A stretch of DNA of 64,000 bases from positions 1 to 64,000 of the forward strand of contig NZ_FMYV01000003.1 in the NCBI RefSeq assembly GCF_900102615.1, written 5' to 3'. The notes under the pieces were generated by a model, which worked only from the letters and a program-made list of their open reading frames with translations, did no database searches and had not been told where the DNA came from. The position numbers were made by a program, and so were the translations under genes. This DNA is from Geotoga petraea (GTDB taxonomy: Bacteria > Thermotogota > Thermotogae > Petrotogales > Petrotogaceae). This document shows, one piece after another, positions 1-64,000 of the stretch. How positions within the stretch are numbered: the first letter of the stretch is position 1; the number at the start of each line of letters is the position of its first letter.

Positions 1-165
1 TTTTTTAACCTTCGTTCAACAATAAAATTGATGTACAGCTCATATTATCCATCCGTGGATAAATTCGCATGAAAAACATCCGTGTTTTTCAACATCAATT
101 TTTATATTGTTTCACTCAGTAAAACTCCAATACTTTTCTTTTTTATATTTCTCTATTATTTTTTG
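1..165. repeat. Truncated copy of dispersed hairpin repeat (three-way-junction module)
   Basis: The reverse complement of this stretch matches about 20970-21133 almost base for base. It can fold as a closed three-way element. The outer stem pairs AAAATTGATGT (24-34) with ACATCAATTTT (92-102). Inside are two hairpins, TTATCCA/TGGATAA (45-51/56-62) and GAAAAACA/TGTTTTTC (71-78/83-90), both with the loop TCCG. The next part (about 105-165, reading toward TTTCACTCAGTAAAACTCC) is also shared with 18185-18236. The left end is cut by the window edge. Confidence 0.85.
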
Positions 166-247
166 ATCTGATTCGTCGTGCTTATTTATTATTTCATATA
201 AAAACCAAAAAAAAAATTACGAAGTACTTATGAATAGGAGTAAAGAA

Positions 248-1081
248 ATGATTTTTACTACAAGCGATAATGTAGATTTATGGTATAAAATATCTGGCAG
301 AGGCAAGCCTCTATTATTTTTACACGGTGGTCCCGGTGGGTGGAGTAGAAGTTTTGAAGAGCTGGGCGGGGAAAATTTTGAGGATTCTTTTAGAATGATT
401 TATTTAGACCAAAGAGGTTGTGGTAGGTCTGATTTTCCTAACGATAATAATTACTCTTTAGATAGAGTCATCAAAGATATTGAAGAACTAAGGGAGCATT
501 TAGGTATTGTAGATTTGAATATTATAGCCCATTCTTTTGGAGGGACTCTTCTTATTAATTATTTGTACAAGTATCCAAAATATGTTAATAAAGCAATATT
601 TTTAAATGGTAGCCTTAGTATTAGAAGGTCTTTGAACGTTCAGGTAAAAAAATCTTTGGAAATATTAGATGTGAGTTATAAAGAAATTTTTGAGCAAGAA
701 GATGATCTTGTAAACAAATTACTTAAAACAATTTCTATATTATCTTCTCAAGGTAAATATCACGAGCTTTTGGGTTGCACAAAAGAAGATTATGATAGAT
801 TAAACAGCGTTGACAAAAGTTTGAAAATTGGAAAAGGGCAAGATTATATGAAATATGTTTTTAGAGATAAAGAGTATATGAAAGATCATTATTATTTGTC
901 TTCAAAAATTGATATACCAGTTCTTTTGTTAGTTGGTGACAAAGACTATTCAATAGGTCCAAATCATTATTTTGGTGAAAAATTTGTGAATAAAATATAT
1001 AAGAAACTCCCTGGAGGACATTTGCTTTATTATGAGAAAAATAACGAAATAAAAAAAATGCTTGTTGATTTTTTAAATTAA
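248..1081 (+). CDS. Alpha/beta hydrolase, proline iminopeptidase-like
   Basis: A 277-residue alpha/beta-fold hydrolase, presumably cytoplasmic because no signal peptide is visible. The oxyanion-hole motif HGGPGG lies at residues 26-31, DQRGCGRS follows at 54-61, and the nucleophile elbow AHSFGG puts the catalytic serine at 96. A later GDKD supplies the acid and GGHLLYYE the histidine. The HGGPGG/DQRG pair is typical of the proline iminopeptidase (S33) branch, but esterases share it, so the substrate is unknown. An ATG at 230 is in frame, but AGGAG (236-240) sits 7 nt before the ATG at 248, which is therefore preferred. The ArsR gene follows after 22 nt and is probably co-transcribed. Confidence 0.85.
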   Translation: MIFTTSDNVDLWYKISGRGKPLLFLHGGPGGWSRSFEELGGENFEDSFRMIYLDQRGCGRSDFPNDNNYSLDRVIKDIEELREHLGIVDLNIIAHSFGGTLLINYLYKYPKYVNKAIFLNGSLSIRRSLNVQVKKSLEILDVSYKEIFEQEDDLVNKLLKTISILSSQGKYHELLGCTKEDYDRLNSVDKSLKIGKGQDYMKYVFRDKEYMKDHYYLSSKIDIPVLLLVGDKDYSIGPNHYFGEKFVNKIYKKLPGGHLLYYEKNNEIKKMLVDFLN

Positions 1082-1103
1082 AACATTTTTGAGAGGTGAA
1101 ATA

Positions 1104-1466
1104 ATGAAAAAAGATAAGATAGAAGTTTGCAAAAAAACAGTAATACACGAAGATAAGTTGAAAAAGATAAAAGGGGAAATCCCAAAAGATGAGGTTTTAT
1201 ATGAATTAGCTGATTTTTTCAAGATCTTTGGGGATACCACCAGAATTAAGATTTTGAATGTTCTTTTTTACTCTGAACTTTGTGTTTGTGATATATCAGA
1301 ATCTTTAGGGATGACTCAATCAGCAGTTTCTCATCAACTGAGGGTTTTAAGAGGGGCAAATTTGGTGAAATATAGAAAAGAAGGAAAAACAGTTTTTTAT
1401 TCTTTGGACGATGAGCATATAAATCAAATATTTAATATGGGTATGGAACATATTTTAGAAAAATAA
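1104..1466 (+). CDS. ArsR/SmtB-family metal-sensing repressor
   Basis: A 120-residue winged-helix repressor. It carries the alpha-3 motif ELCVCD (58-63, Cys60 and Cys62) and a recognition helix around TQSAVSHQLR. It also has the complete alpha-5 zinc set of SmtB with canonical spacing: Asp103, His105, His116 and Glu119. An extra Cys9 near the N terminus resembles the CadC/ZiaR arrangement. Both a thiolate and a zinc site are thus possible, and Zn, Cd or Pb are the likely ligands. GAGGTGA (1093-1099) fixes the ATG at 1104; a TTG at 1089 would precede that site. No efflux gene is adjacent, so its target is not obvious here. A second ArsR with the same alpha-5 site lies at 38373. Confidence 0.9.
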   Translation: MKKDKIEVCKKTVIHEDKLKKIKGEIPKDEVLYELADFFKIFGDTTRIKILNVLFYSELCVCDISESLGMTQSAVSHQLRVLRGANLVKYRKEGKTVFYSLDDEHINQIFNMGMEHILEK

Positions 1467-1490
1467 AAGCTCGGATTAATATCCGAGCTT
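1467..1490. terminator. Bidirectional intrinsic terminator
   Basis: Ten-base arms AAGCTCGGAT and ATCCGAGCTT around loop TAAT, placed between the convergent arsR and gcvH genes. The T-rich tail is better on the minus strand (TTATTTTT). Confidence 0.8.
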
Positions 1491-1495
1491 AATAA

Positions 1496-1840
1496 TTATT
1501 CATCATCATCTTTTAAATCGTCTAATTCTGATTCATCTGACATTTCGATTTTGCAGATCCAGCCTTTGCCTTCTGCATCATCATTTATTGTTTCAGGAGT
1601 ATCTTCTAAAACTGAATTAACTTCCACGATTTTTCCGCTCACTGGAGCGTATACATCGCTTGCTGATTTAACAGATTCTACTGAACAAATTATGTCACCT
1701 TTTTTTACTTCTTTTCCTTCTTCAGGAAGATCAACATAAGTGATATCGCCTAGTTCATCAGCTGCATTAGCAGAGATCCCTACGATACCAATGTTTTCTT
1801 CTTTAATTACGTATTCATGAGATTCAGCGTACTTTTTCAT
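1496..1840 (-). CDS. gcvH: Glycine cleavage system H protein (lipoyl carrier)
   Basis: A 114-residue lipoyl-domain protein of the GcvH type, slightly shorter than the usual 125 or so. The lipoylation site is Lys58 in ESVKSASD (55-62), followed by VYAPVSG, which is characteristic of GcvH rather than of E2 lipoyl domains. The C terminus is an acidic tail (SDESELDDLKDDDE). GGGAGGT sits just upstream of the ATG at 1840. It lies 23 nt downstream of lpd and forms a two-gene unit with it. No gcvP, gcvT or lipoate ligase is visible in the window, so the role (glycine cleavage, glycine reduction or another lipoyl-dependent reaction) cannot be decided here. Confidence 0.92.
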   Translation of the reverse strand: MKKYAESHEYVIKEENIGIVGISANAADELGDITYVDLPEEGKEVKKGDIICSVESVKSASDVYAPVSGKIVEVNSVLEDTPETINDDAEGKGWICKIEMSDESELDDLKDDDE

Positions 1841-1863
1841 ATTTATTACCTCCCGATATATAA

Positions 1864-3219
1864 TTAAATATGTATTGCCATCCCTTCAGCACCTTCAATT
1901 GCCCCAAGCAATGTTTCTGTTAGAGTTGGGTGAGGGTGAATAGAATCTGCTAATTGTTCTATAGTTAATCCATATTTTACTGCTAAAACACCTTCCATGA
2001 TCATATCTGTTGCACTTGGAGATACAATAGAAAATCCAATTACTTTCCTTGATTCTTTATCTGCGATTACTTTTGCAAATCCATCTCTTTCTTCCATAGT
2101 TTTTGCTCTACCATTAGCAGAAACCGGAAATTTTGATATTATGACTTTATCTGGGTCAACATCTTTTTCTTTAACTCCTGTAGAAGCTATTTCTGGGGTT
2201 GAAAAAATGATAGATGGAACTGCTGAGTAATCCATTTCTTTTTCTTGTCCAGCGATGTTATGAGCTGCAGTTATACCTTCAAAACTTGCAACGTGTGCAA
2301 GCATGATTTGAGATCTAATATCACCTACAGCATAAACATTGTCTATGTTTGTTCTCATTTTTGAATCTGTTTTTACACCTTTTTCTATTTCAACTCCTAA
2401 ATTTTTAACATCTTCAGGGATTACAGGTTTTCTTCCAACTGCGAGAAGGATTTTTTCTGTTTCTATTTCTTTTATTTTATCATCATTTTCTATTTTTGAT
2501 ATATATCCATTTTCATTTTTTACAACATCTGCGACTTTATGTTTTTCAAGTATTTCCACGCCTTTTTTCTTGAGTACTTTTTTGATTTCACTTGCCACGT
2601 CTTCGTCTTCATAAGGGAGAATGTGGTCAAATAATTCAACCAAATAAACTTTTTTACCCAAACTTGCAAAGAAATTAGAGAATTCCAAGCCAATTACTCC
2701 GCCACCTATTATAAGAATAGATTCGGGGGCTTCTTGCATTTGGAAAACCTCGTTACTTGTCCATATTCCATCTATTTTGTTAAATGGAGAGAACATAACT
2801 GGTTCGGAACCATGAGCAAGGATGATGTTTTTAGTTTCAAATGTTTTTTCTCCAGCTTTCACATGATTTTTGTCTACAATTTCAGCTGTTTCTTTAAACA
2901 AATCTATTTTATTCTTATTGAACAAAAATTCAATTCCTTTTCTGGACATAGTCACTGATTTTTTCATATGTTTCATAATCCCAGCTAAGTCATAATCTAC
3001 GTTATCTACTTTTATGCCCATTTTTTTTGATTTACTAATGATATCTGTATATAAATGAGAAGCTGTTAGCATAGCTTTTGTCGGGATACAACCCCAATTA
3101 GTGCAAGTTCCACCTACGTTATCTTTTTCAATTACAGCTACTTTTTTCCCCAATTGAGCCAATCTAATTGCGGCAACGTACCCACCTGGTCCACCACCTA
3201 TAACAACTGTATTATACAT
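1864..3219 (-). CDS. lpdA: Dihydrolipoyl dehydrogenase
   Basis: A 451-residue FAD- and NAD-dependent disulfide oxidoreductase that reoxidises dihydrolipoamide. The N-terminal FAD motif is GGGPGG (8-13). The redox pair is Cys39 and Cys44 in GGTCTNWGCIPTK. A second Rossmann motif IGGGVIGLEF binds NAD, and AVGDI marks the second FAD site. HPHPTLTE near the C terminus supplies the His430/Glu435 proton-relay pair. Length is normal for the family. AGGAGGAGA precedes the ATG at 3219. Its partner is the lipoyl protein encoded just downstream (gcvH). Pyruvate dehydrogenase or other 2-oxoacid dehydrogenase subunits are not present in the window. Confidence 0.95.
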   Translation of the reverse strand: MYNTVVIGGGPGGYVAAIRLAQLGKKVAVIEKDNVGGTCTNWGCIPTKAMLTASHLYTDIISKSKKMGIKVDNVDYDLAGIMKHMKKSVTMSRKGIEFLFNKNKIDLFKETAEIVDKNHVKAGEKTFETKNIILAHGSEPVMFSPFNKIDGIWTSNEVFQMQEAPESILIIGGGVIGLEFSNFFASLGKKVYLVELFDHILPYEDEDVASEIKKVLKKKGVEILEKHKVADVVKNENGYISKIENDDKIKEIETEKILLAVGRKPVIPEDVKNLGVEIEKGVKTDSKMRTNIDNVYAVGDIRSQIMLAHVASFEGITAAHNIAGQEKEMDYSAVPSIIFSTPEIASTGVKEKDVDPDKVIISKFPVSANGRAKTMEERDGFAKVIADKESRKVIGFSIVSPSATDMIMEGVLAVKYGLTIEQLADSIHPHPTLTETLLGAIEGAEGMAIHI

Positions 3220-3414
3220 TATTATCTCCTCCTGATGTAAATTTTAGTATCTCCAAATTGTTTTGTAAAATAATAAATTTAAAGATTGGGTTTTTACTAA
3301 AGATACATTTAGATTAACACTCTTATTATAACAAAAAGAATCAATTTTTACTATGGAAAAAAGGGAGAGACGTGTTAGTTCACCACCGTTTATTTTAAAA
3401 AAATAATATGAAAA

Positions 3415-3443
3415 AAATCAGAGCATTTAATTAGCTCTGATTT
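3415..3443 (-). terminator. Terminator overlapping the end of the unknown 405-aa gene
   Basis: ATCAGAGC (3417-3424) pairs with GCTCTGAT (3434-3441), followed on the minus strand by seven T. The upstream arm encodes the last residues of the gene and its TAA lies at the start of the loop. Confidence 0.85.
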
Positions 3444-4648
3444 ATTATGATACCGTTATTTTTTAAATTATTTATAGAGTTTTCCAATAGTTTTTCATAT
3501 ATATTTTCATCTTCAAAAGAATAAGTAAAATGAAAATCTAAATATAGTAAATCGTCCTTAAATCCTAAATTATATATGTTATATGTTTTTAATACCTTTT
3601 TTTGATGTGTTTCGTACATTTTAGTTGCGTAGTACCCAATCATATCCAAGATCTCTATTTTGGGGTCGTACATGGTTTTCTTGCCATAGTTTTCATACAT
3701 GTCCTTTACGTTGGATAAATTATAGTTTAATAGCTTGTCGGATAATTTCTTTAAATCGTTAAAAATATAAGCTTTTTCGTATATGTCATATTTATCAAAA
3801 GATTGTAGAGATTTGTTCGCTTCTTTTAAAGAACCAAAAAACACAGAGTTTTTATAGTTTTTGAGATATTTGAGTATGTTTGTAAGTAGGTTGTATCTGT
3901 AAGTGTTTTCCAAAGATTCCAAATTATTTAAATAGTTTCCATCAAAACTACAAATAAATAGATTCAGATTTATTATTTTTTGAATAAAAATTAATACATT
4001 TTTTTGTTGATGTGTAATCGGTTTATTGACAAGTGTGTTTTCTTTGAATATAGACACAGATTTAGGCTCGCTGCAAAAGAAGAAGTCTCTGAAAAGATAG
4101 TCAATTACGTTTTTTTTGAAGTGCGTGTAAGTTTTTTGATTGGAGAATATTTCCCAAAAATTTATCAGCCAATTGTTGTTTTTATTTTCCATCAATGGGT
4201 CAAAAATGCTTCCAGTTCTTAAAAAATTTATTGAGCTAATTCCCAAAAGATGCTTTTTAATATTGGGGAATCTATCTGTAAAAAATATTTTTTCGCTGTT
4301 TTCAAATTCTCCGTTAACATACATATTGTTGTAGAACTGACCAGAAAACATGAGTATAATGCTGAAAAATAAAGAAAAATAGAAAAAATCTTTTGAAGAT
4401 ATTTCGTCATCATAGTTATCCATGTTCAATTCGTCTATTTTTTTCTCAAAAACAGGAAGTAATTTTTCTTGATTGTTTAAAAATGTTTTTATAAAAGTGT
4501 AATTGTTTATGGATTCATGGTTGAGATTATTTGTGTAATAAATAAACCAATTTTTTTTAATTCCTTGTTTTATAAAAGATCTTATTCTATTGTTTTCTAT
4601 TTTATCTAAAATTGCAACAAAATCTTCCTCAATTTTGTTGTAAAACAT
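3431..4648 (-). CDS. Hypothetical protein, about 405 aa, family not recognised
   Basis: I do not recognise this protein. It is very rich in Asn, Phe, Tyr, Ile and Lys. No signal peptide or obvious catalytic motif is visible, and there is one hydrophobic stretch (FFYFSLFFSIILMFSG, around residues 88-103) that could be a membrane segment or a buried helix. An in-frame ATG at 4657 directly abuts GGGGG with no spacer. The ATG at 4648 has GGGGG 9 nt upstream and is chosen here. The gene is monocistronic: its own terminator overlaps the stop, and a barrel-protein gene with its own terminator lies upstream. Being flanked by terminators with low-complexity composition suggests a lineage-specific gene. 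Confidence 0.6.
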   Translation of the reverse strand: MFYNKIEEDFVAILDKIENNRIRSFIKQGIKKNWFIYYTNNLNHESINNYTFIKTFLNNQEKLLPVFEKKIDELNMDNYDDEISSKDFFYFSLFFSIILMFSGQFYNNMYVNGEFENSEKIFFTDRFPNIKKHLLGISSINFLRTGSIFDPLMENKNNNWLINFWEIFSNQKTYTHFKKNVIDYLFRDFFFCSEPKSVSIFKENTLVNKPITHQQKNVLIFIQKIINLNLFICSFDGNYLNNLESLENTYRYNLLTNILKYLKNYKNSVFFGSLKEANKSLQSFDKYDIYEKAYIFNDLKKLSDKLLNYNLSNVKDMYENYGKKTMYDPKIEILDMIGYYATKMYETHQKKVLKTYNIYNLGFKDDLLYLDFHFTYSFEDENIYEKLLENSINNLKNNGIIINQS

Positions 4649-4761
4649 CTCGTTCATCCCCCGATTTTTAATATGTATACCATTTACATTTTAACATATA
4701 ATCAATAAATATTCACAAAATGAACTAATTTTATAGAAAAACATATTAATAATAAAATAAA

Positions 4762-4785
4762 AACCCGAGATAAAAATCTCGGGTT
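4762..4785 (-). terminator. Terminator after the small barrel protein
   Basis: Arms AACCCGAGAT and ATCTCGGGTT around loop AAAA, with TTTTATTTTATT following on the minus strand. Confidence 0.85.
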
Positions 4786-4799
4786 GGTAATTAAATATT

Positions 4800-5246
4800 T
4801 TAGAAGAAATAAACAAATCCTGTTCCACCATAAATATGGAATCTAGCCATATCTGGTATTATTTCTATCCCTGGGGCAACGTCAGCAAATATTATAATTG
4901 GTAAATCTATTAAATTTTCTAAATCGTATTCAAGTCCAACAGGTACTCTGACTGATACACTTATGGCATTACCAAGACCTACTGTAACTCCTGCGCCATA
5001 TCTGTAATAAAGATCTCCATCTAAATTATTTACTAAATTATAATTTGCTGTTAATGTTATATGACTTCCAAAATAAGACCAAGCTGCGGTACCATCTACA
5101 AAAGTAAAATTATTTATGTTATATCTACCGTAAAGTCCAGATGGTTCTCCACCAATTGCTCCAATACCTTTTTCATCAGCTGAATAGTTCATTGAAAAAG
5201 CCATTAAGCCAACAACAAGAATTAAAATAACAAAAATCTTTTTCAT
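4800..5246 (-). CDS. Small secreted beta-barrel-like protein
   Basis: A 148-residue exported protein. A signal peptide is clear (MKK, then a hydrophobic run to about residue 18, then FSMNYSADE). The mature part alternates hydrophobic and polar residues in short strands rich in Gly and Tyr (YYRYGAGVTVGLG, FHIYGGTGFVYFF) and ends in Phe, the usual C-terminal signature of outer-membrane barrels. The length suggests only about six to eight strands. GGGGGG lies 7 nt before the ATG. The gene is monocistronic with its own terminator. Function is unknown; a small outer-membrane barrel is the best guess. Confidence 0.65.
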   Translation of the reverse strand: MKKIFVILILVVGLMAFSMNYSADEKGIGAIGGEPSGLYGRYNINNFTFVDGTAAWSYFGSHITLTANYNLVNNLDGDLYYRYGAGVTVGLGNAISVSVRVPVGLEYDLENLIDLPIIIFADVAPGIEIIPDMARFHIYGGTGFVYFF

Positions 5247-5391
5247 TTAAATTCCCCCCTTTTTTTAGAATCTAATTATGTTACTATTTAATTATATAAC
5301 TTTAATATTAATTTAATGTTAATTCGATAACAAGGTTTATAAATAAAAATTAGTTTTTTGGTTCTTTTGAATAAGCAAAATAATCAAAAAC

Positions 5392-5502
5392 AATCACTTC
5401 TTATCATATATAATCAATCTAAAATAACCTTATTCGCATTTTTTATTTTTATTAAAAAGTATTAAAATGATAATAAATGAGTGCAAATGATAAAAAGTGA
5501 TT
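5392..5502. promoter_or_regulatory. Paired inverted operator-like sites in the PTS operon promoter
   Basis: A 16-base arm, 5392-5407 (AATCACTTCTTATCAT), is repeated in inverse orientation at 5487-5502 (ATGATAAAAAGTGATT) with one mismatch, 79 nt apart. The first arm abuts a TATAAT (5409-5414). The second ends just before the GGAGGTG of ptsH. This layout fits two binding sites for the DeoR-type regulator encoded in the same operon. The assignment is inferred from position. Confidence 0.5.
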
Positions 5503-5517
5503 ATTTGGAGGTGCGAT

Positions 5518-5781
5518 ATGGAAAATTTAGCATTTGAAGTAAAAAATGAAGAAGGGTTTCATATTAAACCATTGACTAATTTGTCTAAAAAGTTGAAAGG
5601 AATTGATGCAGACGTTGTAATAAACGCTAATGGAAAAGAATCGAATATTAAAAGTGTTTTAGGAGTTTTAGCTTTAGGGATTAAAAAAGGTGATAAAGTT
5701 GAGTTTAAAATTTCTGGAAAAGAAGAACAAAAAGCCAAGGATATCATTGTAGAAATGGAAAAAGAAGGTTTTGAAAATTGA
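5518..5781 (+). CDS. ptsH: Phosphocarrier protein HPr
   Basis: An 87-residue HPr, the small phosphotransfer protein between enzyme I and the sugar-specific EIIA. His15 (in GFHIKP) and Ser46 (in KSVLGVLALG) are at their canonical positions. Residue 17, usually Arg, is Lys. Ser46 is kept, which in Firmicutes is the target of HPr kinase, but no such kinase is seen here. TTGGAGGTG fixes the ATG at 5518; an in-frame upstream start at 5497 lacks a ribosome site. The stop overlaps the start of ptsI by 4 nt, so the two are translationally coupled. Confidence 0.93.
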   Translation: MENLAFEVKNEEGFHIKPLTNLSKKLKGIDADVVINANGKESNIKSVLGVLALGIKKGDKVEFKISGKEEQKAKDIIVEMEKEGFEN

Positions 5782-7307
5782 AAAAATTTGAAGGTAACTT
5801 ACTTTCAAAAGGTATTGCAAAGGGAAAATTAAAAATAATAGAGGCCAACTCAAAAAATTGTGATTATTCTTTTGAAGATTTTGAAAAAGCAGTAGATGAG
5901 TTAAAAGTAAAATACGAAAAGTATGAAGATGATTATTTAATGCAATCAAGAGCCCTTATGTTAGAAGATGAGGAATTTTTGAATTTTATAAAAGATAAGT
6001 TTGATAAAACAAAAAATATTTTTAAGTCGTTGGATGCGTATTATGATTACGCAAAAGAGTTATTTTCTCAATTAGATGATGATTATTTGAAAGAAAGGAT
6101 ACACGATATAAAGGATTTAGTTGAAAGTGTCAAGCTTAAACTTTCAAATGAAGATATAGAATTAGGAGAAAATACAATTTTGTATATGGAAGATATGAGT
6201 GCTTCTTTATTTATAGAGAACAGAGACAAGATTGCAGGACTGCTAACAAAAAAGGGGAGCTATTCTTCACATGTAGCTATTTTAGCAAGAACATTTAAAA
6301 TACCTATGCTGACCAACATAGATGTTGAAAATAATTTAGATGGCAAAGAAATTTATTTGGATGCTTTAGAAGAAAATAGTTTTTACGTTGAGCCAGATGA
6401 TGAATTTATCAAAAAATTTAAAGAAAAAGAAATATCTTACAATAAAATGGTTAAAGAATTAGAAGAGTTCAAAAATAAAAAAATAATTTATAAAAATAAT
6501 GAAATAAAATTCAAAGCCAATATAGGCTCAGTTGAAGAATCGGAAATAATAGAAGAAATAGATGGAATAGGACTTTTGAGAACAGAGTTTATATTGTTTG
6601 ATAGAGAAAAAGCCCCTGATTACAAGGAACAAAAAGAAATATATCAAACAATATCGAATAATTTGGGTAAAAAAGAAATCGTGTTAAGAACTTTCGATAT
6701 AGGTGGAGACAAACAGATTGATTATTTGAAATTACCTAAAGAAAAAAATCCATTTCTTGGTAAACGTGGGGTAAGGTTGTACGAAGAGGAAAAGGTTCAT
6801 AAACTGGTTGAAGATCAAATTGAATCTTTGTTTGAACTTTCTAAGGAAGGGCACAATTTCAAAATAATGATTCCAATGGTTTCAAACAATAGAGAAGTTA
6901 ACAGATTTTTTGAAGAGTTTATAAAACCAAAACAAGAAAAATACAATATAAAAATCCCTTTTGGAATCATGGTTGAAACACCATCAATGGCTTTATCTTT
7001 TGATAAAAATACAAACATAGATTTTATAAGCGTTGGGACAAACGATTTAACACAGTATACGCTTGCTGTTGATAGAACCAATGATGAAATTTCGGATTTA
7101 TACGATTATTTTGACGAAGGAGTAATGGAATTAATAGATATTATAATAAAAAAAGCGATAAACAAGGGTATTGATGTTTCTTTCTGTGGGGAAAGCGCTG
7201 CAATACCAGAAATGGCAAAATTGTTGATAGAAAAAGGTGTTAAAACTTTGAGTATGAGTTATTCAAATATACCTGAAGTAAAAAAATATTTGTACCATAA
7301 CTTATAA
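5778..7307 (+). CDS. ptsI: PTS enzyme I (phosphoenolpyruvate-protein phosphotransferase)
   Basis: A 509-residue enzyme I that takes phosphate from PEP and passes it to HPr. The phospho-histidine is His165 in SYSSHVAILA. The PEP-binding barrel carries LRTEF, GKRGVRLY, GTNDLTQYTLAVDR and the Cys of FCGES. It is about 60 residues shorter than typical enzyme I (about 570). Part of the loss is N-terminal, because the active His is at 165 rather than near 190, so the HPr-binding helical region is compact. Translation starts at a TTG overlapping the ptsH stop. The presence of both general PTS proteins in the sugar operon suggests a self-contained, possibly acquired, system. Confidence 0.93.
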   Translation: MKKFEGNLLSKGIAKGKLKIIEANSKNCDYSFEDFEKAVDELKVKYEKYEDDYLMQSRALMLEDEEFLNFIKDKFDKTKNIFKSLDAYYDYAKELFSQLDDDYLKERIHDIKDLVESVKLKLSNEDIELGENTILYMEDMSASLFIENRDKIAGLLTKKGSYSSHVAILARTFKIPMLTNIDVENNLDGKEIYLDALEENSFYVEPDDEFIKKFKEKEISYNKMVKELEEFKNKKIIYKNNEIKFKANIGSVEESEIIEEIDGIGLLRTEFILFDREKAPDYKEQKEIYQTISNNLGKKEIVLRTFDIGGDKQIDYLKLPKEKNPFLGKRGVRLYEEEKVHKLVEDQIESLFELSKEGHNFKIMIPMVSNNREVNRFFEEFIKPKQEKYNIKIPFGIMVETPSMALSFDKNTNIDFISVGTNDLTQYTLAVDRTNDEISDLYDYFDEGVMELIDIIIKKAINKGIDVSFCGESAAIPEMAKLLIEKGVKTLSMSYSNIPEVKKYLYHNL

Positions 7308-7319
7308 AGAGGTGAGAAA

Positions 7320-7763
7320 ATGTCGTTATTCGATGAAAAATTGATTTTTTTAGATTATGAATCGAAGAATAAAAAAGATATATTGAAAAATCTGTCAAAA
7401 GAATTAGAAAATATGGGCTATGTGGATAGTTATAAGAATTTTTCAAAAGCTGTTTTGGAAAGAGAGAAACACTCTACCACAGGCATAGGCTTCAACATAG
7501 CAATTCCGCATGGTAAATCGTCTTCAGTGCATGAACCTTTTGTTGTTTTAGCCAAACCAAAAAAATCTTTGGAATGGGAATCTTTAGACGACGAACCAGT
7601 TGACATGATTTTTTTAATAGGCGTTCCAGAAAAATCAGCTGATGAACATTTAAAAATATTACAAAAATTATCTGTAAACCTTATGGATGAAAAGTTCAGA
7701 GAAAATTTAAAAAATGCTGAATCAAAAGAAGAAATTCTCAACCTTGTAAAAAATATTGAGTGA
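7320..7763 (+). CDS. PTS EIIA component, fructose/mannitol type
   Basis: A 147-residue single-domain EIIA of the PTS_EIIA_2 family. The phosphorylated residue is His64 in GIGFNIAIPHGK. GAGGTGAG lies just upstream of the ATG. It supplies the EIIA function missing from the EIIBC protein at 9872, so the fructose permease is split. It is co-transcribed with ptsHI (12 nt gap) and followed closely by the DeoR-family gene. A regulatory (PtsN-like) role is less likely in this setting. Confidence 0.9.
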   Translation: MSLFDEKLIFLDYESKNKKDILKNLSKELENMGYVDSYKNFSKAVLEREKHSTTGIGFNIAIPHGKSSSVHEPFVVLAKPKKSLEWESLDDEPVDMIFLIGVPEKSADEHLKILQKLSVNLMDEKFRENLKNAESKEEILNLVKNIE

Positions 7764-7768
7764 TTTAT

Positions 7769-8527
7769 ATGCTTAAAGATATAAGGATGAAAAAGATAGT
7801 TGAAATGCTCGAAAAAAAAGAGATGATAACTACAAAAGAAATTGCAAAAAATCTTGATACTCCAGAAGTAACAATAAGAAGAGACTTGAAAAGATTGGAA
7901 AATATGGGTAAAGTGTCCAGAATTCATGGTGGGGTAACCAGAAACCAAAAATCAACTGTTTCTGAATTAACCATGGATGAGAAAAGAGTAAAGAATAAAG
8001 AAGCCAAGAAAACAATAGCTAATAAGGCTTTTGAATTAATAGAGCAAGATGACGTAATTTTTCTTGATTCAGGAAGTACCACTCTTGAGATCACTACCCT
8101 TATTGAGAAAAATTTTGAAAATAATTTAACAGTTTTTACAAATTCTATAGATATTATCAATAAACTTAGTAAAAAAGAGAACATAGATTTGTTCATTGTG
8201 GGTAACCATTACAGAAAAAAAACGGGTGCTTTCATCTTCTCTGGTTATGATATGGAATTTTTGGACAAAATTTCTATTTCAAAAGCTTTTATAGGCGCGA
8301 ATGCTTATGATGAAGAATTTGCTTATACACCCGCGGGAGAAGAAGTAAAGATAAAAAAGAAGATGATTGAAGTAGCGAATGTTCCTGTTTTAGTTGTAGA
8401 TTCTTCAAAAGCTGATAGCATTTCTATTTGGAAAATTTCAAAGATGGAAGATTTTAAGGTGATAGTTAGTGAGTCTAAAAATAACATTATGAAAAGTTTG
8501 AGCAAAAAAGGTGTAGAAGTAAAGTAG
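7769..8527 (+). CDS. DeoR-family transcriptional regulator of the fructose PTS
   Basis: A 252-residue DeoR-type repressor. The N-terminal helix-turn-helix (MLKDIRMKKIVEML to about residue 55) contains the family's VTIRRDLKRLE recognition helix and RIHGGV. The C-terminal sugar-phosphate sensing domain carries DSGSTTLE and VVDSSK. A GTG at 7760 is in frame and overlaps the EIIA stop. The ATG at 7769 is preferred because it gives the usual family N terminus. The likely effector is fructose-1-phosphate, by analogy with FruR. The inverted sites at 5392-5502 are candidate operators. The stop lies inside a 15-base sequence shared with another gene end (see findings). Confidence 0.85.
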   Translation: MLKDIRMKKIVEMLEKKEMITTKEIAKNLDTPEVTIRRDLKRLENMGKVSRIHGGVTRNQKSTVSELTMDEKRVKNKEAKKTIANKAFELIEQDDVIFLDSGSTTLEITTLIEKNFENNLTVFTNSIDIINKLSKKENIDLFIVGNHYRKKTGAFIFSGYDMEFLDKISISKAFIGANAYDEEFAYTPAGEEVKIKKKMIEVANVPVLVVDSSKADSISIWKISKMEDFKVIVSESKNNIMKSLSKKGVEVK

Positions 8528-8955
8528 AAATCGAAGGATCTCATAGGTTAATTTTCAAAGAAAATTTGAGTCTCCTCTAAATGTTTTAGAGAAGGGGACC
8601 ACTTTAGTGGTAAGGAGTTTAGGCACTTTGTTTTAGAACAATTTCGAAATATAAAAATTCAAAGTAAGTTATATAGTAGAAATTATTGCATAATTTCTGT
8701 TGGAAGTTGAAAGCATAAAAGCCTAAACACCCCTGTGCTGCGCACGTCCCCTCTAACACATTTAGAGGGGAATTTAAGGATAAAGTCCATGAGTTGGATG
8801 TTGGAAGATGGAAAAGAAGAAATCAGAGATCCCTGTTGTTAGATGCTGGTTGTCAGTTGTTAGAAAAAAGCAATTTTTAAAAATGCACTAAACCAAAAAC
8901 CAAAATGCAGAGCATTTTATAACCAACAACCTCCATCCAGCAACTAACAACCATC
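8523..8955. repeat. Modular hairpin repeat array within the fructose locus
   Basis: No gene lies between the DeoR gene and fruK (457 bases); the space is a mosaic repeat. Hairpins in order are: AATTTTC/GAAAATT (8550-8566), CTCTAAA/TTTAGAG (8575-8591), ACCACT/AGTGGT (8598-8611), AGAAATTAT/ATAATTTCT (8678-8698), GTGC/GCAC (8735-8745), CCCCTCTAA/TTAGAGGGG (8748-8770) and AAAATGC/GCATTTT (8902-8918). Most loops are 2-5 nt. The part 8572-8628 recurs inverted within the same array (8721-8771) and at 21182-21231. The GTTGTTAG-rich part (8834-8951) forms a large imperfect inverted repeat and recurs at 17804-17876. Confidence 0.85.
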
Positions 8956-8984
8956 ATAAATTTTTTTAAAAAGGAGAGAAGATT

Positions 8985-9887
8985 ATGGTTATCACAGTCA
9001 CAATGAATCCAGCTTTTGATAAAACAATCATTGTAGACGATTTTCGAAAGAATACTCTCAATAAAATTAAAAGCGTGCGTATAGATTTGGGTGGTAAAGG
9101 CATAAACGTTTCCAAAATACTAACCACTCTTGAAATAGATAATAAGGCTTTGGTTTTAGCAGGGGATTTGAATTTTAAGGAGTTAGATAATGAATTGAAT
9201 AAATATAATTTGAACTCTGAAATTATTTTTAATCCCAATTCTCATACCAGAGAAAATATCAAAATACAAGATGAAAAAACTCAGTCAATTACAGAGCTAA
9301 ATGAAAAAGGGAAAGTTGAAAACAACCAAGTGCTGAGGGATTTCAAAAACAAGTTTTCGAATATTATTTCAAAAGATGATATCGTTGTAATTTCAGGCAG
9401 TGTACCAAAAGGCACCCCAAAAGATTTTTATAGATCTTTAATTGAAATAGCTAAAGAGAAAAAAGCTTTTGTAGTTTTAGATGCTTCTGGAGAGCAGCTT
9501 GAAGAATCAATAGAATCAAAACCAGATCTTATAAAACCAAATGAACACGAGCTATCTGAAATTAAATATACTAAAGAGGAAATTGCAAAAAGAGGAATTT
9601 CAATAATACTTTCAAAAGGGAAAGATGGTTTTGAATATTTGGATTCTAAAAACTATTTACAAGTAGAAAGTTTTAAAGTTGAAGCAAAGAGTACAGTTGG
9701 TGCAGGCGATTCGTTGTTAGCGGGTTTTGTTTATGGAATTAGTAAGAAATATAGTTTGGAAGATTCGTTGGTAATGGCAAGGGCTTGTGCTACGGCAAAA
9801 GTCATCACTGAGGGAACAGCACAAGTGCCTAAAAATAAAATAGAAGAATATCAAGTTCGGGAGGGTTTAAAATGGCTAAGAAGTTAG
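8985..9887 (+). CDS. fruK: 1-phosphofructokinase (PfkB family)
   Basis: A 300-residue PfkB/ribokinase-fold sugar kinase. The glycine-rich substrate motif GGKGINVSK lies near residue 37. The C-terminal ATP/anion-hole motif GAGDSLLAGF contains the catalytic base Asp242. Together with the adjacent fructose-type EIIBC this points to phosphorylation of fructose-1-phosphate to fructose-1,6-bisphosphate. Tagatose-6-phosphate kinase is a close relative and cannot be fully excluded. AAGGAGAG precedes the ATG. The 3' end overlaps fruA by 16 nt. The repeat array upstream separates it from the ptsHI-EIIA-deoR block. Confidence 0.9.
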   Translation: MVITVTMNPAFDKTIIVDDFRKNTLNKIKSVRIDLGGKGINVSKILTTLEIDNKALVLAGDLNFKELDNELNKYNLNSEIIFNPNSHTRENIKIQDEKTQSITELNEKGKVENNQVLRDFKNKFSNIISKDDIVVISGSVPKGTPKDFYRSLIEIAKEKKAFVVLDASGEQLEESIESKPDLIKPNEHELSEIKYTKEEIAKRGISIILSKGKDGFEYLDSKNYLQVESFKVEAKSTVGAGDSLLAGFVYGISKKYSLEDSLVMARACATAKVITEGTAQVPKNKIEEYQVREGLKWLRS

Positions 9888-11224
9888 TTGGAGTTACATC
9901 TTGTCCTACTGGAATAGCCCATACTTATATGGCTGCAGAAGCTTTGCAAAAGGCAGCAGAAGAAATGGGTTATGAGATGAAAACTGAAACAAGAGGGTCT
10001 GTTGGAGTTGAAAATGAACTTACAGCTCAAGATATTAAAGAAGCAGAAGCTGTTGTAATAGCTGCAGATACTAATGTCCCAAGAGAAAGGTTTTCTGGTA
10101 AAAAAGTTGTTGAAGTATCCGTTTCTGAAGCTATAAAAAATTCAGAAAAAGTTATTAAAAGTGCTTTAGAATCCAAAGAAAAAGATTTTGTTGATGAAGT
10201 TCAAAACATTAAAGCAGAAAAATCTGGCAATAGAAAAGGTGTTTATAAACATCTTATGAATGGTGTTTCTTTTATGATTCCTTTTGTTGTTGCTGGAGGA
10301 ATTTTGATAGCTCTTTCTTTCCTATTTGGGGGATATGAGCAAAGTGGAGAGTTTGCACAGGCTTTAGGAACAGCTGGTGGAGCAGCATTTACTCTTATGA
10401 TTCCAATACTCGGTGGATATATTGCTTATTCAATTGGAGATAGAGCAGCTCTTGTTCCAGGTATGGTTGGCGGATTATTAGCCGCTCAAACTGGTTCAGG
10501 CTTCTTAGGGGCTCTTGTTGCAGGATTTTTTGCTGGATATTTAGTGCTTGGTATGAAAAAGACTATCAAGTTACCAAAAGGGTTCGAAGGTTTATTGCCT
10601 GTTTTGATCATTCCAGTTTTATCCGTTTTTATAGTCGGTTTGGTTATGATTTTTGTAATAGGTAATCCAATGACAGCTTTAAACGAAGGTATAAGTAATT
10701 GGTTAAATGGATTAACAGGAGCTAACGCGGTTATTCTCGGAGCTATTTTAGGTCTAATGATGGCTGTTGATATGGGAGGTCCTATTAACAAAGCTGCATA
10801 TGCTTTTGGACTTTCAACTATAGCTTCTCAAGAACCATCGGCAGTTATGGCTGCAGTTATGGCAGCGGGGATGGTCCCACCACTCGCGTTGGCTTTATCC
10901 ACAGTTATATTCAAGAACAAATACACTTACGACGAAAGAGAAGCTGGTAATGCGGCTTGGGTTTTAGGTGTTTCTTTCATCACAGAAGGGGCAATACCTT
11001 TTGCAGCTGCTGATCCGTTAAGGGTAATTCCATCTATTATGGTTGGTTCAGCAATTACAGGTGGCTTGTCTATGGCTTTCAACGCAACATTGCCGGTTCC
11101 ACATGGAGGTATATTTGTTTTCTGGGCCGTTGATGGAGTATTCCCATATATTCTTGCAATTGCAGCAGGTATGATAGTAAGTGCACTTATGGTTGGAGTA
11201 CTAAAAAGAAAAGTAGAAGAATAA
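9872..11224 (+). CDS. fruA: PTS fructose-specific EIIBC permease
   Basis: A 450-residue membrane permease that imports fructose while phosphorylating it at C1. The EIIB domain (about 1-100) has phospho-Cys11 in TSCPTGIAHTYMAAE. A linker of about 25 residues leads to the EIIC domain (about 125-445) with repeated hydrophobic segments and the conserved GNPMTALNEG, PINKAAYAFG and EGAIPFAAADP signatures. There is no EIIA or FPr domain: EIIA is encoded at 7320. GGGAGGG within the end of fruK drives the ATG, so the two genes are translationally coupled. Confidence 0.93.
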   Translation: MAKKLVGVTSCPTGIAHTYMAAEALQKAAEEMGYEMKTETRGSVGVENELTAQDIKEAEAVVIAADTNVPRERFSGKKVVEVSVSEAIKNSEKVIKSALESKEKDFVDEVQNIKAEKSGNRKGVYKHLMNGVSFMIPFVVAGGILIALSFLFGGYEQSGEFAQALGTAGGAAFTLMIPILGGYIAYSIGDRAALVPGMVGGLLAAQTGSGFLGALVAGFFAGYLVLGMKKTIKLPKGFEGLLPVLIIPVLSVFIVGLVMIFVIGNPMTALNEGISNWLNGLTGANAVILGAILGLMMAVDMGGPINKAAYAFGLSTIASQEPSAVMAAVMAAGMVPPLALALSTVIFKNKYTYDEREAGNAAWVLGVSFITEGAIPFAAADPLRVIPSIMVGSAITGGLSMAFNATLPVPHGGIFVFWAVDGVFPYILAIAAGMIVSALMVGVLKRKVEE

Positions 11225-11230
11225 CACAAT

Positions 11231-11264
11231 AAATAAAAGGGCCTTTTTAAAGGCCCTTTTATTT
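11231..11264. terminator. Bidirectional terminator
   Basis: A perfect 16-bp stem (arms 11231-11246 and 11249-11264, core AAAAGGGCC) with a 2-base loop. A/T runs flank it on both strands. It contains the stop codon of the convergent minus-strand gene (11259-11261). Confidence 0.9.
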
Positions 11265-13502
11265 AGTTTCTATAAAACCTTGATTGGCATCAACAAATAC
11301 ATTTTGATCATCTTTTAAAATTTTTAATACGTTCTCCACAGAAACAATAGCTGGTATTCCCAATTCTCTAGCTATAATTGCACTATGAGAAAGCATACCT
11401 CCTGATTCAGAGATAATAGCGCCTGCTTTATAAAAAATTGGGTTCCAAGAGATATCAGAATAAGGAATGACGATTATATCTCCTTTTTTTACCTTTGAAA
11501 AATCATTGATTCCTTTAATTATAGATACTTTTCCAGAATAATATCCGTTGGATACAGGAATACCTTTTAATGATGATTTATCCTGAGTTATGAAGTGGTC
11601 AGGAACTTTATCGCCAACGATAGTTCCAGGCAATGTCATGCTTTCTTTTTCTTTCATATCTTCTTTTATTGTTTTAACTTCATTTTTTGTGAAGCTTTCT
11701 TTTTTGAGTTTTTCATATTTTATATAAAATATATCTTCTTTTTCATCTAAAAGATTTTCGTTTATAAATATTTCGGACAATCTCAAAAAAAGAGGTCTGA
11801 AAATTTGATATAAATTGGTGTATAAAAAACTTATCTTTTCTTTTAAAAGATGGATTTCTTTTGATTTCTTCAATCTCTTTTTCAAATTTTTGTCATTTGG
11901 TATGTTTACTTCTTTATCTTCTATAGTTTCTTGATCTTCTATAGTTTCTTGGGATTTCACCATTTCTATTATCATTTTTCTGTTTTCTTGCCATTGTTGT
12001 TTTGAAAAGTCATTACCGCTGTCTGATAATAAACCAAACTTCTCTATGAAAGAGTTAACTTCTTTTTCAAAATTAGCCCCTTCTCCTTTTTCAATTAACT
12101 GCTTTTTTAATTTGCTTAAATGGTAATTTGGATCAAAATTTTTTATCTCTGGTTGGTTGGAAAGTTCTTTCAAAATGTCTAAAGAATATTGCCTTTTTTC
12201 AATATATTTTTTTAAACCCAATGTTCTAAAGCTATTTGCCAAAGGAGTTACTATGTTAAAATAGGCTAATTTTTTTGTGTCTTCAATTAATTGGTCTATT
12301 GTTTTTATCGTTTCCCTTTTAGATAAACTGTTGAAGTCAATTTTTTTATAGCTTTCTAGTTTTTCTGTATATGTTTTTATTATATTTTTTGCTTTAGAGT
12401 TGAAGTTGATATTTTTTATTATAAAAACCAACATTTTTGGTAAATAAATCATAGTTTTTAAAGAGGGTTTGAACATGTTTTTTGGTGGCTTTGGATAAAC
12501 TCCCATCAATAGTTCTAGAAGTTCTCTGGGCATACCCAATTTTTTGAATATTTCTCCAATAATCCCCATATTGAAATAAGCTCTATAATGGATCGATTTT
12601 GCTAATTCATGTATATTTACAGAGTCTTTTTTTATCAAATTTTCAAACAGTTTTTTCCAAGCACTGTTTACAACGGGGATGTTTATACTCCATACAAGTG
12701 GTTTTATAAGTCCTGGAAGAAATTCTTTTGATAAATTGTTTGAATATATATTTATGTTTTTTATGGTGGTTATCGGTCTAAGCTGTAGAAAATAAATTTC
12801 GCCCTTCGAGATTGTCCATTCTGCATCGATTTCTAATTTGTACTCTTTTTTAATTTCTAATATTTTGTTTTTGATGTCTTCAAGGTATTTCTCATCTAAT
12901 TTTGGATTTACAGGTTTATCAACCCACATTTCCCAGTTATATCTCCATCTTTCTGGAGTAACCCCTTTGTCTACGAGTAACTCGCCATATCCTTTTACGT
13001 ACTCTATAACAACTTCATTTAAATAATTAACGGGGTTTCTTGTGAAAATAACGCCGGAAAATTCTGAAATTACTTGTTCTTGGATTAAGATGGAAACTTT
13101 AAAATCTTTTTTACCAAATTTTTCCAGATAATTTTTATTTCTATCATCGATTATTTCATCATATATGTTTATAATTGATTTAATCAAATCTTCTTTTGAT
13201 TTGAGGTTCAAAAAAGTTTTAAACTGTCCTGCAAATGAGCTTTCTTCTAGATCTTCTGAGTTTATTGAAGATCTAACAACATAAGTTTTATTTTCAAAGA
13301 TATTTTCTAAATCATTTTTTATTTTACTGATTATTTCTTCTTTATTTTTTCTATAATTTTCATACGTTTTATAGTTGATATAAAAACTATTTGGGATTTT
13401 GACATCTTTTTTTAAAAAGAATATATTGTTATATATTTTTTTTCCAACATTTAATTTATCTTTTTTTAAATTAGCTATAGTTAATTTTTTTATTGTATTC
13501 AT
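11259..13502 (-). CDS. PEP synthase/rifampicin phosphotransferase-like dikinase
   Basis: A 747-residue protein. The N-terminal pyruvate/PEP-dikinase ATP-binding domain spans about 1-245 (VVRSSINSEDLEESSFAGQF, VIFTRNP, DAEWTISKGEIYFLQLRP). A poorly conserved middle (about 250-640) is followed by a phospho-histidine swivel domain (about 655-747) with His706 in GGMLSHSAIIARELGIPA. There is no C-terminal PEP/pyruvate TIM barrel. That order is the architecture of rifampicin phosphotransferase and related ATP-dependent dikinases, with the middle domain choosing the acceptor. The acceptor here is unknown. It sits 11 nt downstream of a divergent PlsY-like gene and is surely co-transcribed with it. 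A true PEP synthase is unlikely. Confidence 0.7.
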   Translation of the reverse strand: MNTIKKLTIANLKKDKLNVGKKIYNNIFFLKKDVKIPNSFYINYKTYENYRKNKEEIISKIKNDLENIFENKTYVVRSSINSEDLEESSFAGQFKTFLNLKSKEDLIKSIINIYDEIIDDRNKNYLEKFGKKDFKVSILIQEQVISEFSGVIFTRNPVNYLNEVVIEYVKGYGELLVDKGVTPERWRYNWEMWVDKPVNPKLDEKYLEDIKNKILEIKKEYKLEIDAEWTISKGEIYFLQLRPITTIKNINIYSNNLSKEFLPGLIKPLVWSINIPVVNSAWKKLFENLIKKDSVNIHELAKSIHYRAYFNMGIIGEIFKKLGMPRELLELLMGVYPKPPKNMFKPSLKTMIYLPKMLVFIIKNINFNSKAKNIIKTYTEKLESYKKIDFNSLSKRETIKTIDQLIEDTKKLAYFNIVTPLANSFRTLGLKKYIEKRQYSLDILKELSNQPEIKNFDPNYHLSKLKKQLIEKGEGANFEKEVNSFIEKFGLLSDSGNDFSKQQWQENRKMIIEMVKSQETIEDQETIEDKEVNIPNDKNLKKRLKKSKEIHLLKEKISFLYTNLYQIFRPLFLRLSEIFINENLLDEKEDIFYIKYEKLKKESFTKNEVKTIKEDMKEKESMTLPGTIVGDKVPDHFITQDKSSLKGIPVSNGYYSGKVSIIKGINDFSKVKKGDIIVIPYSDISWNPIFYKAGAIISESGGMLSHSAIIARELGIPAIVSVENVLKILKDDQNVFVDANQGFIETK

Positions 13503-13513
13503 AAATATCCCCT

Positions 13514-14083
13514 CTATTCTTTTGTAATTTCATAGTGCAAAAAATCGTTCCTTTCTTTTTTGGCGGATAAAAGGTATAAAGCAAAAATTATTAATGAAAA
13601 ATAGAATGAGATTCTATCAGAAAATATGAAAAAAAGTATTGGAATAAAGAAAGTTGGTAAAACAGATGATAGCATGGCTTTTTTCGTTGTGAGTATTATT
13701 ATTGTCCATGAAACCAAAAGGATTAAAGTTGGAATAGGGGCTATTAAATACATTATCAGCCCACCAGCGGTTCTGCCTTTTCCGCCTTTAAACTTAGCCG
13801 TAAATGGGAACATTATTCCTAGTAATACTGCAATGAATGATGTGTATAAGATTAATTCTGAACTTCCGTATGTATAAACAAAATAGTATGGAAATAATAC
13901 TTTCATAACCTCAACGATAACTGTCAAAAGGCCTGCTTTAACACCACCTGTTTGAAAAGCGTTTGCTACGCCAATATTTTTGGTGCCAGTTTTAGATAAT
14001 TTTATGCCTTTGGTCATGTACACATATATTTCAGCAAATGGGAAGGACCCTATTAAATAACTTATTGGTATTAATAAAAACAT
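13514..14083 (-). CDS. Divergent PlsY-like membrane acyltransferase
   Basis: A 189-residue multi-pass membrane protein of the PlsY (acyl-phosphate:glycerol-3-phosphate acyltransferase) family. Motif 1 is recognisable but altered: GSFPFAEIY then GTKNIGVANAF, where PlsY has GSGNxGxTN. Motif 2 FKGGKGRTAGG is kept. Motif 3 (HRxN) appears as KERND. About five hydrophobic segments match PlsY. A more canonical PlsY lies at 49032-49637, so this is a second, probably specialised copy. It is the first gene of a two-gene unit with the dikinase-like protein. It could act on a different acceptor or donor. Confidence 0.75.
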   Translation of the reverse strand: MFLLIPISYLIGSFPFAEIYVYMTKGIKLSKTGTKNIGVANAFQTGGVKAGLLTVIVEVMKVLFPYYFVYTYGSSELILYTSFIAVLLGIMFPFTAKFKGGKGRTAGGLIMYLIAPIPTLILLVSWTIIILTTKKAMLSSVLPTFFIPILFFIFSDRISFYFSLIIFALYLLSAKKERNDFLHYEITKE

Positions 14084-14197
14084 AAAAAACTCCTTTTCTG
14101 GTATAATAGGTTTATCAAATGTAATTTTTTATAATACTTTATTAAAATTTTACCACATTTTTTATAAAAACAATTAAAAATTAATGAGGGGGTCATC

Positions 14198-15118
14198 ATG
14201 AAAAAAATTATAAATATTGTTTTTTATGTATTTGTTTTCATTTTTGCTTTTTTTATAATAAATTTGGCTATAAATCATTTTATGGCTTCTTTGGGCGAAA
14301 GGAACGTTGATAAATCAAATTATAAATTTGCAGAATTGGAAAATGGAAAGATATTTTACAAAGAATATGGAGAAGGCAACCCATTTATTTTGTTACATGG
14401 TTTTTTAGGTTCATCAAAAGATTTGGAGAAAGCTGCAAGAGAATTATCAAAAAATTATAAAGTTATAGTACCAGATATCCCTAGTTTTGGTTTATCGTCA
14501 GAGTATTCTTTGGAGAAAAATTCTAAAGAAAAAATGTCTGAAGCCTTAATAGAATTTTTAAATTACTTTGATTATGAAGATTATAATTTATTGGGGCATT
14601 CTATGGGCGGAGAAGTTGCTCTACATATTACTCTTAAAGATGAAAAAGTTAATAAATTATTTCTTGTGGATAGTCAGGGGTATGAAGCAAATAATTTTTA
14701 TCCAGATTTTCTCAAAGAGCATCCAGGTATTTCGTCTTTTTTTATAAGAACTTTTTTTCAAAATTATTTTTTTCAGAGGTTTTTGGCTAGAACTGGAATA
14801 AACAATATGGCTAATTTTGATGATTCAGAATTTCTAAAATCATATTATTTTAACTACAACATACCTTCTATGGTTATTCACGAGTTGAACGTAGATGATG
14901 ACGCTGGAATATTGAAGAATAGGATTAAAAATATAGAAAACAAAACTTATATAATCTGGGGAGATAAAGACGAGGTTGTCCCAATTTCAAATGCTGAAAA
15001 ATTTAGCGAAGACATAGATAATTCTGAATATTTTATTATTTCAGAAAGTGGGCATAACCCTTTTTTAGAGAATTTTGAAGAAACAATAAAAATTATAAAA
15101 GAAAAAGCTCGGGATTAA
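14198..15118 (+). CDS. Membrane-anchored alpha/beta hydrolase
   Basis: A 306-residue hydrolase with an N-terminal hydrophobic anchor (about 5-27), so the catalytic domain is probably periplasmic or membrane-attached. It has LLHGFLGS (oxyanion loop), the nucleophile elbow GHSMGGE, the acid in GDKDEVVP and the histidine in SGHNPFLENFEE. A complete Ser-Asp-His set is therefore present. An esterase or lipase-like activity is likely; the substrate is unknown. GAGGGGGT precedes the ATG. It is monocistronic: its TAA falls in the loop of a terminator shared with the convergent hsp20 gene. Confidence 0.82.
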   Translation: MKKIINIVFYVFVFIFAFFIINLAINHFMASLGERNVDKSNYKFAELENGKIFYKEYGEGNPFILLHGFLGSSKDLEKAARELSKNYKVIVPDIPSFGLSSEYSLEKNSKEKMSEALIEFLNYFDYEDYNLLGHSMGGEVALHITLKDEKVNKLFLVDSQGYEANNFYPDFLKEHPGISSFFIRTFFQNYFFQRFLARTGINNMANFDDSEFLKSYYFNYNIPSMVIHELNVDDDAGILKNRIKNIENKTYIIWGDKDEVVPISNAEKFSEDIDNSEYFIISESGHNPFLENFEETIKIIKEKARD

Positions 15119-15127
15119 CCCGAGCTT
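15105..15127. terminator. Bidirectional terminator with the stop codon in its loop
   Basis: Arms AAGCTCGGG and CCCGAGCTT around ATTAA. The TAA at 15116-15118 is the hydrolase stop. It separates convergent genes. Confidence 0.85.
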
Positions 15128-15134
15128 ACTTGAA

Positions 15135-15563
15135 TTATTCAATATCTATTTTTTTGTTCTTCTTAACTTCTTCTTCCTTTCTTGGAATTTCAATTTTTAG
15201 AATCCCATCGTTGAATTTTGCTTTAATTTCTTCATCGTTTAGATATTCTGGGATTTCAAAAGCTCTCTTGAAAGAACCGTATTTTATCTCTCTTGTGAAG
15301 TATTTTCTTCCTTTTTGTTCTTCTTCTTCAATGTTCTTTTCTGCGGTGATTGTTAAAACACCATCTTCAACATTGATGCTTATATCATCTTTTTGTACTC
15401 CAGGTAGTTCAGCTTCAATAAATGCAGCTTCATCTGTTTCATAAAGATCTAAACTCATATTACCAAAAGAATCCTTTTCATAACCTTTCATCATTTTTTC
15501 AAAGTCATCAAAAATGTCTAAAGGTGAAAATTCAGGAAAATTTCTGTATAACTTAATAGCCAT
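15135..15563 (-). CDS. Hsp20/alpha-crystallin small heat-shock protein
   Basis: A 142-residue small heat-shock chaperone that holds unfolding proteins in the cytoplasm. The alpha-crystallin domain spans about 42-130 and includes ELPGVQKDDISINVEDGVLTI-type strands, SFKRAFEIPE and the GILKIEIPR strand. The C-terminal I-x-I anchor (KIDIE) is present. The N-terminal region begins with NFPEFSPLDIFDDFEKMM, as in many Hsp20 proteins. It is monocistronic, with a consensus promoter and a CIRCE-like operator upstream (15630-15668), so HrcA control is expected. Confidence 0.95.
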   Translation of the reverse strand: MAIKLYRNFPEFSPLDIFDDFEKMMKGYEKDSFGNMSLDLYETDEAAFIEAELPGVQKDDISINVEDGVLTITAEKNIEEEEQKGRKYFTREIKYGSFKRAFEIPEYLNDEEIKAKFNDGILKIEIPRKEEEVKKNKKIDIE

Positions 15564-15629
15564 ACTAACACCTCCATAAGTTTTATTTTAATTTTAATTT
15601 CCTTTTGTATTTCAACTATTTTCACTAAT

Positions 15630-15668
15630 ATTATAATATAATTATCAATCTATGTCAAGGAGTGCTAA
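15630..15668 (-). promoter_or_regulatory. Consensus promoter with CIRCE operator for hsp20
   Basis: On the minus strand TTGACA (15658-15653), a 17-base spacer and TATAAT (15635-15630) form a perfect sigma-A promoter. The -35 lies within a CIRCE element: TTATCAATC (15642-15650), 9 bases, GAGTGCTAA (15660-15668). Against TTAGCACTC-N9-GAGTGCTAA this is 16 of 18 matches. CIRCE is the known HrcA site. Confidence 0.88.
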
Positions 15669-15793
15669 TATAATAAGAGAGCAAACAAAAACATTATAAT
15701 AAAAGTCGTAATATCAAAATAAATATAATTATAAAAATATATTTAATCAATCGTAACTAAATAATGATAAAAATGGAAAAAACAAAATAAAAA

Positions 15794-15810
15794 CCCCCTT
15801 TTAAAGGGGG
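15794..15810 (-). terminator. Terminator after the OsmC-family gene
   Basis: CCCCCTTT pairs with AAAGGGGG, and TTTTATTTTGTT follows on the minus strand. Confidence 0.75.
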
Positions 15811-15836
15811 AGAAGGGTCAGTATTTTAAGAATGTC

Positions 15837-16268
15837 TTATAAAGTTATGTTTACAGGTGTTGCGTTTGCTAAATTATCTGATACTGGACATCTGTTTTCA
15901 ACTTTTTCAATCCATGTTTTTAATGTAGCTTCGTCTGCATCTGTTTCAGGTTTCATTTTTACGTTTATTGCTTGGTATCCAGCTCTTTCTTCATCTGATT
16001 TACCCATAAATCTTGCTGGATTTAATTCTCCATCTAGTTCGATTTCTAAGCTTTTAATTTCAAAGCCCATTTCTTTAGCAACAACGTGACCTACAACGTT
16101 TAAACAACCAGATAAAGCAGCGAGAACATATTCAACTGGGTTTGCTCCGTGATCTGTTCCACCCAAATTAGCTGGTTCATCTATAATCATTTCAAAGTTT
16201 CTTGCTTTAACAACTGTTTTTGTTGGATTTTCTTTTGTTGCTTTTACATTTACTTGCATGTTTGGCAT
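15837..16268 (-). CDS. OsmC/Ohr-family peroxiredoxin-like protein
   Basis: A 143-residue OsmC-family protein. Two conserved cysteines are present: one in ALSGCLNVVG and one in ENRCPVSDNL. These form the thiol pair that reduces organic hydroperoxides in this family. The N-terminal strand and the NPVEYVLAALSGC helix match the fold. Ohr and the YhfA-type OsmC subfamilies differ in details that cannot be separated by eye, so I call it an OsmC-family thiol peroxidase. TAGGAGGTAT lies upstream of the ATG. It is monocistronic. It adds to the stress-protection genes of the window (hsp20, htpG, msrBA). Confidence 0.87.
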   Translation of the reverse strand: MPNMQVNVKATKENPTKTVVKARNFEMIIDEPANLGGTDHGANPVEYVLAALSGCLNVVGHVVAKEMGFEIKSLEIELDGELNPARFMGKSDEERAGYQAINVKMKPETDADEATLKTWIEKVENRCPVSDNLANATPVNITL

Positions 16269-16450
16269 AATAATACCTCCTAAAGTATTGTGAAATAATT
16301 TACTACTTACACCTACATTATATTATCTAAAGATTAATTAATAATTTCAAGAATATTCAAATTTAATAAAGTTTGGTTAACTGAAGAAATATCTAATTCA
16401 CAAGCTAAAATGTTATAATATTAACAAGTGTTATAAATGGAGGTGATTTT

Positions 16451-17083
16451 ATGAAATATAAAAATTATATATGGGATTTTGGCGGAACTCTTTTTGATAC
16501 TTATCCAGCTTTTTCAAAAAAAGTTGTTGAAATATTGAGAGATAAGAAGATTGAAGAAGACTATGAAACGATTTTAAAAATGGCTAAAAAGTCCAAAAGT
16601 CATCTAATAGATTATTTGAATGAGAAATACACTCTTAGTGATAGAGAGTTGAAATATATAAGGAAATGTGAAAAGTATACCTCTTTAAATTCAAGGAGTC
16701 CATTTGAAGGTATTGAAGAAATATTGAATTACATTATTTCAAATGGGGGCAAGAATTTTATCTATACACACAGAACATTTCATTCTGCTATGGAATTACT
16801 TTATCATTATAAAATGTTTGATTATTTTGAAGATATTGTTAGTAAAGATGTTGGTTTGGAAAGAAAACCTGATTCGGAAGGCTTTGAATATATAATTGAT
16901 AAGTATGATTTAGAAAAAAACAAAACCCTTTCAATTGGGGATAGGGTTATAGATGTTGAGTCTTCAAAAGGGGCGGGCTTACAAACAGCTTTTTTTGGAG
17001 AAGGAGTTGTTTCTGCGGATATAGTTTTTCAGGATTTTTCTGATTTTATGAAACTCATAAATGAAGGTGATTATAATGATTAA
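16451..17083 (+). CDS. HAD-superfamily hydrolase with altered motif I
   Basis: A 210-residue HAD subfamily IA protein of phosphoglycolate phosphatase-like length. Motif I is IWDFGGTLFDT: the nucleophile Asp9 is present, but the +2 residue, normally Asp (general acid/base), is Gly11. Motif II may lie around FIYTHRT, motif III Lys is in LERKPDS, and motif IV is IGDRVIDVESSKGAG. The cap region is helical. Loss of the second Asp usually slows phosphate-ester hydrolysis, and phosphonatases carry Ala there. GGAGGTGAT precedes the ATG. It overlaps the next gene by 8 nt. Confidence 0.82.
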   Translation: MKYKNYIWDFGGTLFDTYPAFSKKVVEILRDKKIEEDYETILKMAKKSKSHLIDYLNEKYTLSDRELKYIRKCEKYTSLNSRSPFEGIEEILNYIISNGGKNFIYTHRTFHSAMELLYHYKMFDYFEDIVSKDVGLERKPDSEGFEYIIDKYDLEKNKTLSIGDRVIDVESSKGAGLQTAFFGEGVVSADIVFQDFSDFMKLINEGDYND

Positions 17084-17789
17084 GAAAATTATTTTGTTAA
17101 CTGGAGCTGCACTTGGAATAGGTGTTTTGGGATTCTTAATTTGGGCAGGTAATCCACTTGGGCCAATGGAAGTAGTAGATGAAATAATTAATAGTTCAGA
17201 CATTGAAGTCGTTGAAGAAAAAGAATTATATAAAATAGGAGAGGACAATGAAGTGGGTTTGATATATTATCCAGGAGCAAGGGTCGATCCTAAATCATAT
17301 GTTCCTTTAGCTATAGAAATATCAAAAGAAAATATTACAATTTTTATTTCGAAGATGAGTTTTAATTTTGCTGTTTTTTCACCAAACAAAGCTTTGGAAA
17401 TAGTTGAAAGTAATCAAGATATAGACAAATGGTTTATTGCAGGACATTCCCTTGGTGGTGCAATGGCAGCAAAAGTTGTTTATGAAAATCCTGGGATATT
17501 TGAAGGATTAATTTTAAACGCATCTTATCCAGCAGAGAATAATTCTTTGAAAGATAAAAATGTGAGAGTTTTATCTATATACGCGGAATATGATGGTCTG
17601 GCTACAGTTGAAAAGATAGATAACAGCAAAGATTTTCTTCCTGAAGATACAAAATATGTTTTTGTTGAAGGTGGAAACCACGCTCAATTTGGTTATTATG
17701 GTCCTCAAAACGGCGATTTAGAAGCAGATATATCTAGAGAAGAGCAAAGAGATATTATAGCTAGAGAAATGATAAATTTTATTAAGTAG
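17076..17789 (+). CDS. Membrane-anchored alpha/beta hydrolase
   Basis: A 237-residue hydrolase beginning with a hydrophobic anchor (IILLTGAALGIGVLGFLIW, about 5-23). It has YYPGARV where the oxyanion loop should be, the nucleophile elbow AGHSLGGAMAA (Ser125), an acid in YAEYDGL and the histidine in EGGNHAQFGYYG. These features fit the PF12695-type alpha/beta hydrolases, probably on the outer face of the inner membrane. GAAGGTGA sets the ATG at 17076; an in-frame ATG at 17061 precedes that site. The start overlaps the HAD stop, so the pair is coupled. The stop codon is embedded in the same 15-base sequence as the DeoR stop at 8525. Confidence 0.8.
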   Translation: MIKKIILLTGAALGIGVLGFLIWAGNPLGPMEVVDEIINSSDIEVVEEKELYKIGEDNEVGLIYYPGARVDPKSYVPLAIEISKENITIFISKMSFNFAVFSPNKALEIVESNQDIDKWFIAGHSLGGAMAAKVVYENPGIFEGLILNASYPAENNSLKDKNVRVLSIYAEYDGLATVEKIDNSKDFLPEDTKYVFVEGGNHAQFGYYGPQNGDLEADISREEQRDIIAREMINFIK

Positions 17790-18490
17790 AAATCGAAGAT
17801 TTTGGTTGTTAGATGCCGGTTGTTAGTTGTTAGAAAAAAAGCAGTTTTTAAGAATGAACTAAACCAAAAACAAACAACTATCAACAAATAACAAAATAAA
17901 TTACTTTGTAATTTATTTTACTAGGACATACAATTTTTTAAACGCATTTCACAGCATTCTTTCAGATAAATTTTGTACTATAATTCTCAATAGTTCATCG
18001 CATCTATTTATTATTTTGGATGAAAAAACAAGTATTAAAGGGATAAAAGAATGTCACCCTGAGCATCGTCGAAGGGTCTGATTTTATAAATTTGCGAAGC
18101 AAATTAAAAAGGTTTTAGATTCTTCAGCTCCAAAAACCGTCGTTCAGAATGACATAATACCTAGTTATCTAATAATGTATTAATAAATGAAGAAATATAA
18201 AAAAGAAAAGTATTGGAGTTTTACTGAGTGAAACAGTTTTAAAATAAATTGCTTTGCAATTTATTTTGTTGTTAGTTGGATGATGGAGGTTGTTGGTTTT
18301 TGTATTATTTTAGACATTTAACAATGTTTTTTGCTTCCAACCATAAACCTTCAACAGAAATTGTGAAACAATTTCTACTTTATGACCTACTTTGAGTTTT
18401 TATATTTCGGAATTGAATTAAACTCTTTTAAAATGATAGATAAAAAACTATCAAACCTCCATCCTCCAACCAAGTGAATTGCCTTGGATT
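17785..18490. repeat. Modular hairpin repeat array downstream of the RND exporter
   Basis: No gene is seen here (about 700 bases). The order is: GTTGTTAG-rich module (17804-17876), a 12-bp hairpin with arm AAAATAAATTAC (17893-17919), a tract shared with 20702-20800, a TGTCA...TGACA element (18052-18154) containing AATTTGC/GCAAATT (18089-18105), the TATTGGAGTTTTACTGAG module, a 12-bp hairpin with arm AAAATAAATTGC (18241-18267), and an inverted module with AGAAATTGT/ACAATTTCT (18356-18376). The final 40 bases match those downstream of the other RND gene. Confidence 0.85.
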
Positions 18491-20656
18491 TTATTTTATC
18501 TTTCTCAATATCGTTGGTAATACAGATAAGCTTAGAAAAACTGCAGCTATCATGGAAACCCACATTAAAATAGAAATATACACATGTATTTTTAAAGGTG
18601 AAAAAAGCATAGAAGATACTCCGACTGCAAGTCCTAATGCATTTGCAATTATAGGTCTTGAAGTGTATTTATAAGCTTTGTTTGCAGCTTCTTCAGAATT
18701 TAATCCGCTTTCTTTGTAACTTTTCCAAACAGATGTGAAATGTACTGCATAATCTATCCCTACACCAAGAGTTATAGAAAATATTGTTGTAGTGATTAAA
18801 TTCAAAGATATTCCAGATAACCCCAAGAATCCAAAAAGAATTATTACTGTAGAGGCTATTGGAATGAGGGAAATTAATGCAGGGATAAATTTTTTCAACG
18901 ATATCCATAACAAAAATATTATAAGCCCAAAAGCTATAATCAGACTTCCAACTTGATTTTTTACCATATCTTTGTTTAAATCATACATATAATATTGAAC
19001 TCCAGAAAGACCTATTTCTACATTCTCATCATCATATTCTTCAGTGATTTCTTGTATTGTTTTCAAATCTTCATTTTTAAGACTATTCGGGAAAATAATA
19101 ACTCTCGCTACATTCGATTCTAAATCTAAAAAATTATCTATTGGATTAGATTCAAGTTGATTTATAAAAGTGTTTATAAGGTTTATTTGTAATTGGTTGG
19201 GGTATACAGTTTTATCTCTATTGTATATTTTTTGGTTTAAAATTGAATATATGTCATAAACACTCATAACTTTGTTAACAGAGTCGGTTTCTAAAAGATC
19301 TTTTTCATAGTTTAATATTTTATCGGCGTTATCTTTTGAAAGTATAGTATTATCCGCTTTTAAAAGAGCGAATACAGGAACACTTCCTCCATTTATTTCA
19401 ACAAATTTATTAAAACTTTTATAAATATCCGTATTTTCTCTATAAACCATCAATAAATTAAATTCATTTTGTATTTTAGGGAATAGTATCACTGAAACTA
19501 TAATTAAAACTATTAAAATTGCTAAAGATCTTTTGCCCCACAACCTTTTTATGAAAGAATTTACACCTGTTTTGGATTTTTTTAGTTTTTTTAATTTTAT
19601 TTTACCTGTTAATATAACTGGTAGTATTAGCCAGGTAGCTATTCCAGCAAATGCGATTCCAATTGATGAAAATATGGCTAAGTTATTAACAGCTTTTATA
19701 TTCATAAACAACAATGCCATAAAGCCTGCTATGGATGTAATTGTAGTAATGATCATAGGTATGCCGACCATTTTTAATGTGTGAGAAATGCTATCCAATT
19801 TGTTGTATCCTTCACTTCTAGATTCTTGAATGTGAGATACAAAATGAAGTCCATCAGCGCTCCCTATAACTATGGTAAAAATAGGAGCTAGAACAGTTAT
19901 AAGAGAAACATTTCCCTCTATAACTCCAATTAGTCCGAGAGTCCAAACTGCTGCAACACCAGCTGGTAGAATAGCTAAAAATGTTGATTTTAAACTACCC
20001 ATCTTTATTCTGAAAACAAAAAAGATCAAGAAAAAGGCAGCAGGCGGTAGAAAATACAATATCCAAGTTACATAATCACCTATTTTTTGCTGCATATACA
20101 AATCTCCACTAGCGTAGTAATTATAATTATTCTCAGATAAAAATCCCTCTATTTCTTTTATTTGTTTTAATACAAAACCATCTTTTGGAAAAATTGTATA
20201 AATGGCGTATATTTTATCATCTTTTTTCACTAGAGGCGATAAAGCTGGATAGCTATTGTAATATTCAACAATTTGGGGTAGATCATTTTCGTTTATATTT
20301 GAAATGTTTTTTAATGTTGTTCCGATAGGAATTTGATCTGGAGCTGGTCCGTTAATAGCTCTTATATTGGATATGCCCTCCAGTTTATTTTGTATTTGTA
20401 TCATTTTTTGAAAAATATCCATAGTTAATGTTTTCTTTTCAAACTCAACCATTATAGAAACTTGCTCAGTTGCTGGAAAATATTTTTCCATTTTTTTTTG
20501 ATTGTCTTCGTATTCTGAGCCTTCTACTCTAAAAATATTGAAATCATTCGCAACTTCTATTTGGTTAATACCCAAAATAGCTAGCAATACAGCTAAGATT
20601 AAAAAAATAATTAATGCAACTCTATTTTTAGCAACAAAATTGGTATATTTATTCAT
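18491..20656 (-). CDS. RND/MMPL-family exporter, copy 2
   Basis: A 721-residue inner-membrane exporter of the RND superfamily in its MMPL/Patched-like form, driven by the proton gradient. The two halves each contain one transmembrane segment (about 14-34 and 374-394), a large periplasmic loop, and a block of five more segments. The conserved TM4 and TM10 motifs are IGSADGLHF and GVGIDYAVHF, holding the membrane aspartates. These proteins typically move lipids or hydrophobic compounds; the substrate is unknown. It is a full-length paralogue of the gene at 21375 and lies downstream of it, separated only by a repeat array. No periplasmic adaptor or outer-membrane channel gene is nearby. Confidence 0.9.
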   Translation of the reverse strand: MNKYTNFVAKNRVALIIFLILAVLLAILGINQIEVANDFNIFRVEGSEYEDNQKKMEKYFPATEQVSIMVEFEKKTLTMDIFQKMIQIQNKLEGISNIRAINGPAPDQIPIGTTLKNISNINENDLPQIVEYYNSYPALSPLVKKDDKIYAIYTIFPKDGFVLKQIKEIEGFLSENNYNYYASGDLYMQQKIGDYVTWILYFLPPAAFFLIFFVFRIKMGSLKSTFLAILPAGVAAVWTLGLIGVIEGNVSLITVLAPIFTIVIGSADGLHFVSHIQESRSEGYNKLDSISHTLKMVGIPMIITTITSIAGFMALLFMNIKAVNNLAIFSSIGIAFAGIATWLILPVILTGKIKLKKLKKSKTGVNSFIKRLWGKRSLAILIVLIIVSVILFPKIQNEFNLLMVYRENTDIYKSFNKFVEINGGSVPVFALLKADNTILSKDNADKILNYEKDLLETDSVNKVMSVYDIYSILNQKIYNRDKTVYPNQLQINLINTFINQLESNPIDNFLDLESNVARVIIFPNSLKNEDLKTIQEITEEYDDENVEIGLSGVQYYMYDLNKDMVKNQVGSLIIAFGLIIFLLWISLKKFIPALISLIPIASTVIILFGFLGLSGISLNLITTTIFSITLGVGIDYAVHFTSVWKSYKESGLNSEEAANKAYKYTSRPIIANALGLAVGVSSMLFSPLKIHVYISILMWVSMIAAVFLSLSVLPTILRKIK

Positions 20657-20699
20657 TAATCTTTCCCACCCTTGTTTTTATTAATTATATTATATCATT

Positions 20700-21374
20700 A
20701 TAAAAACATACAATTTTTTTAACGCATTTTTATACGGGTACCCACAAGGGGCACCCCTACATATAATTTGTACTATAATTCTCAATAGTTCATCGCATCA
20801 ATTTATTTATTTTTGATAGAAAGCTAAACAAATGTCATCCTGAGCGAACGAAGTGAGTCGTAAGGATCTAATCAGTCAATTTTCGAAGAAAATTTAAAAG
20901 GTTTTATATTCTTCAGCTCCAAAAACCGTCGTTCAGAATGACAAGATACTTAACTATCTAATAATGTATTAAATAATGAAGAAATATAAAAAAGAAAAGT
21001 ATTGGAGTTTTACTGAGTGAAACAATATAAAAATTGATGTTGAAAAACACGGATGTTTTTCATGCGAATTTATCCATGGATGGATAATATGAGCAGTACA
21101 TCAATTTTATTGTTGAACGAGGGTTAAAAAACGACCTACTTTGAATTTTTATATTTCGAAATTGTTTTATTATAAAGTTCCTAAACTCCTCGTCAGCTTT
21201 GCTGCCAATCCTCTAAAACATTTAGAGGATAACCAAATTTTGCAAAGCAAAATTAACTGATGAGATCCTTCGGTTCGTCACTTTGTGACTCTCTCAGGAT
21301 GACATATACAAAGGTTTTCAGCATTATTGTCTTTTCCAACATCCATCCTCTAATCAAGTGAATTGCTTTGCAAT
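20700..21374. repeat. Modular hairpin repeat array between the two RND genes
   Basis: No gene is seen. The array contains a TGTCA...TGACA element (20833-20943) with AATTTTC/GAAAATT (20878-20894), the TATTGGAGTTTTACTGAG module, and the three-way-junction module (outer arms 21030-21040/21098-21108, inner hairpins 21042-21061 and 21070-21087). Inverted copies of the 8523-8670 modules follow, with hairpins CAGC/GCTG (21194-21204), ATCCTCTAAA/TTTAGAGGAT (21208-21230), AATTTTGC/GCAAAATT (21236-21254), GTCAC/GTGAC (21277-21289) and AATTGC/GCAATT (21361-21375). An AT-poor patch at 20740-20760 has GTACC-rich sequence not shared with the other arrays. Confidence 0.85.
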
Positions 21375-23546
21375 TTATTTCAATTTCCTCAATATAGTTG
21401 GTAGAACTGAAAGACTCAAAAATACAGCTGTTATCATTGATACCCACATCATTGTTGAAACATAAACGTGGATTTGTAGAGGTGATAACAACATAGCTGA
21501 CAGTCCAATTGCCAGACCAAATGCATTTGCAATTATTGGTCTAGATGTATATTTATATGCTTTATCTGCAGCTTCTTCTGAAGTAAACCCTTTTTCTTTG
21601 TAACCTTTCCATACTGAGGTAAAATGAACAGCGTAGTCTATTCCAACCCCAAGAGTTATTGAGAATATCGTTGTTGTGATGAGGTTTAAAGATATTCCAG
21701 ATATGGCTAAAAATCCAAAAAGAATTATAACTGTAGATACTATTGGTATTAAAGAAATTAGCGCTGGGATTATTTTTTTCAATGTGATAAATAACAATAA
21801 TAGTATTAAACTAAAAGCTATTATTAAACTACCAGTTTGATTTTTTATCATGCTTTGGTTGAGATCATACATTAAATACTGAACACCGGTTACGTCAATG
21901 TTTATATTACTATCTCTTTCAAACTTATTAGTAATTTGTTGTATTGTTTTTAAATCTGCGTTTTTTAATGATTTTGGAAAAATTATCATTCTTGAGGTAT
22001 TTGAATTTTCTGCCAAAAAATTGTTTACAGGATTTGTTGGGGCTTGTTTCAAGACGTTATTAATTAACATGATTTGTAATTGATTGTTTGGATATTCAGG
22101 TTGTTTTTTGCCGAATAATCTTTGATTTAGTGCGGAGTAAAGGTCATAAACACTCATTGTTTTGCTTACTGCTTCTTTTTCTTCGAGTTCTTTTTGATAG
22201 TTGAGTATTATTTTCGCGTTTTCGCTAGATAATATATTGCTTTCTGTTTTTATGAGTCCAAATACAGGAACACTTCCTCCGTTTATTTCCATGAATTTAT
22301 CGAAACTTTTGTATATATCAGTGTAACTTCTATAAACCATAAGAAGATTGAATTCATTTTTTAGGTTAGGAATAAAAATTATAGAGATAAATAAGAGTGC
22401 AAAAAGAATTATAATAGATTTTTTGCCCCATAATTTTTTTATACCTGTAGATAGACTTTTTTCTTTTTCTTTATGAGTTTTAATTTTTATCTTTCCTGTT
22501 AATATCAAAGGAAGGATATACCAAGTTGCTATCCCAGCAAAACCTATTCCAATTGATGCGAAAATAGCTAAGTTATTTATTGCTTCTGTGTTCATAAACA
22601 TTAGAGATATGAACCCAGCTATAGAAGTTATTGTTGTTACTATCATTGGAATTCCTACCATTTTTAATGTGTGAGTAATGGCAGATAATCTATCATAACC
22701 CTCATTTTTAGCTTCTTGTATATGAGAGATGAAGTGTAGTCCGTCAGCACTACCAATCACTATAGTGAATATGGGAGCTAAGACAGTCACTATGGAAACT
22801 TCTCCACCGAACCAACCAATCAATCCAAGTGTCCATATAGCACCAATTCCAGCTGGAAGAACTGCCAGTATTGTAGCTTTTATGTTTCCCATTTTTATTC
22901 TAAAAACAAGAAATATTAAGAAAAAAGCAGCTGGAGGTAGAAAAGATAAGATCATTTTTACATAATCACCTATTTTTTGTTGCATGTATAAATCCCCAGT
23001 TGCGTAGTATTTATAATTATTCTCTATTAAAAAATTTTCTATTTTATTTATCTCTTCTAACCCAAAACTATCTCCAGGAAAAATGTTGTATATTCCATAA
23101 ATTTTCCCTTCTTTTTGTACTAAGGGAGACATAGCAGAAAGAGTATTATAGTATTCTTTTAATTTATTGATATTATTTTTATTTATATTAGAAATATCTG
23201 TTAATGATCCATCTAATGGGATTTTTTCTGGAGCAGGACCATTTAAAGCTTTAATATTTTCTACTGTTTCAATGTTTGACTGTATTTTAGCCATTTGATT
23301 AAAAATCTCAATATTTAACGAGTTAGATTCAAATTCAACCATAAAAGATATTTGTTCTGTTGTGGAAAAGTATTTTTCCATTTCATTCATGGTTTCTTCA
23401 TATTGAGAACCTTCAACTTTGAATATGTTGAAATCATTTCCCACTTTTATTTGTCTAACTCCCAGTAATGAGAAAATAATTGTAATTATGAAAATTATAG
23501 TTAAAATCAACCTGTTTTTATTCACGAATTCAACGTATTTATTCAT
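21375..23546 (-). CDS. RND/MMPL-family exporter, copy 1
   Basis: A 723-residue exporter matching copy 2 over its whole length, with the same two-half design and the same IGSADGLHF and GVGIDYAVHF membrane motifs. Signature stretches such as GDLYMQQKIGDYV and FKVEGSQYEE align directly with copy 2. The ATG at 23546 has AAGGAGTG 8 nt upstream; an in-frame GTG at 23555 lies inside that site. The start overlaps the TetR stop by 8 nt (ATGAATAA), so regulator and exporter are translationally coupled. Expression should be repressed by that TetR protein and induced by a ligand, probably a transported hydrophobic molecule. Confidence 0.9.
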   Translation of the reverse strand: MNKYVEFVNKNRLILTIIFIITIIFSLLGVRQIKVGNDFNIFKVEGSQYEETMNEMEKYFSTTEQISFMVEFESNSLNIEIFNQMAKIQSNIETVENIKALNGPAPEKIPLDGSLTDISNINKNNINKLKEYYNTLSAMSPLVQKEGKIYGIYNIFPGDSFGLEEINKIENFLIENNYKYYATGDLYMQQKIGDYVKMILSFLPPAAFFLIFLVFRIKMGNIKATILAVLPAGIGAIWTLGLIGWFGGEVSIVTVLAPIFTIVIGSADGLHFISHIQEAKNEGYDRLSAITHTLKMVGIPMIVTTITSIAGFISLMFMNTEAINNLAIFASIGIGFAGIATWYILPLILTGKIKIKTHKEKEKSLSTGIKKLWGKKSIIILFALLFISIIFIPNLKNEFNLLMVYRSYTDIYKSFDKFMEINGGSVPVFGLIKTESNILSSENAKIILNYQKELEEKEAVSKTMSVYDLYSALNQRLFGKKQPEYPNNQLQIMLINNVLKQAPTNPVNNFLAENSNTSRMIIFPKSLKNADLKTIQQITNKFERDSNINIDVTGVQYLMYDLNQSMIKNQTGSLIIAFSLILLLLFITLKKIIPALISLIPIVSTVIILFGFLAISGISLNLITTTIFSITLGVGIDYAVHFTSVWKGYKEKGFTSEEAADKAYKYTSRPIIANAFGLAIGLSAMLLSPLQIHVYVSTMMWVSMITAVFLSLSVLPTILRKLK

Positions 23547-24159
23547 TTTTATCACTCCTTAATCCGTCTAATACTGTTTCTACAATTTTTTCCATTTCTA
23601 TTTCTATGGTTTCTGGTTTAACTTTTTTTTCAATAGTTGCTTTTTCTATAACAGTGTAAATCAAAACACCGAATGTTAATTTTCTAATTATATTGTTATC
23701 TACATTTTTAAATTCCCCGGTTTTTTTACCCAATTCAAAAATAAAATTACTAAATTTTTCCATTTCTTTCCATATATTGTCTAGAAAAAATATTCTTATC
23801 TCTTCATTTACCATCATTTCTTGTAGTATTATTTTTATAATAGGGAAATTTTTTGCTATAAAACTACTTCTTTCTTTAAGAACTTCTTTTAAAAGTTTTT
23901 CTATACTTTGGTCTTTGTGTTTTTTTATTAGAGTTGGAAGAATTTCTTCTGTTGAATATTTTTTGAATTTTTTTATCATTTCTTTTAATATAGATTTTAG
24001 TAAATCTTTTTTGGAATTAAAATATTTAAAAATAGTTGCCTCTGATACTTCTGAACACTCAGCTATAGATTTAGTTGAGGTGTTATCATACCCTTTTTTA
24101 TAAATTAAATCTATTGTACAATCTATTATTTTTTGCTTAGTTCTATCACTTTTTTTCAT
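23539..24159 (-). CDS. TetR-family repressor of the RND operon
   Basis: A 206-residue TetR/AcrR-type repressor. The N-terminal helix-turn-helix spans about 8-55, with the typical GYDNTSTKSIAECSEVSEATIFKYFNSKKDLL. The C-terminal helical ligand domain is lineage-specific. AGAGGTGAT precedes the ATG. It is the first gene of a TetR-RND unit, and a palindromic operator overlaps its own start region (24184-24202), so autoregulation is likely. The ligand is unknown. Confidence 0.92.
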   Translation of the reverse strand: MKKSDRTKQKIIDCTIDLIYKKGYDNTSTKSIAECSEVSEATIFKYFNSKKDLLKSILKEMIKKFKKYSTEEILPTLIKKHKDQSIEKLLKEVLKERSSFIAKNFPIIKIILQEMMVNEEIRIFFLDNIWKEMEKFSNFIFELGKKTGEFKNVDNNIIRKLTFGVLIYTVIEKATIEKKVKPETIEIEMEKIVETVLDGLRSDKNE

Positions 24160-24182
24160 TTTATCACCTCTTTTTAATAAAT

Positions 24183-24233
24183 AAGTGATTAATCACTCAC
24201 TTTTATAATACACCTTTTTATTTTTTATTGCAA
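24183..24233 (-). promoter_or_regulatory. Promoter and TetR operator of the RND operon
   Basis: On the minus strand TTGCAA (24233-24228), 17 bases, TATTAT (24210-24205). Just downstream lies the 14-base palindrome AGTGATTAATCACT (24184-24197), with a further TCACTT half at 24197-24202. Its position across the transcription start fits repression by the TetR protein encoded next. Confidence 0.75.
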
Positions 24234-24291
24234 TATATTTCATTTGAAATCTATTTTTTTGATAAAATAGACTGAAGGGGGAATTTGATTA

Positions 24292-25278
24292 ATGAAAAAA
24301 ATACTTTTTTACACACATTTGTTTGAAGACTTTCCTGAGTTGATAGATGAAATTAGAGATAAATATTCAGAAGTTGAGTTTCTTTACACAGAAGACGAAG
24401 AAGAATTAAAAGATAAAATAGTAGATATAAATGCAGTTGTTTGGGGTCATCCAAAAGAAAGTGTTTTGGAGATAGCAAAGAATTTAGAAGTTGTTTTTAT
24501 TCCTTTTACTGGGGTAAATAAACTACCTTTTGAATATTTTAAAGAGAGAGGTTTGATCGTTTCAAATAATCATGGTAATGGAATTATTGTTGCTGAAAGA
24601 GCTGTAGCTTTATCTCTTGCTGTAATGGGGCGCATCGTTGAATTTCACAATGATATGAAAGAAGGAGAATGGCATAGAAGATACGGTTCAAAAAATCCTT
24701 TTGATCTCTGGACATCACTCCAAAATAAAAATGTTTCTATTTTAGGAACAGGTGGTATTGGAAAAAACATAGCAAGACTTCTGAAAGGGTTTAACTGTAA
24801 CATTATGGGCTATAAAAGAAAGATAAACGGTGAAATGGAAAATTTTGACCATTTAACTGACGATTTAACAACTGCCTTAAATTTTGGAGATATAATTTAT
24901 ATAGCCTTACCTCTTACGGAAAAAACAAAAAGCACAATAAATTTAGAAAATATTGAATTATTGAAAGACAAGTTTCTCATTAATGTTGCAAGAGGTGAAA
25001 TAGTTCAAGAAGAAGCTCTATATAAAGGGCTGAATGATGGCATATTAAAAGGAGCTGCAATTGATTCTTGGTACAATTATCCAAATGCTGAAAAACCTTA
25101 CGAGCTCCCTTCAAAGTACAATGTTCATAGGTTTAAAAATATAGTTATTTCACCACACGCAGCTTCTCATTCTTTTGAAGGGAAGAAGTATCAGCTTGAA
25201 TATACTATTGAAAATATAGAATATTATTTAGATAACGGGAAACCAAAATATGTAGTGAATTTAGAAGAAAAATATTGA
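24292..25278 (+). CDS. D-isomer-specific 2-hydroxyacid dehydrogenase
   Basis: A 328-residue NAD(P)-dependent dehydrogenase of the D-2-hydroxyacid family, cytoplasmic. The Rossmann motif ILGTGGIGKNIARLL lies near residue 147. The catalytic Arg is in NVARGEIVQEEAL, and the catalytic His is in ISPHAASHS. The N-terminal substrate domain is normal in length. Specificity (glyoxylate, hydroxypyruvate, lactate or a phosphonate-type substrate) cannot be read by eye. It is followed after 9 nt by an iron-export-like ABC pair, probably in one transcript, though no functional link is evident. Confidence 0.88.
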   Translation: MKKILFYTHLFEDFPELIDEIRDKYSEVEFLYTEDEEELKDKIVDINAVVWGHPKESVLEIAKNLEVVFIPFTGVNKLPFEYFKERGLIVSNNHGNGIIVAERAVALSLAVMGRIVEFHNDMKEGEWHRRYGSKNPFDLWTSLQNKNVSILGTGGIGKNIARLLKGFNCNIMGYKRKINGEMENFDHLTDDLTTALNFGDIIYIALPLTEKTKSTINLENIELLKDKFLINVARGEIVQEEALYKGLNDGILKGAAIDSWYNYPNAEKPYELPSKYNVHRFKNIVISPHAASHSFEGKKYQLEYTIENIEYYLDNGKPKYVVNLEEKY

Positions 25279-25287
25279 GGTGTTAAC

Positions 25288-25914
25288 ATGGTTGAACTTA
25301 GAAATATTCACTTATCTTTTGATGACACAGTTTTGTTCGATGGATTCAATTTGAAAGTTCAACAAAGAGAAAAAGTTTTGATATATGGGAAATCTGGGAT
25401 TGGAAAATCCAGCATTATGAAGATGATTTTGGGGTTTGTTGAGCCAGATAAAGGAAATGTTTTATACAAAGGTAAAGAATTGGATAAAAACACAGTATGG
25501 GGTTTGAGAGAAAATACAGCTTTTGTAACTCAGGATAATGATATAACCGGAGGGTTAGTTAAAGATTTTATTTCTGAGGTTATGGGGTATAAGGCTAATA
25601 AAAATATAGAAATTTCTAAAGATAAAATAGTGGAGTTATTAGAATATTTTGATTTGGAAAGCAAAATTCTGGAAAAGGATTTTCAAGATTTATCTGGGGG
25701 AGAAAAACAGAGAATATCTATTATTGTTTCGATTTTATTGGATAAGGAATTGTATTTGTTGGATGAGATAACTTCTTCTCTGGACAACAAAATGAAGAAA
25801 AAGGTTGTTGACTACTTTGTAGATGAGATGGATAAAACACAAATAATCATTTCGCATGACAATCATTGGTTGGAAAAAGATAAGCTGAGAATAATCAATT
25901 TGGAGGAATTATAA
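25288..25914 (+). CDS. fetA: ABC transporter ATP-binding protein, FetA (YbbL)-like
   Basis: A 208-residue ABC ATPase. The Walker A motif GKSGIGKSS is at 34-42, the Q-loop is in TQDND, the signature is LSGGEKQR, Walker B is LYLLDEITSSLD, and the switch His is in ISHD. The small size and the FetB partner immediately downstream identify it as the FetA/YbbL type, linked in E. coli to iron export and resistance to oxidative stress. AGGTGTTAAC precedes the ATG. Its TAA overlaps the next ATG by one base (TAATG). Confidence 0.85.
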   Translation: MVELRNIHLSFDDTVLFDGFNLKVQQREKVLIYGKSGIGKSSIMKMILGFVEPDKGNVLYKGKELDKNTVWGLRENTAFVTQDNDITGGLVKDFISEVMGYKANKNIEISKDKIVELLEYFDLESKILEKDFQDLSGGEKQRISIIVSILLDKELYLLDEITSSLDNKMKKKVVDYFVDEMDKTQIIISHDNHWLEKDKLRIINLEEL

Positions 25915-26699
25915 TGGAGACAGTTGATATTAGTAATACTGCATTGTTGTTTGCTTATTTGCTTTTGATTGTTCCAGTTGCTATTTCTTATTTTTTGAAA
26001 TTGGATATTATAAAAAACATATTTATATCTGTTTTTAGAATGTCAACTCAGCTTTTTATCATGGCGATTATCCTTGAATATCTCTTTACTTGGAATATAA
26101 AAATATTGAACATAGTTTGGCTAATGTTTATGATAGGTTTCGCTGCTTTTTCGGTTGTAAGAGAATCAAATTTAAAGTTAAAAAAATTTATTGTCCCGGT
26201 TTTTTCTTCTATGATTCTGGCCAATATAGCAGTTTTACTATATTTCAATTATTTTATTTTGAGTTTGGGGGATGTGCTGCAGGCAAGACATTTTGTGGTT
26301 ATAGGTGGAATGCTTCTTGGGAACGCCCTTAGAGGAAATATTATTGGAATAGGCAGTTTTTATAAATCAATAGAGAGGAATAAAAATAGATATTTGTTTG
26401 CTCTGGGAAATGGAGCGAGTATTTATGAAGCCATTTTCCCATATTTTAAAGATTCTTTTACACAGGCTATCAAACCAACAGTCGCCAGCATGGCTACTAT
26501 AGGGGTTGTGTTTTTGCCTGGTATGATGACAGGGCAAATTCTTGGTGGATCTGATCCTTCTACAGCAATTAAGTATCAGATAGCCATTATGCTTGCAATA
26601 TTTTTATCTGTCACTTTGTCAGTTTTGTTCACCATTTTGCTAACTGTAAAATCTAGTTTTGATAATTACGGTGTTTTGAAAAAAGATATTTTCAAATAA
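25914..26699 (+). CDS. fetB: ABC permease, FetB/UPF0014 family
   Basis: A 261-residue integral membrane protein with about seven hydrophobic segments. The conserved UPF0014 stretches are visible: GGMLLGNALRGN, SFYKSIERNKNRY, LGNGASIYEA and GVVFLPGMMTGQILGG. With the FetA-like ATPase it should form a complete iron exporter in the inner membrane. Substrate assignment rests on family knowledge only. The start is translationally coupled to fetA. Confidence 0.9.
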   Translation: METVDISNTALLFAYLLLIVPVAISYFLKLDIIKNIFISVFRMSTQLFIMAIILEYLFTWNIKILNIVWLMFMIGFAAFSVVRESNLKLKKFIVPVFSSMILANIAVLLYFNYFILSLGDVLQARHFVVIGGMLLGNALRGNIIGIGSFYKSIERNKNRYLFALGNGASIYEAIFPYFKDSFTQAIKPTVASMATIGVVFLPGMMTGQILGGSDPSTAIKYQIAIMLAIFLSVTLSVLFTILLTVKSSFDNYGVLKKDIFK

Positions 26700-26704
26700 T
26701 AAAA

Positions 26705-26728
26705 GAGCGTATCTATGAAGATACGCTC
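26705..26728. terminator. Terminator between fetB and a convergent gene
   Basis: Arms GAGCGTATCT and AGATACGCTC with loop ATGA. The T-rich tail (TTTTATTATTT) is on the minus strand; on the plus strand the tail is weak. Confidence 0.75.
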
Positions 26729-26752
26729 ACACCTAATAATTTTCACATATAC

Positions 26753-27121
26753 CTAAGAAAGAAAAACGGGCTTTCCCATATAATTGTATAAAGGAACATC
26801 TAAAATCATACTGTTTCCATCTATTATAACCTCTAAATCTTCGTCTAAACTAAAATATCTACCTTTTTTATCTTCTAAAACGATTTCTTTATCTTCTAAT
26901 TCTTCTATTTTGTTAAATAGTTCACTTTTTTTAAAACATTTAAAAAGATTGTTTTCTGATAAAACGATGTAATCATCTTCGACTCTTACCTGATCGGGGC
27001 AAATAAAACATTCGTTGTCATTTACTCCGTCATGACAGTCAGTCAAAACAAAATGAACTGTAAAATCGTTATCAGAAACAAAATTTTCTTTCAAATAGAT
27101 CATGAAGTCACTTTTTTTCAT
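26753..27121 (-). CDS. Hypothetical acidic protein, 122 aa
   Basis: I do not recognise this protein. It is acidic and has four cysteines, three in its first half (TDCHDG, ECFICPDQ) and one in LFKCFKKS. The first three could form a metal or redox site. There is no signal peptide or membrane segment. A good promoter (27173-27202) and a downstream terminator make it a single-gene transcript. GAGGGGGAATAT lies before the ATG. Length and composition suggest a small binding or regulatory protein, but nothing stronger can be said. Confidence 0.6.
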   Translation of the reverse strand: MKKSDFMIYLKENFVSDNDFTVHFVLTDCHDGVNDNECFICPDQVRVEDDYIVLSENNLFKCFKKSELFNKIEELEDKEIVLEDKKGRYFSLDEDLEVIIDGNSMILDVPLYNYMGKPVFLS

Positions 27122-27172
27122 ATATATTCCCCCTCACTATTTTTTTGTGAATAAAATAACTTAATTTCAATT

Positions 27173-27202
27173 ACATTATATAACAAAAAATGACTTTGTG
27201 TC
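27173..27202 (-). promoter_or_regulatory. Promoter of the 122-aa hypothetical gene
   Basis: Minus-strand TTGACA (27202-27197), an 18-base spacer and TATAAT (27178-27173), 52 bases before the start codon. Confidence 0.75.
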
Positions 27203-27388
27203 AAATTTAACAAGAGGGAGAAAAAACCGCTTAATCACAAATAATTTCTTTTAAACAGATATAATTAATTATAAAATATATTTTAGTTAAAAACATCACA
27301 ATTATAAAAACAACTTATAAACATTTTCTTATAAATTGGTAAAATAAAATTTTTAAAAAAGTGGTATAATATTGAAGAGGTGATTATT

Positions 27389-27961
27389 ATGATGGATTCA
27401 GTTAATCCAGAATTATCTAATCCATATTTAGGTTACGGATTGGATCCAGGTGAAAGAGGACTTTCTCTATCTTCTCCTGCATCTATGAGTATTATGAGAG
27501 TAGCTTCTCATGAAGCCAGAAATATAGCACAATTTAAAAATAAAGCCGCCCAAGAAGGTGGAACAGTTTTATATACAGATATAGATTTAACTTTTAGAAA
27601 AAGAGGAAGTTATTTAGCAGCTGTTGCAGGCAAATCAACTGCAGTTGTATTGTATAGAAAAGATGCAGAAGAAGCAAGGAATATAGATAATTACATGGTT
27701 TCTTCTCAGACTCAGAAAAGAGATCCCTTTAGCATTGAGGGAGAAGATGAACAAGAAAATAAAATCAATTCAAATAGTTCAGGACAAAATGTCGAAGAAC
27801 AAATTAAGAACATAGAAAATAAATTAAGAATCGAAAATGACCCGGAGAAAAGAGAGGAATTGGAACAGAAATTAGAATTATATAAGTTATTGAAGAATTT
27901 TTCTAACTCAGGTCTTTCAGCAGATTTTGCAAATGGAATAAACATAAATTTTTCAGCTTAA
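27389..27961 (+). CDS. Conserved-looking hypothetical protein, 190 aa
   Basis: Not firmly recognised. The middle block, about residues 40-90 (SHEARNIAQFKNKAAQ followed by TDIDLTFRKRGSYLAAVAGKST), recalls the SprA-like and flagella-associated putative metalloprotease families. However, the second histidine of their HExxH-type motif is absent, so catalysis is doubtful. The C-terminal third is a charged coiled-coil-like region (VEEQIKNIENKLR, REELEQKLELYK). No signal peptide is visible. GAAGAGGTGA sets the ATG at 27389 (a second ATG follows at once). A TATAAT lies at 27365-27370. It is monocistronic. Confidence 0.6.
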   Translation: MMDSVNPELSNPYLGYGLDPGERGLSLSSPASMSIMRVASHEARNIAQFKNKAAQEGGTVLYTDIDLTFRKRGSYLAAVAGKSTAVVLYRKDAEEARNIDNYMVSSQTQKRDPFSIEGEDEQENKINSNSSGQNVEEQIKNIENKLRIENDPEKREELEQKLELYKLLKNFSNSGLSADFANGININFSA

Positions 27962-27980
27962 ACCAATTTGGTTTAAGCTG
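27954..27980. terminator. Bidirectional terminator
   Basis: CAGCTTAAACC pairs with GGTTTAAGCTG around AATTT, followed by AATTTTTTT on the plus strand. It overlaps the end of the upstream gene. Confidence 0.85.
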
Positions 27981-27987
27981 AATTTTT

Positions 27988-28695
27988 TTAAACTTTCATA
28001 TAGGCAACTTTTGGTTCAAAATTGAATTTTTTGATTTCAAGTTTGTTGAATCCACCAAATTTTTCGAATATTGCCTTTGTTTCTCCAGGCCAAAGCTTGT
28101 TGTTGACTTCGTCGAAAACCACAATTCCACCTTTAACAACTCTTGGAAATAGGTATTTTAAAGCTATCTTTGTTGGGTTATATAGATCAAAATCTAAAAA
28201 AAGCAGTGATATTGTTAGTTGGGGGTTTTTTTCAACATATTCAGGTATGGTTTTTATGGCGTCTCCTTTAACAAGTTCAATCTTTTGGAAATTACCAAGA
28301 TATCTATTATCATCATAATTTTTTATTAATTCTTCAAGCTCTTTTTTTACATCGAAATTTGGGTTTAATGCTTTTTCTTTGAGGTTTCTATTTTTCCATT
28401 CTGATGCGTCTTCATCATGAATGTTTGGGAATCCTTCAAATGTATCGAAGCCTATTATGTTTCTGTATAGAGCGTATGGCTCCAAAATTGTAGAAAGTTT
28501 TGCCCAAGCCATAACTCCTCCGCCATGGTATACTCCGCATTCAATAATATCTCCCTTAACATCTTTAATCATTTTAAATAGTTCGTATCTGGCTAAAAAT
28601 CTTGATATAGCTTGTCTTGGGACAAACTTTTCAAAGTTATCCATTTTTTTATTGAAAGTCCCTCCAAAAGTATTGAATATTTCTTCTGTGTTCAT
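27988..28695 (-). CDS. TylF-type SAM-dependent methyltransferase
   Basis: A 235-residue class I methyltransferase of the TylF/macrocin O-methyltransferase family. Motif I is GDIIECGVYHGGGVMAWAK. The acidic metal and active-site region is LLFLDFDLYNPTKIAL followed by GGIVVFDEVN, typical of Mg-dependent TylF members, and IGFDTFEGFP is the adjoining conserved block. Substrates of this family are sugars of antibiotics or polysaccharides; the substrate here is unknown. AAAGGAGTTTTT precedes the ATG. It lies 14 nt downstream of the yedK gene and may share its transcript. Confidence 0.83.
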   Translation of the reverse strand: MNTEEIFNTFGGTFNKKMDNFEKFVPRQAISRFLARYELFKMIKDVKGDIIECGVYHGGGVMAWAKLSTILEPYALYRNIIGFDTFEGFPNIHDEDASEWKNRNLKEKALNPNFDVKKELEELIKNYDDNRYLGNFQKIELVKGDAIKTIPEYVEKNPQLTISLLFLDFDLYNPTKIALKYLFPRVVKGGIVVFDEVNNKLWPGETKAIFEKFGGFNKLEIKKFNFEPKVAYMKV

Positions 28696-28709
28696 TATTA
28701 AAAACTCCT

Positions 28710-29393
28710 TTAAAATATTTTGTTTTCCTTTTCAGGTATCAAATTTTGTTTTGAGTCGTTTTTTGGTGAATTCACCATTTTACTAACTTGGTATAACTCA
28801 ATTTCCTCACTTTTTCTGGAAGTAAGCAGGTTTTTGACATATTCAAAGTCATTTTCAAAATTGATCCACTTTTTTGTTTGATTTTTATCCAAAATTACTG
28901 GCATTCTATCATGTATTTGAGAGACTTTTTCGTTTGGTTGGGTGGTTATTATAGTGCATGAAAAAATTTGATTGTCTTCCTCGTCTTTCCAAATATCATA
29001 CAACCCCGCAAATGAAAATGGCTGGTCATTCTTTAGCTTTATATAATAAGGTGTTTTCTGGTTCCCTTCTCTTTTCCATTCGTAAAAACCATTGGATATT
29101 ATTCCACATCTTCTATTTTTTAACAAGGGTTTGTAAGACTTCTTTTGTTCCAAAGTTTCTGCTCTTGCATTTATCATCTTATATCCTATTGATGGATCCT
29201 TTGCCCAAAAAGGGATCAAACCCCATCTAAATTCATTCAAAATTGTTTTTTTATCTGTTTCATAAATAGAAATTACCTTGTTGCTTGGTGTGATGTTGTA
29301 ACTTGGAGTATAATCCTCTATAAGAGTGATGTCTATATCAAAATCTTTTATTATATCTTCCAATGGTATGTATGTTACAAACCTCCCGCACAT
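28710..29393 (-). CDS. yedK: SOS response-associated peptidase/abasic-site shield (YedK/HMCES)
   Basis: A 227-residue SRAP-family protein that crosslinks to abasic sites in single-stranded DNA. The catalytic Cys2 follows the initiator Met (MCGRF), which decides the start at 29393. The open frame extends 30 codons further upstream, but AGGGGTGAT sits just before this ATG. Other conserved residues are visible: PSYNITPS, RWGLIPFWAKD, INARAE, the Glu of NGFYEWKR and the His of IHDRMPVIL. Length is normal for the family. It protects stalled forks and is self-reversing by family knowledge. Confidence 0.95.
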   Translation of the reverse strand: MCGRFVTYIPLEDIIKDFDIDITLIEDYTPSYNITPSNKVISIYETDKKTILNEFRWGLIPFWAKDPSIGYKMINARAETLEQKKSYKPLLKNRRCGIISNGFYEWKREGNQKTPYYIKLKNDQPFSFAGLYDIWKDEEDNQIFSCTIITTQPNEKVSQIHDRMPVILDKNQTKKWINFENDFEYVKNLLTSRKSEEIELYQVSKMVNSPKNDSKQNLIPEKENKIF

Positions 29394-29628
29394 TTTAATC
29401 ACCCCTTTCGATAATTTCTTCAATAAATTATACCAAATTAAATAGTTCAAAATTTTCTCATTGACATAAAATATTAAACACAAAGAAATTATAACTTAAA
29501 AAATGATTGCTAAAATAATATTGATAATAATAGTCGGGATTAAATTATCCCATAATTATTTAAAAAAATCAACCCCTTCAAAAATCCCATATAGATTATT
29601 AAGAGTTTTAAATATGTGCTGCTGCTAA

Positions 29629-29660
29629 TATCCCGTGGAATTCCACGGGATATTTTTTAA
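29629..29660 (+). terminator. Orphan plus-strand intrinsic terminator
   Basis: A 26-base perfect palindrome (29629-29654, arm ATATCCCGTGGAA) is followed by TTTTTTAATAATTTTT on the plus strand only. Both flanking genes (yedK, htpG) are on the minus strand, so it ends no known gene. The region 29394-29628 (about 235 bases) holds no gene and could encode a small RNA. Confidence 0.7.
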
Positions 29661-29679
29661 TAATTTTTGTCAAAATAAA

Positions 29680-29713
29680 AACCTCCAAAGTGAAAATGAA
29701 AATACTTTGGAGG
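29680..29713 (-). terminator. htpG terminator
   Basis: CCTCCAAAGT and ACTTTGGAGG pair around a 12-base loop, with TTTTTATTTT following on the minus strand. Confidence 0.85.
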
Positions 29714-29737
29714 TAATGAAAAATATTTATTTTTTGA

Positions 29738-31609
29738 TTAACTCATTAATTTATTTATTTTTTCTACAAAATCGGAAGGATTTTCAATTTTCATACCTTC
29801 CATTAGTAAAGCTTGATTGTAGAGAATGTCTGCATAGTCTTTCAAAAGATCTGATTCTGGATTTTCATCATATATGTTTTTAACTTTTTTGAATACTTGG
29901 TGATCTGGGTTAAGTTCCAATATTTTTTCTGCGTTGAAAGGCATTTGATCTAACTCTTTTAGAACTTTTTCCATGTTTATGGACATTCCTTCGTGAGCAC
30001 TTACTATACAAACTGGAGATTTTTTGAGTTTGTCTGTCAATCTAACTTCTTTAACTTTTCCAGATAGCAACTCTTTTATTTTACCCAACAAGTCTTTATT
30101 TTCTTCTTCTTCTTTTTTCTTTTCTTCTGTATCTTTTAGTTTTAAATCAGAAGAACTTATAGATTTGAACTGTTTGCCTTTGTAGTCGTGAAGCATTTGA
30201 ATCAAAAATTCATCTATATGATCTGTTAGGTATAATACATCAAAACCTTTTTCTTTAACTGCTTCCATTTGTGGTAAGTTGTCTATGCTATCTCTTGACT
30301 CTCCAACAGCGTAATATATGTATGCTTCTTGGTCTTTTTTCATATTTTCTATGTATTCATCAAGAGTTATAGGTTTTTCTGAGTTTGAAGTTTCGAATAG
30401 CAGTAGATCCATAACTTTGTCTTTTTTATCCACGTTTTCATATAACCCAGCTTTCATACCTCTTCCAAATTCGTTCCAGAATTCTTGGTACTTTTCTCTG
30501 TCGTTATTTATTTTTGATTTAAGTGCCTGGTGAATTTTCTTTTCAATATTTTTTTTCATGACTTTTATATTTTTTGAATGTTGTAAAATTTCTCTTGATA
30601 TGTTTAGTGTGAAGTCTGGAGAATCTACTAATCCTTTGACAAAAGAAAAGTATGAAGGTATCAATTCTTCGTATTTATCCATGATAAATACATTTTTAGA
30701 ATAAAGGCTTAAACCTCTCTTATATTCTTTTGTGTAGTAGTCAAAAGGAGCCCTTGCTGGTATGAATAACAATGATGTGAATTCAACTGTTGAACCTTCT
30801 GCTTTAAAATGGATTACATCAAAAGGATCTGTCCAGTCATGATATGTTTCTTTGTAAAATTCACTGTATTCTTCTTCTGCGATATCATCTTTATTCTTTC
30901 TCCATAGGGATTCCATAGAGTTGATTGTTTTTATTTCTTTTTGTTCTTTTCCGTCTTCATCAGTTTCTGTTACTTCCATTTTTATTGGATATCTTATGTA
31001 GTTTGAATATTTTCTGACTAGCTCTTCTAATTTTTCTTTTTTGGCAAAATTATCTTCATCTTCCAAATCCTTCCTCAAATGAAGAGTAATTTTTGTTCCC
31101 CTATTCTTTTTTTCTATATATTCGATTTCATATTCTCCAGAACCGTCTGATTCCCATTTAACTCCATTATCTTCATTCCACTTTTTTGTTTCTACAGTGA
31201 CTTTGTCAGCTACCATGAAAGCTGAGTAGAATCCAACTCCAAATTGCCCTATCATCTCAAGTGTTTCTTGATCGGACTTTTCGTTTTTTAACTGTTCCAT
31301 AAAAGCTTTTGTCCCTGATTTTGCAATTGTTCCAAGGTTTTCAACAACATCATCATAAGACATACCTATACCGTTATCTTCGATTATTATTTTCTTGTTT
31401 TTTTCATCAGCATCTATAAATATTTTAAAAACTGTATCGTTTTCTAATATTTCCGGGTCCTTGAGAGATTCAAATTTCATTTTATCAATGGCATCTGATG
31501 CGTTAGATATCAACTCTCTTAAAAATATTTCTTTATGAGTATATATAGAGTTGATCATAAGATTCAGCAACTGTTTTGTTTCAGTTTGAAACTGTTTTTT
31601 TTCTGGCAT
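29738..31609 (-). CDS. htpG: Chaperone HtpG (Hsp90)
   Basis: A 623-residue bacterial Hsp90, an ATP-dependent cytoplasmic chaperone. The N-terminal GHKL ATPase shows LRELISNASDAIDK, DNGIGM and GQFGVGFYSAF. The middle domain has LYSKNVFIMD, FVKGLVDSPD and LNISREILQ. The C-terminal dimerisation domain ends after ALLMEG. Length is normal. AGGAGGATG lies 7 nt before the ATG. It is monocistronic with its own terminator, and its promoter carries a CIRCE-like element, suggesting HrcA control together with hsp20. Confidence 0.97.
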   Translation of the reverse strand: MPEKKQFQTETKQLLNLMINSIYTHKEIFLRELISNASDAIDKMKFESLKDPEILENDTVFKIFIDADEKNKKIIIEDNGIGMSYDDVVENLGTIAKSGTKAFMEQLKNEKSDQETLEMIGQFGVGFYSAFMVADKVTVETKKWNEDNGVKWESDGSGEYEIEYIEKKNRGTKITLHLRKDLEDEDNFAKKEKLEELVRKYSNYIRYPIKMEVTETDEDGKEQKEIKTINSMESLWRKNKDDIAEEEYSEFYKETYHDWTDPFDVIHFKAEGSTVEFTSLLFIPARAPFDYYTKEYKRGLSLYSKNVFIMDKYEELIPSYFSFVKGLVDSPDFTLNISREILQHSKNIKVMKKNIEKKIHQALKSKINNDREKYQEFWNEFGRGMKAGLYENVDKKDKVMDLLLFETSNSEKPITLDEYIENMKKDQEAYIYYAVGESRDSIDNLPQMEAVKEKGFDVLYLTDHIDEFLIQMLHDYKGKQFKSISSSDLKLKDTEEKKKEEEENKDLLGKIKELLSGKVKEVRLTDKLKKSPVCIVSAHEGMSINMEKVLKELDQMPFNAEKILELNPDHQVFKKVKNIYDENPESDLLKDYADILYNQALLMEGMKIENPSDFVEKINKLMS

Positions 31610-31627
31610 TCAAATCATCCTCCTTTT

Positions 31628-31683
31628 TTATCACTCTTTAGTTAAGATTGCCAATTTATAATAATTATATCATTTGAAGTCAA
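31628..31683 (-). promoter_or_regulatory. Promoter and CIRCE-like operator of htpG
   Basis: Minus-strand TTGACT (31683-31678), 17 bases, TATAAA (31660-31655). Immediately downstream is TTATCACTC (31628-31636), 9 bases, GATTGCCAA (31646-31654), which matches CIRCE at 15 of 18 positions. The operator would cover the transcription start. Confidence 0.75.
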
Positions 31684-31697
31684 AAAACACAATAAAA

Positions 31698-31732
31698 AAA
31701 GATAAACGTATTATAACAAAACGTTTATCTTT
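31698..31732 (-). terminator. Terminator of the PAS-GGDEF gene
   Basis: AAAGATAAACGT and ACGTTTATCTTT pair around an 11-base loop, then TTTTTTTATTG on the minus strand. Confidence 0.8.
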
Positions 31733-31745
31733 ATAATAGTTGAAT

Positions 31746-32645
31746 TTATATTATTCTGAAAGTATCTGTTACCTTTTTTCGGTTCTCAAAAAGTCTTTTT
31801 TTTACTGTCTGATTGTCATCGTTTTCTCTTACAAGTGTTCCAATGATTTTTATTTCAGTGGATATCTTTTTATCATCTTTCATAATAAAACAGGCGTTTG
31901 CGGTATTTATATATTTTTCTGCTATGATTTTTAATTGGTCTTTTTCAACAAATCTTACTATACTCAAAAATTTGTTACCTTCTAATCGGCCTGTTAGATC
32001 GGAGTTTCTTGTATTAGCGTTTAAATTTTTAGCAATCATTTTTATAACTCTGTCTCCAGTTTCAATTCCGTGTTCATCGTTTATTTTTGGTATATTTTGA
32101 ACTTCAATTAAAAGAATTCCCGTGCCGTAATTAAATTTTTGCGATTCATTTATTATTCGGGTTAAATTATCTTCTAAATATTTTTTGTTAGGTATTCCAG
32201 TTCCACTATCCATATATGCTATTTCTTTATATTTCTTTATTTCTTCCAGAAATTTTTCTTTTTCTCTTAAGTCATCGAATATTTCAATAGCTCCTTCGAT
32301 CATATTACCATCATCGTAAACAGGGAAAACTTTTACAGATACAGGGATTCTATGCCCTTCTTTGTGATGTAAAAAAACTTGAGTTTCTCTTTCTCTACCA
32401 TCAGCAAGTGTACTGCTTACAGGACAGCCATGATGGCAAAGATTTCTTCCAGCTTCATTAATGTGTTCGAGAATGTTATCTTTACAGCTTTTCCCAATTA
32501 CTTCATCACTGTAAAATCCTGTTATATCTTCAGCTTTTTTATTCCAAAATAAAATATTTCGTTTATTGTCTAAAGCGTAAACTCCACTGTTTATGTTATT
32601 TAAAATTTTCACAAGTTTTTTGTCATCGATAAACAAATTGATCAT
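31746..32645 (-). CDS. PAS-GGDEF protein with degenerate GGDEF site
   Basis: A 299-residue cytoplasmic signalling protein. The N-terminal PAS domain (about 10-125) contains three cysteines, Cys54, Cys70 and Cys74 (CHHGCPVSST), a pattern seen in a PAS subgroup. A short coiled linker (125-142) leads to a GGDEF-fold domain (about 143-297) that starts MDSGTGIPNKKYLED. The catalytic signature reads RLEGNKF (220-226) instead of RxGGDEF, so diguanylate cyclase activity is very unlikely. It may bind nucleotide or act as a receiver or dimeriser. It is monocistronic. Confidence 0.88.
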   Translation of the reverse strand: MINLFIDDKKLVKILNNINSGVYALDNKRNILFWNKKAEDITGFYSDEVIGKSCKDNILEHINEAGRNLCHHGCPVSSTLADGRERETQVFLHHKEGHRIPVSVKVFPVYDDGNMIEGAIEIFDDLREKEKFLEEIKKYKEIAYMDSGTGIPNKKYLEDNLTRIINESQKFNYGTGILLIEVQNIPKINDEHGIETGDRVIKMIAKNLNANTRNSDLTGRLEGNKFLSIVRFVEKDQLKIIAEKYINTANACFIMKDDKKISTEIKIIGTLVRENDDNQTVKKRLFENRKKVTDTFRII

Positions 32646-32874
32646 CTCCCCTCGTTTAATTATACTACAAAAAAAGCCACAGACATTAAATCTTTTTTGT
32701 CATCAAAGATATTTAGTTTGAACTTTGAAGACTCTTCTGACTTTAAAATTTTGTCATCTCTCCAATGTAACAGATTTAGTTAATTATGGTAAAACTAAGA
32801 TTTAAAAATGTAAATACTATAACAATAAAGAGTAAATTCTGTGTTATAATGAACAAAAAGAGGTGGTGGATATT

Positions 32875-35517
32875 ATGAATAAAATGATTTTATTGTTTTT
32901 TCTTATTTTTAGCATAATGGTTTTTTCAATAGAAGTTACAGAAGAATATAAAGACGAACTTTTTTATGATCTTATATACAATAATTATGAAGAACAAGAA
33001 ATCACTCAATTAATCGATAAATATAACTACACTTTCAAAAAAAGAGGTAAATATTCAGAGAATTTGGATGATCTTATAATAGCATCTATTACTAACGAAA
33101 AAAAAGATTATTCTTTAGATTTTATTAAAAAGCTTAATAGTATTTATAAAGAAGGATGGAATAATAGATATAAAGATATTAACGGGGAAAATATAAATTC
33201 TCCATATAAGTATGCTCTTGAATATTATAGATTTGATATTTTTGATTATTTAATATCAAAATCTTATAAAATTCCAAACTATAAAGAAAGTATTCTAAAA
33301 AGTGATGTATTTAAAGGGATAGTAGACTCTATTGATAAGGGGAATTCTATAGAAGTCATTAATTATCTTGAGAAAAAAGGGCTATGGGTTGATTTCAATT
33401 TTTATGAAAAAGATGTTTACAAATATTTAGCGTCATTAGATTTGAAAACATTTCAGAATCTTCATAAAATTTCTAACATAGATGATTTTTTGAAAAAAGA
33501 AAATTCCTATGAAAAAATTTTGCTTTCATTTAGCAATGATATTGATATGGAAATACAATCAGAATACATAGACTTCCTGATATCTAAAATAGATATAGAT
33601 ACTATTAATTCCGGATTTAATGATTTTGAAAAAGTGAGAGGAATACAAGCAGAAATATTTTTTTATTTGTATAAAAAAGGTATAGAGCCGGATATAAAGT
33701 ATATAGATAATTATTTTAGCCATTTATATGATTATTCTACATTAAGAGATTCCTTTGAATTGTATTTAATTTATTATACAAAAGATAAATTAAACAATAC
33801 AGAAGAAAGGTTTGACCAAAATGATCTTTTGAACCATATTTTTACAAATTATTTTGAAAATTTTGTTTATGTAATGAATAGAGACGAAATATTAAAAGCA
33901 ATGGAAATAGTATTTGTTTTTGATTCAAAGAGGGATAAAGATTTTTATTTTTCAAGAATTAATAATTTGATAGAAAATGAGTATTTTCTTTTTGCAAGAA
34001 AATACCTTTTAAAAGGAATTAGCGAAAATTTCTGGACAATTGAAGATATAGCCCTTTACTATGATTTTAGAGGTATTGAAGAACAATTTTCAGCTTTTTT
34101 CTTAGTTAATGATATTGATTTAACTTTTAAAACAAAATATAAAACTATGGATAGAAACATTGATTTGATGGAATATTTTGTAGAAAAAAATCTATTCTAT
34201 GAAGATTTTCTCGAAAAATATGATGGAGATTTTAATAATTTATTTTTCTCAGCTCTCAAATATAGTTCTTTAGATACTATAGAGTATATAACCTATAATT
34301 TTAAAGATAAAATTCCTTCAGATAGATCAAGTGTTTTAAATTATTTTATGGCTGCCGCTCAATCCCATGATCCAGAGAAATTTTATTTTGTGAAGAGTTT
34401 TTTTAATGTTAAAGAACTGGATAGTTGGGCAATAGAAAAACTAATCCAATATAATTGGGATTTAGAGTTTGTAAAAAAAATAATGAATGATAGCAAAATT
34501 GATTTTTCTGAAAAGACTTATACGTATTTGAGTTTGGCTGCAAGTTTTTTCAGTGATCCAGAAATATTCAGCTTTTTTGAAACTAAAGGAATAATTTTGG
34601 ACAAAGAAAAAAAATACTCATTTGGAGATCCAATTTTTATTTCTATTTTGGAAAATCCAAGCTTTTCAATGAAAAAACATTTAATAGATTATTATGGAGT
34701 TAATTATAGCCATAGTGAGGGTTATTCTTTACTTTCCAGTATAAACCCAGATTATTACAAGACAATAAAATATATATACGAGCATGAAGATTTTAAATAC
34801 AAAGATTTACCTTATTACAAACATTATGATTTAATAGATAAAGAAATATTTGATGGTTTTGATATAGAAGCAAGATTTATTGTTGAGAGCGATAATTTAT
34901 TAACCATTGATTATTTTTTAAATCAAATTCAACGAATCAATATGTTTTCAAAGCAGTGGAGAAGTCTTTTAGATTTCGCAGTAATAAATGATAAATACTT
35001 TTCTCAAAAATATATTTTATTGAATAATTATGATGTTGATTATGGTATAAGGGGAATTGGATCTGCTGAACTAAGAATTGGGGATATTGGATTAAATAAT
35101 GTTTTTCATTTCTTAGCAAGAAGTAGTAGTTATAACTATTTTAATAGCTATTTTTATAAAATGATTACAGATGATGAGATTCAGCACTTAATGAGCATTC
35201 AAAATTCAGAAGGGATTATCCCTTTGATGTATTTTTTAAAACTTAATGATTTTAATGATATAAATAGCACGTTATTCTTTTTAAGGTACAAAGGATTTGA
35301 TATTTTAGACAGTAAGAATAATAACTTATTACATTATTATGCAATGAATGAAAATATTTTTGTGGAATTTAAAGAAAATGTTAGTAAAGAGAATATAACC
35401 CTGGAACTTTTTAATTTAAAAAATGAAGATGGATTAACTCCTTATGAGCTTGCATTAGAAATGGGAAATGTTGAGAAAGCTAAACATATTAAAGATTTGC
35501 AAGATTATTATAAATAA
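32875..35517 (+). CDS. Large secreted protein with ankyrin-like repeats
   Basis: An 880-residue exported protein with a clear signal peptide (MNKMILLFFLIFSIMVFS). The mature part is a long all-helical solenoid of helix-pair units of about 30-40 residues. The last 120 residues read as ankyrin repeats: NSEGIIPLMYFLKLND, SKNNNLLHYYAMNEN and NEDGLTPYELALEMGNVEKAKHI. Earlier units are more diverged (for example LLINPY-like ends around FDIFDYLISKSY and VINYLEKKG). No lipobox, enzyme motif or C-terminal anchor is seen. GAGGTGGTGG sets the ATG at 32875, with a TATAAT at 32845-32850. The likely role is periplasmic protein binding; nothing nearby indicates the partner. Confidence 0.75.
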   Translation: MNKMILLFFLIFSIMVFSIEVTEEYKDELFYDLIYNNYEEQEITQLIDKYNYTFKKRGKYSENLDDLIIASITNEKKDYSLDFIKKLNSIYKEGWNNRYKDINGENINSPYKYALEYYRFDIFDYLISKSYKIPNYKESILKSDVFKGIVDSIDKGNSIEVINYLEKKGLWVDFNFYEKDVYKYLASLDLKTFQNLHKISNIDDFLKKENSYEKILLSFSNDIDMEIQSEYIDFLISKIDIDTINSGFNDFEKVRGIQAEIFFYLYKKGIEPDIKYIDNYFSHLYDYSTLRDSFELYLIYYTKDKLNNTEERFDQNDLLNHIFTNYFENFVYVMNRDEILKAMEIVFVFDSKRDKDFYFSRINNLIENEYFLFARKYLLKGISENFWTIEDIALYYDFRGIEEQFSAFFLVNDIDLTFKTKYKTMDRNIDLMEYFVEKNLFYEDFLEKYDGDFNNLFFSALKYSSLDTIEYITYNFKDKIPSDRSSVLNYFMAAAQSHDPEKFYFVKSFFNVKELDSWAIEKLIQYNWDLEFVKKIMNDSKIDFSEKTYTYLSLAASFFSDPEIFSFFETKGIILDKEKKYSFGDPIFISILENPSFSMKKHLIDYYGVNYSHSEGYSLLSSINPDYYKTIKYIYEHEDFKYKDLPYYKHYDLIDKEIFDGFDIEARFIVESDNLLTIDYFLNQIQRINMFSKQWRSLLDFAVINDKYFSQKYILLNNYDVDYGIRGIGSAELRIGDIGLNNVFHFLARSSSYNYFNSYFYKMITDDEIQHLMSIQNSEGIIPLMYFLKLNDFNDINSTLFFLRYKGFDILDSKNNNLLHYYAMNENIFVEFKENVSKENITLELFNLKNEDGLTPYELALEMGNVEKAKHIKDLQDYYK

Positions 35518-35520
35518 AAA

Positions 35521-35551
35521 ATATAGAAGTCGAAAGACTTCTATATTTTTT
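35521..35551. terminator. Bidirectional terminator with GAAA tetraloop
   Basis: Arms ATATAGAAGTC and GACTTCTATAT around GAAA, T-runs on both strands. It separates convergent genes. Confidence 0.9.
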
Positions 35552-35566
35552 ATCGCATAGTTCTAT

Positions 35567-36466
35567 TCATTTCAATATCCATTCATGTTGTTGGTCTAGA
35601 AATTCTTTTTGTAACCCACTCTTTTGATTAATGGTAATTGTGGCTATTAGTTCGTAATGTCTTATTGGTATGAAGCTAAAAATATTTTTTATATCCTCAT
35701 ATTCTAGAGTTCTTTCTTTAATATACCCACTGTAAAAACTTTCAAACCTTTTCATGATTTTATCAAAATCTTTTTCAATTAAATTGTTGAAATTGGCTGT
35801 ATCACAAAGTGTTGCCACATCAATTACGGGAAAAGAGTATGAAGATGTGTCAAAATCAAAAAGTATATACTTACCATTTTTTTGGAACATATTTCCAGAA
35901 TGAAGATCACCATGACAAACTCCATTTTCTGATTTTTCCATTTTCCCCCAAAGTTCTTTTCCGTAACCATTAAGTTCTTCTATTTTGTTTTTATCGTAAT
36001 CTGATTTAATTAAAATCTTTATAAATCTATCTATATAAAATTCTTTACTCCTATGGATTATTGGTTTTTCATAACCTTTCATAAGGTTATGAAACAAACC
36101 AACTTGTTGACCGATTTGTTTTACCTCTTTTTCTATATTTGGTTCTTTCCCTTCCACGTAATAATAAACAAAACCAATATATTTTCCTTCTTCTGTATTA
36201 AAATCAAAATAATTTTCATTATTTCTAGTCTTTACGAGTTCAACAACGGGATAATCATTTTCATTAAGATATTCTATTATTTCTGTTGCTTGGATTGCTG
36301 AAATTTTATTATTTGGTCTGTTTAGTTTTAAGATAAATTTATGCTTTTCATTTTCTAGGGTATAAACATGCCCTATCATGCTTCTTATGTATTTTATATC
36401 ATCTATCTTAAAGTCATATGTTTTTTCTAACTGATTTTTAATACTCATCAAATCAAGACTGTTCAT
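35567..36466 (-). CDS. Aminoglycoside phosphotransferase-fold kinase
   Basis: A 299-residue kinase of the APH/choline-kinase fold. The catalytic loop is VCHGDLHSGNMF, with the metal-binding segment ILFDFDTSSYSFPVIDVATLCD. The N-terminal lobe has the lysine strand HKFILKL. Such proteins phosphorylate small molecules; homoserine, methylthioribose or sugar kinases are all possible, and antibiotic resistance should not be assumed. An upstream in-frame TTG at 36478 exists, but the ATG at 36466 overlaps the LysM-gene stop as ATGA, so it is chosen. It is the last gene of the msrBA-lysM-kinase unit. Confidence 0.82.
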   Translation of the reverse strand: MNSLDLMSIKNQLEKTYDFKIDDIKYIRSMIGHVYTLENEKHKFILKLNRPNNKISAIQATEIIEYLNENDYPVVELVKTRNNENYFDFNTEEGKYIGFVYYYVEGKEPNIEKEVKQIGQQVGLFHNLMKGYEKPIIHRSKEFYIDRFIKILIKSDYDKNKIEELNGYGKELWGKMEKSENGVCHGDLHSGNMFQKNGKYILFDFDTSSYSFPVIDVATLCDTANFNNLIEKDFDKIMKRFESFYSGYIKERTLEYEDIKNIFSFIPIRHYELIATITINQKSGLQKEFLDQQHEWILK

Positions 36467-37326
36467 ATCATAAGCCAACTTATCACTAATATTTTATTAA
36501 AATCTTCTCTATGATTATTGATTATAAATTCATTGTTTATCATCTCTATAAAAATATCCATAACAGACAACAACTTTTCTGGGGATAAATTTTCAGTTAA
36601 AATATTGTTTGAAAAAATTTGAAATGAACTTTCGTATTCATTGTTGTTTATAAGCTTTTTTATTAAGTAAAAATCATTATTTTTATAACTTAATTGATTT
36701 AAAATTATTTTTTTTGAATCTTTACCCACACTTCTTTTTCTAAAATCAATCGCTATTTCAGTATATCCCGATTTTAATAATAAATCAGATAAAGTATACT
36801 CTAAATTTCTTTTTATATCTTCGTTGTTTATTTCGTTTAACTGTTTTAAAAGTGAGTGTATATTATTTCTCTTTACAGCTGTAAATGATTTTAAAAGGAG
36901 TGCTTTCTCTTTGTGATTTTGGTCAACAATTAAACTTATTGTACTATCTGCAAATTTATTATAACCATTATCATACAAGAGTTTGGTTAAGTTATACATA
37001 AAGTCTTCTCTTATCTCATACTCGAAATTATGATGGGCAATTTGATAAAAATGGTTGAAAAAAAGTTCGATTATCTTATCATTTGGTTTAGAAAAGATAA
37101 AATCAAAATCTCTTTCCTGAACTTCATTTATTTTTAATTTTTGCCCAGGCTTGATAGTATAAGGCTCTTTTAGGTCGTTTTTTTCAATAATTCTGTTTAA
37201 GGGTATGTTTATCCTTTTTGATATAGAATACAAAGTGTCATCAAACCCAACGGTGTAAAAAATTTCTGTTGATAAAACTAAAATTGTCATGGTTAGTGCT
37301 AATAATAAAAATAGTATTTTTTTCAT
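36463..37326 (-). CDS. Secreted LysM-domain protein
   Basis: A 287-residue exported protein. A signal peptide (about 1-20, LLALTMTILVLSTEIF) is followed by one LysM domain (about 23-67: YTVGFDDTLYSISKRIN to IKPGQKLKI), which should bind peptidoglycan. The rest (about 70-287) is helical and repeat-like, resembling a tetratricopeptide array, with no enzymatic motif. GGAGGTGGGAAC precedes the ATG. It lies 26 nt downstream of msrBA and overlaps the kinase gene by 4 nt. A cell-wall scaffold role is plausible. Confidence 0.8.
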   Translation of the reverse strand: MKKILFLLLALTMTILVLSTEIFYTVGFDDTLYSISKRINIPLNRIIEKNDLKEPYTIKPGQKLKINEVQERDFDFIFSKPNDKIIELFFNHFYQIAHHNFEYEIREDFMYNLTKLLYDNGYNKFADSTISLIVDQNHKEKALLLKSFTAVKRNNIHSLLKQLNEINNEDIKRNLEYTLSDLLLKSGYTEIAIDFRKRSVGKDSKKIILNQLSYKNNDFYLIKKLINNNEYESSFQIFSNNILTENLSPEKLLSVMDIFIEMINNEFIINNHREDFNKILVISWLMI

Positions 37327-37352
37327 GTTCCCACCTCCATGACAATTTTAAT

Positions 37353-38210
37353 CTAAAAAACTTCTCTTTTATAGTGACAATATGGTTGTTTACCAGTTTT
37401 TTTATAATAATCTTGGTGATATTCTTCAGCAACGTAAAAAGTAGACGCTTCTTCTACTTTTGTTTCAACATTGAAATCTTTGCTTTCTAACTCGTTTATT
37501 ATCTTTTCTGCTGTTTTTTTCTGTTCTTCATCTGTATAGAAAATAGCTGATCTGTATTGCTTTCCAATATCTGGACCTTGTCTATTCTTTTGTGTGAAAT
37601 CGTGAATTTCAAAAAACAATTTAGTTAGTTCTTCATAACTTGTTTTTTCTGTATCGTATATCACTTCAACAGCTTCTGCATGACCAGTGAATCCCATGCA
37701 GACTTGATCATAAGTTGGGTTTTTAGTTCTTCCACCAGTGTAACCTACTCTTGTGTCTACTACACCTTCTTTTTCTTTGAAAAGTTGTTCTACTCCCCAA
37801 AAACAACCTCCAGCGAAAATAGCTCTGTTATACTTTATTTTTTCTCCATCTGGTATAAAATCCATGGATATAGAGTTAACACAATGTCTTATGTTTTTGT
37901 TTGTTAAATGTTCTCCATGAAAAACATGGCCTAAATGAGCCCCGCAATAGGCACATGTGATTTCTGTCCTTCTTCCATCTGCATCTACATTTTTATTGAT
38001 TGCTGCTGGAATCTCATCATCAAAACTTGGCCACCCACAACCAGAATTAAATTTGTCTTCTGATTTATATAGTGGAAGTCCACATTGTTTGCAGATGTAC
38101 GTTCCTTTTTCAAAAAACTCGTCATATTCTCCAGTAAACGGTCTTTCTGTACCTTTATTAACTATCACAGATATTTCTTTTGGGGTTAATTTTTTATAAT
38201 TTTCTTTCAT
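37353..38210 (-). CDS. msrBA: Fused methionine sulfoxide reductase MsrB-MsrA
   Basis: A 285-residue bifunctional repair enzyme. The MsrB part comes first (about 1-122): zinc cysteines Cys40, Cys43, Cys86 and Cys89, and catalytic Cys110 in RHCVNSISMDF. MsrA follows (about 126-285) with catalytic Cys136 in GGCFWGVE, then GYTGG and HAEAVEV. It reduces both R and S methionine sulfoxides. The order B-A is the reverse of the more familiar MsrA-MsrB fusions. No signal peptide is present, so it is cytoplasmic. An upstream in-frame GTG at 38219 lies in the ribosome site; ATG 38210 is the start. Confidence 0.95.
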   Translation of the reverse strand: MKENYKKLTPKEISVIVNKGTERPFTGEYDEFFEKGTYICKQCGLPLYKSEDKFNSGCGWPSFDDEIPAAINKNVDADGRRTEITCAYCGAHLGHVFHGEHLTNKNIRHCVNSISMDFIPDGEKIKYNRAIFAGGCFWGVEQLFKEKEGVVDTRVGYTGGRTKNPTYDQVCMGFTGHAEAVEVIYDTEKTSYEELTKLFFEIHDFTQKNRQGPDIGKQYRSAIFYTDEEQKKTAEKIINELESKDFNVETKVEEASTFYVAEEYHQDYYKKTGKQPYCHYKREVF

Positions 38211-38331
38211 ATAAAACACCTCTTTTCTAATTGGGATAATTTATGTCATATATAAATTATATCATATTAAAATCAAACTATTTTTTTTACATAAAATATA
38301 TTATAGATATAAATATTTTTAACAAAAATGG

Positions 38332-38360
38332 TATAATATATGTGCATATGCACATATATA
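38332..38360 (+). promoter_or_regulatory. ArsR operator palindrome over the -10 of the CDF operon
   Basis: A perfect 24-base palindrome (38336-38359, core TGTGCATATGCACA) overlaps a TATAAT (38332-38337) and precedes the GGGGTGAT of the ArsR gene. Size and place match operators of ArsR/SmtB repressors, implying autoregulation and metal-induced expression of the exporter. Confidence 0.85.
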
Positions 38361-38372
38361 AGGGGTGATTTT

Positions 38373-38669
38373 ATGAATTTAAACGAATACGAAGTGTTTA
38401 AAGTTGCTGATTTATTTAAAGCATTTAGTGATGAAACAAGAGTTCAAATAATTAATATTTTAAGTGAAAAAGAATTATGTGTCAGTGATATTGTAGAAGT
38501 TTTAGATAAAAATCAAACAACTATTTCGCATCAATTAAGAATATTAAGACAATCTGGATTTGTTTATTCAAGAAGAGATGGAAGAAAGAATTATTACTCT
38601 TTAGATGAACATATTTCTGAAATTTTCAAACAAGCTGTTAACCATATTAAAGAGGTGGAAGAAATATGA
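38373..38669 (+). CDS. ArsR/SmtB-family zinc-type repressor
   Basis: A 98-residue winged-helix repressor. Recognition helix around TTISHQLRILRQ. The alpha-3 motif is ELCVSD with a single Cys, so a thiolate site is not complete. The alpha-5 zinc set is complete with exact SmtB/CzrA spacing: Asp78, His80, His91 and Glu94. This predicts a Zn or Co sensor of the CzrA type. Start ATG 38373 follows AGGGGTGAT; the frame is open upstream but lacks a better start. The stop overlaps the CDF start as ATGA. It likely represses itself and the exporter through the 24-base palindrome. Confidence 0.93.
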   Translation: MNLNEYEVFKVADLFKAFSDETRVQIINILSEKELCVSDIVEVLDKNQTTISHQLRILRQSGFVYSRRDGRKNYYSLDEHISEIFKQAVNHIKEVEEI

Positions 38670-39562
38670 ATAGACAAAAAGAAGCTTATAAAGTGACTTT
38701 TGCAGGTTTTTTGGTGAATATTATTTTGATAGTATTCAAATTATTAGCAGGTTTTTTAGGTAATTCAAGTGCTATGATAGCAGATGGAATACATTCTATG
38801 TCTGATTTTGGTTCAGATATAATGGTGTTTTTTGGGTTTAAAATTTCAAATAAACCAGCTGATGATAATCATAATTATGGACATGAAAGGTTTGAAACTT
38901 TAACTTCATTTGTTATTTCTATAATGCTTATAGGAGTAGGTATAGGCATTTCTTTTAGCAGTGTAGATAAAATAATAAATATAATTAATGGAGAGGTTAT
39001 AGAAGTTCCGGGATTAATTGCTTTTTTTGCAGCTTTAATTTCTATAATTTCAAAAGAATGGATATATAGATATACTTTAAAAGTTGGTAAAAAGATAAAA
39101 TCAAAGGCAATTATTGCAAATGCATGGCATCACAGAACAGATTCTTTTTCATCTATTGGAGCTTTAATTGGTATAGGAATGGCTATTCTTTTAGGGGATA
39201 AATTTGTTATTCTTGATCCAATAACTGCTTTAATAGTTACTGTTTTTATTTTTAAAGCTGGGATAGAAATATTAATGCAATCTATTAATGAATTTTTAGA
39301 TGTTGCTATTGAGGAAAAAGATATTAAATTAATAGAAGATATTATTTTTAATACTGATGGTGTAAAGGATTTTCATAAATTAAAAACAAGAGCTTTGGGA
39401 AATAAGATTTCTGTTGAATTCCATATTTTGGTGGATAAAGGTTTATCTATAACAAAAGCCCATGAAATAACAGATATATTAGAAAATAAATTAAAAAATG
39501 AATTTGGAGATGAGACACATATAAATATTCATATTGAGCCTTATAAAGAATCGGAAATATAG
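38666..39562 (+). CDS. Cation diffusion facilitator (zinc-type metal exporter)
   Basis: A 298-residue inner-membrane metal/proton antiporter of the CDF family. Six membrane segments span about 10-200. The transport site is formed by HxxxD motifs in TM2 (His43-Asp47, DGIHSMSD) and TM5 (HHRTD), the pattern of zinc exporters. YGHERFE lies in the cytoplasmic loop. The C-terminal ferredoxin-like metal domain ends with HINIHIEP. It is translationally coupled to the zinc-type ArsR, so Zn (or Co, Cd) efflux is the best assignment. Confidence 0.93.
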   Translation: MNRQKEAYKVTFAGFLVNIILIVFKLLAGFLGNSSAMIADGIHSMSDFGSDIMVFFGFKISNKPADDNHNYGHERFETLTSFVISIMLIGVGIGISFSSVDKIINIINGEVIEVPGLIAFFAALISIISKEWIYRYTLKVGKKIKSKAIIANAWHHRTDSFSSIGALIGIGMAILLGDKFVILDPITALIVTVFIFKAGIEILMQSINEFLDVAIEEKDIKLIEDIIFNTDGVKDFHKLKTRALGNKISVEFHILVDKGLSITKAHEITDILENKLKNEFGDETHINIHIEPYKESEI

Positions 39563-39604
39563 TTTTGATATAATATACCTATCGCCAATATATAGGAGGT
39601 TATT

Positions 39605-40531
39605 ATGGATTATAGTTCTATTTTCAATCAGATATTGATTTTATTTATACTCTTAATTGTAGGATATATCTCAAGAAAAATAAATATTTTTGATGATAAG
39701 ATAACTAAAGGATTATCTGATCTTATTTTAAAAATAACACTTCCAGCTATGATTATTGGAAGTATGATTGGAAATGATAATCCTGACTTAGCTGAAAAAT
39801 TTGGTAAGATATTGCTAATATCGATTTCTGTTTATTCTATTACTTTTATTTTAGCGTTACTTCTTCCAAGAATTATTGGATCAAGACCTTATGAATTAGG
39901 GGTTTTTGAATTCGCCATTATGTTTTCAAATGTTGGTTTTATGGGATATCCTGTTACTGCAGCTGTTTTTGGTGAAGAAGGAGTTTTTTATGCAGCTATA
40001 TTTAATCTTCCTTTTAATTTATTAGTTTTCACGATAGGTATTATATTTTTATCTTCAAAGCAAGGTCAAAAATCAAAAATTAATCCAAAATTACTTATAA
40101 ATCCTGGAGTAATAGCAGTTTTGATTGGATTTATTCTATTTTCTTTGAATATTAATTTACCTAAAGCAATTACTGGTTCTTTGGATTTACTTGGTTCGGT
40201 AACAACACCTCTTTCAATGATTGTCATAGGGGGATTACTTGCAAAAGTTAGAATAAATAAAATATTCAGCAATTATAGAGTATATATAATAATGATTTTT
40301 AGATTATTTTTAGTTCCACTTGTTATTTATTTTGTTTTGAAGAATTTTGTGGGCGGAGTATATCTTCTTGGTGTACCAGTATTGCTATCTGCCATGCCCG
40401 TAGCTGCAAATTCCGCCATACTTGCGGAGGAATATAAAGGGAACGCAGAGCTTGCCTCTCAGACGGTTTTTATAAGTACCTTGTTTTCAATTATTTCAAT
40501 TCCTTTAATAACGATGTTTTTCATAGCATAA
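39605..40531 (+). CDS. AEC-family (auxin efflux carrier-like) transporter
   Basis: A 308-residue membrane protein with about ten hydrophobic segments of the AEC family. Typical blocks are visible: ITLPAMIIGSM near the N terminus, FSNVGFMGYPV in the first half, VTTPLSMIVIGGLLA, and the C-terminal VLLSAMPVAANSAILAEEY. Bacterial members move organic acids such as malate or malonate; the substrate here is unknown. AGGAGGTTATT precedes the ATG. It is 42 nt downstream of the CDF gene, so it may share the metal-regulated transcript or use a TATAAT near 39570. Confidence 0.85.
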   Translation: MDYSSIFNQILILFILLIVGYISRKINIFDDKITKGLSDLILKITLPAMIIGSMIGNDNPDLAEKFGKILLISISVYSITFILALLLPRIIGSRPYELGVFEFAIMFSNVGFMGYPVTAAVFGEEGVFYAAIFNLPFNLLVFTIGIIFLSSKQGQKSKINPKLLINPGVIAVLIGFILFSLNINLPKAITGSLDLLGSVTTPLSMIVIGGLLAKVRINKIFSNYRVYIIMIFRLFLVPLVIYFVLKNFVGGVYLLGVPVLLSAMPVAANSAILAEEYKGNAELASQTVFISTLFSIISIPLITMFFIA

Positions 40532-40538
40532 CAAAAAC

Positions 40539-40564
40539 AAAATCCCAAGCTCACGCTTGGGATT
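40539..40564. terminator. Bidirectional terminator
   Basis: AAATCCCAAGC and GCTTGGGATTT around TCAC between the convergent AEC and pflA genes, with A/T runs on both sides. Confidence 0.85.
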
Positions 40565-40569
40565 TCATT

Positions 40570-41298
40570 TTATACTTTTAATTCATATTTTTTGAATATA
40601 TCTTTTGCTTTTTCCATGTCTTCGTCACTTGGGGGTTCTGTATTGGATAATTCATATTTCTCTTCCACTTGTTTCCATTTATGTTCTCCCATCTGATGAA
40701 AAGGCAAAAGTTCTACTTTTTCAACATTTTTCAAAGTACTAACAAAATCAGCTAATTCTTCTATCATTTCAAAGTCCATATTCAGTCCTGGTACAAGAAC
40801 ATGTCTTATCCAAACAGGTTTATCTATTTTATCCAAATATTTTGCAAATTCGATTGTCGGTTTAAGTTCGACACCGGTAATGTTTTTGTATGTTTTTTCT
40901 CTTATAGCTTTTATATCTAGTAGTACTAGATCAACATATTCCAGAATTTCTTTTACTTTTTCGTTGAAAATGTATCCTGAGGTATCTACTGCTGTGTGTA
41001 TGCCTTCTTTTTTTAACCTTTTCAATATTTCTTTTAAGAATTCTGGCTGCATGAAAGGCTCTCCACCAGTGATTGTCACCCCACCCCTTTTTAAAAAGTT
41101 TTTGTATTTTAAGACGTGTTCTAAAACAAAATCAGGGGATCTATGATATTTTGCTTCATTTATTTTCCATGTGTCTGGATTATGGCAGAATTTACACCTT
41201 AATGGACAGCCTTGCATGAATATTACAAATCTTAATCCTGGTCCATCAACTGTTCCCAGTGATTCAAAAGAATGTAATTCCCCTATTAATTTATCCAT
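40570..41298 (-). CDS. pflA: Pyruvate formate-lyase activating enzyme
   Basis: A 242-residue radical SAM enzyme that installs the glycyl radical on PflB. The [4Fe-4S] motif CPLRCKFCHNPDTW (CxxxCxxC) lies near residue 30. GGEPFMQPEF follows as the SAM-binding GGE motif. The preceding TVDGPGLRFVIFMQG is diagnostic of the PflA family. An in-frame GTG at 41307 lies within the ribosome-site region; the ATG at 41298 gives the usual MDKLIGELHSFESL start. It is 20 nt downstream of pflB in one unit. Activity requires anaerobiosis, in line with a fermentative lifestyle. Confidence 0.95.
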   Translation of the reverse strand: MDKLIGELHSFESLGTVDGPGLRFVIFMQGCPLRCKFCHNPDTWKINEAKYHRSPDFVLEHVLKYKNFLKRGGVTITGGEPFMQPEFLKEILKRLKKEGIHTAVDTSGYIFNEKVKEILEYVDLVLLDIKAIREKTYKNITGVELKPTIEFAKYLDKIDKPVWIRHVLVPGLNMDFEMIEELADFVSTLKNVEKVELLPFHQMGEHKWKQVEEKYELSNTEPPSDEDMEKAKDIFKKYELKV

Positions 41299-41318
41299 AA
41301 AAATCACTTCTTTTTATT

Positions 41319-43553
41319 TTATATTTTTGATGATATAGTCCTCTTTATAACGTCAAGTTGTTGTTCTCTTGTTAGTTTTACAAAGTTAACGGCGTATCCA
41401 GATACCCTTATAGTTAATTGTGGATATTCTTCTGGATGTTCCATGGCATCTTCCAGTAGTTCTCTTTTGAAAACATTGACATTTAAATGTTGCCCTCCGT
41501 CTGGGGTGAAATAGCCATCCAGGAGTGATATTAGATTTTCTTGTCTTTCATCATCTGTTTTTCCTAATGTAGATGGAGTTATTGCAAATGTATATGAAAT
41601 TCCATCGTTGGCATCTTCAAATGGAAGTTTGGCAACTGAAGATAATGATGCAAGAGCACCTCTTTTGTCTCTACCATGCATTGGATTTGCGCCAGGTGCG
41701 AAAGGTTCTCCAGCCTTTCTTCCATCTGGGGTACTACCTGTTTTTTTACCATAGACAACGTTAGAAGTTATTGTTAGTATAGATTGAGTTGGTATAGCAT
41801 CTCTGTACATTTTGTGCTTTCTGAGCTCATCCATAAAATATCTAACTATGTCAATTGCAATTTGATCTGTTTCGTCTTCATTGTTTCCGAAAGGAACATA
41901 ATCTCCTTCTATTTCAAAATCTATGGCAATACCTTTTTCATTTCTAATAGGTTTTACTTTTGCATTTTTTATAGCTGCTAATGAATCGGCTATTATGGAT
42001 AATCCGGCTATTCCAAATGCTTCTGTTCTGATTACTTCTGGATCGTGTAAAGCCATTTGAATAGCCTCGTAAGAATATTTATCATGCATGTAGTGTATTA
42101 TGTTCAATGCTTTTACATAAACTCCTGCCAGCCATTTAAGCATATTTTGGAATTTTTCTTTTACTTCATCGTATTCTAAATATTCAGAAGTTATAGGTTC
42201 GTATTTTGGTGCAACTTGTGCACCAGATATTTCATCTACACCACCATTTATAGCATAAAGCAAAGCTTTTGGTAGGTTTACTCTTGCTCCAAAAAACTGC
42301 ATTTGTTTTCCAAGTTTCATTGGAGATACACAACAAGCTATTCCGTAGTCGTCTCCAAAATCACATCTCATCAAATCATCGTTTTCGTATTGTAGGGCTG
42401 ATGTATCTATAGAGACTTTTGTACAGAATTTCTTCCAATTTTCTGGTAATTTTTCTGACCAAAGAATTGTCATGTTTGGTTCTGGAGCAGGACCTAAGTT
42501 ATACAATGTATTTAAAAATCTGTAAGATGTTTTCGTTACAAGACTTCTTCCATCAACACCCATTCCACCCAGAGATTCTGTAACCCAAGTTGGATCTCCT
42601 GAGAAAAGTTCGTTGTAAGAAGGGGTCCTTAAAAATCTAACGATTCTTAATTTTATAACAAACTGATCTATCAGTTCTTGAGCTTCTTTTTCGGTTAACT
42701 GTCCTTCTTCCATATCTCTTTTTATGTAAATATCTAAAAATGTAGAAACTCTGCCAAGAGACATCGCAGCCCCATTTTGTTCTTTTACAGCAGCTAAATA
42801 AGCAAAGTATATCCATTGAACAGCTTCGAGAGCATTTTTAGCAGGTTTTGAAATATCAAAACCATATGATTGTGCCATTCTTTTTAATGCTTTAAAAGCT
42901 TGAATTTGTTCTGTGAATTCTTCTCTTTGATTTATTAGTTTTTCATCCATTTCGTATTTATCATACTTTTCATTTAGCACTCTTTCTTTTTCTTGGATGA
43001 GATAATCTACTCCATATAGAGCCACTCTTCTGTAGTCTCCAATTATTCTTCCTCTTCCGTATGCATCTGGTAAACCAGTAACAATACCTGATCTTCTGCA
43101 ATCTCTGATCTCTTTTGTGTAAGCAGAAAAGACTCCATCGTTATGAGATTTTCTGTATTTGACATATATTTCTTCTGTGTTTTTATCTAATTGGTATCCG
43201 TAGGCATCTAACGCTTGTTTTACCATTCTCAAACCACCGTTTGGGAAAATAGCTCTTTTTAAGGGGGCGTCTGTTTGTAATCCAACTATTTTTTCTAACT
43301 TTTTATCTATATATCCTGGCCCATATGCATCTATTTGAGAAGGTATTTTGGTTTCAGTGTCATATACACCATTTTCATTTTCTTTTTTGAACATTTCACT
43401 CAATTCATTCCAAATTTTTTTGGAATCTTCTGTCGGACCTTCCAAAAAATTATGGTCTCCTGTATATTCACTGTAATTTTCTTGAACAAAATTTCTTACA
43501 TCTATATTTTTCTTCCACTTTTCACCTTTAAAGCCATTCCATTCTTTAAACAT
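41319..43553 (-). CDS. pflB: Pyruvate formate-lyase
   Basis: A 744-residue glycyl-radical enzyme converting pyruvate and CoA to acetyl-CoA and formate. The catalytic cysteine pair is in [12 protein letters not shown], which distinguishes PFL from other glycyl-radical enzymes (single Cys). The radical Gly719 is in [13 protein letters not shown] near the C terminus. Length is close to the usual 750-760. TAGGAGGTATTTAT precedes ATG 43553; the frame is open for 15 further codons upstream without a ribosome site. It forms an operon with pflA. Confidence 0.97.
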
Positions 43554-43687
43554 ATAAATACCTCCTAAAATGAAGTTGATAAACACTATACTACACATTT
43601 ACATACTATATTAATTCTATTTCCGATATATAAAGTCAAGTTTAAATTTTATATAGTGAATATTTTAACTAACTGTGAACTAAAAAA

Positions 43688-43711
43688 ATAAGAGTGCATT
43701 CGCACTCTTAT
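43688..43711 (-). terminator. Terminator of the second TetR gene
   Basis: ATAAGAGTGC and GCACTCTTAT around a 4-base loop, TTTTTTTA following on the minus strand. It includes the gene's stop codon. Confidence 0.85.
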
Positions 43712-44262
43712 TCTCTTTCTTTATTTAAATCGAGAAATTCTATTACCATTTTAACTTCATCGTTGATTACTTCAGGATAAACATATCCTTTAAAACCTAA
43801 ACCAATTAAGAAGGTTTTTATCACATCTGCTATAGTGAATGATGAATCAACATCGTGTCCCCTTGCCCTTAAAATATCTTTGATTACTGAGTTGAATTCT
43901 TCATCTACTTTTTGAATGTTATTGAGAGTAACCTTAGATCTATACGGATAAGTTATAATCTGCGAAAATGCAGCCATTTTATCTGGAGGGTTGAATAAGT
44001 CTAAAATCATATCTTCTATATCCCCCGGTTTTTCAAATACTTCTCTAATCCAAGATTCCAAAATGTATTCTGCAGTTTCTACCATTGCTCCATCTTTAGA
44101 ACCAAAATAATAATGTAATGAAGCTATTGTTAATCCAGCTTCATTTGCAATTTTTCTGGTTGTAGTAGAACTTATGCTGTTTTCATTAATTATATTTATT
44201 ATGGACTCAATTAGTTCCATTTTTCTCTTTTCTCTGAGTTTTGGATTTGGCCTTCTTGCCAT
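43708..44262 (-). CDS. TetR-family regulator
   Basis: A 184-residue TetR-type regulator. The helix-turn-helix (about 10-55) contains ISSTTTRKIANEAGLTIASLHYYFGSKDGAM. The C-terminal helical domain is not assignable. AGGGGTGA places the start at ATG 44262 rather than at the in-frame GTG 44271. It is monocistronic, with nested inverted repeats in its upstream region (44303-44368). Its neighbours are pflB and the SLBB gene, but no target can be deduced. Confidence 0.9.
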   Translation of the reverse strand: MARRPNPKLREKRKMELIESIINIINENSISSTTTRKIANEAGLTIASLHYYFGSKDGAMVETAEYILESWIREVFEKPGDIEDMILDLFNPPDKMAAFSQIITYPYRSKVTLNNIQKVDEEFNSVIKDILRARGHDVDSSFTIADVIKTFLIGLGFKGYVYPEVINDEVKMVIEFLDLNKERE

Positions 44263-44302
44263 TTTTTTCACCCCTATATAAAAATTATTTAATCATAAAA
44301 TT

Positions 44303-44368
44303 CAATTCATATAGCATAAAAATATATCAATATGATAATTATATCATATTCTCTTAAAATATGAATTG
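44303..44368. promoter_or_regulatory. Nested inverted repeats upstream of the TetR gene
   Basis: The inner pair AATATGATA/TATCATATT (44329-44337/44342-44350, spacer ATTA) lies inside the outer pair CAATTCATAT/ATATGAATTG (44303-44312/44359-44368). Both are perfect. They are candidate operators for the TetR protein starting at 44262. Confidence 0.5.
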
Positions 44369-44480
44369 GATATTATTAAAAATAAGTTAATAATAAGGTT
44401 TGATATGCTAATTTTTAATAATAATTTTTAATTATGTTTCATGAAGTAATTAATATATCAAGTGATATCTTAATTCGTAT

Positions 44481-44513
44481 AAAAAAGCAGGAGAAATTTT
44501 CTCCTGCTTTTTT
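44481..44513 (-). terminator. Terminator of the long aspS-to-SLBB operon
   Basis: A 15-bp perfect stem (core GCAGGAGAA/TTCTCCTGC) with a 3-base loop and a six-T tail on the minus strand. Confidence 0.92.
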
Positions 44514-44521
44514 AATTATTA

Positions 44522-46771
44522 TTAAAATAATGAATTTATGTTTTGATATGTATCAACGCTCGAGTTTATAAATCCCATGAATGTTGAAACGGTGCTCATT
44601 ATTTCTGTTATACTTGCAAGTCCATTTTGAGGAATGTAAATTATGTCTCCTGGTTTTAGTTTTGGATTCATTGGTGACTGTATTGGGTTTGCCTTTATTA
44701 TTCCAGAAATGTCCAATGAAACTGGAGGATTTTCCACGCCGTCTTTGAAAAGGTAAACATTTTTAAGGTCTCCAGCTTTTGTAGCGTTTCCAGATTTTAG
44801 CACAGCGTCTAACAAAGTGATTTCTTTTGTATAAGCAACAGGTCCAGGCCTTGATACATTACCAAGAACATAAATAAGTTGATCCTGTATAGTAGGCACA
44901 TATACAATTGAACCAGGTGCAACCATGGTATTTCTTATTTGTTCTATGTCTTGTATTTCTACTTCTACTTTTTCATCATTTGCTGTATATATCCAAACAC
45001 TTTCTTGATAATCCCAGTTAAATCCTGATCCAGCCAATATTTCGACTAAACTTACAGGTATATCACTTCTAATGTTTTTGGGTTGAACACTCCCCATCAA
45101 TACAATATAAGAATAGTCTAAATTAGGCTGAACAACGACATAGCTACCTTTTTCTACCTTTGTCAATGGGTTGTTTTTTACATCATCTTCTGTGTATTCC
45201 GAAATTAATTGGTTGTTTTTGAACACTTTTATTGTTCCTTGACTTGATGGTGCAAATCCACCGGTTGCCTGAAAAATATCCATCAAAGTTACTTCTTTTT
45301 TGGTTATAGCACCTGAATCACCAGATTTATAATAAATCACAGAATCTGTCTTTGTTTTGTTAATACTGATCATGACTTTTCCAGACAATTCCACGGCTTT
45401 TTGTTTTTCTATGTCAGAACCTTTTAAAGTCCCTTCAGTGGTTTCAGTTTTGTATTTTATTTCGTAAGATTCAGATAAATCGTATTTGAATAGTAGGTCG
45501 TATAATGTATCGTTGAGTGTGTAAGTTTCTAATGTCGATATTTCCCCCATGATATAAGCTAATCTTTCCTCGGACTCTGCAATTAAAGTAGATTCTGAGT
45601 TTACTTTTATATCAGTGTATTCAGATATATTCATAGGATTAATGTCATAAACTTTAGTTTTACCCATTTTTGTTATTTCTATTAGTTTGCCAGAATATTC
45701 AGGAGTAAAACCTTTTGCAACGGAAAGTATTTTTGGTATTGTTATTTCAGTATTTACGTCAAAAGCAATTTTCCCTGTATTTACAAAAGAGCCCGATAGA
45801 TAAATTTGATTTTCAACAGGTATTATGTTTATAAAATCACCTGTTTTTATCTCTGTTTCTAAATTGAGGTCTTTGTTGTCTTTAGTCACTTTTTCTATAT
45901 ATTGTGGATTCATTTGAACTTTTGCTATGAGGTTTTTAACATTCATAGCCTCATCCTTTTCAAATGTGACTTTTATAGTTTTTTCTTTTAATAAAGCGTA
46001 AGCGTATTTTTCAATTCTTTTTAATATGATGGTATCACCAGATTTTAAATCAACATCTTTTTCCTTGATTATTTTGTCAATTGAGTAGTTTAAATAATTT
46101 GAGTCTCTTATTAACACTAAATTATCGTCAACATTATCAATAGGAATGTTAATATTTGACAAAACTGTTTTTAAAGTCAAACCATCGTAATAATCTATTG
46201 ATTGAGTTCCAAATTCAGAAAAAAGATTGACTTTTTTGTCGTAATTGACGGGAAATATTACCATTGAATTTTCTTCAATAAAAGGGTCTTCCCCTCTTTC
46301 ACCTTTTAAAAGCCAAGATATATCAACTATTTTTTCGTTTCCATTAAAATCTCTTATTATTGCTTGATCTGTTTTTTCTGGATTGTTAATGCCGCCAACC
46401 ATTGATATCAATTCAGAGAGTTTTATTTGTTCTTTTTTAATATCCAACATGCCGTTTCTTGGAACGTTTCCCAAAACATTCACTTTAAAAGGGGCGTAAT
46501 TAGTTACTCCAGCTGTGATTCTTGTATTTTTTACAAACTCTGACATTTTTTCAGATAGAATATCTTCTATCTCGTCTATTGTCTTTCCTTCTACTTCAAT
46601 TCTTCCAATTGGAGGTAGTGTTATTTCACCAGAAGGACCAACGACTAAATTAGAAGCAGAATATTCTTCATAGCCAAACACCCAAACTCCAATTGAATCT
46701 CCTATTCTTACTGAATATGAAAAAACCAATAAGGGAACAATTAATAATAATAGTACACCAAACTTTTTCAC
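44522..46771 (-). CDS. SLBB-domain polysaccharide export-like protein
   Basis: A 749-residue exported protein with a signal peptide (MKKFGVLLLLIVPLLVFS). A Wza-type polysaccharide-export domain (about 19-100: YSVRIGDSIGVWVFGYEE, GPSGEITLPPIGRIEVEG) is followed by a series of SLBB repeats (for example VNVLGNVPRNGMLDI, IYLSGSFVNTGKIAF, AYIMGEISTLETY, IVLMGSVQPKNI, IYVLGNVSRPGPVAY). The last 30 residues contain a short amphipathic segment. There is no lipobox Cys, unlike Wza. It is twice the length of Wza and probably forms a periplasm-spanning or outer-membrane channel or scaffold. No exopolysaccharide genes are in the window; it ends a housekeeping operon. Confidence 0.85.
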   Translation of the reverse strand: MKKFGVLLLLIVPLLVFSYSVRIGDSIGVWVFGYEEYSASNLVVGPSGEITLPPIGRIEVEGKTIDEIEDILSEKMSEFVKNTRITAGVTNYAPFKVNVLGNVPRNGMLDIKKEQIKLSELISMVGGINNPEKTDQAIIRDFNGNEKIVDISWLLKGERGEDPFIEENSMVIFPVNYDKKVNLFSEFGTQSIDYYDGLTLKTVLSNINIPIDNVDDNLVLIRDSNYLNYSIDKIIKEKDVDLKSGDTIILKRIEKYAYALLKEKTIKVTFEKDEAMNVKNLIAKVQMNPQYIEKVTKDNKDLNLETEIKTGDFINIIPVENQIYLSGSFVNTGKIAFDVNTEITIPKILSVAKGFTPEYSGKLIEITKMGKTKVYDINPMNISEYTDIKVNSESTLIAESEERLAYIMGEISTLETYTLNDTLYDLLFKYDLSESYEIKYKTETTEGTLKGSDIEKQKAVELSGKVMISINKTKTDSVIYYKSGDSGAITKKEVTLMDIFQATGGFAPSSQGTIKVFKNNQLISEYTEDDVKNNPLTKVEKGSYVVVQPNLDYSYIVLMGSVQPKNIRSDIPVSLVEILAGSGFNWDYQESVWIYTANDEKVEVEIQDIEQIRNTMVAPGSIVYVPTIQDQLIYVLGNVSRPGPVAYTKEITLLDAVLKSGNATKAGDLKNVYLFKDGVENPPVSLDISGIIKANPIQSPMNPKLKPGDIIYIPQNGLASITEIMSTVSTFMGFINSSVDTYQNINSLF

Positions 46772-46787
46772 GGGGAAACCTCCTCTT

Positions 46788-47252
46788 TCAAATTTTATTT
46801 TTTATCATATTATAAAGTAAGTCTAACTCTTGAGTTGCAAAGCCATTAATTTTTAATTGGTTTATAATCTTTAAGGCTTCATCTGCTCTTCCATAGGTTA
46901 TTAAAGATTTAGCTTTGTCGATGGATATTTCATACAAATAAGATGAATTTTTTATGTTTATTTTTAAATTTATAAGTTCTTCAAATTTCTTTGTTTCGTA
47001 CAGTAATTTACTCAAGTAATAAACAGATTCTTCTATTTCTATATTTCTTCTAATTGCCTCTTTAAACAAAGATATTGCTCTTTCTCTTTCTTCTTCGATC
47101 ATCAAACAAACACCGGCATTGTGGTAATAAACGGGGTTATCAGGATCTACAGAAATAGATTTTAAGAAGTATTCCAGTGCTTTTTCATACTTTTTTTCAT
47201 TCATCAATTCTGTTCCAATTTTATTAAATTTTAGCGCTTCATTATTCTCCAC
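46788..47252 (-). CDS. Small tetratricopeptide-repeat protein
   Basis: A protein of about 154 residues with three to four TPR units: KFNKIGTELMNEKKYEKALEYF-type repeat 1, DPDNPVYYHNAGVCLM repeat 2, then weaker units. No signal peptide is visible. The likely start is GTG 47252, with AGAAGGTG 6 nt upstream; GTG 47261 is in frame but has no spacer. It overlaps the preceding gene by 11 nt. A protein-interaction role with the adjacent envelope proteins is plausible. Confidence 0.75.
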   Translation of the reverse strand: MENNEALKFNKIGTELMNEKKYEKALEYFLKSISVDPDNPVYYHNAGVCLMIEEERERAISLFKEAIRRNIEIEESVYYLSKLLYETKKFEELINLKINIKNSSYLYEISIDKAKSLITYGRADEALKIINQLKINGFATQELDLLYNMIKNKI

Positions 47253-49035
47253 TTCCAACACCTTCTGTATAGTAATAAAGTGAGTCGGTTAATGTTTTTT
47301 TGGGTAAATTGTAATTTACAGATGTTTGTTTTATACCTGAAATAATTGGTGGAGTTAATTTGTAAGATATAAAGTCAATAGGTTTATATGAATTAGAAAC
47401 ATATTTTTTCAAATAATCAGAATATTTTCTGGAGATTATGAGGCCACCAGAAGAGTTTATAAAATTCTTAATGCTGTCGTCTACTTCTAATTCATCTGTG
47501 ATGAAAAATAATCTGTTTGAAGATAATATTATTGGGGCGATTTCTTCTGGACCAATATCTACATCAGAATAACCCTCAATAATTATGAAGGAATCGGTTT
47601 CTGATTGTGCTACGCCATAATTCATGAATTCTTCAAGGTTTTCGTATGATTCTATATTTGGAATTGAATAAGTTTTTAATATGTTGAAAGGGACTCTTCC
47701 ACCTGAATCAACAACGGATAAGTTTTTGTTGATCATATCTATTTTTATCCCGTTGATATCCGTAATTTCTATTTTTGCAGTTACGCTATAAGTTTCTACG
47801 TCAAAATTTAAACCATATAGGTTTAAAGTATATAAATTTTCAATATTGTCATGGTACAGTCTGTTAATTTTAACAGAATAATTCTTATAATCTGAAAAAA
47901 CACCCAATCCATTATCAACTTTAAAAAGGCCTTGAAATTCTTCGCTCATCGAATCTAAGGTAATTGGTTTATAAGATTTAGTTTCCATGTCCAATTCATA
48001 AAAACCACTATAAGTAGATATAATAGGCTTATTCCAAGGAAGCACGGAAATAGAAATTGGTTTGATATTTTCTGTCAAAATTAATTCATCAACAAATTTT
48101 TCTTTTAGAATATCGTATTTTTGAATTTTGTTTGTTTTCAAATCATAAGTATAAAGTGTGTTATTTAAAACAGTCCCCGCAGTTATGATACTTGTCAAAG
48201 GTATAGAGATTTCGTTGAGAATTGTTCCATCATACCCAATTACCTTTATGTTTGAATTTTCAGGGTCATAAGCATAAATTCTGCCTATTTTGTCTGTATC
48301 CAGAATAAATAGGTTGTAATCTACGATTAATGGCTTAACTATGTTTTCTATGTTTGGATCTAATTCAGAAGGAGTAGAACTTTCTGTTTCCATAGTTATA
48401 TTTTTTGAGTAGCTGTTTATAAAATAAATTCCTTTGTCAGAACTTATATATATTCTATTTAAATTTTTATCTTTAGACATATTATAAAATTTTTGGTTTT
48501 GAGGAAGTCTTATCCATTTTTCTTCTTCGTTGGATTTTTTGTATATGATTTTATTTTGAGAATCCAGAGTGTAGATATTTGAGTTAAAAACTATTGAATC
48601 GTTTATTGTATAGTATTTTTCAAAACTGTCAACAATGTTTTTCTGAGTTTCTATTTCATAGAAAGTAGGAGTAGAAAAATTTGACACAGAAAATTCTTCT
48701 AAAGATGCAATAAACTTTTGAAGAGTTTCTGCTTCTTGATTTATTCCAGAGAATAAAAATATATTTTGCAGGTCTTCACGGGCTCTGTCCAAACGTCCTA
48801 ATTGGGTATCTAATTTTGCAGCATAATACCAAAATTTTGGTATGTCTTCAATATAAACTTCACCAGACATAGCCTCGTCTAATTTTAATCTTGCCTCATA
48901 CTTTTGTTCAGAAAACAATAGTTCCAAACTTTCAGAAAATATTTCTCTTGATCTTTGCTCCCCTCTCGAAAGTTCTGCTGAAACCCCTATTAAAATAAAT
49001 AATAAAGAAAAAGATATTAATAAACTTTTTTTCAT
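47242..49035 (-). CDS. Large exported protein, TPR plus beta-propeller-like
   Basis: A 597-residue exported protein not assigned to a family. A signal peptide (about 1-20, ISFSLLFILIGVSAELSR) is followed by a short TPR-like helical region (about 30-105: EQKYEARLKLDEAMSG, YYAAKLDTQLGRLDRAREDL). Next come repeated blade-like segments with YAYDPENSN, YTYDLKTNKIQKYD and ISTYSGFYELDMETKSY, typical of a beta-propeller (about 130-410). A C-terminal domain contains FIIIEGYSDVDIGPEEIAPIILSS-like strands. It overlaps plsY by 4 nt and the TPR gene by 11 nt. It may be a periplasmic partner of the SLBB protein. Confidence 0.65.
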   Translation of the reverse strand: MKKSLLISFSLLFILIGVSAELSRGEQRSREIFSESLELLFSEQKYEARLKLDEAMSGEVYIEDIPKFWYYAAKLDTQLGRLDRAREDLQNIFLFSGINQEAETLQKFIASLEEFSVSNFSTPTFYEIETQKNIVDSFEKYYTINDSIVFNSNIYTLDSQNKIIYKKSNEEEKWIRLPQNQKFYNMSKDKNLNRIYISSDKGIYFINSYSKNITMETESSTPSELDPNIENIVKPLIVDYNLFILDTDKIGRIYAYDPENSNIKVIGYDGTILNEISIPLTSIITAGTVLNNTLYTYDLKTNKIQKYDILKEKFVDELILTENIKPISISVLPWNKPIISTYSGFYELDMETKSYKPITLDSMSEEFQGLFKVDNGLGVFSDYKNYSVKINRLYHDNIENLYTLNLYGLNFDVETYSVTAKIEITDINGIKIDMINKNLSVVDSGGRVPFNILKTYSIPNIESYENLEEFMNYGVAQSETDSFIIIEGYSDVDIGPEEIAPIILSSNRLFFITDELEVDDSIKNFINSSGGLIISRKYSDYLKKYVSNSYKPIDFISYKLTPPIISGIKQTSVNYNLPKKTLTDSLYYYTEGVGSGE

Positions 49036-49637
49036 TTCTTAAACCCCTCAGAAAGTATTTTTATTATGTCTGTAATAGTTTCTTCTCCGGCTATGATTTT
49101 TTTTACGTTGTTTCTATGTTTCCATAGGCTCAAAAAAAATAAAAGAGTAAATATAAAACCTGTTTGAAAACTAAAAAAGAAACCAAAAAGACCTCCTGCT
49201 AAAAGTCCTGCTAAAGATGCAAGAGAAACGTATTTAAACATATAATTTAAAGAGAACCAGATTATAAAAAATATTATTCCTAACAAAGGATTCAATGCAA
49301 AAAATCCACCCACAGTAGAAGCTACTCCTTTTCCACCTCTAAATTTTAACCATATGGAAAAGTCGTGACCAATTACCGCGGCCAGTAATGTTAAATGAGG
49401 AATCCAAGAGGCATCTTCATAAATCAAAGAGGCTATTAGAGTAGGTATGAAGGCCTTAAAAAAGTCTAACAACATGCAACTTATACCAATTACTGGTCCC
49501 ATGCTTCTTAGAACGTTTGTGCCTCCAACATTACCACTACCTATTCTGCTAACGTCAACGCCCTTCATTTTAGGAACTATATAAGAAAAGGGTATTGAAC
49601 CAGCAAAATATCCAAGTATTAACCAAAATAACAACAT
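49032..49637 (-). CDS. plsY: Acyl-phosphate:glycerol-3-phosphate acyltransferase
   Basis: A 201-residue canonical PlsY, which makes lysophosphatidic acid in the inner membrane. Motif 1 is GSIPFSYIV then SRIGSGNVGGTNVLRSMG. Motif 2 is FKGGKGVASTVGG. Motif 3 is LWKHRNNVKKI. Five hydrophobic segments are present. GAGGGGG 8 nt upstream sets ATG 49637; the frame is open upstream into der. Its stop overlaps the next gene as ATGA. Compare the divergent paralogue at 13514. Confidence 0.95.
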   Translation of the reverse strand: MLLFWLILGYFAGSIPFSYIVPKMKGVDVSRIGSGNVGGTNVLRSMGPVIGISCMLLDFFKAFIPTLIASLIYEDASWIPHLTLLAAVIGHDFSIWLKFRGGKGVASTVGGFFALNPLLGIIFFIIWFSLNYMFKYVSLASLAGLLAGGLFGFFFSFQTGFIFTLLFFLSLWKHRNNVKKIIAGEETITDIIKILSEGFKK

Positions 49638-49650
49638 AATACTAACCCCC

Positions 49651-50997
49651 TCATTTTCTTCTTTCTTCAAATTTTAAGAATAAGGGTGATCCCTCAAAAG
49701 GATCGATATATTTTCTAATCATATTTCTCAAACTTTGTTTGTATGAATTGGGAACTTCTTTTGGGTAATTTGTATAAAAAGTAAAAACAGGTGGTTTAAC
49801 TCCAACCTGTGTTGCATAATAAAATTTAACTCTTTTTCCTTTTCTAATAGGAGGTGGAGAAACCATTAAATGTCTTTCGAGAGCTGAATTTAAAACACTC
49901 GTTTGGACTTTAAGCTCTCTTGACTTTTGGACTCTTTTTATGGAATCAATAAGTTTTGGCACTCCAGTTCCATCAACAGCTGAAGTAAAAATTAAAGGAC
50001 TGTAGTAAATAAAATACATTTCTTTTTCAAATATTTGCATAACTTCTTTCATATTTACTTTGGAGTGGTCGACTAAGTCCCATTTATTGTATGCTACTAT
50101 AGTTCCTTTACCTCTATTTTCAGCTATGCCAGCTATTTTTTTATCTTGCTGGGTTATTCCTTCTAATGCATCGACTAATATAACTACTATATCAGATTTT
50201 TCTATAGTTCTTGTTGTTCGTATGATTGAATACATTTCTATAGAACCGTATTCAACGCTTTTCTTCTTTCTCATACCAGCTGTATCCATAAATTTATACT
50301 TTTGGCCATCTATTTCTACTATTTCATCAACAGCATCTCTTGTTGTTCCTGGAATTTCCGAAACAATAGCTTTTTCCATACCAAGTATTTTGTTGAATAG
50401 AGAGGATTTACCCGCATTTGGTTTACCTATTATGGCAACTTTTATGATTTCATCATCATTTTCTATTTCTTCATCAGATAAGTCATATCCTCTATTCTCT
50501 AATTTTTTCATGGCTTCTTCCATTAGTTCTTCAATATTTCCATTATGCTCAGCAGAAACAGGAATAGGCTCTCCAAAACCAAATTCATAAAGATCTGGTT
50601 TGATTTCTATCTTATATTTTTCATAAGATTCTGCTTTATTGGCAACCATTAAAACATCTACTCCGGCTTTTCTTAAAAAGTCAGCTATATGAAAATCTTC
50701 AGAAGTAACACCATTTTTCCCATCAACAACAAAAATTACTAAAGAAGCTTCTTTCATAGAATTTATCACAGCTTCTTTTTGTTGTTTTGCTATAATTTCT
50801 TCCGGATCTTCAAAAATACCGCATGTATCAACTAAGGTAAAGGCACGCTTTTCCCAGCGTGCCTCTCCATATATGTGATCTCTAGTTACACCCGGTTGAT
50901 CTAAAACTATTGCTTTTTTTTCTCCGATAATTCTGTTAAAAAGTGTTGATTTACCTACATTAGGTTTACCAACTATCAAAACTAATGGTTTTGACAC
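49651..50997 (-). CDS. der: Ribosome-assembly GTPase Der (EngA)
   Basis: A 448-residue double GTPase needed for 50S assembly. First G domain: GKPNVGKST, DTCGIFEDP, NKAE. Second G domain: GKPNAGKSS, DTAGMRKK, NKWD. The C-terminal KH-like domain starts near EKEMYFIYYSP and ends LFLKFEERRK. GGGAGTGA lies 5 nt before GTG 50997, which is preferred over the in-frame GTG at 51006. It sits 20 nt after rpsA in the same operon. Confidence 0.96.
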   Translation of the reverse strand: MSKPLVLIVGKPNVGKSTLFNRIIGEKKAIVLDQPGVTRDHIYGEARWEKRAFTLVDTCGIFEDPEEIIAKQQKEAVINSMKEASLVIFVVDGKNGVTSEDFHIADFLRKAGVDVLMVANKAESYEKYKIEIKPDLYEFGFGEPIPVSAEHNGNIEELMEEAMKKLENRGYDLSDEEIENDDEIIKVAIIGKPNAGKSSLFNKILGMEKAIVSEIPGTTRDAVDEIVEIDGQKYKFMDTAGMRKKKSVEYGSIEMYSIIRTTRTIEKSDIVVILVDALEGITQQDKKIAGIAENRGKGTIVAYNKWDLVDHSKVNMKEVMQIFEKEMYFIYYSPLIFTSAVDGTGVPKLIDSIKRVQKSRELKVQTSVLNSALERHLMVSPPPIRKGKRVKFYYATQVGVKPPVFTFYTNYPKEVPNSYKQSLRNMIRKYIDPFEGSPLFLKFEERRK

Positions 50998-51017
50998 GAT
51001 GATCACTCCCGGTTAAT

Positions 51018-52625
51018 CTAGTCTTCTATATCTTCGTTCATTTCTTTCATTGCTTTAATGCTTTCTTCTTTCTCTTTTTCTTTGATCAAATCGTATACTG
51101 AAATGATTAAATTTCCTCTTTTTTCATCATTTTCAAATTCTATGTTTAATACTTTTCCTTCAATTTCATCTCCGATATTCAATTCATCTTCAATATTTTC
51201 AACTTTTTCTTCGGTTGCTCTTGCACCAGGTAAAAATCCTTCAACATCATAATCATCTATTAAAACCACAGCACCTTTTCCAGCAAACCTTGTGATCTTA
51301 CCTTTAAGAGTGTCTCCAACTTTTACCTCTTCGGAAACTTTTTTCCAAGGATTTTCTTTTGCCTGTTTTATAGATAATTTTATTTTTTTATTATCTTTAT
51401 CTATGTTCAATATTTTCACTTGAACTTTTTCGCCTTCTTTAAGAGCTTCTTCGACGTTGTCGATAAAATTCCAAGACAACTCTGAAACATGTAAGAACCC
51501 AGTTAAACCTTCTTCTAACTTGATTATAGCACCGTTAGGGAGAATTTTTTCAACAGTACCCTTTACAACGTTTCCTTCATGATAGTTTTCGTCAATATCT
51601 TCCCAAGGATTTCCAATAGCTTCTCTATAGCTCAAGCTCATTCTTCTGTTTTCTTTGTCTATGTCTAAAACTTTTACTTCTACAACATCGTTTAAAGATA
51701 CAACATCTGTAATTCTACCTTTTCTAGCCCAGAAAACTTCAGATTCATGGACTAATCCTTCTATTCCATCATCTAATTTAACTGTAAATCCAAATGGGAA
51801 TAATTTAGTAACGGTTCCTTTATGAATAGTTCCTTTAGGGAATTTATCTTCAACATGTTCCCAAGGATCGTCTTTCATTTGTTTTAAAGAAATTGATATT
51901 TTTTTGTTTTCTTTGTCCAAATTGATGATAACTCCTCTAACTTTGTCCCCTTCAGACAAAATTTCGTGGATGTCATTTACTTTGTCCCAGTTTGCTTCGC
52001 TTCTTGGAATTAAAGCAGTTACGTGATCGTTTAGTTTAACAAAAGCTCCAAAATCTTTAACTGATTCAACAATTCCTTCTACAACCATATTTTCTTTGTA
52101 CTCATCGTAAATTTCTTTGATTGCCTGTTCTTTAACTCCTCTTCTTGAAACAACTAATTTTCTGCCTCTTTTTGAAATAACCTCGACTTTAACTTTCCCT
52201 TCTGGCATAGGATCATCTGGCCTTAATAACGATAAAGAACCTGGTAAGAAAGCTCTTACTGCATCATTAATAAGCACTTCATATCCTTTTTTTAGTCTTT
52301 GGTTAAATTTAGCATTTACTATGCTATCTTCTTCTATATCATCAAGTATTTTTTCAGCTTTAGCTCTTTTTTCAGATGCAGTGTTAAAACCTTCTGCATC
52401 ATTTGTTTTTACTACTTTTATGGTAATTTTGTCGTTTGTATTATATTCAGAAATATTTTTTAAAAGCTCGTCACTTCTAACAAAAACATCTCCAGTTGCT
52501 CCTTCTAAAGCAACCCATATTCCATCATCATCTTTTTCAAAAACAGTTCCTTCTAACACCTTACCCTTTTTCAGTTCGTTAATTTCCTCTTCTTGAAGTA
52601 ATTCTTCAAAAGTTTTTTCGCTCAT
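51018..52625 (-). CDS. rpsA: 30S ribosomal protein S1
   Basis: A 535-residue protein with six S1 RNA-binding repeats, of which four are easy to see: GIVESVKDFGAFVKLNDHVTA, HKGTVTKLFPFGFTVKLDDGI, GTVEKILPNGAIIKLEEGLTG and KGKITRFAGKGAVVLIDDYD. The first two repeats are more diverged, as usual for the ribosome-binding part. S1 brings mRNA to the 30S subunit. The C terminus is acidic and Lys-rich. AGGAGGCTTCAC precedes the ATG. The cmk-ispH-rpsA order is common in Firmicutes and relatives; here the genes are separate, whereas ispH-rpsA is fused in some clostridia. Confidence 0.96.
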   Translation of the reverse strand: MSEKTFEELLQEEEINELKKGKVLEGTVFEKDDDGIWVALEGATGDVFVRSDELLKNISEYNTNDKITIKVVKTNDAEGFNTASEKRAKAEKILDDIEEDSIVNAKFNQRLKKGYEVLINDAVRAFLPGSLSLLRPDDPMPEGKVKVEVISKRGRKLVVSRRGVKEQAIKEIYDEYKENMVVEGIVESVKDFGAFVKLNDHVTALIPRSEANWDKVNDIHEILSEGDKVRGVIINLDKENKKISISLKQMKDDPWEHVEDKFPKGTIHKGTVTKLFPFGFTVKLDDGIEGLVHESEVFWARKGRITDVVSLNDVVEVKVLDIDKENRRMSLSYREAIGNPWEDIDENYHEGNVVKGTVEKILPNGAIIKLEEGLTGFLHVSELSWNFIDNVEEALKEGEKVQVKILNIDKDNKKIKLSIKQAKENPWKKVSEEVKVGDTLKGKITRFAGKGAVVLIDDYDVEGFLPGARATEEKVENIEDELNIGDEIEGKVLNIEFENDEKRGNLIISVYDLIKEKEKEESIKAMKEMNEDIED

Positions 52626-52662
52626 TAAGTGAAGCCTCCTTATATATTAAGAAATATTGAGA

Positions 52663-53523
52663 TTAATCTAAAATTTCTGCTGAATACTTATTTTTCAAAT
52701 ATTCAGTTAGTTCTTTTAAAGTCCAAATTGCTGTTGAAGTACCAGTAAGTATACCTAATTTTTCACAGGATAGATCCTTGTTTTTTAATTCTTCAATTTC
52801 TTCTATATGTAATGTTTTTTCGTTTATAGTTTTTGAAATGTTGACTAATTTTTTTGTGTTGGAACTATTTTTCCCTCCCAAAACAATAACTTTATCAGCC
52901 CAATTAGCTATTTTTTTTGCTTCAATTTCTCTTTTTGAAGTTTCGATACATATAGTGTTTTTTATAATTATATCAGAAAAGTCATTTGTTTTAAGATATT
53001 CCGTATAAAAATTTTTAAATGATTTTATGTCAACTGTGGTTTGAGATACAATACACACTTTTTTGTAGTTTTCTTTGTGAATATCTTTTGTGATTTTTAT
53101 TTTACTTTGATCAACAGAACCCTTTAGTGCTCGCATTTCTGGATGTTGTTTACTACCATAAACAACAATAAAATAACCTTCTTTTTGTTTTTTTATTACG
53201 AAAGAAGTCATGTTGCTTACTATAGGGCATGTCAAATCTATAACTTCGTCAAAATTGTCCTCTAATATTCTTCTTTCTTCAAGAGTTATTCCATGTGCTC
53301 TTATTATAACTTTTGAAGTTTTTGAATCTGTAGGTAATTTGTTTATATCTTTAAATATGTTTATCCCAGAGTTTTTTAAGTTTTGAACAACGATTTTGTT
53401 ATGAACTAATTCGCCAAAAAGATAAGTTTTTTTATTGTCCTTTTTTAGCATTTCGTTGGTTTTGTTATATGCCCTGTTTACACCATAGCAAAAACCAACT
53501 TTTTCAGCAACCTTTACTTTCAT
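52663..53523 (-). CDS. ispH: 4-hydroxy-3-methylbut-2-enyl diphosphate reductase
   Basis: A 286-residue iron-sulfur enzyme of the last step of the MEP isoprenoid pathway. The three cluster cysteines are Cys12 (GFCYGV), Cys99 (DLTCP) and Cys192 (NTICIETSKRE). Substrate-binding histidines lie in ELVHN and KQHPE. The consensus third site usually reads TICxAT; here it is TICIET. ATG 53523 gives the usual MKVKVAEKVGFC start; the ATG at 53535 is in frame but has no spacer to the GATGGTGA site. It overlaps the end of cmk by 20 nt, so translation is coupled. Confidence 0.95.
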   Translation of the reverse strand: MKVKVAEKVGFCYGVNRAYNKTNEMLKKDNKKTYLFGELVHNKIVVQNLKNSGINIFKDINKLPTDSKTSKVIIRAHGITLEERRILEDNFDEVIDLTCPIVSNMTSFVIKKQKEGYFIVVYGSKQHPEMRALKGSVDQSKIKITKDIHKENYKKVCIVSQTTVDIKSFKNFYTEYLKTNDFSDIIIKNTICIETSKREIEAKKIANWADKVIVLGGKNSSNTKKLVNISKTINEKTLHIEEIEELKNKDLSCEKLGILTGTSTAIWTLKELTEYLKNKYSAEILD

Positions 53524-54169
53524 CAAAATCACCATCGATATAATTCAAAATTTCTTTCAAGACGTCATCTATGTTTTTTGAAGTGGTATCTATTTCTATT
53601 GCGTCTTTAGCACATTTTAATGGTGCAATATTTCTTGTAGTATCATTGAAATCTCTTTCTTTGATCTCTTTTAATATCAAATTGTAATTAACGTCTTCGC
53701 CCTTTTCTATTAGCTCGTTAAATCTTCTTTTAGCCCTTTCTTCAGCAGAGGCTGTAAGAAAAAATTTGTATTCTGCGTTTGGTAAAACAACAGTTCCAAT
53801 ATCTCTACCATCTATAACTGTACTCATTTTTTCAGAAATGTTTCTTAAAATCAGATTTACTTTTTCTCTTACTTCTGGAATTTTTGCAACTGTTGAAGCG
53901 TAATTCCCTGAATTTGCTGTTCTAATTTGTTTATCGATTTTTTCACCGTTAACGATGTAAAAATCATCTTTTAAAGATATTGATAGCTTGTCAAGGGTTT
54001 CTTTTATTGTATTTTCATCCAAGGTATTCTTTTTTTCTTTAAAAAAGTATCCTATTATTCTATACAAAGCACCACTGTCCAAGTATTTAATATTGAGTTT
54101 GTTAGCGACTTTTTTTGCTATTGTAGACTTTCCGGATCCAGCGGGTCCATCAATGGCTATATGTATCAA
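53504..54169 (-). CDS. cmk: Cytidylate kinase
   Basis: A 221-residue CMP/dCMP kinase. The P-loop is GPAGSGKST at the N terminus; YLDSGALYR is the conserved nucleotide site, DGRDIGTVVLPNAEYKFFLTAS follows, and the lid has RDFNDTTR. The likely start is TTG 54169, giving MIHIAIDGPAGSGKS with AGGA 8 nt upstream. A TTG at 54178 abuts the AGGA and would add three residues. It supplies pyrimidine nucleotides and is coupled with ispH. Confidence 0.93.
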   Translation of the reverse strand: MIHIAIDGPAGSGKSTIAKKVANKLNIKYLDSGALYRIIGYFFKEKKNTLDENTIKETLDKLSISLKDDFYIVNGEKIDKQIRTANSGNYASTVAKIPEVREKVNLILRNISEKMSTVIDGRDIGTVVLPNAEYKFFLTASAEERAKRRFNELIEKGEDVNYNLILKEIKERDFNDTTRNIAPLKCAKDAIEIDTTSKNIDDVLKEILNYIDGDFDESKGC

Positions 54170-54187
54170 AATTTTCAATCCTTTCTA

Positions 54188-54517
54188 TTAGATACTCTCT
54201 AATGTATCTTCAGTTCTAATTATTTTGTCTAATTTTGTCATTTCAAAGATTTTCTTGATCTGTTTTTTAAGAGAAACCAAAACAATCTCTTTTTCAGATT
54301 TTTTTGATTCTTTGATTAGTGAAACAATAGATCCCAAACCTGCTGAGTCAATGTAGGAAACATCAGACATGTCTAAGGCGATATATTTTTTATCTGTATT
54401 ATTCATATGTTCCATAACTTTTTGTTTGAATGTTGCAGAATGGTATGCGTCGATATCACCAGAAACTTTTACCACGAATGATTTTTCTATTTCTTCAAAT
54501 GTTATAACAAAATCCAT
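54188..54517 (-). CDS. STAS-domain anti-anti-sigma factor-like protein
   Basis: A 109-residue single-domain STAS protein of the SpoIIAA/RsbV type. The phosphorylatable Ser58 lies in YIDSAGLGSIVSL at the start of helix 2, and the strand IALDMSDV precedes it. Such proteins bind a kinase anti-sigma factor, or act in other switch complexes. No cognate HATPase kinase, PP2C phosphatase or sigma factor is nearby. It sits between aspS and cmk in a housekeeping operon. AGGAGGGGTAAT precedes the ATG. Confidence 0.9.
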   Translation of the reverse strand: MDFVITFEEIEKSFVVKVSGDIDAYHSATFKQKVMEHMNNTDKKYIALDMSDVSYIDSAGLGSIVSLIKESKKSEKEIVLVSLKKQIKKIFEMTKLDKIIRTEDTLESI

Positions 54518-54543
54518 ATTACCCCTCCTAAAAATATAATATT

Positions 54544-56307
54544 TTAAACATCTAACTTAATGCCCAGTTCTTTAAGCTGATTATTTCCTAACTTAGAAGG
54601 CGCTTCACTCATTGGGTCTGAGCCAGTTGCTGTTTTTGGGAATGCTATAACTTCTTTTATTGAATCTTCTCCAGATAAAACTGCTATTAATCTATCCATC
54701 CCAAAAGCAATACCTGCATGAGGTGGTGGCCCAAAACGGAAAGCTTCTAATAGGAATCCAAATTTATCTTTTATTTCATTTTCATCTAAACCTATTATTT
54801 CAAAAACTTTTTGTTGAATATCTTTCCTATGAATTCTTACACTTCCACTGGCCATTTCATAACCATTTATAACCAAATCATAAGACTCTGATTTTATCTT
54901 TAATGGGTCAGAATCACTGTATTTCTCTAAATCTTCAAGATTAGGCATTGTGAAAGGGTGGTGTTCTGACTCGAGCCTATTTTCTTCTTCATTCCAAGAG
55001 AACATAGGGAAATCAGTAACCCATAAAATATCGTATCCATTTTTCTTTTCAAACTCTGATTTTATAAGATTTTCTCTCAAATGACCTAATATTTTATTAG
55101 TTTTGTTTTTTTCTCCGGCTACTATTAGCATTACTCCATTTTGTGAAATTATACCATCTTTAATAATTGTATCTATCTCATTTGAAGCTAATTTTTTAAT
55201 TGTTGATTTTACTTCATTTTCTTTGTTTGCAATCCAAATTAAACCTGAAGCTCCAAATTGTTTGGCGAGGTCTGTTAATTCATCAAATTTTTTTCTTGAG
55301 TATTCCTTAGCTTTTCCCTCTATAACAAACCCTTTGATCACTCCACCGTCGTCTATAATAGATTTTAAGAATTTTGCCTCTGTTTGTTTGAAATATCCTG
55401 TGATATCTATAAGTTGCATTCCGTATCTTGTGTCTGGTTTGTCGCTACCGTATAAGTCCATGACTTGTTGGTAACTCATTTTTTTGAATGGAGTTTCAAT
55501 CTTTTCACCAGTTGAATTTTCAATAGCATAAGAGATCAATTCTTCTCCCATTTTGAAGATATCTTCTTTATCAGAAAAAGATTGCTCTATATCGATTTGA
55601 GTGAATTCTGGTTGCCTATCCGCTCTAAAGTCTTCGTCCCTAAAACATCTTGCAATCTGGAAATATCTGTCCATTCCTGAAACCATCAACAACTGTTTGA
55701 AGATTTGTGGTGATTGTGGTAATGCGTAGAAATTACCTTTTTTAATCCTTGACGGAACTACAAAGTCTCTCGCCCCTTCTGGGGTTGATTTTGTAAGAAA
55801 TGGAGTTTCAATTTCAAGGTATCCATTATCAGATAAATATTTTCGAGAAGCTTGCATGAACTTATGTCTTATTAAAAGATTTTTTTGCATTTTTTCTTTT
55901 CTGAGATCCAAATATCTGTATTTCAATCTCAAATTTTCGGAAACTTCTTCATCTTTATTTACATAGATTGGTGGTGTATCAGATTCAGAAAGTATTTCCA
56001 ATTCTGTCGCAGAAATTTCTATTTCACCAGTTTTCATGTTTGGATTAATAGCTTCTTCTGGCCTTTTTCTTACAACGCCTTTTATTGCTACGGTATATTC
56101 GTTTCCAAGCTTTAACGCTTTGTCGTACAATTCTTTGTTTTCTTTTGGATCAAAATATACTTGAGTTTTTCCGTATCTATCTCTCAAGAGAATGAATTTT
56201 ATTCCCCCTAAATCTCTAATTATATGAACCCAACCATTTAATATAACTTCTTTTCCTTCATATTCAGCGTTGAGTTCTCCACATGTGTGTGATCTTTTCA
56301 ATAACAC
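54544..56307 (-). CDS. aspS: Aspartyl-tRNA synthetase
   Basis: A 587-residue class II synthetase of the bacterial type. The N-terminal anticodon-binding OB fold (about 1-105) has GWVHIIRDLGGIKFILLRDRYGK. The catalytic core has motif 1, then motif 2 in FRDEDFRADRQPEFTQID, and motif 3 in GIAFGMDRLIAVL. The inserted GAD-type domain (about 285-420) is present, as in bacterial enzymes. GGAGGTG 5 nt upstream sets the GTG start at 56307. It is the first gene of the ten-gene operon that runs to the SLBB gene. Confidence 0.97.
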   Translation of the reverse strand: MLLKRSHTCGELNAEYEGKEVILNGWVHIIRDLGGIKFILLRDRYGKTQVYFDPKENKELYDKALKLGNEYTVAIKGVVRKRPEEAINPNMKTGEIEISATELEILSESDTPPIYVNKDEEVSENLRLKYRYLDLRKEKMQKNLLIRHKFMQASRKYLSDNGYLEIETPFLTKSTPEGARDFVVPSRIKKGNFYALPQSPQIFKQLLMVSGMDRYFQIARCFRDEDFRADRQPEFTQIDIEQSFSDKEDIFKMGEELISYAIENSTGEKIETPFKKMSYQQVMDLYGSDKPDTRYGMQLIDITGYFKQTEAKFLKSIIDDGGVIKGFVIEGKAKEYSRKKFDELTDLAKQFGASGLIWIANKENEVKSTIKKLASNEIDTIIKDGIISQNGVMLIVAGEKNKTNKILGHLRENLIKSEFEKKNGYDILWVTDFPMFSWNEEENRLESEHHPFTMPNLEDLEKYSDSDPLKIKSESYDLVINGYEMASGSVRIHRKDIQQKVFEIIGLDENEIKDKFGFLLEAFRFGPPPHAGIAFGMDRLIAVLSGEDSIKEVIAFPKTATGSDPMSEAPSKLGNNQLKELGIKLDV

Positions 56308-56470
56308 AAAAACACCTCCGGAACAACATATATATTTAAGTTATTTTTAAGTAATTATTTTAGAATTACAATGATATTTTATATTTTTTAGATTTTATAG
56401 AACATTACTATTTTACCATCTTTTATGATAAAATAGTAATAGATAATAAAAATTATTGGGGGTGTATTGT

Positions 56471-57448
56471 GTGAAAAAGATACTTGCGGCTATTTTAATA
56501 GTTTCATTGGCTCTTGTTTCATTTAGTGCAGAATATAAAGATGTACCTATAAATCATTGGGCTTATGACGCTGTACAAAGAGTTAGTGATATTGGAATTT
56601 TGGAAGGATATCCAGATGGAACGTTTAAAGGCATGGAAAATGTGAACAGGTATCAATTGACATTAACTGTTTCCAGAACAATTGATTATGTTGAAGAAAA
56701 TATGATTTCACCTTTAGCACAAGAAATTGCTGACTTAGAAAGTAAATTATCTTCTTTAAATACGACTCAAAGTTCTGTCAGTTCTTCTCAATTAAATAAT
56801 TTATCTGAATTGGTTAACTCAATGGACTTGAGAGTAAGCGATCTTGAAGGTAAAGTAAATGAATTGGAAAGCTCGTACGAATTATTGGGATATACAACTA
56901 CAAAAATTGATGAATTAGAAAGAAAAATAAGCAGTATGAATTCGTCATCAGTTAATCAAAATACTGTTTCCAATTTAACTTCAAGAATTTCCAAATTGGA
57001 AAATGATCTTAATACTGCAATGGAAAACATGAACGCAATGGGATCGAGCAATAATAATTTGAGTAAAAGATTAGACAGTGTATCTTCTCAAGTTGAAAAC
57101 AATGCAAACGAATTAGAAAGAATTAATACATTGTTAGCAAATTTAAATTCAAAAATCGATATGAAATCTGATTCAATGAGTATTTCTGAAATGGAAAGAA
57201 AGATTAATAATTTAGAAAGCAATTTTGATTTAGTTGATCAAAATAGAAGTGATATATCAAACTTGGAATCACAAGTTTCAACAGTTGAAAACAGCGTATC
57301 TGAGTTATCAAAACAAGTTGAAACTAATAAAAATGCAATTTCACAAGTTTCAGAAAGTAGTAGCGGTGTGAATATTGTAGATATCCTTATATCTGTGGCC
57401 TTATCTGCAGGAGTTTCATTTGCAATATTCTCTTTTATGGGAAATTAA
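56471..57448 (+). CDS. SLH-domain Omp-alpha-like envelope tether
   Basis: A 325-residue exported protein with signal peptide (1-20), one SLH domain (about 21-75: YKDVPINHWAYDAVQRV, GILEGYPDGTFKG), and a long alpha-helical coiled coil (about 80-295) with regular heptads (for example RISKLENDLNTAMEN, NNLESNFDLVDQN). It ends in a hydrophobic segment (about 303-325, VDILISVALSAGVSFAIF). This is the design of Thermotoga Omp-alpha, which links the peptidoglycan to the outer sheath. GGGGGTG sets the GTG at 56471. It is monocistronic with a very strong terminator, fitting an abundant structural protein. It is the best taxonomic marker in the window. Confidence 0.9.
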   Translation: MKKILAAILIVSLALVSFSAEYKDVPINHWAYDAVQRVSDIGILEGYPDGTFKGMENVNRYQLTLTVSRTIDYVEENMISPLAQEIADLESKLSSLNTTQSSVSSSQLNNLSELVNSMDLRVSDLEGKVNELESSYELLGYTTTKIDELERKISSMNSSSVNQNTVSNLTSRISKLENDLNTAMENMNAMGSSNNNLSKRLDSVSSQVENNANELERINTLLANLNSKIDMKSDSMSISEMERKINNLESNFDLVDQNRSDISNLESQVSTVENSVSELSKQVETNKNAISQVSESSSGVNIVDILISVALSAGVSFAIFSFMGN

Positions 57449-57453
57449 TAAAT

Positions 57454-57499
57454 TATAAAATAAAAGTCGGTTGGATTTCCAACCGACTTTTATTTTATA
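57454..57499. terminator. Very strong bidirectional terminator
   Basis: A 22-bp perfect stem (57454-57475/57478-57499, core AAAGTCGGTTGGA) with a 2-base loop. It overlaps the stop codon of the PhoU-like gene (57490-57492). Confidence 0.93.
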
Positions 57500-58134
57500 T
57501 TTCTTTTCATAAGCAATATGTTTAATCTGTCTGACGTGTTTTCCGCTCTATCTGCAATATCTCCCAAATTCTCACAAATTTGTTTTATATGTAATTTTTG
57601 CGATAAAGCCAAATTCATCTTGAAAACTATTTCTTTTATGTTTTTCTCGTGAATGTCTGCGTTATGTTCAGACTTTTCAACTTCTTTGATTATTTCCGAA
57701 GCGTCGTCTATGTTATCAAAAATAGATTCTATAGCTGTTTTAAGGTGTTTATAGGTGGTGATTACTTCTTCAGACAACTTTATAAATTCATCCTTCAATT
57801 CTTCTGGGATATAAGGAGTTTCGTAGTAAAAAATATCAGAAACGCTCTCCGTTTTATTCATAACCTTGTCAACGCTTTCTATTATTCCAAGAAGATCCCC
57901 TCTAAAATTTGGTAAGAACCCCCCTTTATACATTTCTTTCTCAATCCCTCTTCTCAAAACATCTGCCTGATTTTCAATTGAATCTATTTTTTCACAAAGC
58001 TCCCTATAATTGTTAGATTTCATATAGTCTTTTATCACATCATCTAAAAGTTCTATACCTTCTTCGACTTTATCTAAATGTTTTCTGAACATAGTAATGA
58101 TATTGTTTTCTTTTTTACCAAAAAATAATTTCAT
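57490..58134 (-). CDS. PhoU-like (DUF47/TIGR00153) protein
   Basis: A 214-residue all-helical protein of the DUF47/PhoU-related family that partners PiT transporters. The N terminus is MKLFFGKKENNI, and acidic helical motifs such as SIENQADVLRRGIEKE, VDKVMNKTESVSD and EKSEHNADIHEKNI match the family's metal-binding ExxxD patterns. The start is ATG 58134 (GGAGG 9 nt upstream), which overlaps the PiT stop as ATGA; the frame extends 23 codons upstream inside pit but lacks a site. It is thought to regulate or chaperone the transporter. Confidence 0.92.
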   Translation of the reverse strand: MKLFFGKKENNIITMFRKHLDKVEEGIELLDDVIKDYMKSNNYRELCEKIDSIENQADVLRRGIEKEMYKGGFLPNFRGDLLGIIESVDKVMNKTESVSDIFYYETPYIPEELKDEFIKLSEEVITTYKHLKTAIESIFDNIDDASEIIKEVEKSEHNADIHEKNIKEIVFKMNLALSQKLHIKQICENLGDIADRAENTSDRLNILLMKRNIK

Positions 58135-59060
58135 ATGAAAACCTCCATTATTTTTAATACAGAAAATGATATTATTCCAGAAATAAAAGGTGTTCCTATC
58201 CAACCAAAAATGATTTTCAAAATCATCTGTTTATTAAATGTTTTCGTACCTGTTGATAAACCAATACCAATTACTGCACCAACAATAGCTTGTGAGCTGC
58301 TAACAGGTACTCCTATTAAAGAATATACCCAGACAGTGATAGCGGCTCCTAACATTACTATCATAGCAGAGAAATGGTCCAAATTTACAATTTTACTTCC
58401 AACTGTATACATAACTTTTCTACTGTAAGTTAAAATACCTAATGCTATAGAAACCCCACCAATAAGAGCCAATAATTGAGTATTTAATATAATACCGTTG
58501 AAAACACCCGTAACGTTTGCAACGTTATTGGCACCTAAAGAATAAGACCCATATATTCCAACTATCCAAGTTAATACAAGGATAAAACGGTCTTGTGATT
58601 GAATAGATTTTATCTTTTCAAAAACAAATGAAAATAACTTGTAAAAAATAAAAGAAAAAATACCTGCGCCTATTGGAGTTCCTATCCAAGACAGCCATAT
58701 TTTATTTAAAATTGAAAAGTCAACAGAACCTCCAAAGATACCAAACCCTACTATAGCGCCAACTACTGCCTGTGTTGTTGAAACTGGTAAGCCAATAGAC
58801 GTCATAACTGTAACAGTTATAGCTGCTATTAATAGTGCTAAAGAGGATTGTTCAAGAGATATTTGGGACAAATTACCAATGTTGTGTAATCCAGCGCTGC
58901 CTCCCACAACAGCACCTATTATGACGAATATTGAAGCAGTTATTATGGCATTTTTATACTTAATAACTCCACTTGAAACAGGTGGGCCAAATATATTTGC
59001 TGCATCGTTAGAGCCCAAAGACCATCCTAAAAATATTGAAGGTAAAAATAATAAAAACAT
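58131..59060 (-). CDS. pit: PiT-family inorganic phosphate transporter
   Basis: A 309-residue inner-membrane phosphate (or sulfate) permease with about ten hydrophobic segments. The inverted-repeat signature appears twice: SNDAANIFGPPVSSG near the N terminus and GANNVANVTGVFNG in the second half. Each is followed by a GxPVSTTQA/GVPVSSSQA-type segment (IGLPVSTTQAVVGA, IGVPVSSSQAIVGA). It is shorter than E. coli PitA (499), as in many bacteria with the DUF47 partner. It is coupled to the PhoU-like gene by a 4-base overlap. Confidence 0.92.
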   Translation of the reverse strand: MFLLFLPSIFLGWSLGSNDAANIFGPPVSSGVIKYKNAIITASIFVIIGAVVGGSAGLHNIGNLSQISLEQSSLALLIAAITVTVMTSIGLPVSTTQAVVGAIVGFGIFGGSVDFSILNKIWLSWIGTPIGAGIFSFIFYKLFSFVFEKIKSIQSQDRFILVLTWIVGIYGSYSLGANNVANVTGVFNGIILNTQLLALIGGVSIALGILTYSRKVMYTVGSKIVNLDHFSAMIVMLGAAITVWVYSLIGVPVSSSQAIVGAVIGIGLSTGTKTFNKQMILKIIFGWIGTPFISGIISFSVLKIMEVFI

Positions 59061-59170
59061 ATTCTATCACCAACTAAAAATTTGTGTGAATTCTATTATA
59101 TCATTAACGAATGTTTTTTTAAAGTGGAGTAAACAAAAGTTAATTAACAATAGACAAATATAATATGCAA

Positions 59171-59343
59171 AAATCACTTGAAAAACAAAATAATCTAAGT
59201 GATTTAAATAATTAAATTTTAAATTAATAAAAAGTTTTTATTATTAATATATTAAAAATATTAGTTAATTATTGCCCATAAATGGTAATAATTGCCTTAA
59301 ATTAAAAAAAATTACGTTTTGAAAAATATGTTAAAAGTGATTT
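59171..59343. promoter_or_regulatory. Three AAGTGATTT half-sites upstream of the ROK regulator
   Basis: The 319 bases between pit and the ROK gene hold no gene. AAATCACTT (59171-59179) and AAGTGATTT (59197-59205) form an inverted pair 17 bases apart, and a third AAGTGATTT lies at 59335-59343. A short repeat of the type TAATNATTGCC occurs near 59266-59295. These are candidate operators for the ROK protein. Confidence 0.4.
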
Positions 59344-59379
59344 AATCAAATTGATTTACTAATTAATAGAGGTGTTAAT

Positions 59380-60567
59380 ATGAAAAATGCAGATAATTAC
59401 AGAAAAAATTCTGGATTGAATTTTATAGAAGTCAAAAAAAATAACAGAACTACTGTGTTAGAAATTTTGCATTCTTTAGCACCTATATCAAGAGCTGATA
59501 TAGCAAATTTATCTGGATTAACCAGAACAACAGTGACAAATATTATTAATGAATTAATAAATGTAGATTTTATTGAAGAGGTTGGGAGTAAATCCACTAA
59601 AAGCGGAAGAAAAAAAACCTTGTTAAAAATAAGGAAAGATGCTTTTAAAATTATTGGGATAAACATTTCAAGAAGTAGTATTAAAGTTGGTTTGTATGAT
59701 ACAGAGGCTAATTTATTGTATTCATCGTCTAAAGAATTTTCGAGTGATATTCCAAAGAAAAATCCTGTTAAAGATCTGACTAATATAATTGACAGTGTAA
59801 TAGAGAGTGCTGAAATTTCTATTGAAGAAATAAATGGTATAGGGGTTGGCATTCCAGCTCCAATAGATTTTTCCTCTGGTGAGATAATAGCTACTCCGGC
59901 GTATTTCGAAGCATGGAAGAATGTTAATTTAAAGGAAAGTTTAGAAAAAAAATATGGTATAAAAACATGGATAGACAATGACGCCAATGTTGGTGCTTTA
60001 GGAGAAAAATGGTTTGGGCAAGGAAAAAATTACAAAGATTATGTTTTTGTTGTTTCAGATATTGGTTTTGGTTCAGGAATAGTTTTAAATGGTAAACTTC
60101 ACAGGGGAGATTTTTCCATGGCTGGAGAAGTTGGTCATACAATTTTGGGGTATAAAACTAAAAAGGACTATATGGAAAACAAATCTGGGTTTAAATATAT
60201 TATAAATATTTTGAAAGAAAGAAATGAAAATTGTAATATAGAATACATTTTAAACAAAATAAATGTTGAAAAAGACAAAGAATTTGTAGAGTATGCTAAA
60301 GAAATTTCAAGGCATGCTGGTATGGCCATAATGAATTTAATTTCTATTTTAGATCCTCAAGCAGTGATTATTGGAGGGAATTTAAAAAATATTTCTGAGA
60401 TAGCTTATAAAGAAATAAATAACATATTAGATGAAAATCTTTTTGGCCCAAAAAGAAGCCGAATACTTTTTAGTAACAAAAAAGAAGATATGGTTTTAAA
60501 AGGTTCGGCAGCTTTAGTATTAGAAAGGGTTATTTCAGATCCATATAGTTTTATTTTGATGCATTAA
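59380..60567 (+). CDS. ROK-family transcriptional regulator
   Basis: A 395-residue ROK repressor. The N-terminal winged helix (about 20-85) contains ISRADIANLSGLTRTTVTN and SGRKKT. The sugar-binding ROK fold (about 90-390) has GIGVGIPAPIDFSSG, the catalytic-type IDNDANVGALGE and GEVGHTILG. The usual zinc motif (GHxxx then CxCGxxGC) is absent after GHTILG, where YKTKKDYMENKSGF stands. No cysteines replace it, so this is a zinc-less ROK protein. AGAGGTGTTAAT precedes the ATG. It lies 33 nt before the ABC importer and is almost certainly its local regulator. Confidence 0.9.
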   Translation: MKNADNYRKNSGLNFIEVKKNNRTTVLEILHSLAPISRADIANLSGLTRTTVTNIINELINVDFIEEVGSKSTKSGRKKTLLKIRKDAFKIIGINISRSSIKVGLYDTEANLLYSSSKEFSSDIPKKNPVKDLTNIIDSVIESAEISIEEINGIGVGIPAPIDFSSGEIIATPAYFEAWKNVNLKESLEKKYGIKTWIDNDANVGALGEKWFGQGKNYKDYVFVVSDIGFGSGIVLNGKLHRGDFSMAGEVGHTILGYKTKKDYMENKSGFKYIINILKERNENCNIEYILNKINVEKDKEFVEYAKEISRHAGMAIMNLISILDPQAVIIGGNLKNISEIAYKEINNILDENLFGPKRSRILFSNKKEDMVLKGSAALVLERVISDPYSFILMH

Positions 60568-60600
60568 CGATAATTATCTTAAAAAGGGGAGGTATTTGTT

Positions 60601-61845
60601 ATGAAGAAACTTTTAGTGAGTTTTTTGGCAATTTTGTTTGTTTTTTCGTCTGCATTTGCAGCAGGCGAACTCGAGATTTTTAGTTGGTGGACCGGTGGTG
60701 GAGAAGAAGAAGGTCTTTTAGCTTTATTCGAACTTTTTAAAGAAGATAACCCAGATGTTGAAATAATAAACGCTGCAGTAGCTGGTGGCGCTGGAACTAA
60801 TGCAAAAGCAGTTCTTAAAACAAGAATGCTCGGAGGGAACCCACCAGATTCATTCCAAATTCATGCTGGTATGGAGTTAACTACAACTTATGTTGTAACG
60901 GGTATGATGGAACCTTTGACTGATTATTTTGACGAATGGGGAGTAAAAGATAAATTTCCACAAGGTTTATTAGATATCGTTAGTTATAAAGGTGATATTT
61001 ATTCAGTTCCTGTTAATGTTCACAGAGGAAATATAGTTTTCTACAACAAAGAAATTTTCGATGAATTAGGTTTAAAAGAACCAACTAATTGGGCTGAATT
61101 TATAACAGCTTTGAACACAGTACAAGAAGCCGGATATGTTCCTTTAGCAATGGGAGACAAAAATAAATGGCCTGCTGGTCAATTGTTTGAAGCAATTATG
61201 GTTGCTGAATATGGTGCAGAAGAATATAACAAATTGTTCAGAGGCGAGGCTCCTTTTGATCAAGTTGCTTTAGATAGAGCTTTAGATAAAATTTATGAAC
61301 TAACAAATTATTTCAACAAAGACCACGCAGCTCTTACTTGGCAGGATGCAACAAGATTATTATATGATAATGAAGCTGTATTTAACCTTATGGGTGACTG
61401 GGCAGAAGGTTACATGAAAACATTAGGTTGGATTCCAGGTGAAGACTTTGGATGGTTTGAATTACCAGGAACACAAAATTCATTTATGTTGATCTCAGAT
61501 ACTTTTGGATTGCCAAAAGGTGCTCCAAATAGAGAAAATGCAATTAAATGGTTAGAATTTTTGTCTACAAGAGAAGCACAAGACACATTTAACCCAATAA
61601 AAGGTTCAATCCCTGCAAGAACTGATGCAGATATGTCAAAATACGATGCATATTTAACAAGTACAATTGAAGATTTCTCAACTAAAATAATTACTCCATC
61701 AATTGCTCATGGATCAGCAGCAGATGAAAGCTTTATTACTTCAATGAATGACGCAATAAATATTTTGTTGACCACAGGAAATACAAGTAATGCCAAAAGA
61801 TCAATTCTTTGGGCTGCTGAAGATGCAGGTTTAATGGCTTATTAA
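60601..61845 (+). CDS. ABC sugar-binding protein
   Basis: A 414-residue periplasmic solute-binding protein with a signal peptide (about 1-20, ending FAAGELE). The sequence belongs to the sugar-binding cluster of family 1 (GlcE/MalE-like): ELEIFSWWTGGGEEEGL, MLGGNPPDSFQIH, YSVPVNVHRGNIVFYNKEIF and AVFNLMGDWAEGYMK. Many aromatic residues (WW, Trp in NWAEF, DWAEGY) suit sugar stacking; a glucose or similar monosaccharide/short oligosaccharide is likely. GGGGAGGTATTTGTT precedes the ATG. It is separated from the permeases by a terminator-like hairpin (61858-61885), which should make it the most abundant subunit. Confidence 0.9.
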   Translation: MKKLLVSFLAILFVFSSAFAAGELEIFSWWTGGGEEEGLLALFELFKEDNPDVEIINAAVAGGAGTNAKAVLKTRMLGGNPPDSFQIHAGMELTTTYVVTGMMEPLTDYFDEWGVKDKFPQGLLDIVSYKGDIYSVPVNVHRGNIVFYNKEIFDELGLKEPTNWAEFITALNTVQEAGYVPLAMGDKNKWPAGQLFEAIMVAEYGAEEYNKLFRGEAPFDQVALDRALDKIYELTNYFNKDHAALTWQDATRLLYDNEAVFNLMGDWAEGYMKTLGWIPGEDFGWFELPGTQNSFMLISDTFGLPKGAPNRENAIKWLEFLSTREAQDTFNPIKGSIPARTDADMSKYDAYLTSTIEDFSTKIITPSIAHGSAADESFITSMNDAINILLTTGNTSNAKRSILWAAEDAGLMAY

Positions 61846-61857
61846 TAAAATTCTCAT

Positions 61858-61885
61858 AGCCCGGTAGTTTTTACCGGGCTTTTTA
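61858..61885 (+). terminator. Intra-operon terminator/attenuator
   Basis: AGCCCGGTA and TACCGGGCT around a 5-base loop, followed by TTTTT, between the binding-protein and permease genes. Partial termination here would give excess binding protein. Confidence 0.85.
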
Positions 61886-61905
61886 CCAAAACGGGAGGAA
61901 TTCTT

Positions 61906-62835
61906 ATGTCTGTTCACAAGAAAAAATCCAGATTGGGTTTTACGATTATTTTACCTTCATTAATATTAATAGGAATATTTGTCTACTATTTCATATTTTT
62001 GACACTTAGAACATCTGTTTCTAATTGGAATAGTTTTTCTTCGTTGGCAATGGGGGAATATAAGTTTGTTGGATTGAGAAACTTTCAAAGGTTATTTATG
62101 GATCCTCGATTCCAGTCTGATTTATGGAATACTCTATTTTTCACAGCATTTTTTATTATTGCGTGCATAACTATTGGGTTGTTTCTTGCTAACATTTTAG
62201 ATAAGGGACTAAAAGGGTCTAAATTGTTTCAAAATATATTTTTATTTCCAATGGCAATATCTTTTGTAGTAACAGGTACTGTTATGAGTTGGATTTTTGC
62301 TCCAGGAAGAATTCCAGGCAGCCCACAAGGGTTGAATATTTTGTTTGAAAAATTGGGGTTAGATTTCTTGCAATGGCAGTGGTATACAAGCACAGAGTCA
62401 GTTATGAATTTTAATTTGGCTTTAATTCCTGTAATATTAGCTGCTGTTTGGCAATTTTCTGGATATATCATGGCAATGTATTTGGCGGGTATGAGGGCTA
62501 TTCCAAATGACATAATTGAGGCATCTAAGGTTGATGGTGCAAGTGATGCAAAAATATTTTGGAAAATAAAAATGCCTTTACTACAACCTATAACTTTATC
62601 GGCGATGATAGTTTTGGGTCATATATCTCTTAAAATATTTGACCTTATATACGCTATGACAGGTAGTGGACCAAATAATGTAACCGATATGCCAGCTGTA
62701 TATATGTTTGAACTTACATTTAGATCAAACAGATACGCTATGGGGTCAGCAATTTCAATTATCATGCTTCTTTTTGTGGCAGTAGTAATAATCCCTTATC
62801 TTTGGAGCTCTTTTAGAAAAGGTAGTGAAGCATGA
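61906..62835 (+). CDS. ABC sugar permease (MalF/UgpA-like)
   Basis: A 309-residue inner-membrane permease with six hydrophobic segments. The cytoplasmic EAA loop is IIEASKVDGASDAKIFWKIKMPLLQP, the docking site for the ATPase. It is the first of two permease subunits of the family 1 sugar importer. GGGAGGAATTCTT precedes the ATG. Its stop overlaps the next gene. Confidence 0.93.
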   Translation: MSVHKKKSRLGFTIILPSLILIGIFVYYFIFLTLRTSVSNWNSFSSLAMGEYKFVGLRNFQRLFMDPRFQSDLWNTLFFTAFFIIACITIGLFLANILDKGLKGSKLFQNIFLFPMAISFVVTGTVMSWIFAPGRIPGSPQGLNILFEKLGLDFLQWQWYTSTESVMNFNLALIPVILAAVWQFSGYIMAMYLAGMRAIPNDIIEASKVDGASDAKIFWKIKMPLLQPITLSAMIVLGHISLKIFDLIYAMTGSGPNNVTDMPAVYMFELTFRSNRYAMGSAISIIMLLFVAVVIIPYLWSSFRKGSEA

Positions 62836-63668
62836 TGAATAATTCTAAAGGTATCTCAACAAAAAGAATTTTAATGATGTTAGTTTTGCTCATTATGGCT
62901 TTGATCTTTATAGCTCCTTTTTATGTTGCGGTTATAACAAGTTTTAAATCAATTGAAAATATTTCTATATCTCAGATGTGGGATTTTCCAACCAGTTTTT
63001 CTTGGTATGGATTTGCTGAAGCTTTTAAAAAGTTGTCACCTAATTTATTGAATAGTTTGTATCTCACTATACCGGCTACAATAATTTCTTCATTTATAGG
63101 ATCTTTGAATGGGTTGGCTTTTGCAAAGTTGAAATTCAAATACTCAAATATTTTGTTTGCAATAATTTTATTTGGAATGTTCATACCTTATCAGAGTGTA
63201 CTGTTCCCATTGATTCAGTTTTTTCAAAGTATAGGTTTATATGGAACTATTCCAGCTTTGATAATAATTCATGTCATATACGGAATTCCAATAACAACTT
63301 TGATGTTTAAAAACTATTACGAGGAAATACCAGATTCTTTGATAGAAGTTGCATCCATTGACGGAGCAAACTTTTTTCAGATGTACACTAAAATTATTCT
63401 ACCAATTTCAATACCTGGGTTTGTTGTAACTGCAATATGGCAGTTCACAAACATATGGAACGAGTTTTTATTCGCTGTAACTGTAACAAGTAATCCTGCA
63501 AAACAGCCGATAACAGTTGCCCTTGTTAATTTAGCGGGAAGTCAGGTTGTTGAATGGAATGTTCAAATGGCAGGAGCCTTGGTAGCAGCACTTCCTACAT
63601 TAATTGTTTATATCATCCTGGGTAGATATTTTATAAGAGGTCTTTTAGCAGGTTCTGTTAAAGGATAA
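62832..63668 (+). CDS. ABC sugar permease (MalG/UgpE-like)
   Basis: A 278-residue second permease with six hydrophobic segments. The EAA loop is LIEVASIDGANFFQMYTKIILPISIPG. The start is either the ATG at 62832 (ATGA overlap) or the adjacent ATG at 62835. No ATPase gene follows before the terminator, so the complex must use an ATPase encoded elsewhere, as is usual for MsmX/MsiK-type shared ATPases. Confidence 0.93.
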   Translation: MMNNSKGISTKRILMMLVLLIMALIFIAPFYVAVITSFKSIENISISQMWDFPTSFSWYGFAEAFKKLSPNLLNSLYLTIPATIISSFIGSLNGLAFAKLKFKYSNILFAIILFGMFIPYQSVLFPLIQFFQSIGLYGTIPALIIIHVIYGIPITTLMFKNYYEEIPDSLIEVASIDGANFFQMYTKIILPISIPGFVVTAIWQFTNIWNEFLFAVTVTSNPAKQPITVALVNLAGSQVVEWNVQMAGALVAALPTLIVYIILGRYFIRGLLAGSVKG

Positions 63669-63674
63669 GAAACA

Positions 63675-63706
63675 AAAAATGCCATGATTATAATCATGGC
63701 ATTTTT
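63675..63706. terminator. Bidirectional terminator
   Basis: A 32-base perfect palindrome (arm AAAAATGCCATGATTA) with T-runs on both strands. It overlaps the stop of the minus-strand partial gene (63705-63707). Confidence 0.9.
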
Positions 63707-64000
63707 AATGATTTTTTTTATATTGATCAATCAAATATTCGTATTCGTTTTGAGGAATTTCCAATTCTTTTAGCTTCATGTCTATTGATTGACAAATGTT
63801 ATTAAAATTTTTTTCTCCTTCTTGAAGTTTCTTAAGGTCATTATCCAAAAAAAGTATTCTTTCAGAATAGTTTTTGTAATTGTTGAACTTTTCATAAACT
63901 TTGTCTTGTTCTTCTTCGTCGATTATGAATAAAATGAACTTATAGCCTTTGAATAAGTCATCCAAAGTATCTATAGATAAATAACTATCATAGACTTCTA
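63705..64000 (-). CDS. C-terminal part of a hypothetical gene, cut by the window edge
   Basis: The minus-strand reading frame stays open from the stop at 63705 to base 64000, so the start lies beyond the window. The TTG at 63965 is not a convincing start. The visible 97 or so residues are charged and helical (KVYEKFNNYKNYSERILFLDNDLKKL, MKLKELEIPQNEYEYLIDQYKKNH). No domain is recognisable. Confidence 0.6.
   Translation of the reverse strand, partial: EVYDSYLSIDTLDDLFKGYKFILFIIDEEEQDKVYEKFNNYKNYSERILFLDNDLKKLQEGEKNFNNICQSIDMKLKELEIPQNEYEYLIDQYKKNH

Follow-up and report, generated by a model that had tools for sequence, protein, structure and literature searches.

The window, by which we mean the whole 64,000-nucleotide stretch of DNA that was analysed, carries the heat-shock genes hsp20 and htpG on its minus strand, each with an inverted repeat of the CIRCE kind at its promoter. 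The features of the two loci are listed here.

15135..15563, minus strand: hsp20, small heat-shock protein of 142 aa (Pfam HSP20, E 1.7e-24)
15630..15635, minus strand: hsp20 -10, TATAAT (promoter match 12/12)
15642..15668, minus strand: hsp20 proximal CIRCE, 16/18 (pattern search of window and genome)
15653..15658, minus strand: hsp20 -35, TTGACA, within the CIRCE spacer (promoter scan and sequence)
15720..15770, minus strand: whole distal module, matching positions 1-51 of model R1
15744..15770, minus strand: distal CIRCE-like inverted repeat, 12/18, its position kept at the hsp20 and dnaK genes of relatives
15794..15810, minus strand: terminator-like hairpin of the upstream osmC (osmC itself at 15837-16268, minus strand)
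29738..31609, minus strand: htpG, Hsp90 of 623 aa (NCBIfam NF003555, 740 bits against a cut-off of 371)
31628..31654, minus strand: CIRCE-like operator of htpG, 15/18 (pattern search; conserved in relatives)
31655..31660, minus strand: htpG -10-like TATAAA, abutting the operator (read by eye)
31678..31683, minus strand: htpG -35-like TTGACT, with a 17-nt spacer (read by eye)

A preliminary description of this DNA had given hsp20 a perfect TTGACA-N17-TATAAT promoter with its -35 inside a CIRCE, and this reading holds: the promoter (15658-15630) scored 12/12 in the promoter scan, and the site around its -35, TTAGCACTC-N9-GATTGATAA, has 2 mismatches. The CIRCE-like site that had been placed just after the htpG -10 was likewise found there, as TTGGCAATC-N9-GAGTGATAA with 3 mismatches directly following TATAAA; the htpG promoter is absent from the scanner's list because its -10 ends in A. 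A further 9-9-9 repeat upstream of hsp20 had been missed. This distal repeat (15744-15770) lies 102 bp above the proximal CIRCE and 135 bp from the hsp20 -10, and the osmC hairpin sets osmC apart from the hsp20 regulatory region. We counted as CIRCE a 9-9-9 inverted repeat with at most three mismatches to TTAGCACTC-N9-GAGTGCTAA; the distal repeat, at 12/18, fails this test and is therefore filed as CIRCE-like. Above the htpG of the window no second, distal element was seen, the next best upstream score being only 9.

By the same test the window holds 2 matches, where 100 shuffles gave 0.02 on average, and the 2.17-Mb genome holds 5, against 0 for the reversed pattern; with these figures we rejected a chance origin of the hsp20 and htpG sites. 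The five sites precede hsp20, htpG, groES, hrcA and clpB, and none lies away from chaperone operons. The genome encodes HrcA itself, a protein above the cut-off for PF01628 and under that for the equivalog TIGR00331 (175.5 against 197.2), which aligns to T. maritima HrcA 1STZ at 8.9e-40, closely so in the helix-turn-helix region. Among 20 relatives, 54 of 57 CIRCE sites precede chaperone operons (groES 20, hrcA 18, clpB 9, hsp20 3, htpG 2 and the hsp20-htpG pair 2). Because hrcA is present and the sites of this genome and of its relatives stand so consistently before chaperone operons, a compact HrcA regulon in the family of the window is well supported, with HrcA binding predicted from sequence at groESL, hrcA-grpE-dnaJ, hsp20, htpG and clpB, the last outside the view of the preliminary description.

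That description had also taken hsp20 and htpG as signs of a wider HrcA regulon in this lineage. The wider regulon is supported; an extension peculiar to the lineage does not stand for hsp20, which is no new addition because dnaK and hsp20 form an operon in other members of the class. In the 10 inspected loci of the class that showed both genes, hsp20 comes right after dnaK. The proximal CIRCE at hsp20 is kept in genera g1, g2, g5 and g8 and in family f10, and the placement of TTGACA in its spacer recurs in genomes G004, G001, G007, G011 and G050; among the hsp20 upstream regions of relatives, it was not found in g3, g4, g6 and g7. For htpG, the predicted regulon extension is new, family-specific and patchy. 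Across 61 genomes the gene is restricted to the family of the window, where 9 of 14 copies are under CIRCE, seven with a site of their own of at least 13/18 and two through the hsp20 site in a shared hsp20-htpG pair; the five family genes without one all belong to genus g3. An initial sequence search for htpG relatives returned 23 loci of other groups (best identity 51%), which were left out of this count.

At the dnaK promoter of this genome there is no CIRCE; a remote element is found instead. This element belongs to a 52-bp module containing the distal repeat. Of 98 Thermotogae genomes, 85 have this module above dnaK, and it also stands before free-standing hsp20 genes. The 85 comprise 83 genomes with a distal site of at least 11/18 (against 13 of 1078 control windows) together with G006 and G101, whose promoters were located by hand or by model. 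In G008 the dnaK promoter was set by hand to TATAAT at -67, and the dnaK set leaves out G037 and G099 (contig end) and G042 and G045 (dnaK not found). Most of the distal dnaK sites in the class score 11-16/18. The class is placed by the HrcA of G092, which equals PDB 1STZ (T. maritima HrcA) over 338 residues.

The position of the module is nearly fixed. At dnaK it lies 132-136 bp from the -10, with an offset standard deviation of 0.69 against 14.9 for the 5'UTR, the offset spread being narrowed by taking the best site within 130-138 bp. The analysis was repeated without this limit: in 82 of 98 genomes the best CIRCE score 46-250 bp above the dnaK -10 fell at 132-136 bp, where 2.4% would be expected. 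The genus-averaged score has a single clear peak at 134 bp (8.46 vs 4.67, z 8.3). Where a promoter carries both sites, the second site sits at constant helical phase, 99-105 bp from the first: the spacing is 99-104 bp at dnaK (11 genomes with both), exactly 103 bp at hsp20 in six f10 genomes, and 102-105 bp at hsp20 in G050 and in f1, which we take to be Petrotogaceae. The sole deviating distance, at hsp20 of G017, is 10 bp shorter, or about one turn; at hsp20 of G016 the distal element lies 136 bp from the visible promoter.

The promoter CIRCE is missing at dnaK in most of the class while the distal module is kept, and in g6, presumably Petrotoga, the module is kept at an ECF-like hsp20 promoter. 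Model R1 was built from dnaK upstream regions only, and the hsp20 module is nonetheless among its next best matches in genomes of the family. The copy in the window scores 17.7 bits, with a composition bias of 10.1 bits (E 2.6e-4 in the window, 0.009 genome-wide, which is weak taken alone). The module is limited to dnaK and hsp20, apart from matches at clpB sites. We considered and rejected a remote element general to HrcA promoters: among 40 groES and hrcA promoters no second site exceeded 12/18 within 300 bp upstream, one scoring 12 and the others 9-11. In g18, the only genus lacking hrcA (in both genomes), the one readable dnaK upstream region has no module. The module was also not found at dnaK in g15 (family f4) despite the presence of hrcA, nor in g24 and g31 of f10, some of which carry it at free-standing hsp20. 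G071 and G100 have the module, and hrcA was not detected in these genomes, which are 81% and 94% complete.

Our preferred reading, to which we give a probability of roughly 0.7, is an HrcA-repressed chaperone regulon that includes hsp20 and htpG and has a second, remote HrcA site at hsp20 and dnaK acting through a loop. HrcA dimers would bind the CIRCE over the hsp20 -35 and the one after the htpG -10 and thereby block RNA polymerase; heat would inactivate HrcA and free both promoters. Such release would work through GroEL. The weaker 9-9-9 repeat, which at hsp20 and dnaK keeps to one side of the helix about 111 bp above the -35, would be HrcA-bound as well, and the distal HrcA would touch promoter HrcA or RNA polymerase by way of a short (~103-bp) DNA loop. 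Such a loop would strengthen repression at promoters with a CIRCE of their own; at dnaK, mostly without one in the class, the distal element would be the sole means of HrcA control. The distal module is probably a remote HrcA operator on a fixed helical face, repressing by a short loop; we infer both the protein and the mechanism. Only tentatively do we suggest that Thermotogae HrcA has a dedicated weak remote operator about 111 bp above the -35 through which dnaK and hsp20 are repressed by short-range looping. To our knowledge, T. maritima HrcA is known only as a dimer. HrcA alone leaves the conservation of about 24 bp beyond the distal repeat unexplained.

This last stretch, with a mean pairwise identity of 0.57 against 0.39 shuffled, suits another explanation, which we consider unlikely although it survives best among the alternatives: the proximal sites would be HrcA operators, while the distal module would be the site of a different protein, such as a heat-shock activator that meets RNA polymerase on a fixed helical face, and its likeness to CIRCE a matter of descent or coincidence. 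The degeneracy of the module as a CIRCE agrees with this, as does its outlasting the promoter CIRCE at most dnaK genes and its standing at the ECF-like g6 promoter, and contact between an activator and polymerase fits the rigid distance. Yet the distal repeat shares with CIRCE the 9-9-9 geometry and the invariant C5-A6 and G23, and the model built from dnaK also matches the CIRCEs at the clpB, groES and htpG promoters. The dyad matches of the distal repeat (0.66, compared with 0.15-0.28 when the axis is shifted) point the same way, a result partly built in because the sites were chosen by CIRCE score.

It is improbable that the distal repeat is instead a second promoter further up (TTATCA-N18-TATACA, in many cases with a TG ahead of the -10) that has its own CIRCE-like operator and gives a longer second dnaK or hsp20 transcript. 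Many right arms have the sequence TGCTATA or TGATATA, as an extended -10 would, and CIRCE often overlaps the promoter in the family of the window; in several genera, however, the arm ends in TGCTTAAC or TGCTAATC, which are poor -10s, and a promoter needs no fixed distance, yet 132-136 bp is held across an intervening sequence that is barely alike (0.37 vs 0.32 shuffled). More improbable still is a reading in which HrcA acts on groESL and hrcA only and the matches at htpG and hsp20 are relics or arose by chance: the htpG site is only 15/18 and the g3 relatives lack one, but the 0.02 matches expected in the window, the restriction of all five genomic sites to chaperone operons and the conserved placement in related genera speak against it.

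HrcA/CIRCE is a textbook local repressor, and a phase-locked remote element throughout a class points to HrcA action at a distance or to an unknown partner. A remote operator, if true, would explain how HrcA controls a dnaK gene that has no CIRCE at its promoter, T. maritima included, where the Pysz 2004 abstract is said to place CIRCE only before hrcA and groES; it gives a testable answer to how dnaK is controlled in Thermotoga. On this view the class would have inherited the arrangement from its common ancestor, and proximal and distal operators would have been lost and regained in independent events. As in the class I system of, for example, B. subtilis, TTAGCACTC-N9-GAGTGCTAA lies over chaperone promoters, hrcA is present, and the groES and hrcA operons form the core; here, in contrast, the regulon adds hsp20, htpG and clpB, and dnaK has a remote degenerate CIRCE in place of one at its promoter. 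Short loops of the LacI/GalR type pair a strong operator at the promoter with a weak one some 90-115 bp upstream that faces the same side of the helix, and the strong and weak sites described here have a like spacing. We know of no DNA loop made by HrcA. A literature search joining 'HrcA' and 'DNA looping' found no paper, and a search of the open-access literature did not find a remote CIRCE in Thermotogae.

Other bacteria offer partial parallels. In delta-proteobacteria, groESL is given as the only constant member of the HrcA regulon (PMC545781). Two CIRCE elements are described upstream of hrcA in Lactobacillus plantarum (PMC3842655), again two operators ahead of one heat-shock operon, whereas ours stand at hsp20 and dnaK, a strong site and a weak one separated by about 103 bp. 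In Campylobacter jejuni and Helicobacter pylori, HspR bound far upstream cooperates with HrcA at the core promoter; those upstream sites are described as HAIR sites of HspR, separated from the HrcA sites by 27 and 11 bp (PMC7464140), whereas the upstream repeat here is laid out like a CIRCE, at a distance of about 103 bp.

Two further candidates were set aside. Covariation between the arms as proof of a dimer site amounted to a slight excess (0.660 vs 0.617 shuffled, 32 genera, 3 of 2000), and phased A/T tracts as an aid to looping gave a 10.5-bp signal that was not significant, being reached by 150 of 500 shuffles. A/T periodicity at 11.5-13 bp was strong, and was reached by 0-1 of 500 shuffles.

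Both putative HrcA operators that the preliminary description had placed in the window were found: a CIRCE (the 9-9-9 inverted repeat, scored as arm bases matching the consensus out of 18) before hsp20, whose spacer holds the -35 of a promoter matching TTGACA-17-TATAAT at 12/12 positions, and another before htpG, directly adjoined by TATAAA. The chance expectation for such matches is 0.02 per window.

15135-15563, minus strand: hsp20
15642-15668, minus strand: proximal CIRCE of hsp20, TTAGCACTC-N9-GATTGATAA, 16/18
15744-15770: distal repeat of hsp20, TTATCATTA-N9-GATTGATTA, flanked by the osmC terminator and the promoter of hsp20
29738-31609, minus strand: htpG
31628-31654, minus strand: CIRCE of htpG, TTGGCAATC-N9-GAGTGATAA, 15/18

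We searched the whole genome (2,166,325 bases, 17 contigs) allowing at most three mismatches, with the reversed pattern as control, and found exactly five sites against 0. The three that are not at hsp20 or htpG precede groES-groEL, hrcA-grpE-dnaJ and, for the fifth, a small frame of 45 codons with clpB behind it. The hrcA gene was identified above the Pfam cut-off, and the helix-turn-helix portion of its product aligns closely with PDB 1STZ. Across the 21 genomes of the family, this one included, the same pattern gave 62 sites and its control 8. When we read all 57 sites outside this genome, 54 lay just upstream of chaperone genes or operons (groES 20, hrcA 18, clpB 9, hsp20 3, htpG 2, hsp20-htpG 2), the exceptions being loci L131, L134 and L145.

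Because sites precede chaperone operons both here and in relatives, the sequences support an HrcA regulon that is wider than the classical one and includes hsp20 and htpG, as had been proposed. The proposal that this is an extension particular to the lineage did not hold for hsp20: in other families, 10 loci that show both genes have it directly after dnaK, which makes its membership old. Conservation of the site before htpG is partial. Of 61 genomes searched, 14 have the gene, every one of them in the window's family and none in genus g6. Seven carry a site scoring 13/18 or better within 400 bp, the leader being long in some of them. In two (genus g8) htpG stands behind hsp20 and the two genes have one CIRCE in common, whose spacer again contains TTGACA; the five of genus g3 are without a CIRCE site. 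CIRCE at hsp20 and htpG is an enlargement of a known regulon.

In four genomes (G000, G001, G004 and G050) a scan of hsp20 upstream regions revealed a second repeat, weaker than the CIRCE and some 102 bp further up. In this genome the promoter of dnaK (C1:451402-453126) is without a CIRCE, and a repeat of this weaker kind lies 133 bp above its -10. In the class Thermotogae, dnaK was matched in 100 of 102 genomes searched; all 100 upstream regions were read, and two cut by contig ends were set aside, leaving 98. A repeat of at least 11/18 stands 132-136 bp above the dnaK -10 in 83 of these, compared with 13 of 1078 control windows. Two more, G006 and G101, whose promoters were first missed, bring the count to 85 of 98 genomes, or 33 of 37 genera. 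With position unrestricted, 82 of 98 genomes have their best score within 46-250 bp at 132-136, against 2.4% expected, and the genus-averaged score has a single clear peak at 134 (8.46 versus 4.67, z 8.3). The offset has a standard deviation of 0.69, compared with 14.9 (range 25-94) for the stretch that separates the -10 and the start codon, and the element lies exactly 111 bp from the -35 in 63 of 83 cases. In G006, a leader several hundred bp longer places the module 510 bp before dnaK, with TATAAT still 135 bp from the module. Among the 98 genomes the module is missing in g15 (family f4), g18 (f7), and g24 and g31 (f10), and in the last two only, a CIRCE of 16-17/18 around the dnaK -35 takes its place. 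Distal and proximal repeats are paired 99-104 bp apart at dnaK in 11 genomes.

The same geometry recurs at hsp20. Outside g6, all 15 free-standing hsp20 loci where the script placed the correct promoter have the element, at 134-137 bp; in G016, measured by hand, it is at 136 bp. Among 20 further class model matches that we followed, six f10 hsp20 genes have a distal-proximal spacing of exactly 103 bp. In g6 the hsp20 promoter looks ECF-type (TTGAAC then GTCATA), and in 6 of 7 genes 111 bp separate the element from the start of TTGAAC; in G017 the distance is 101 bp, one helical turn shorter. The g6 promoters of hsp20 (L076, L078-L081, L099, L245) and clpB (L222-L227) are sigma-E-like (TTGAACTTTTTT..GTCTAA, TTGAACCT..CGTCATAA), and those of dnaK (L270-L276) are of mixed type (TTGAAC..TATAAT). 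With CIRCE-like sites surrounding these promoters, an ECF sigma factor and HrcA may control them jointly.

A gap-free alignment of the modules of 32 genus representatives reads TTATCAnTC-N9-GATTGCTAT and then about 24 further conserved bases with ATT at their end; C5, A6, G23, T2, T25 and T48 are invariant. Beyond the module, 54 bp show little conservation (identity 0.37 versus 0.32 shuffled). A model built from the dnaK elements ranked dnaK first in the family, then hsp20 and clpB upstream regions. In this genome the order was dnaK (2.6e-7), clpB (3.5e-4), htpG (0.007), the distal hsp20 repeat (0.009) and groES (0.04), then background. The window's copy alone is weak (10.1 bits composition bias), and the claim for it is carried by position and relatives. 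No such second site was seen at the 40 groES and hrcA promoters read.

The CIRCE geometry, the constant-spacing pairs with promoter CIRCEs and the chaperone-only use point to HrcA as the probable binder of the distal element (probability about 0.6). Binding by something else would fit an element too degenerate to be called CIRCE and conservation that extends past the repeat, as well as g15, where hrcA is present and the element absent, and G071 and G100, where the element is present and hrcA undetected in incomplete assemblies. Both g18 genomes are without hrcA, and the single one with a readable dnaK is without the element. HrcA is still the favored binder; looping between element and promoter would be a tentative reading, somewhat less likely than not. 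The HrcA of G092 is identical to PDB 1STZ, which we take to be T. maritima HrcA, making G092 presumably T. maritima; with an element of 12/18 at 135 bp before its dnaK, T. maritima becomes usable for testing the distal element.

Among the open papers searched, none was found that describes a CIRCE-like element both remote and phase-locked. A pair of CIRCEs before one operon is recorded for L. plantarum hrcA (PMC3842655), and for C. jejuni a second upstream repressor, HspR, that cooperates with HrcA (PMC7464140).

Several further observations were made. In f8 and f11, CIRCEs of 15-17/18 precede Clp ATPase genes (L404, L407, L408, L411, the last divergent to an rsmH-like gene, and L412), which would place clpB-type genes in the regulon well beyond the window's family. 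A 17/18 CIRCE in f10 (L413, G079:C5, with TTGACA in its spacer; L409, G080:C6) precedes a gene for a protein with an N-terminal membrane segment, a possible non-chaperone target. In the T. maritima genus, a 16/18 CIRCE (L402, G096:C1) precedes a frame that is KaiC-like by our reading of the translation, about 3.6 kb from dnaK; similar model matches lie near dnaK in G093, G097 and G098. The short frame between CIRCE and clpB is acidic (L006:1559-1696), as is a different one in G004 (L209), and possibly encodes a leader peptide. At hrcA, most family members have the Shine-Dalgarno (GGAGTGATAA just before the start; e.g. L003:1501-1530) within the right arm of the CIRCE, and operator and ribosome site thus overlap. 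The leader or upstream region of htpG, dnaK, clpB or hsp20 (L035, L268 and L214 in G006; L240 in G016) holds a repeat with GGGTCCAGGGCGGAGCCCTC or a variant of it, which lengthens 5'UTRs and may be a small mobile element. Finally, the window encodes two similar large membrane proteins in tandem (18491-20656 and 21375-23555), RND/MMPL-like by eye, adjoined by a TetR-like gene (23539-24159).

Follow-up and report, generated by a model that had tools for sequence, protein, structure and literature searches.

Matched stem changes in dispersed intergenic hairpins of Geotoga petraea and distant phyla suggest that a folded DNA shape is kept

Hairpin-bearing repeats in the window and the genome

The window, the opening 64 kb of C3, a contig of the 2.17-Mb Geotoga petraea genome, contains two tandem MMPL-family transporter genes on the minus strand (18491-20656 and 21375-23555) that are 71-77% alike in the aligned stretches. 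Parts of the intergenic repeats downstream of these two genes are 91% alike and thus more alike than the genes themselves; the repeats have therefore been homogenised or acquired later. Hairpin-bearing intergenic sequence recurs throughout the genome as a dispersed mosaic of small repeats, in which at least three recurring types were distinguished: GTTG caps, H1-H2 hairpin pairs and a 97-136-bp GTCA..TGAC element (Table 1). Many of the repeat copies are fragments, and part of the hairpins are broken. Stretches amounting to 1.136 of the 2.17 Mb were read, the remainder was covered by pattern searches only, and the genus was represented by one genome in the whole comparison. The gene content, the low G+C and the relatives of this genome suggest a place in the Petrotogaceae (Thermotogota).

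A sequence-only reading of the window had described nine hairpins whose homologues differ by paired changes in both arms. All nine were present and perfectly paired, with loops of 3 nt in eight and of 2 nt at 8598-8611, and the matched arm changes between the compared hairpins were as described. Those at 18089 and 20878 were assigned to element centres, those at 8598, 21194 and 8735 to H2 slots, and those at 17893, 18241, 8678 and 18356 to GTTG caps. The near identity of the flanks that had been reported along with them applied to 18089/20878 (91% over 157 nt), to 8678/18356 only when the two were read on opposite strands, and to 17893/18241, also on opposite strands, for the GTTG side but not for the rest. 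The single module position proposed for 8598, 21194 and 8735 does exist as a slot, but whole hairpins rather than single pairs are exchanged in it, and broken versions such as ACCACTTTATTGGT occur. An assignment to intrinsic terminators, which would have a T run after the hairpin and the orientation of the upstream gene, was rejected: none of the nine hairpins was among the terminator-like sites, and the GTTG and H1-H2 repeats exhibited no gene-orientation bias. The repeat at 20968-21171 has dispersed copies at C1:82968 (97%), C10:45108 (97%) and C7:57974 (91%).

Table 1. Hairpins and repeats located in the window
Feature	Position	Strand	Basis
GTCA element copy 1, 101 bp: GTCA-hairpin, central hairpin, inverted hairpin-TGAC	18053..18153	+	five-copy comparison
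GTCA element copy 2, 109 bp; layout as copy 1, stems different	20834..20942	+	five-copy comparison
Copy 1 left terminal hairpin GTCACCCT..AGGGTC	18053..18078	+	fits cross-genome pattern with YY/RR left free
Copy 2 left terminal hairpin GTCATCCT..AGGATC; outer stem differs from copy 1 by matched changes	20834..20868	+	sequence
Copy 1 right terminal hairpin GTCATTCT..AGAATC, inverted	18118..18153	-	five-copy comparison
Copy 2 right terminal hairpin, inverted; last outer base differs (GAATA)	20907..20942	-	five-copy comparison
Copy 1 central hairpin AATTTGC-GAA-GCAAATT	18089..18105	+	hairpin listing
Copy 2 central hairpin AATTTTC-GAA-GAAAATT; differs from copy 1 in a single pair, with 91% identity of the flanks	20878..20894	+	hairpin listing, alignment
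27-nt hairpin capping GTTG-type stretch	17893..17919	- (GTTG side on minus strand)	hairpin listing
27-nt hairpin capping GTTG stretch	18241..18267	+	hairpin listing, GTTG anchoring
GTTG-capped hairpin AGAAATTAT-TGC-ATAATTTCT	8678..8698	+	hairpin listing, genome pattern search, GTTG anchoring
GTTG-capped hairpin AGAAATTGT-TTC-ACAATTTCT	18356..18376	-	hairpin listing, genome pattern search, GTTG anchoring
H1 hairpin CTCCTCTAAATGTTTTAGAGAAG; pair 3 mismatched (C·A)	8572..8594	+	H1 covariation analysis
H2 slot ACCACT-TT-AGTGGT	8598..8611	+	hairpin listing, slot comparison, H1 analysis
H1 hairpin CCCCTCTAAATGTGTTAGAGGGG	8748..8770	-	H1 covariation analysis
H2 slot GTGC-GCA-GCAC	8735..8745	-	hairpin listing, H1 analysis
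H1 hairpin ATCCTCTAAATGTTTTAGAGGAT	21208..21230	-	stem appears on plus strand in hairpin listing
H2 slot CAGC-AAA-GCTG	21194..21204	-	hairpin listing, slot comparison
Repeat of about 200 bp; ends inverted (GAAATATAAAAA..TTTTTATATTTC), two hairpins in the interior	20968..21171	+	near-identical dispersed copies

Covariation of the stems within and between genomes

Covariation of the two arms exceeds chance. It was strongly supported in Geotoga petraea as well as across phyla. The accompanying proposal that stems evolve faster than their context did not hold in general: the flanks of 237 paralogous pairs diverged by 12%, and 99 of these pairs had identical hairpins, six carried compensated-only stem changes and 53 broken-only changes. 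The H2 slot is the exception.

In non-coding DNA a hairpin scoring at least 6 adjoined 70 of 139 "GTTG" stretch starts, compared to one after shuffling. When sites were anchored on the 3' arm and GTTG only, a perfectly complementary 5' arm was found at 38 of 56 sites versus 0.4 expected. The pattern AGAAATY-N7-RATTTCT matched 19 exact sites genome-wide with the inner positions paired in nearly all of them; the site at C13:18021 carries a single mismatch, and that at C3:203185 is incompletely paired. Matches to this hairpin followed by GTTG in about 85,000 other species were rejected as chance matches; because their inner positions are mostly unpaired, the family appears to be lineage-specific. 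Loops of 3 nt were present in 63 of 76 GTTG-capped hairpins versus 34 of 152 terminator-like hairpins of the genome. Of 32 clusters of GTTGTT[AG]G stretches, 27 were located on the strand richer in G, putatively the leading one (27:5, p 1e-4), a skew obtained after several patterns had been tried and one that gene strand may confound. GTTGG-type stretches were also noted in the neighbouring DNA of two other Thermotogota carriers. Contig ends of Candidatus Woesearchaeota Zod_Metabat.1155 (L129, L177) carry tandem units in which GTTG comes after a hairpin AGAAATTATGAAATAATTTCT; whether by chance or not, these units fit the bacterial pattern.

In the H1-H2 pair, H1 (CTCCTCT..AGAGGAG or CCCCTCT..AGAGGGG) precedes a slot occupied by another hairpin, after which comes GGAGTTTAG or GGGGTGTTTTAG. 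With the anchor placed on the 5' side of H1 only, pair 8 appeared as A-T, T-A and G-C and was never broken among 12 distinct sequences; double-change cells numbered nine versus 2.7, a value reached by none of 1000 shuffles. At pair 2 both T-A and C-G occurred, and two intermediates were seen, one with C·A and one with T·G. In the H2 slot, near-identical flanks enclose entire hairpins that are unrelated to one another, and the interiors vary both within and between genomes; across genomes, 35 of 52 distinct interiors were perfectly paired. In one genome (G037) the stem is either CGGCA/TGCCG or CAGCA/TGCTG, and intermediate A·C forms occur. The H1-H2 frames were detected in eight of 103 Thermotogota genomes, i.e. 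Geotoga petraea and seven others, and in eight out of 50 genomes taken arbitrarily from elsewhere (at least seven, as a single Nostoc match is doubtful), mainly in Bacteroidetes and Nitrospirae.

The element of about 100 bp is composed of a GTCA-hairpin, a central AATTT hairpin and an inverted hairpin-TGAC, and five copies were found in the stretches read, two in the window (18053 and 20834) and the others at C7:65792, C11:27456 and C2:2915. The cross-genome search used the pattern GTCA-YY...RR-TC, in which pairing of the outer YY/RR positions was left free. These positions were pairing-consistent in all 66 copies from eight genomes, which are not independent of each other, while 10,000 shuffles reached at most 50; at least three genomes contained more than one outer-stem type. 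Four of 103 Thermotogota genomes (36 copies) and four further genomes (30 copies) carried the GTCA frame. The occurrence of both this and the H1-H2 frame was patchy, and the reversed-pattern controls, including those for H1-H2, gave zero matches in the searched genomes. A Bacteroidales genome contains inverted GTCA hairpin pairs about 108 bp apart. In the Bacteroidales carrier G115 (L225, L226, L227), inverted GTCA hairpins enclose a palindrome whose arms are 18 nt long; its centre is CACCCG in one copy and CGGGTG in two, with flanks alike, a clean centre inversion. Among the relatives of one carrier (G083) no clean empty site was found, the flanks there being only 66-73% identical.

Processes that may keep the stems paired

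The account that we favour, tentatively, is that the hairpins are parts of non-autonomous REPIN-like intergenic elements that are kept for their folded single-stranded DNA form. Dispersed mosaic copies, covariation, inverted terminal hairpins, the presence of two frames in other phyla and strand-specific C-G-closed GNA loops support it. Matched arm changes in repeats of the same layout from distant phyla suggest that what is kept is a folded DNA shape, not letters or an RNA. The stem-loop would stand on a short, invariant foot, which is GTCA at both ends of elements of about 100 bp and a different fixed frame in H1-H2 and GTTG-capped hairpins; its arms may drift while still pairing, as an enzyme or process would act on the folded single strand. 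This folded form would be DNA, acted on during mobility or replication, and the copies able to fold would be the ones that spread. Compensation probably proceeds via single mismatches, because copies with a single A·C or G·T mismatch were seen, and may be aided by copying of one arm from the other.

Read in frame orientation, C-G-closed triloops were GNA and not TNC in about 15 of 16 genome-by-loop cases, according to a post hoc hand tally for which a binomial was computed. DNA hairpins with C-GNA-G loops are unusually stable. The fixed loop orientation suggests that one particular folded strand matters. A closing-pair bias was rejected as a diagnostic, since C-G and T-A closings dominate unique hairpins too.

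No match to a Y1 transposase (PF01797, RAYT-type) was obtained in the 99.75%-complete Geotoga petraea genome, with positive controls recovered, and the enzyme was also absent from several other carriers (e.g. G008, G083, G084 and G088, the last with 23 copies). Membership in the REP/RAYT system was therefore rejected on the transposase feature. A broader proposal, which we regard as unlikely, is that the repeats belong to a cross-phylum class of non-autonomous elements. Recognition would depend on the shape that one DNA strand takes on folding, with a short fixed foot and an often C-GNA-G-capped hairpin whose arms are free to drift, and the enzyme moving the elements would be other than a known Y1 transposase.

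Neutral quasipalindrome correction is a strong rival or helper of the REPIN-like reading, though less probable than that reading as the explanation itself. Under this reading, template switching in replication would copy one arm from the other, by which any mutation would be erased or mirrored and function would be unneeded. Symmetric length changes (AATTTTC/GAAAATT versus AATTTTGC/GCAAAATT, AGAAATC/GATTTCT versus AGAAATCAT/ATGATTTCT), the short 3-nt loops, mismatches without G·T bias, the centre inversion of the Bacteroidales palindrome and the location of most GTTG stretches on the putative leading strand are in line with it, and footprints of this kind have been published for RNA hairpins (PMC8794818). 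Loop inversions, which would be the plainest mark of template switching, were however not above expectation in Geotoga petraea (3 versus 2.2, p 0.38) and gave no proof of it, the GNA loops keep a single orientation relative to the frame across phyla, copies with single mismatches persist, and the process alone leaves dispersal and the fixed frames unexplained. Either side of the choice posed from the sequence, structure selection or template switching, may account for the covariation; the RNA form of selection is disfavoured, and the loop-inversion prediction was non-significant in Geotoga petraea. Two contributors had been absent from that choice, namely the REPIN-like layout of the 100-bp elements and the shuffling of hairpin modules among repeats.

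Such shuffling, in which recombination swaps ready-made hairpins between repeats with shared flanks and compensation is apparent without new paired mutation, explains part of the H2 slot variation and is improbable as the overall account. Copies with few flank mismatches carry entire unrelated hairpins in the H2 slot, and at C8:49526 two known arms have come together in a broken, chimeric hairpin (GGAATTAT-TTC-ACAATTTC), which indicates that recombination between modules also occurs. Shuffling does not create new palindromes, though, and single-pair variants with both mismatched intermediates (H1 pair 2) as well as the covarying outer stems of other genomes argue against it. Selection for RNA hairpins (terminators, mRNA-stability elements or regulatory RNAs) is highly improbable and the least likely of the four readings: covariation is the usual sign of structured RNA and the repeats are intergenic, but an Rfam scan of the window returned zero families at the gathering threshold, the mismatches lacked a G·T bias (five G·T/T·G, three A·C and 13 other, all small numbers), gene orientation was unbiased (GTTG 23 same and 30 opposite, H1-H2 17 and 12), and loop sizes differ from those of the terminator-like hairpins of the genome.

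Relation to known repeat systems

REPs typically carry a GTAG/GTGG foot. The repeats described here have GTCA in its place in all five copies, while two inverted palindromes per dispersed unit were present in these five copies, two of them in the window, and compensated stem changes were found as well. REP/REPIN sequences with their RAYT are likewise scattered through intergenic DNA and share the inverted hairpins, an invariant tetranucleotide at the foot and compensated stems (PMC3116915), and compensatory changes have been called common in REPIN hairpins (PMC3116915); the differences lie in the GTCA foot, the missing Y1 transposase and the much greater variability of the stems inside a single genome. 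Matched changes that keep perfect stems and an occasional centre inversion are also shown by template-switch hairpins (Monttinen and Loytynoja 2022, PMC8794818), but these are rRNA and microRNA hairpins followed in phylogenies, whereas the present ones are dispersed repeats, without enrichment of loop inversion in Geotoga petraea. Bacterial stem-loop sequence families (PMC2267715) are intergenic repeats with a common stem-loop that were set by within-species sequence similarity, unlike frames that recur across phyla with differing stems. Fungal mitochondrial double-hairpin and palindromic elements resemble the present repeats, by the description given where they are cited (PMC7218506), as short, putatively mobile intergenic palindromes, but are organellar. 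Integron attC sites, which fold imperfectly, carry R boxes and go with an integrase, may serve as an analogy only.

Palindromic repeats with compensated stems are already known. The two frames, the cross-phylum recurrence with host-specific stems and the occurrence without a Y1 transposase were not found described in the literature searched; searches for the repeat strings returned unrelated papers only. Functional RNA is routinely considered proven once covariation is seen. The present repeats equal structured RNA in the strength of their covariation without an RNA signature and hence constitute a natural warning case, as well as a test bed for how DNA keeps stems paired. If the shape itself is indeed recognised, they would represent an undescribed mobility system common to distant bacteria.

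A protein-based search of genome contigs for relatives found none. A genome of another genus of the same family (G008) contains a homologue of the window module 17930-18030 (CTCAATAGTTCATCGCAT..) at 5800-5900 of L052. A CRISPR-like array with the repeat ATCTAACATCAATAATGATTATATTTAAAT is located at C1:57410-63238. Contigs C1, C10 and C11 share one stretch near base 200, close to the contig start, and the assembly thus seems to break in a long repeat.
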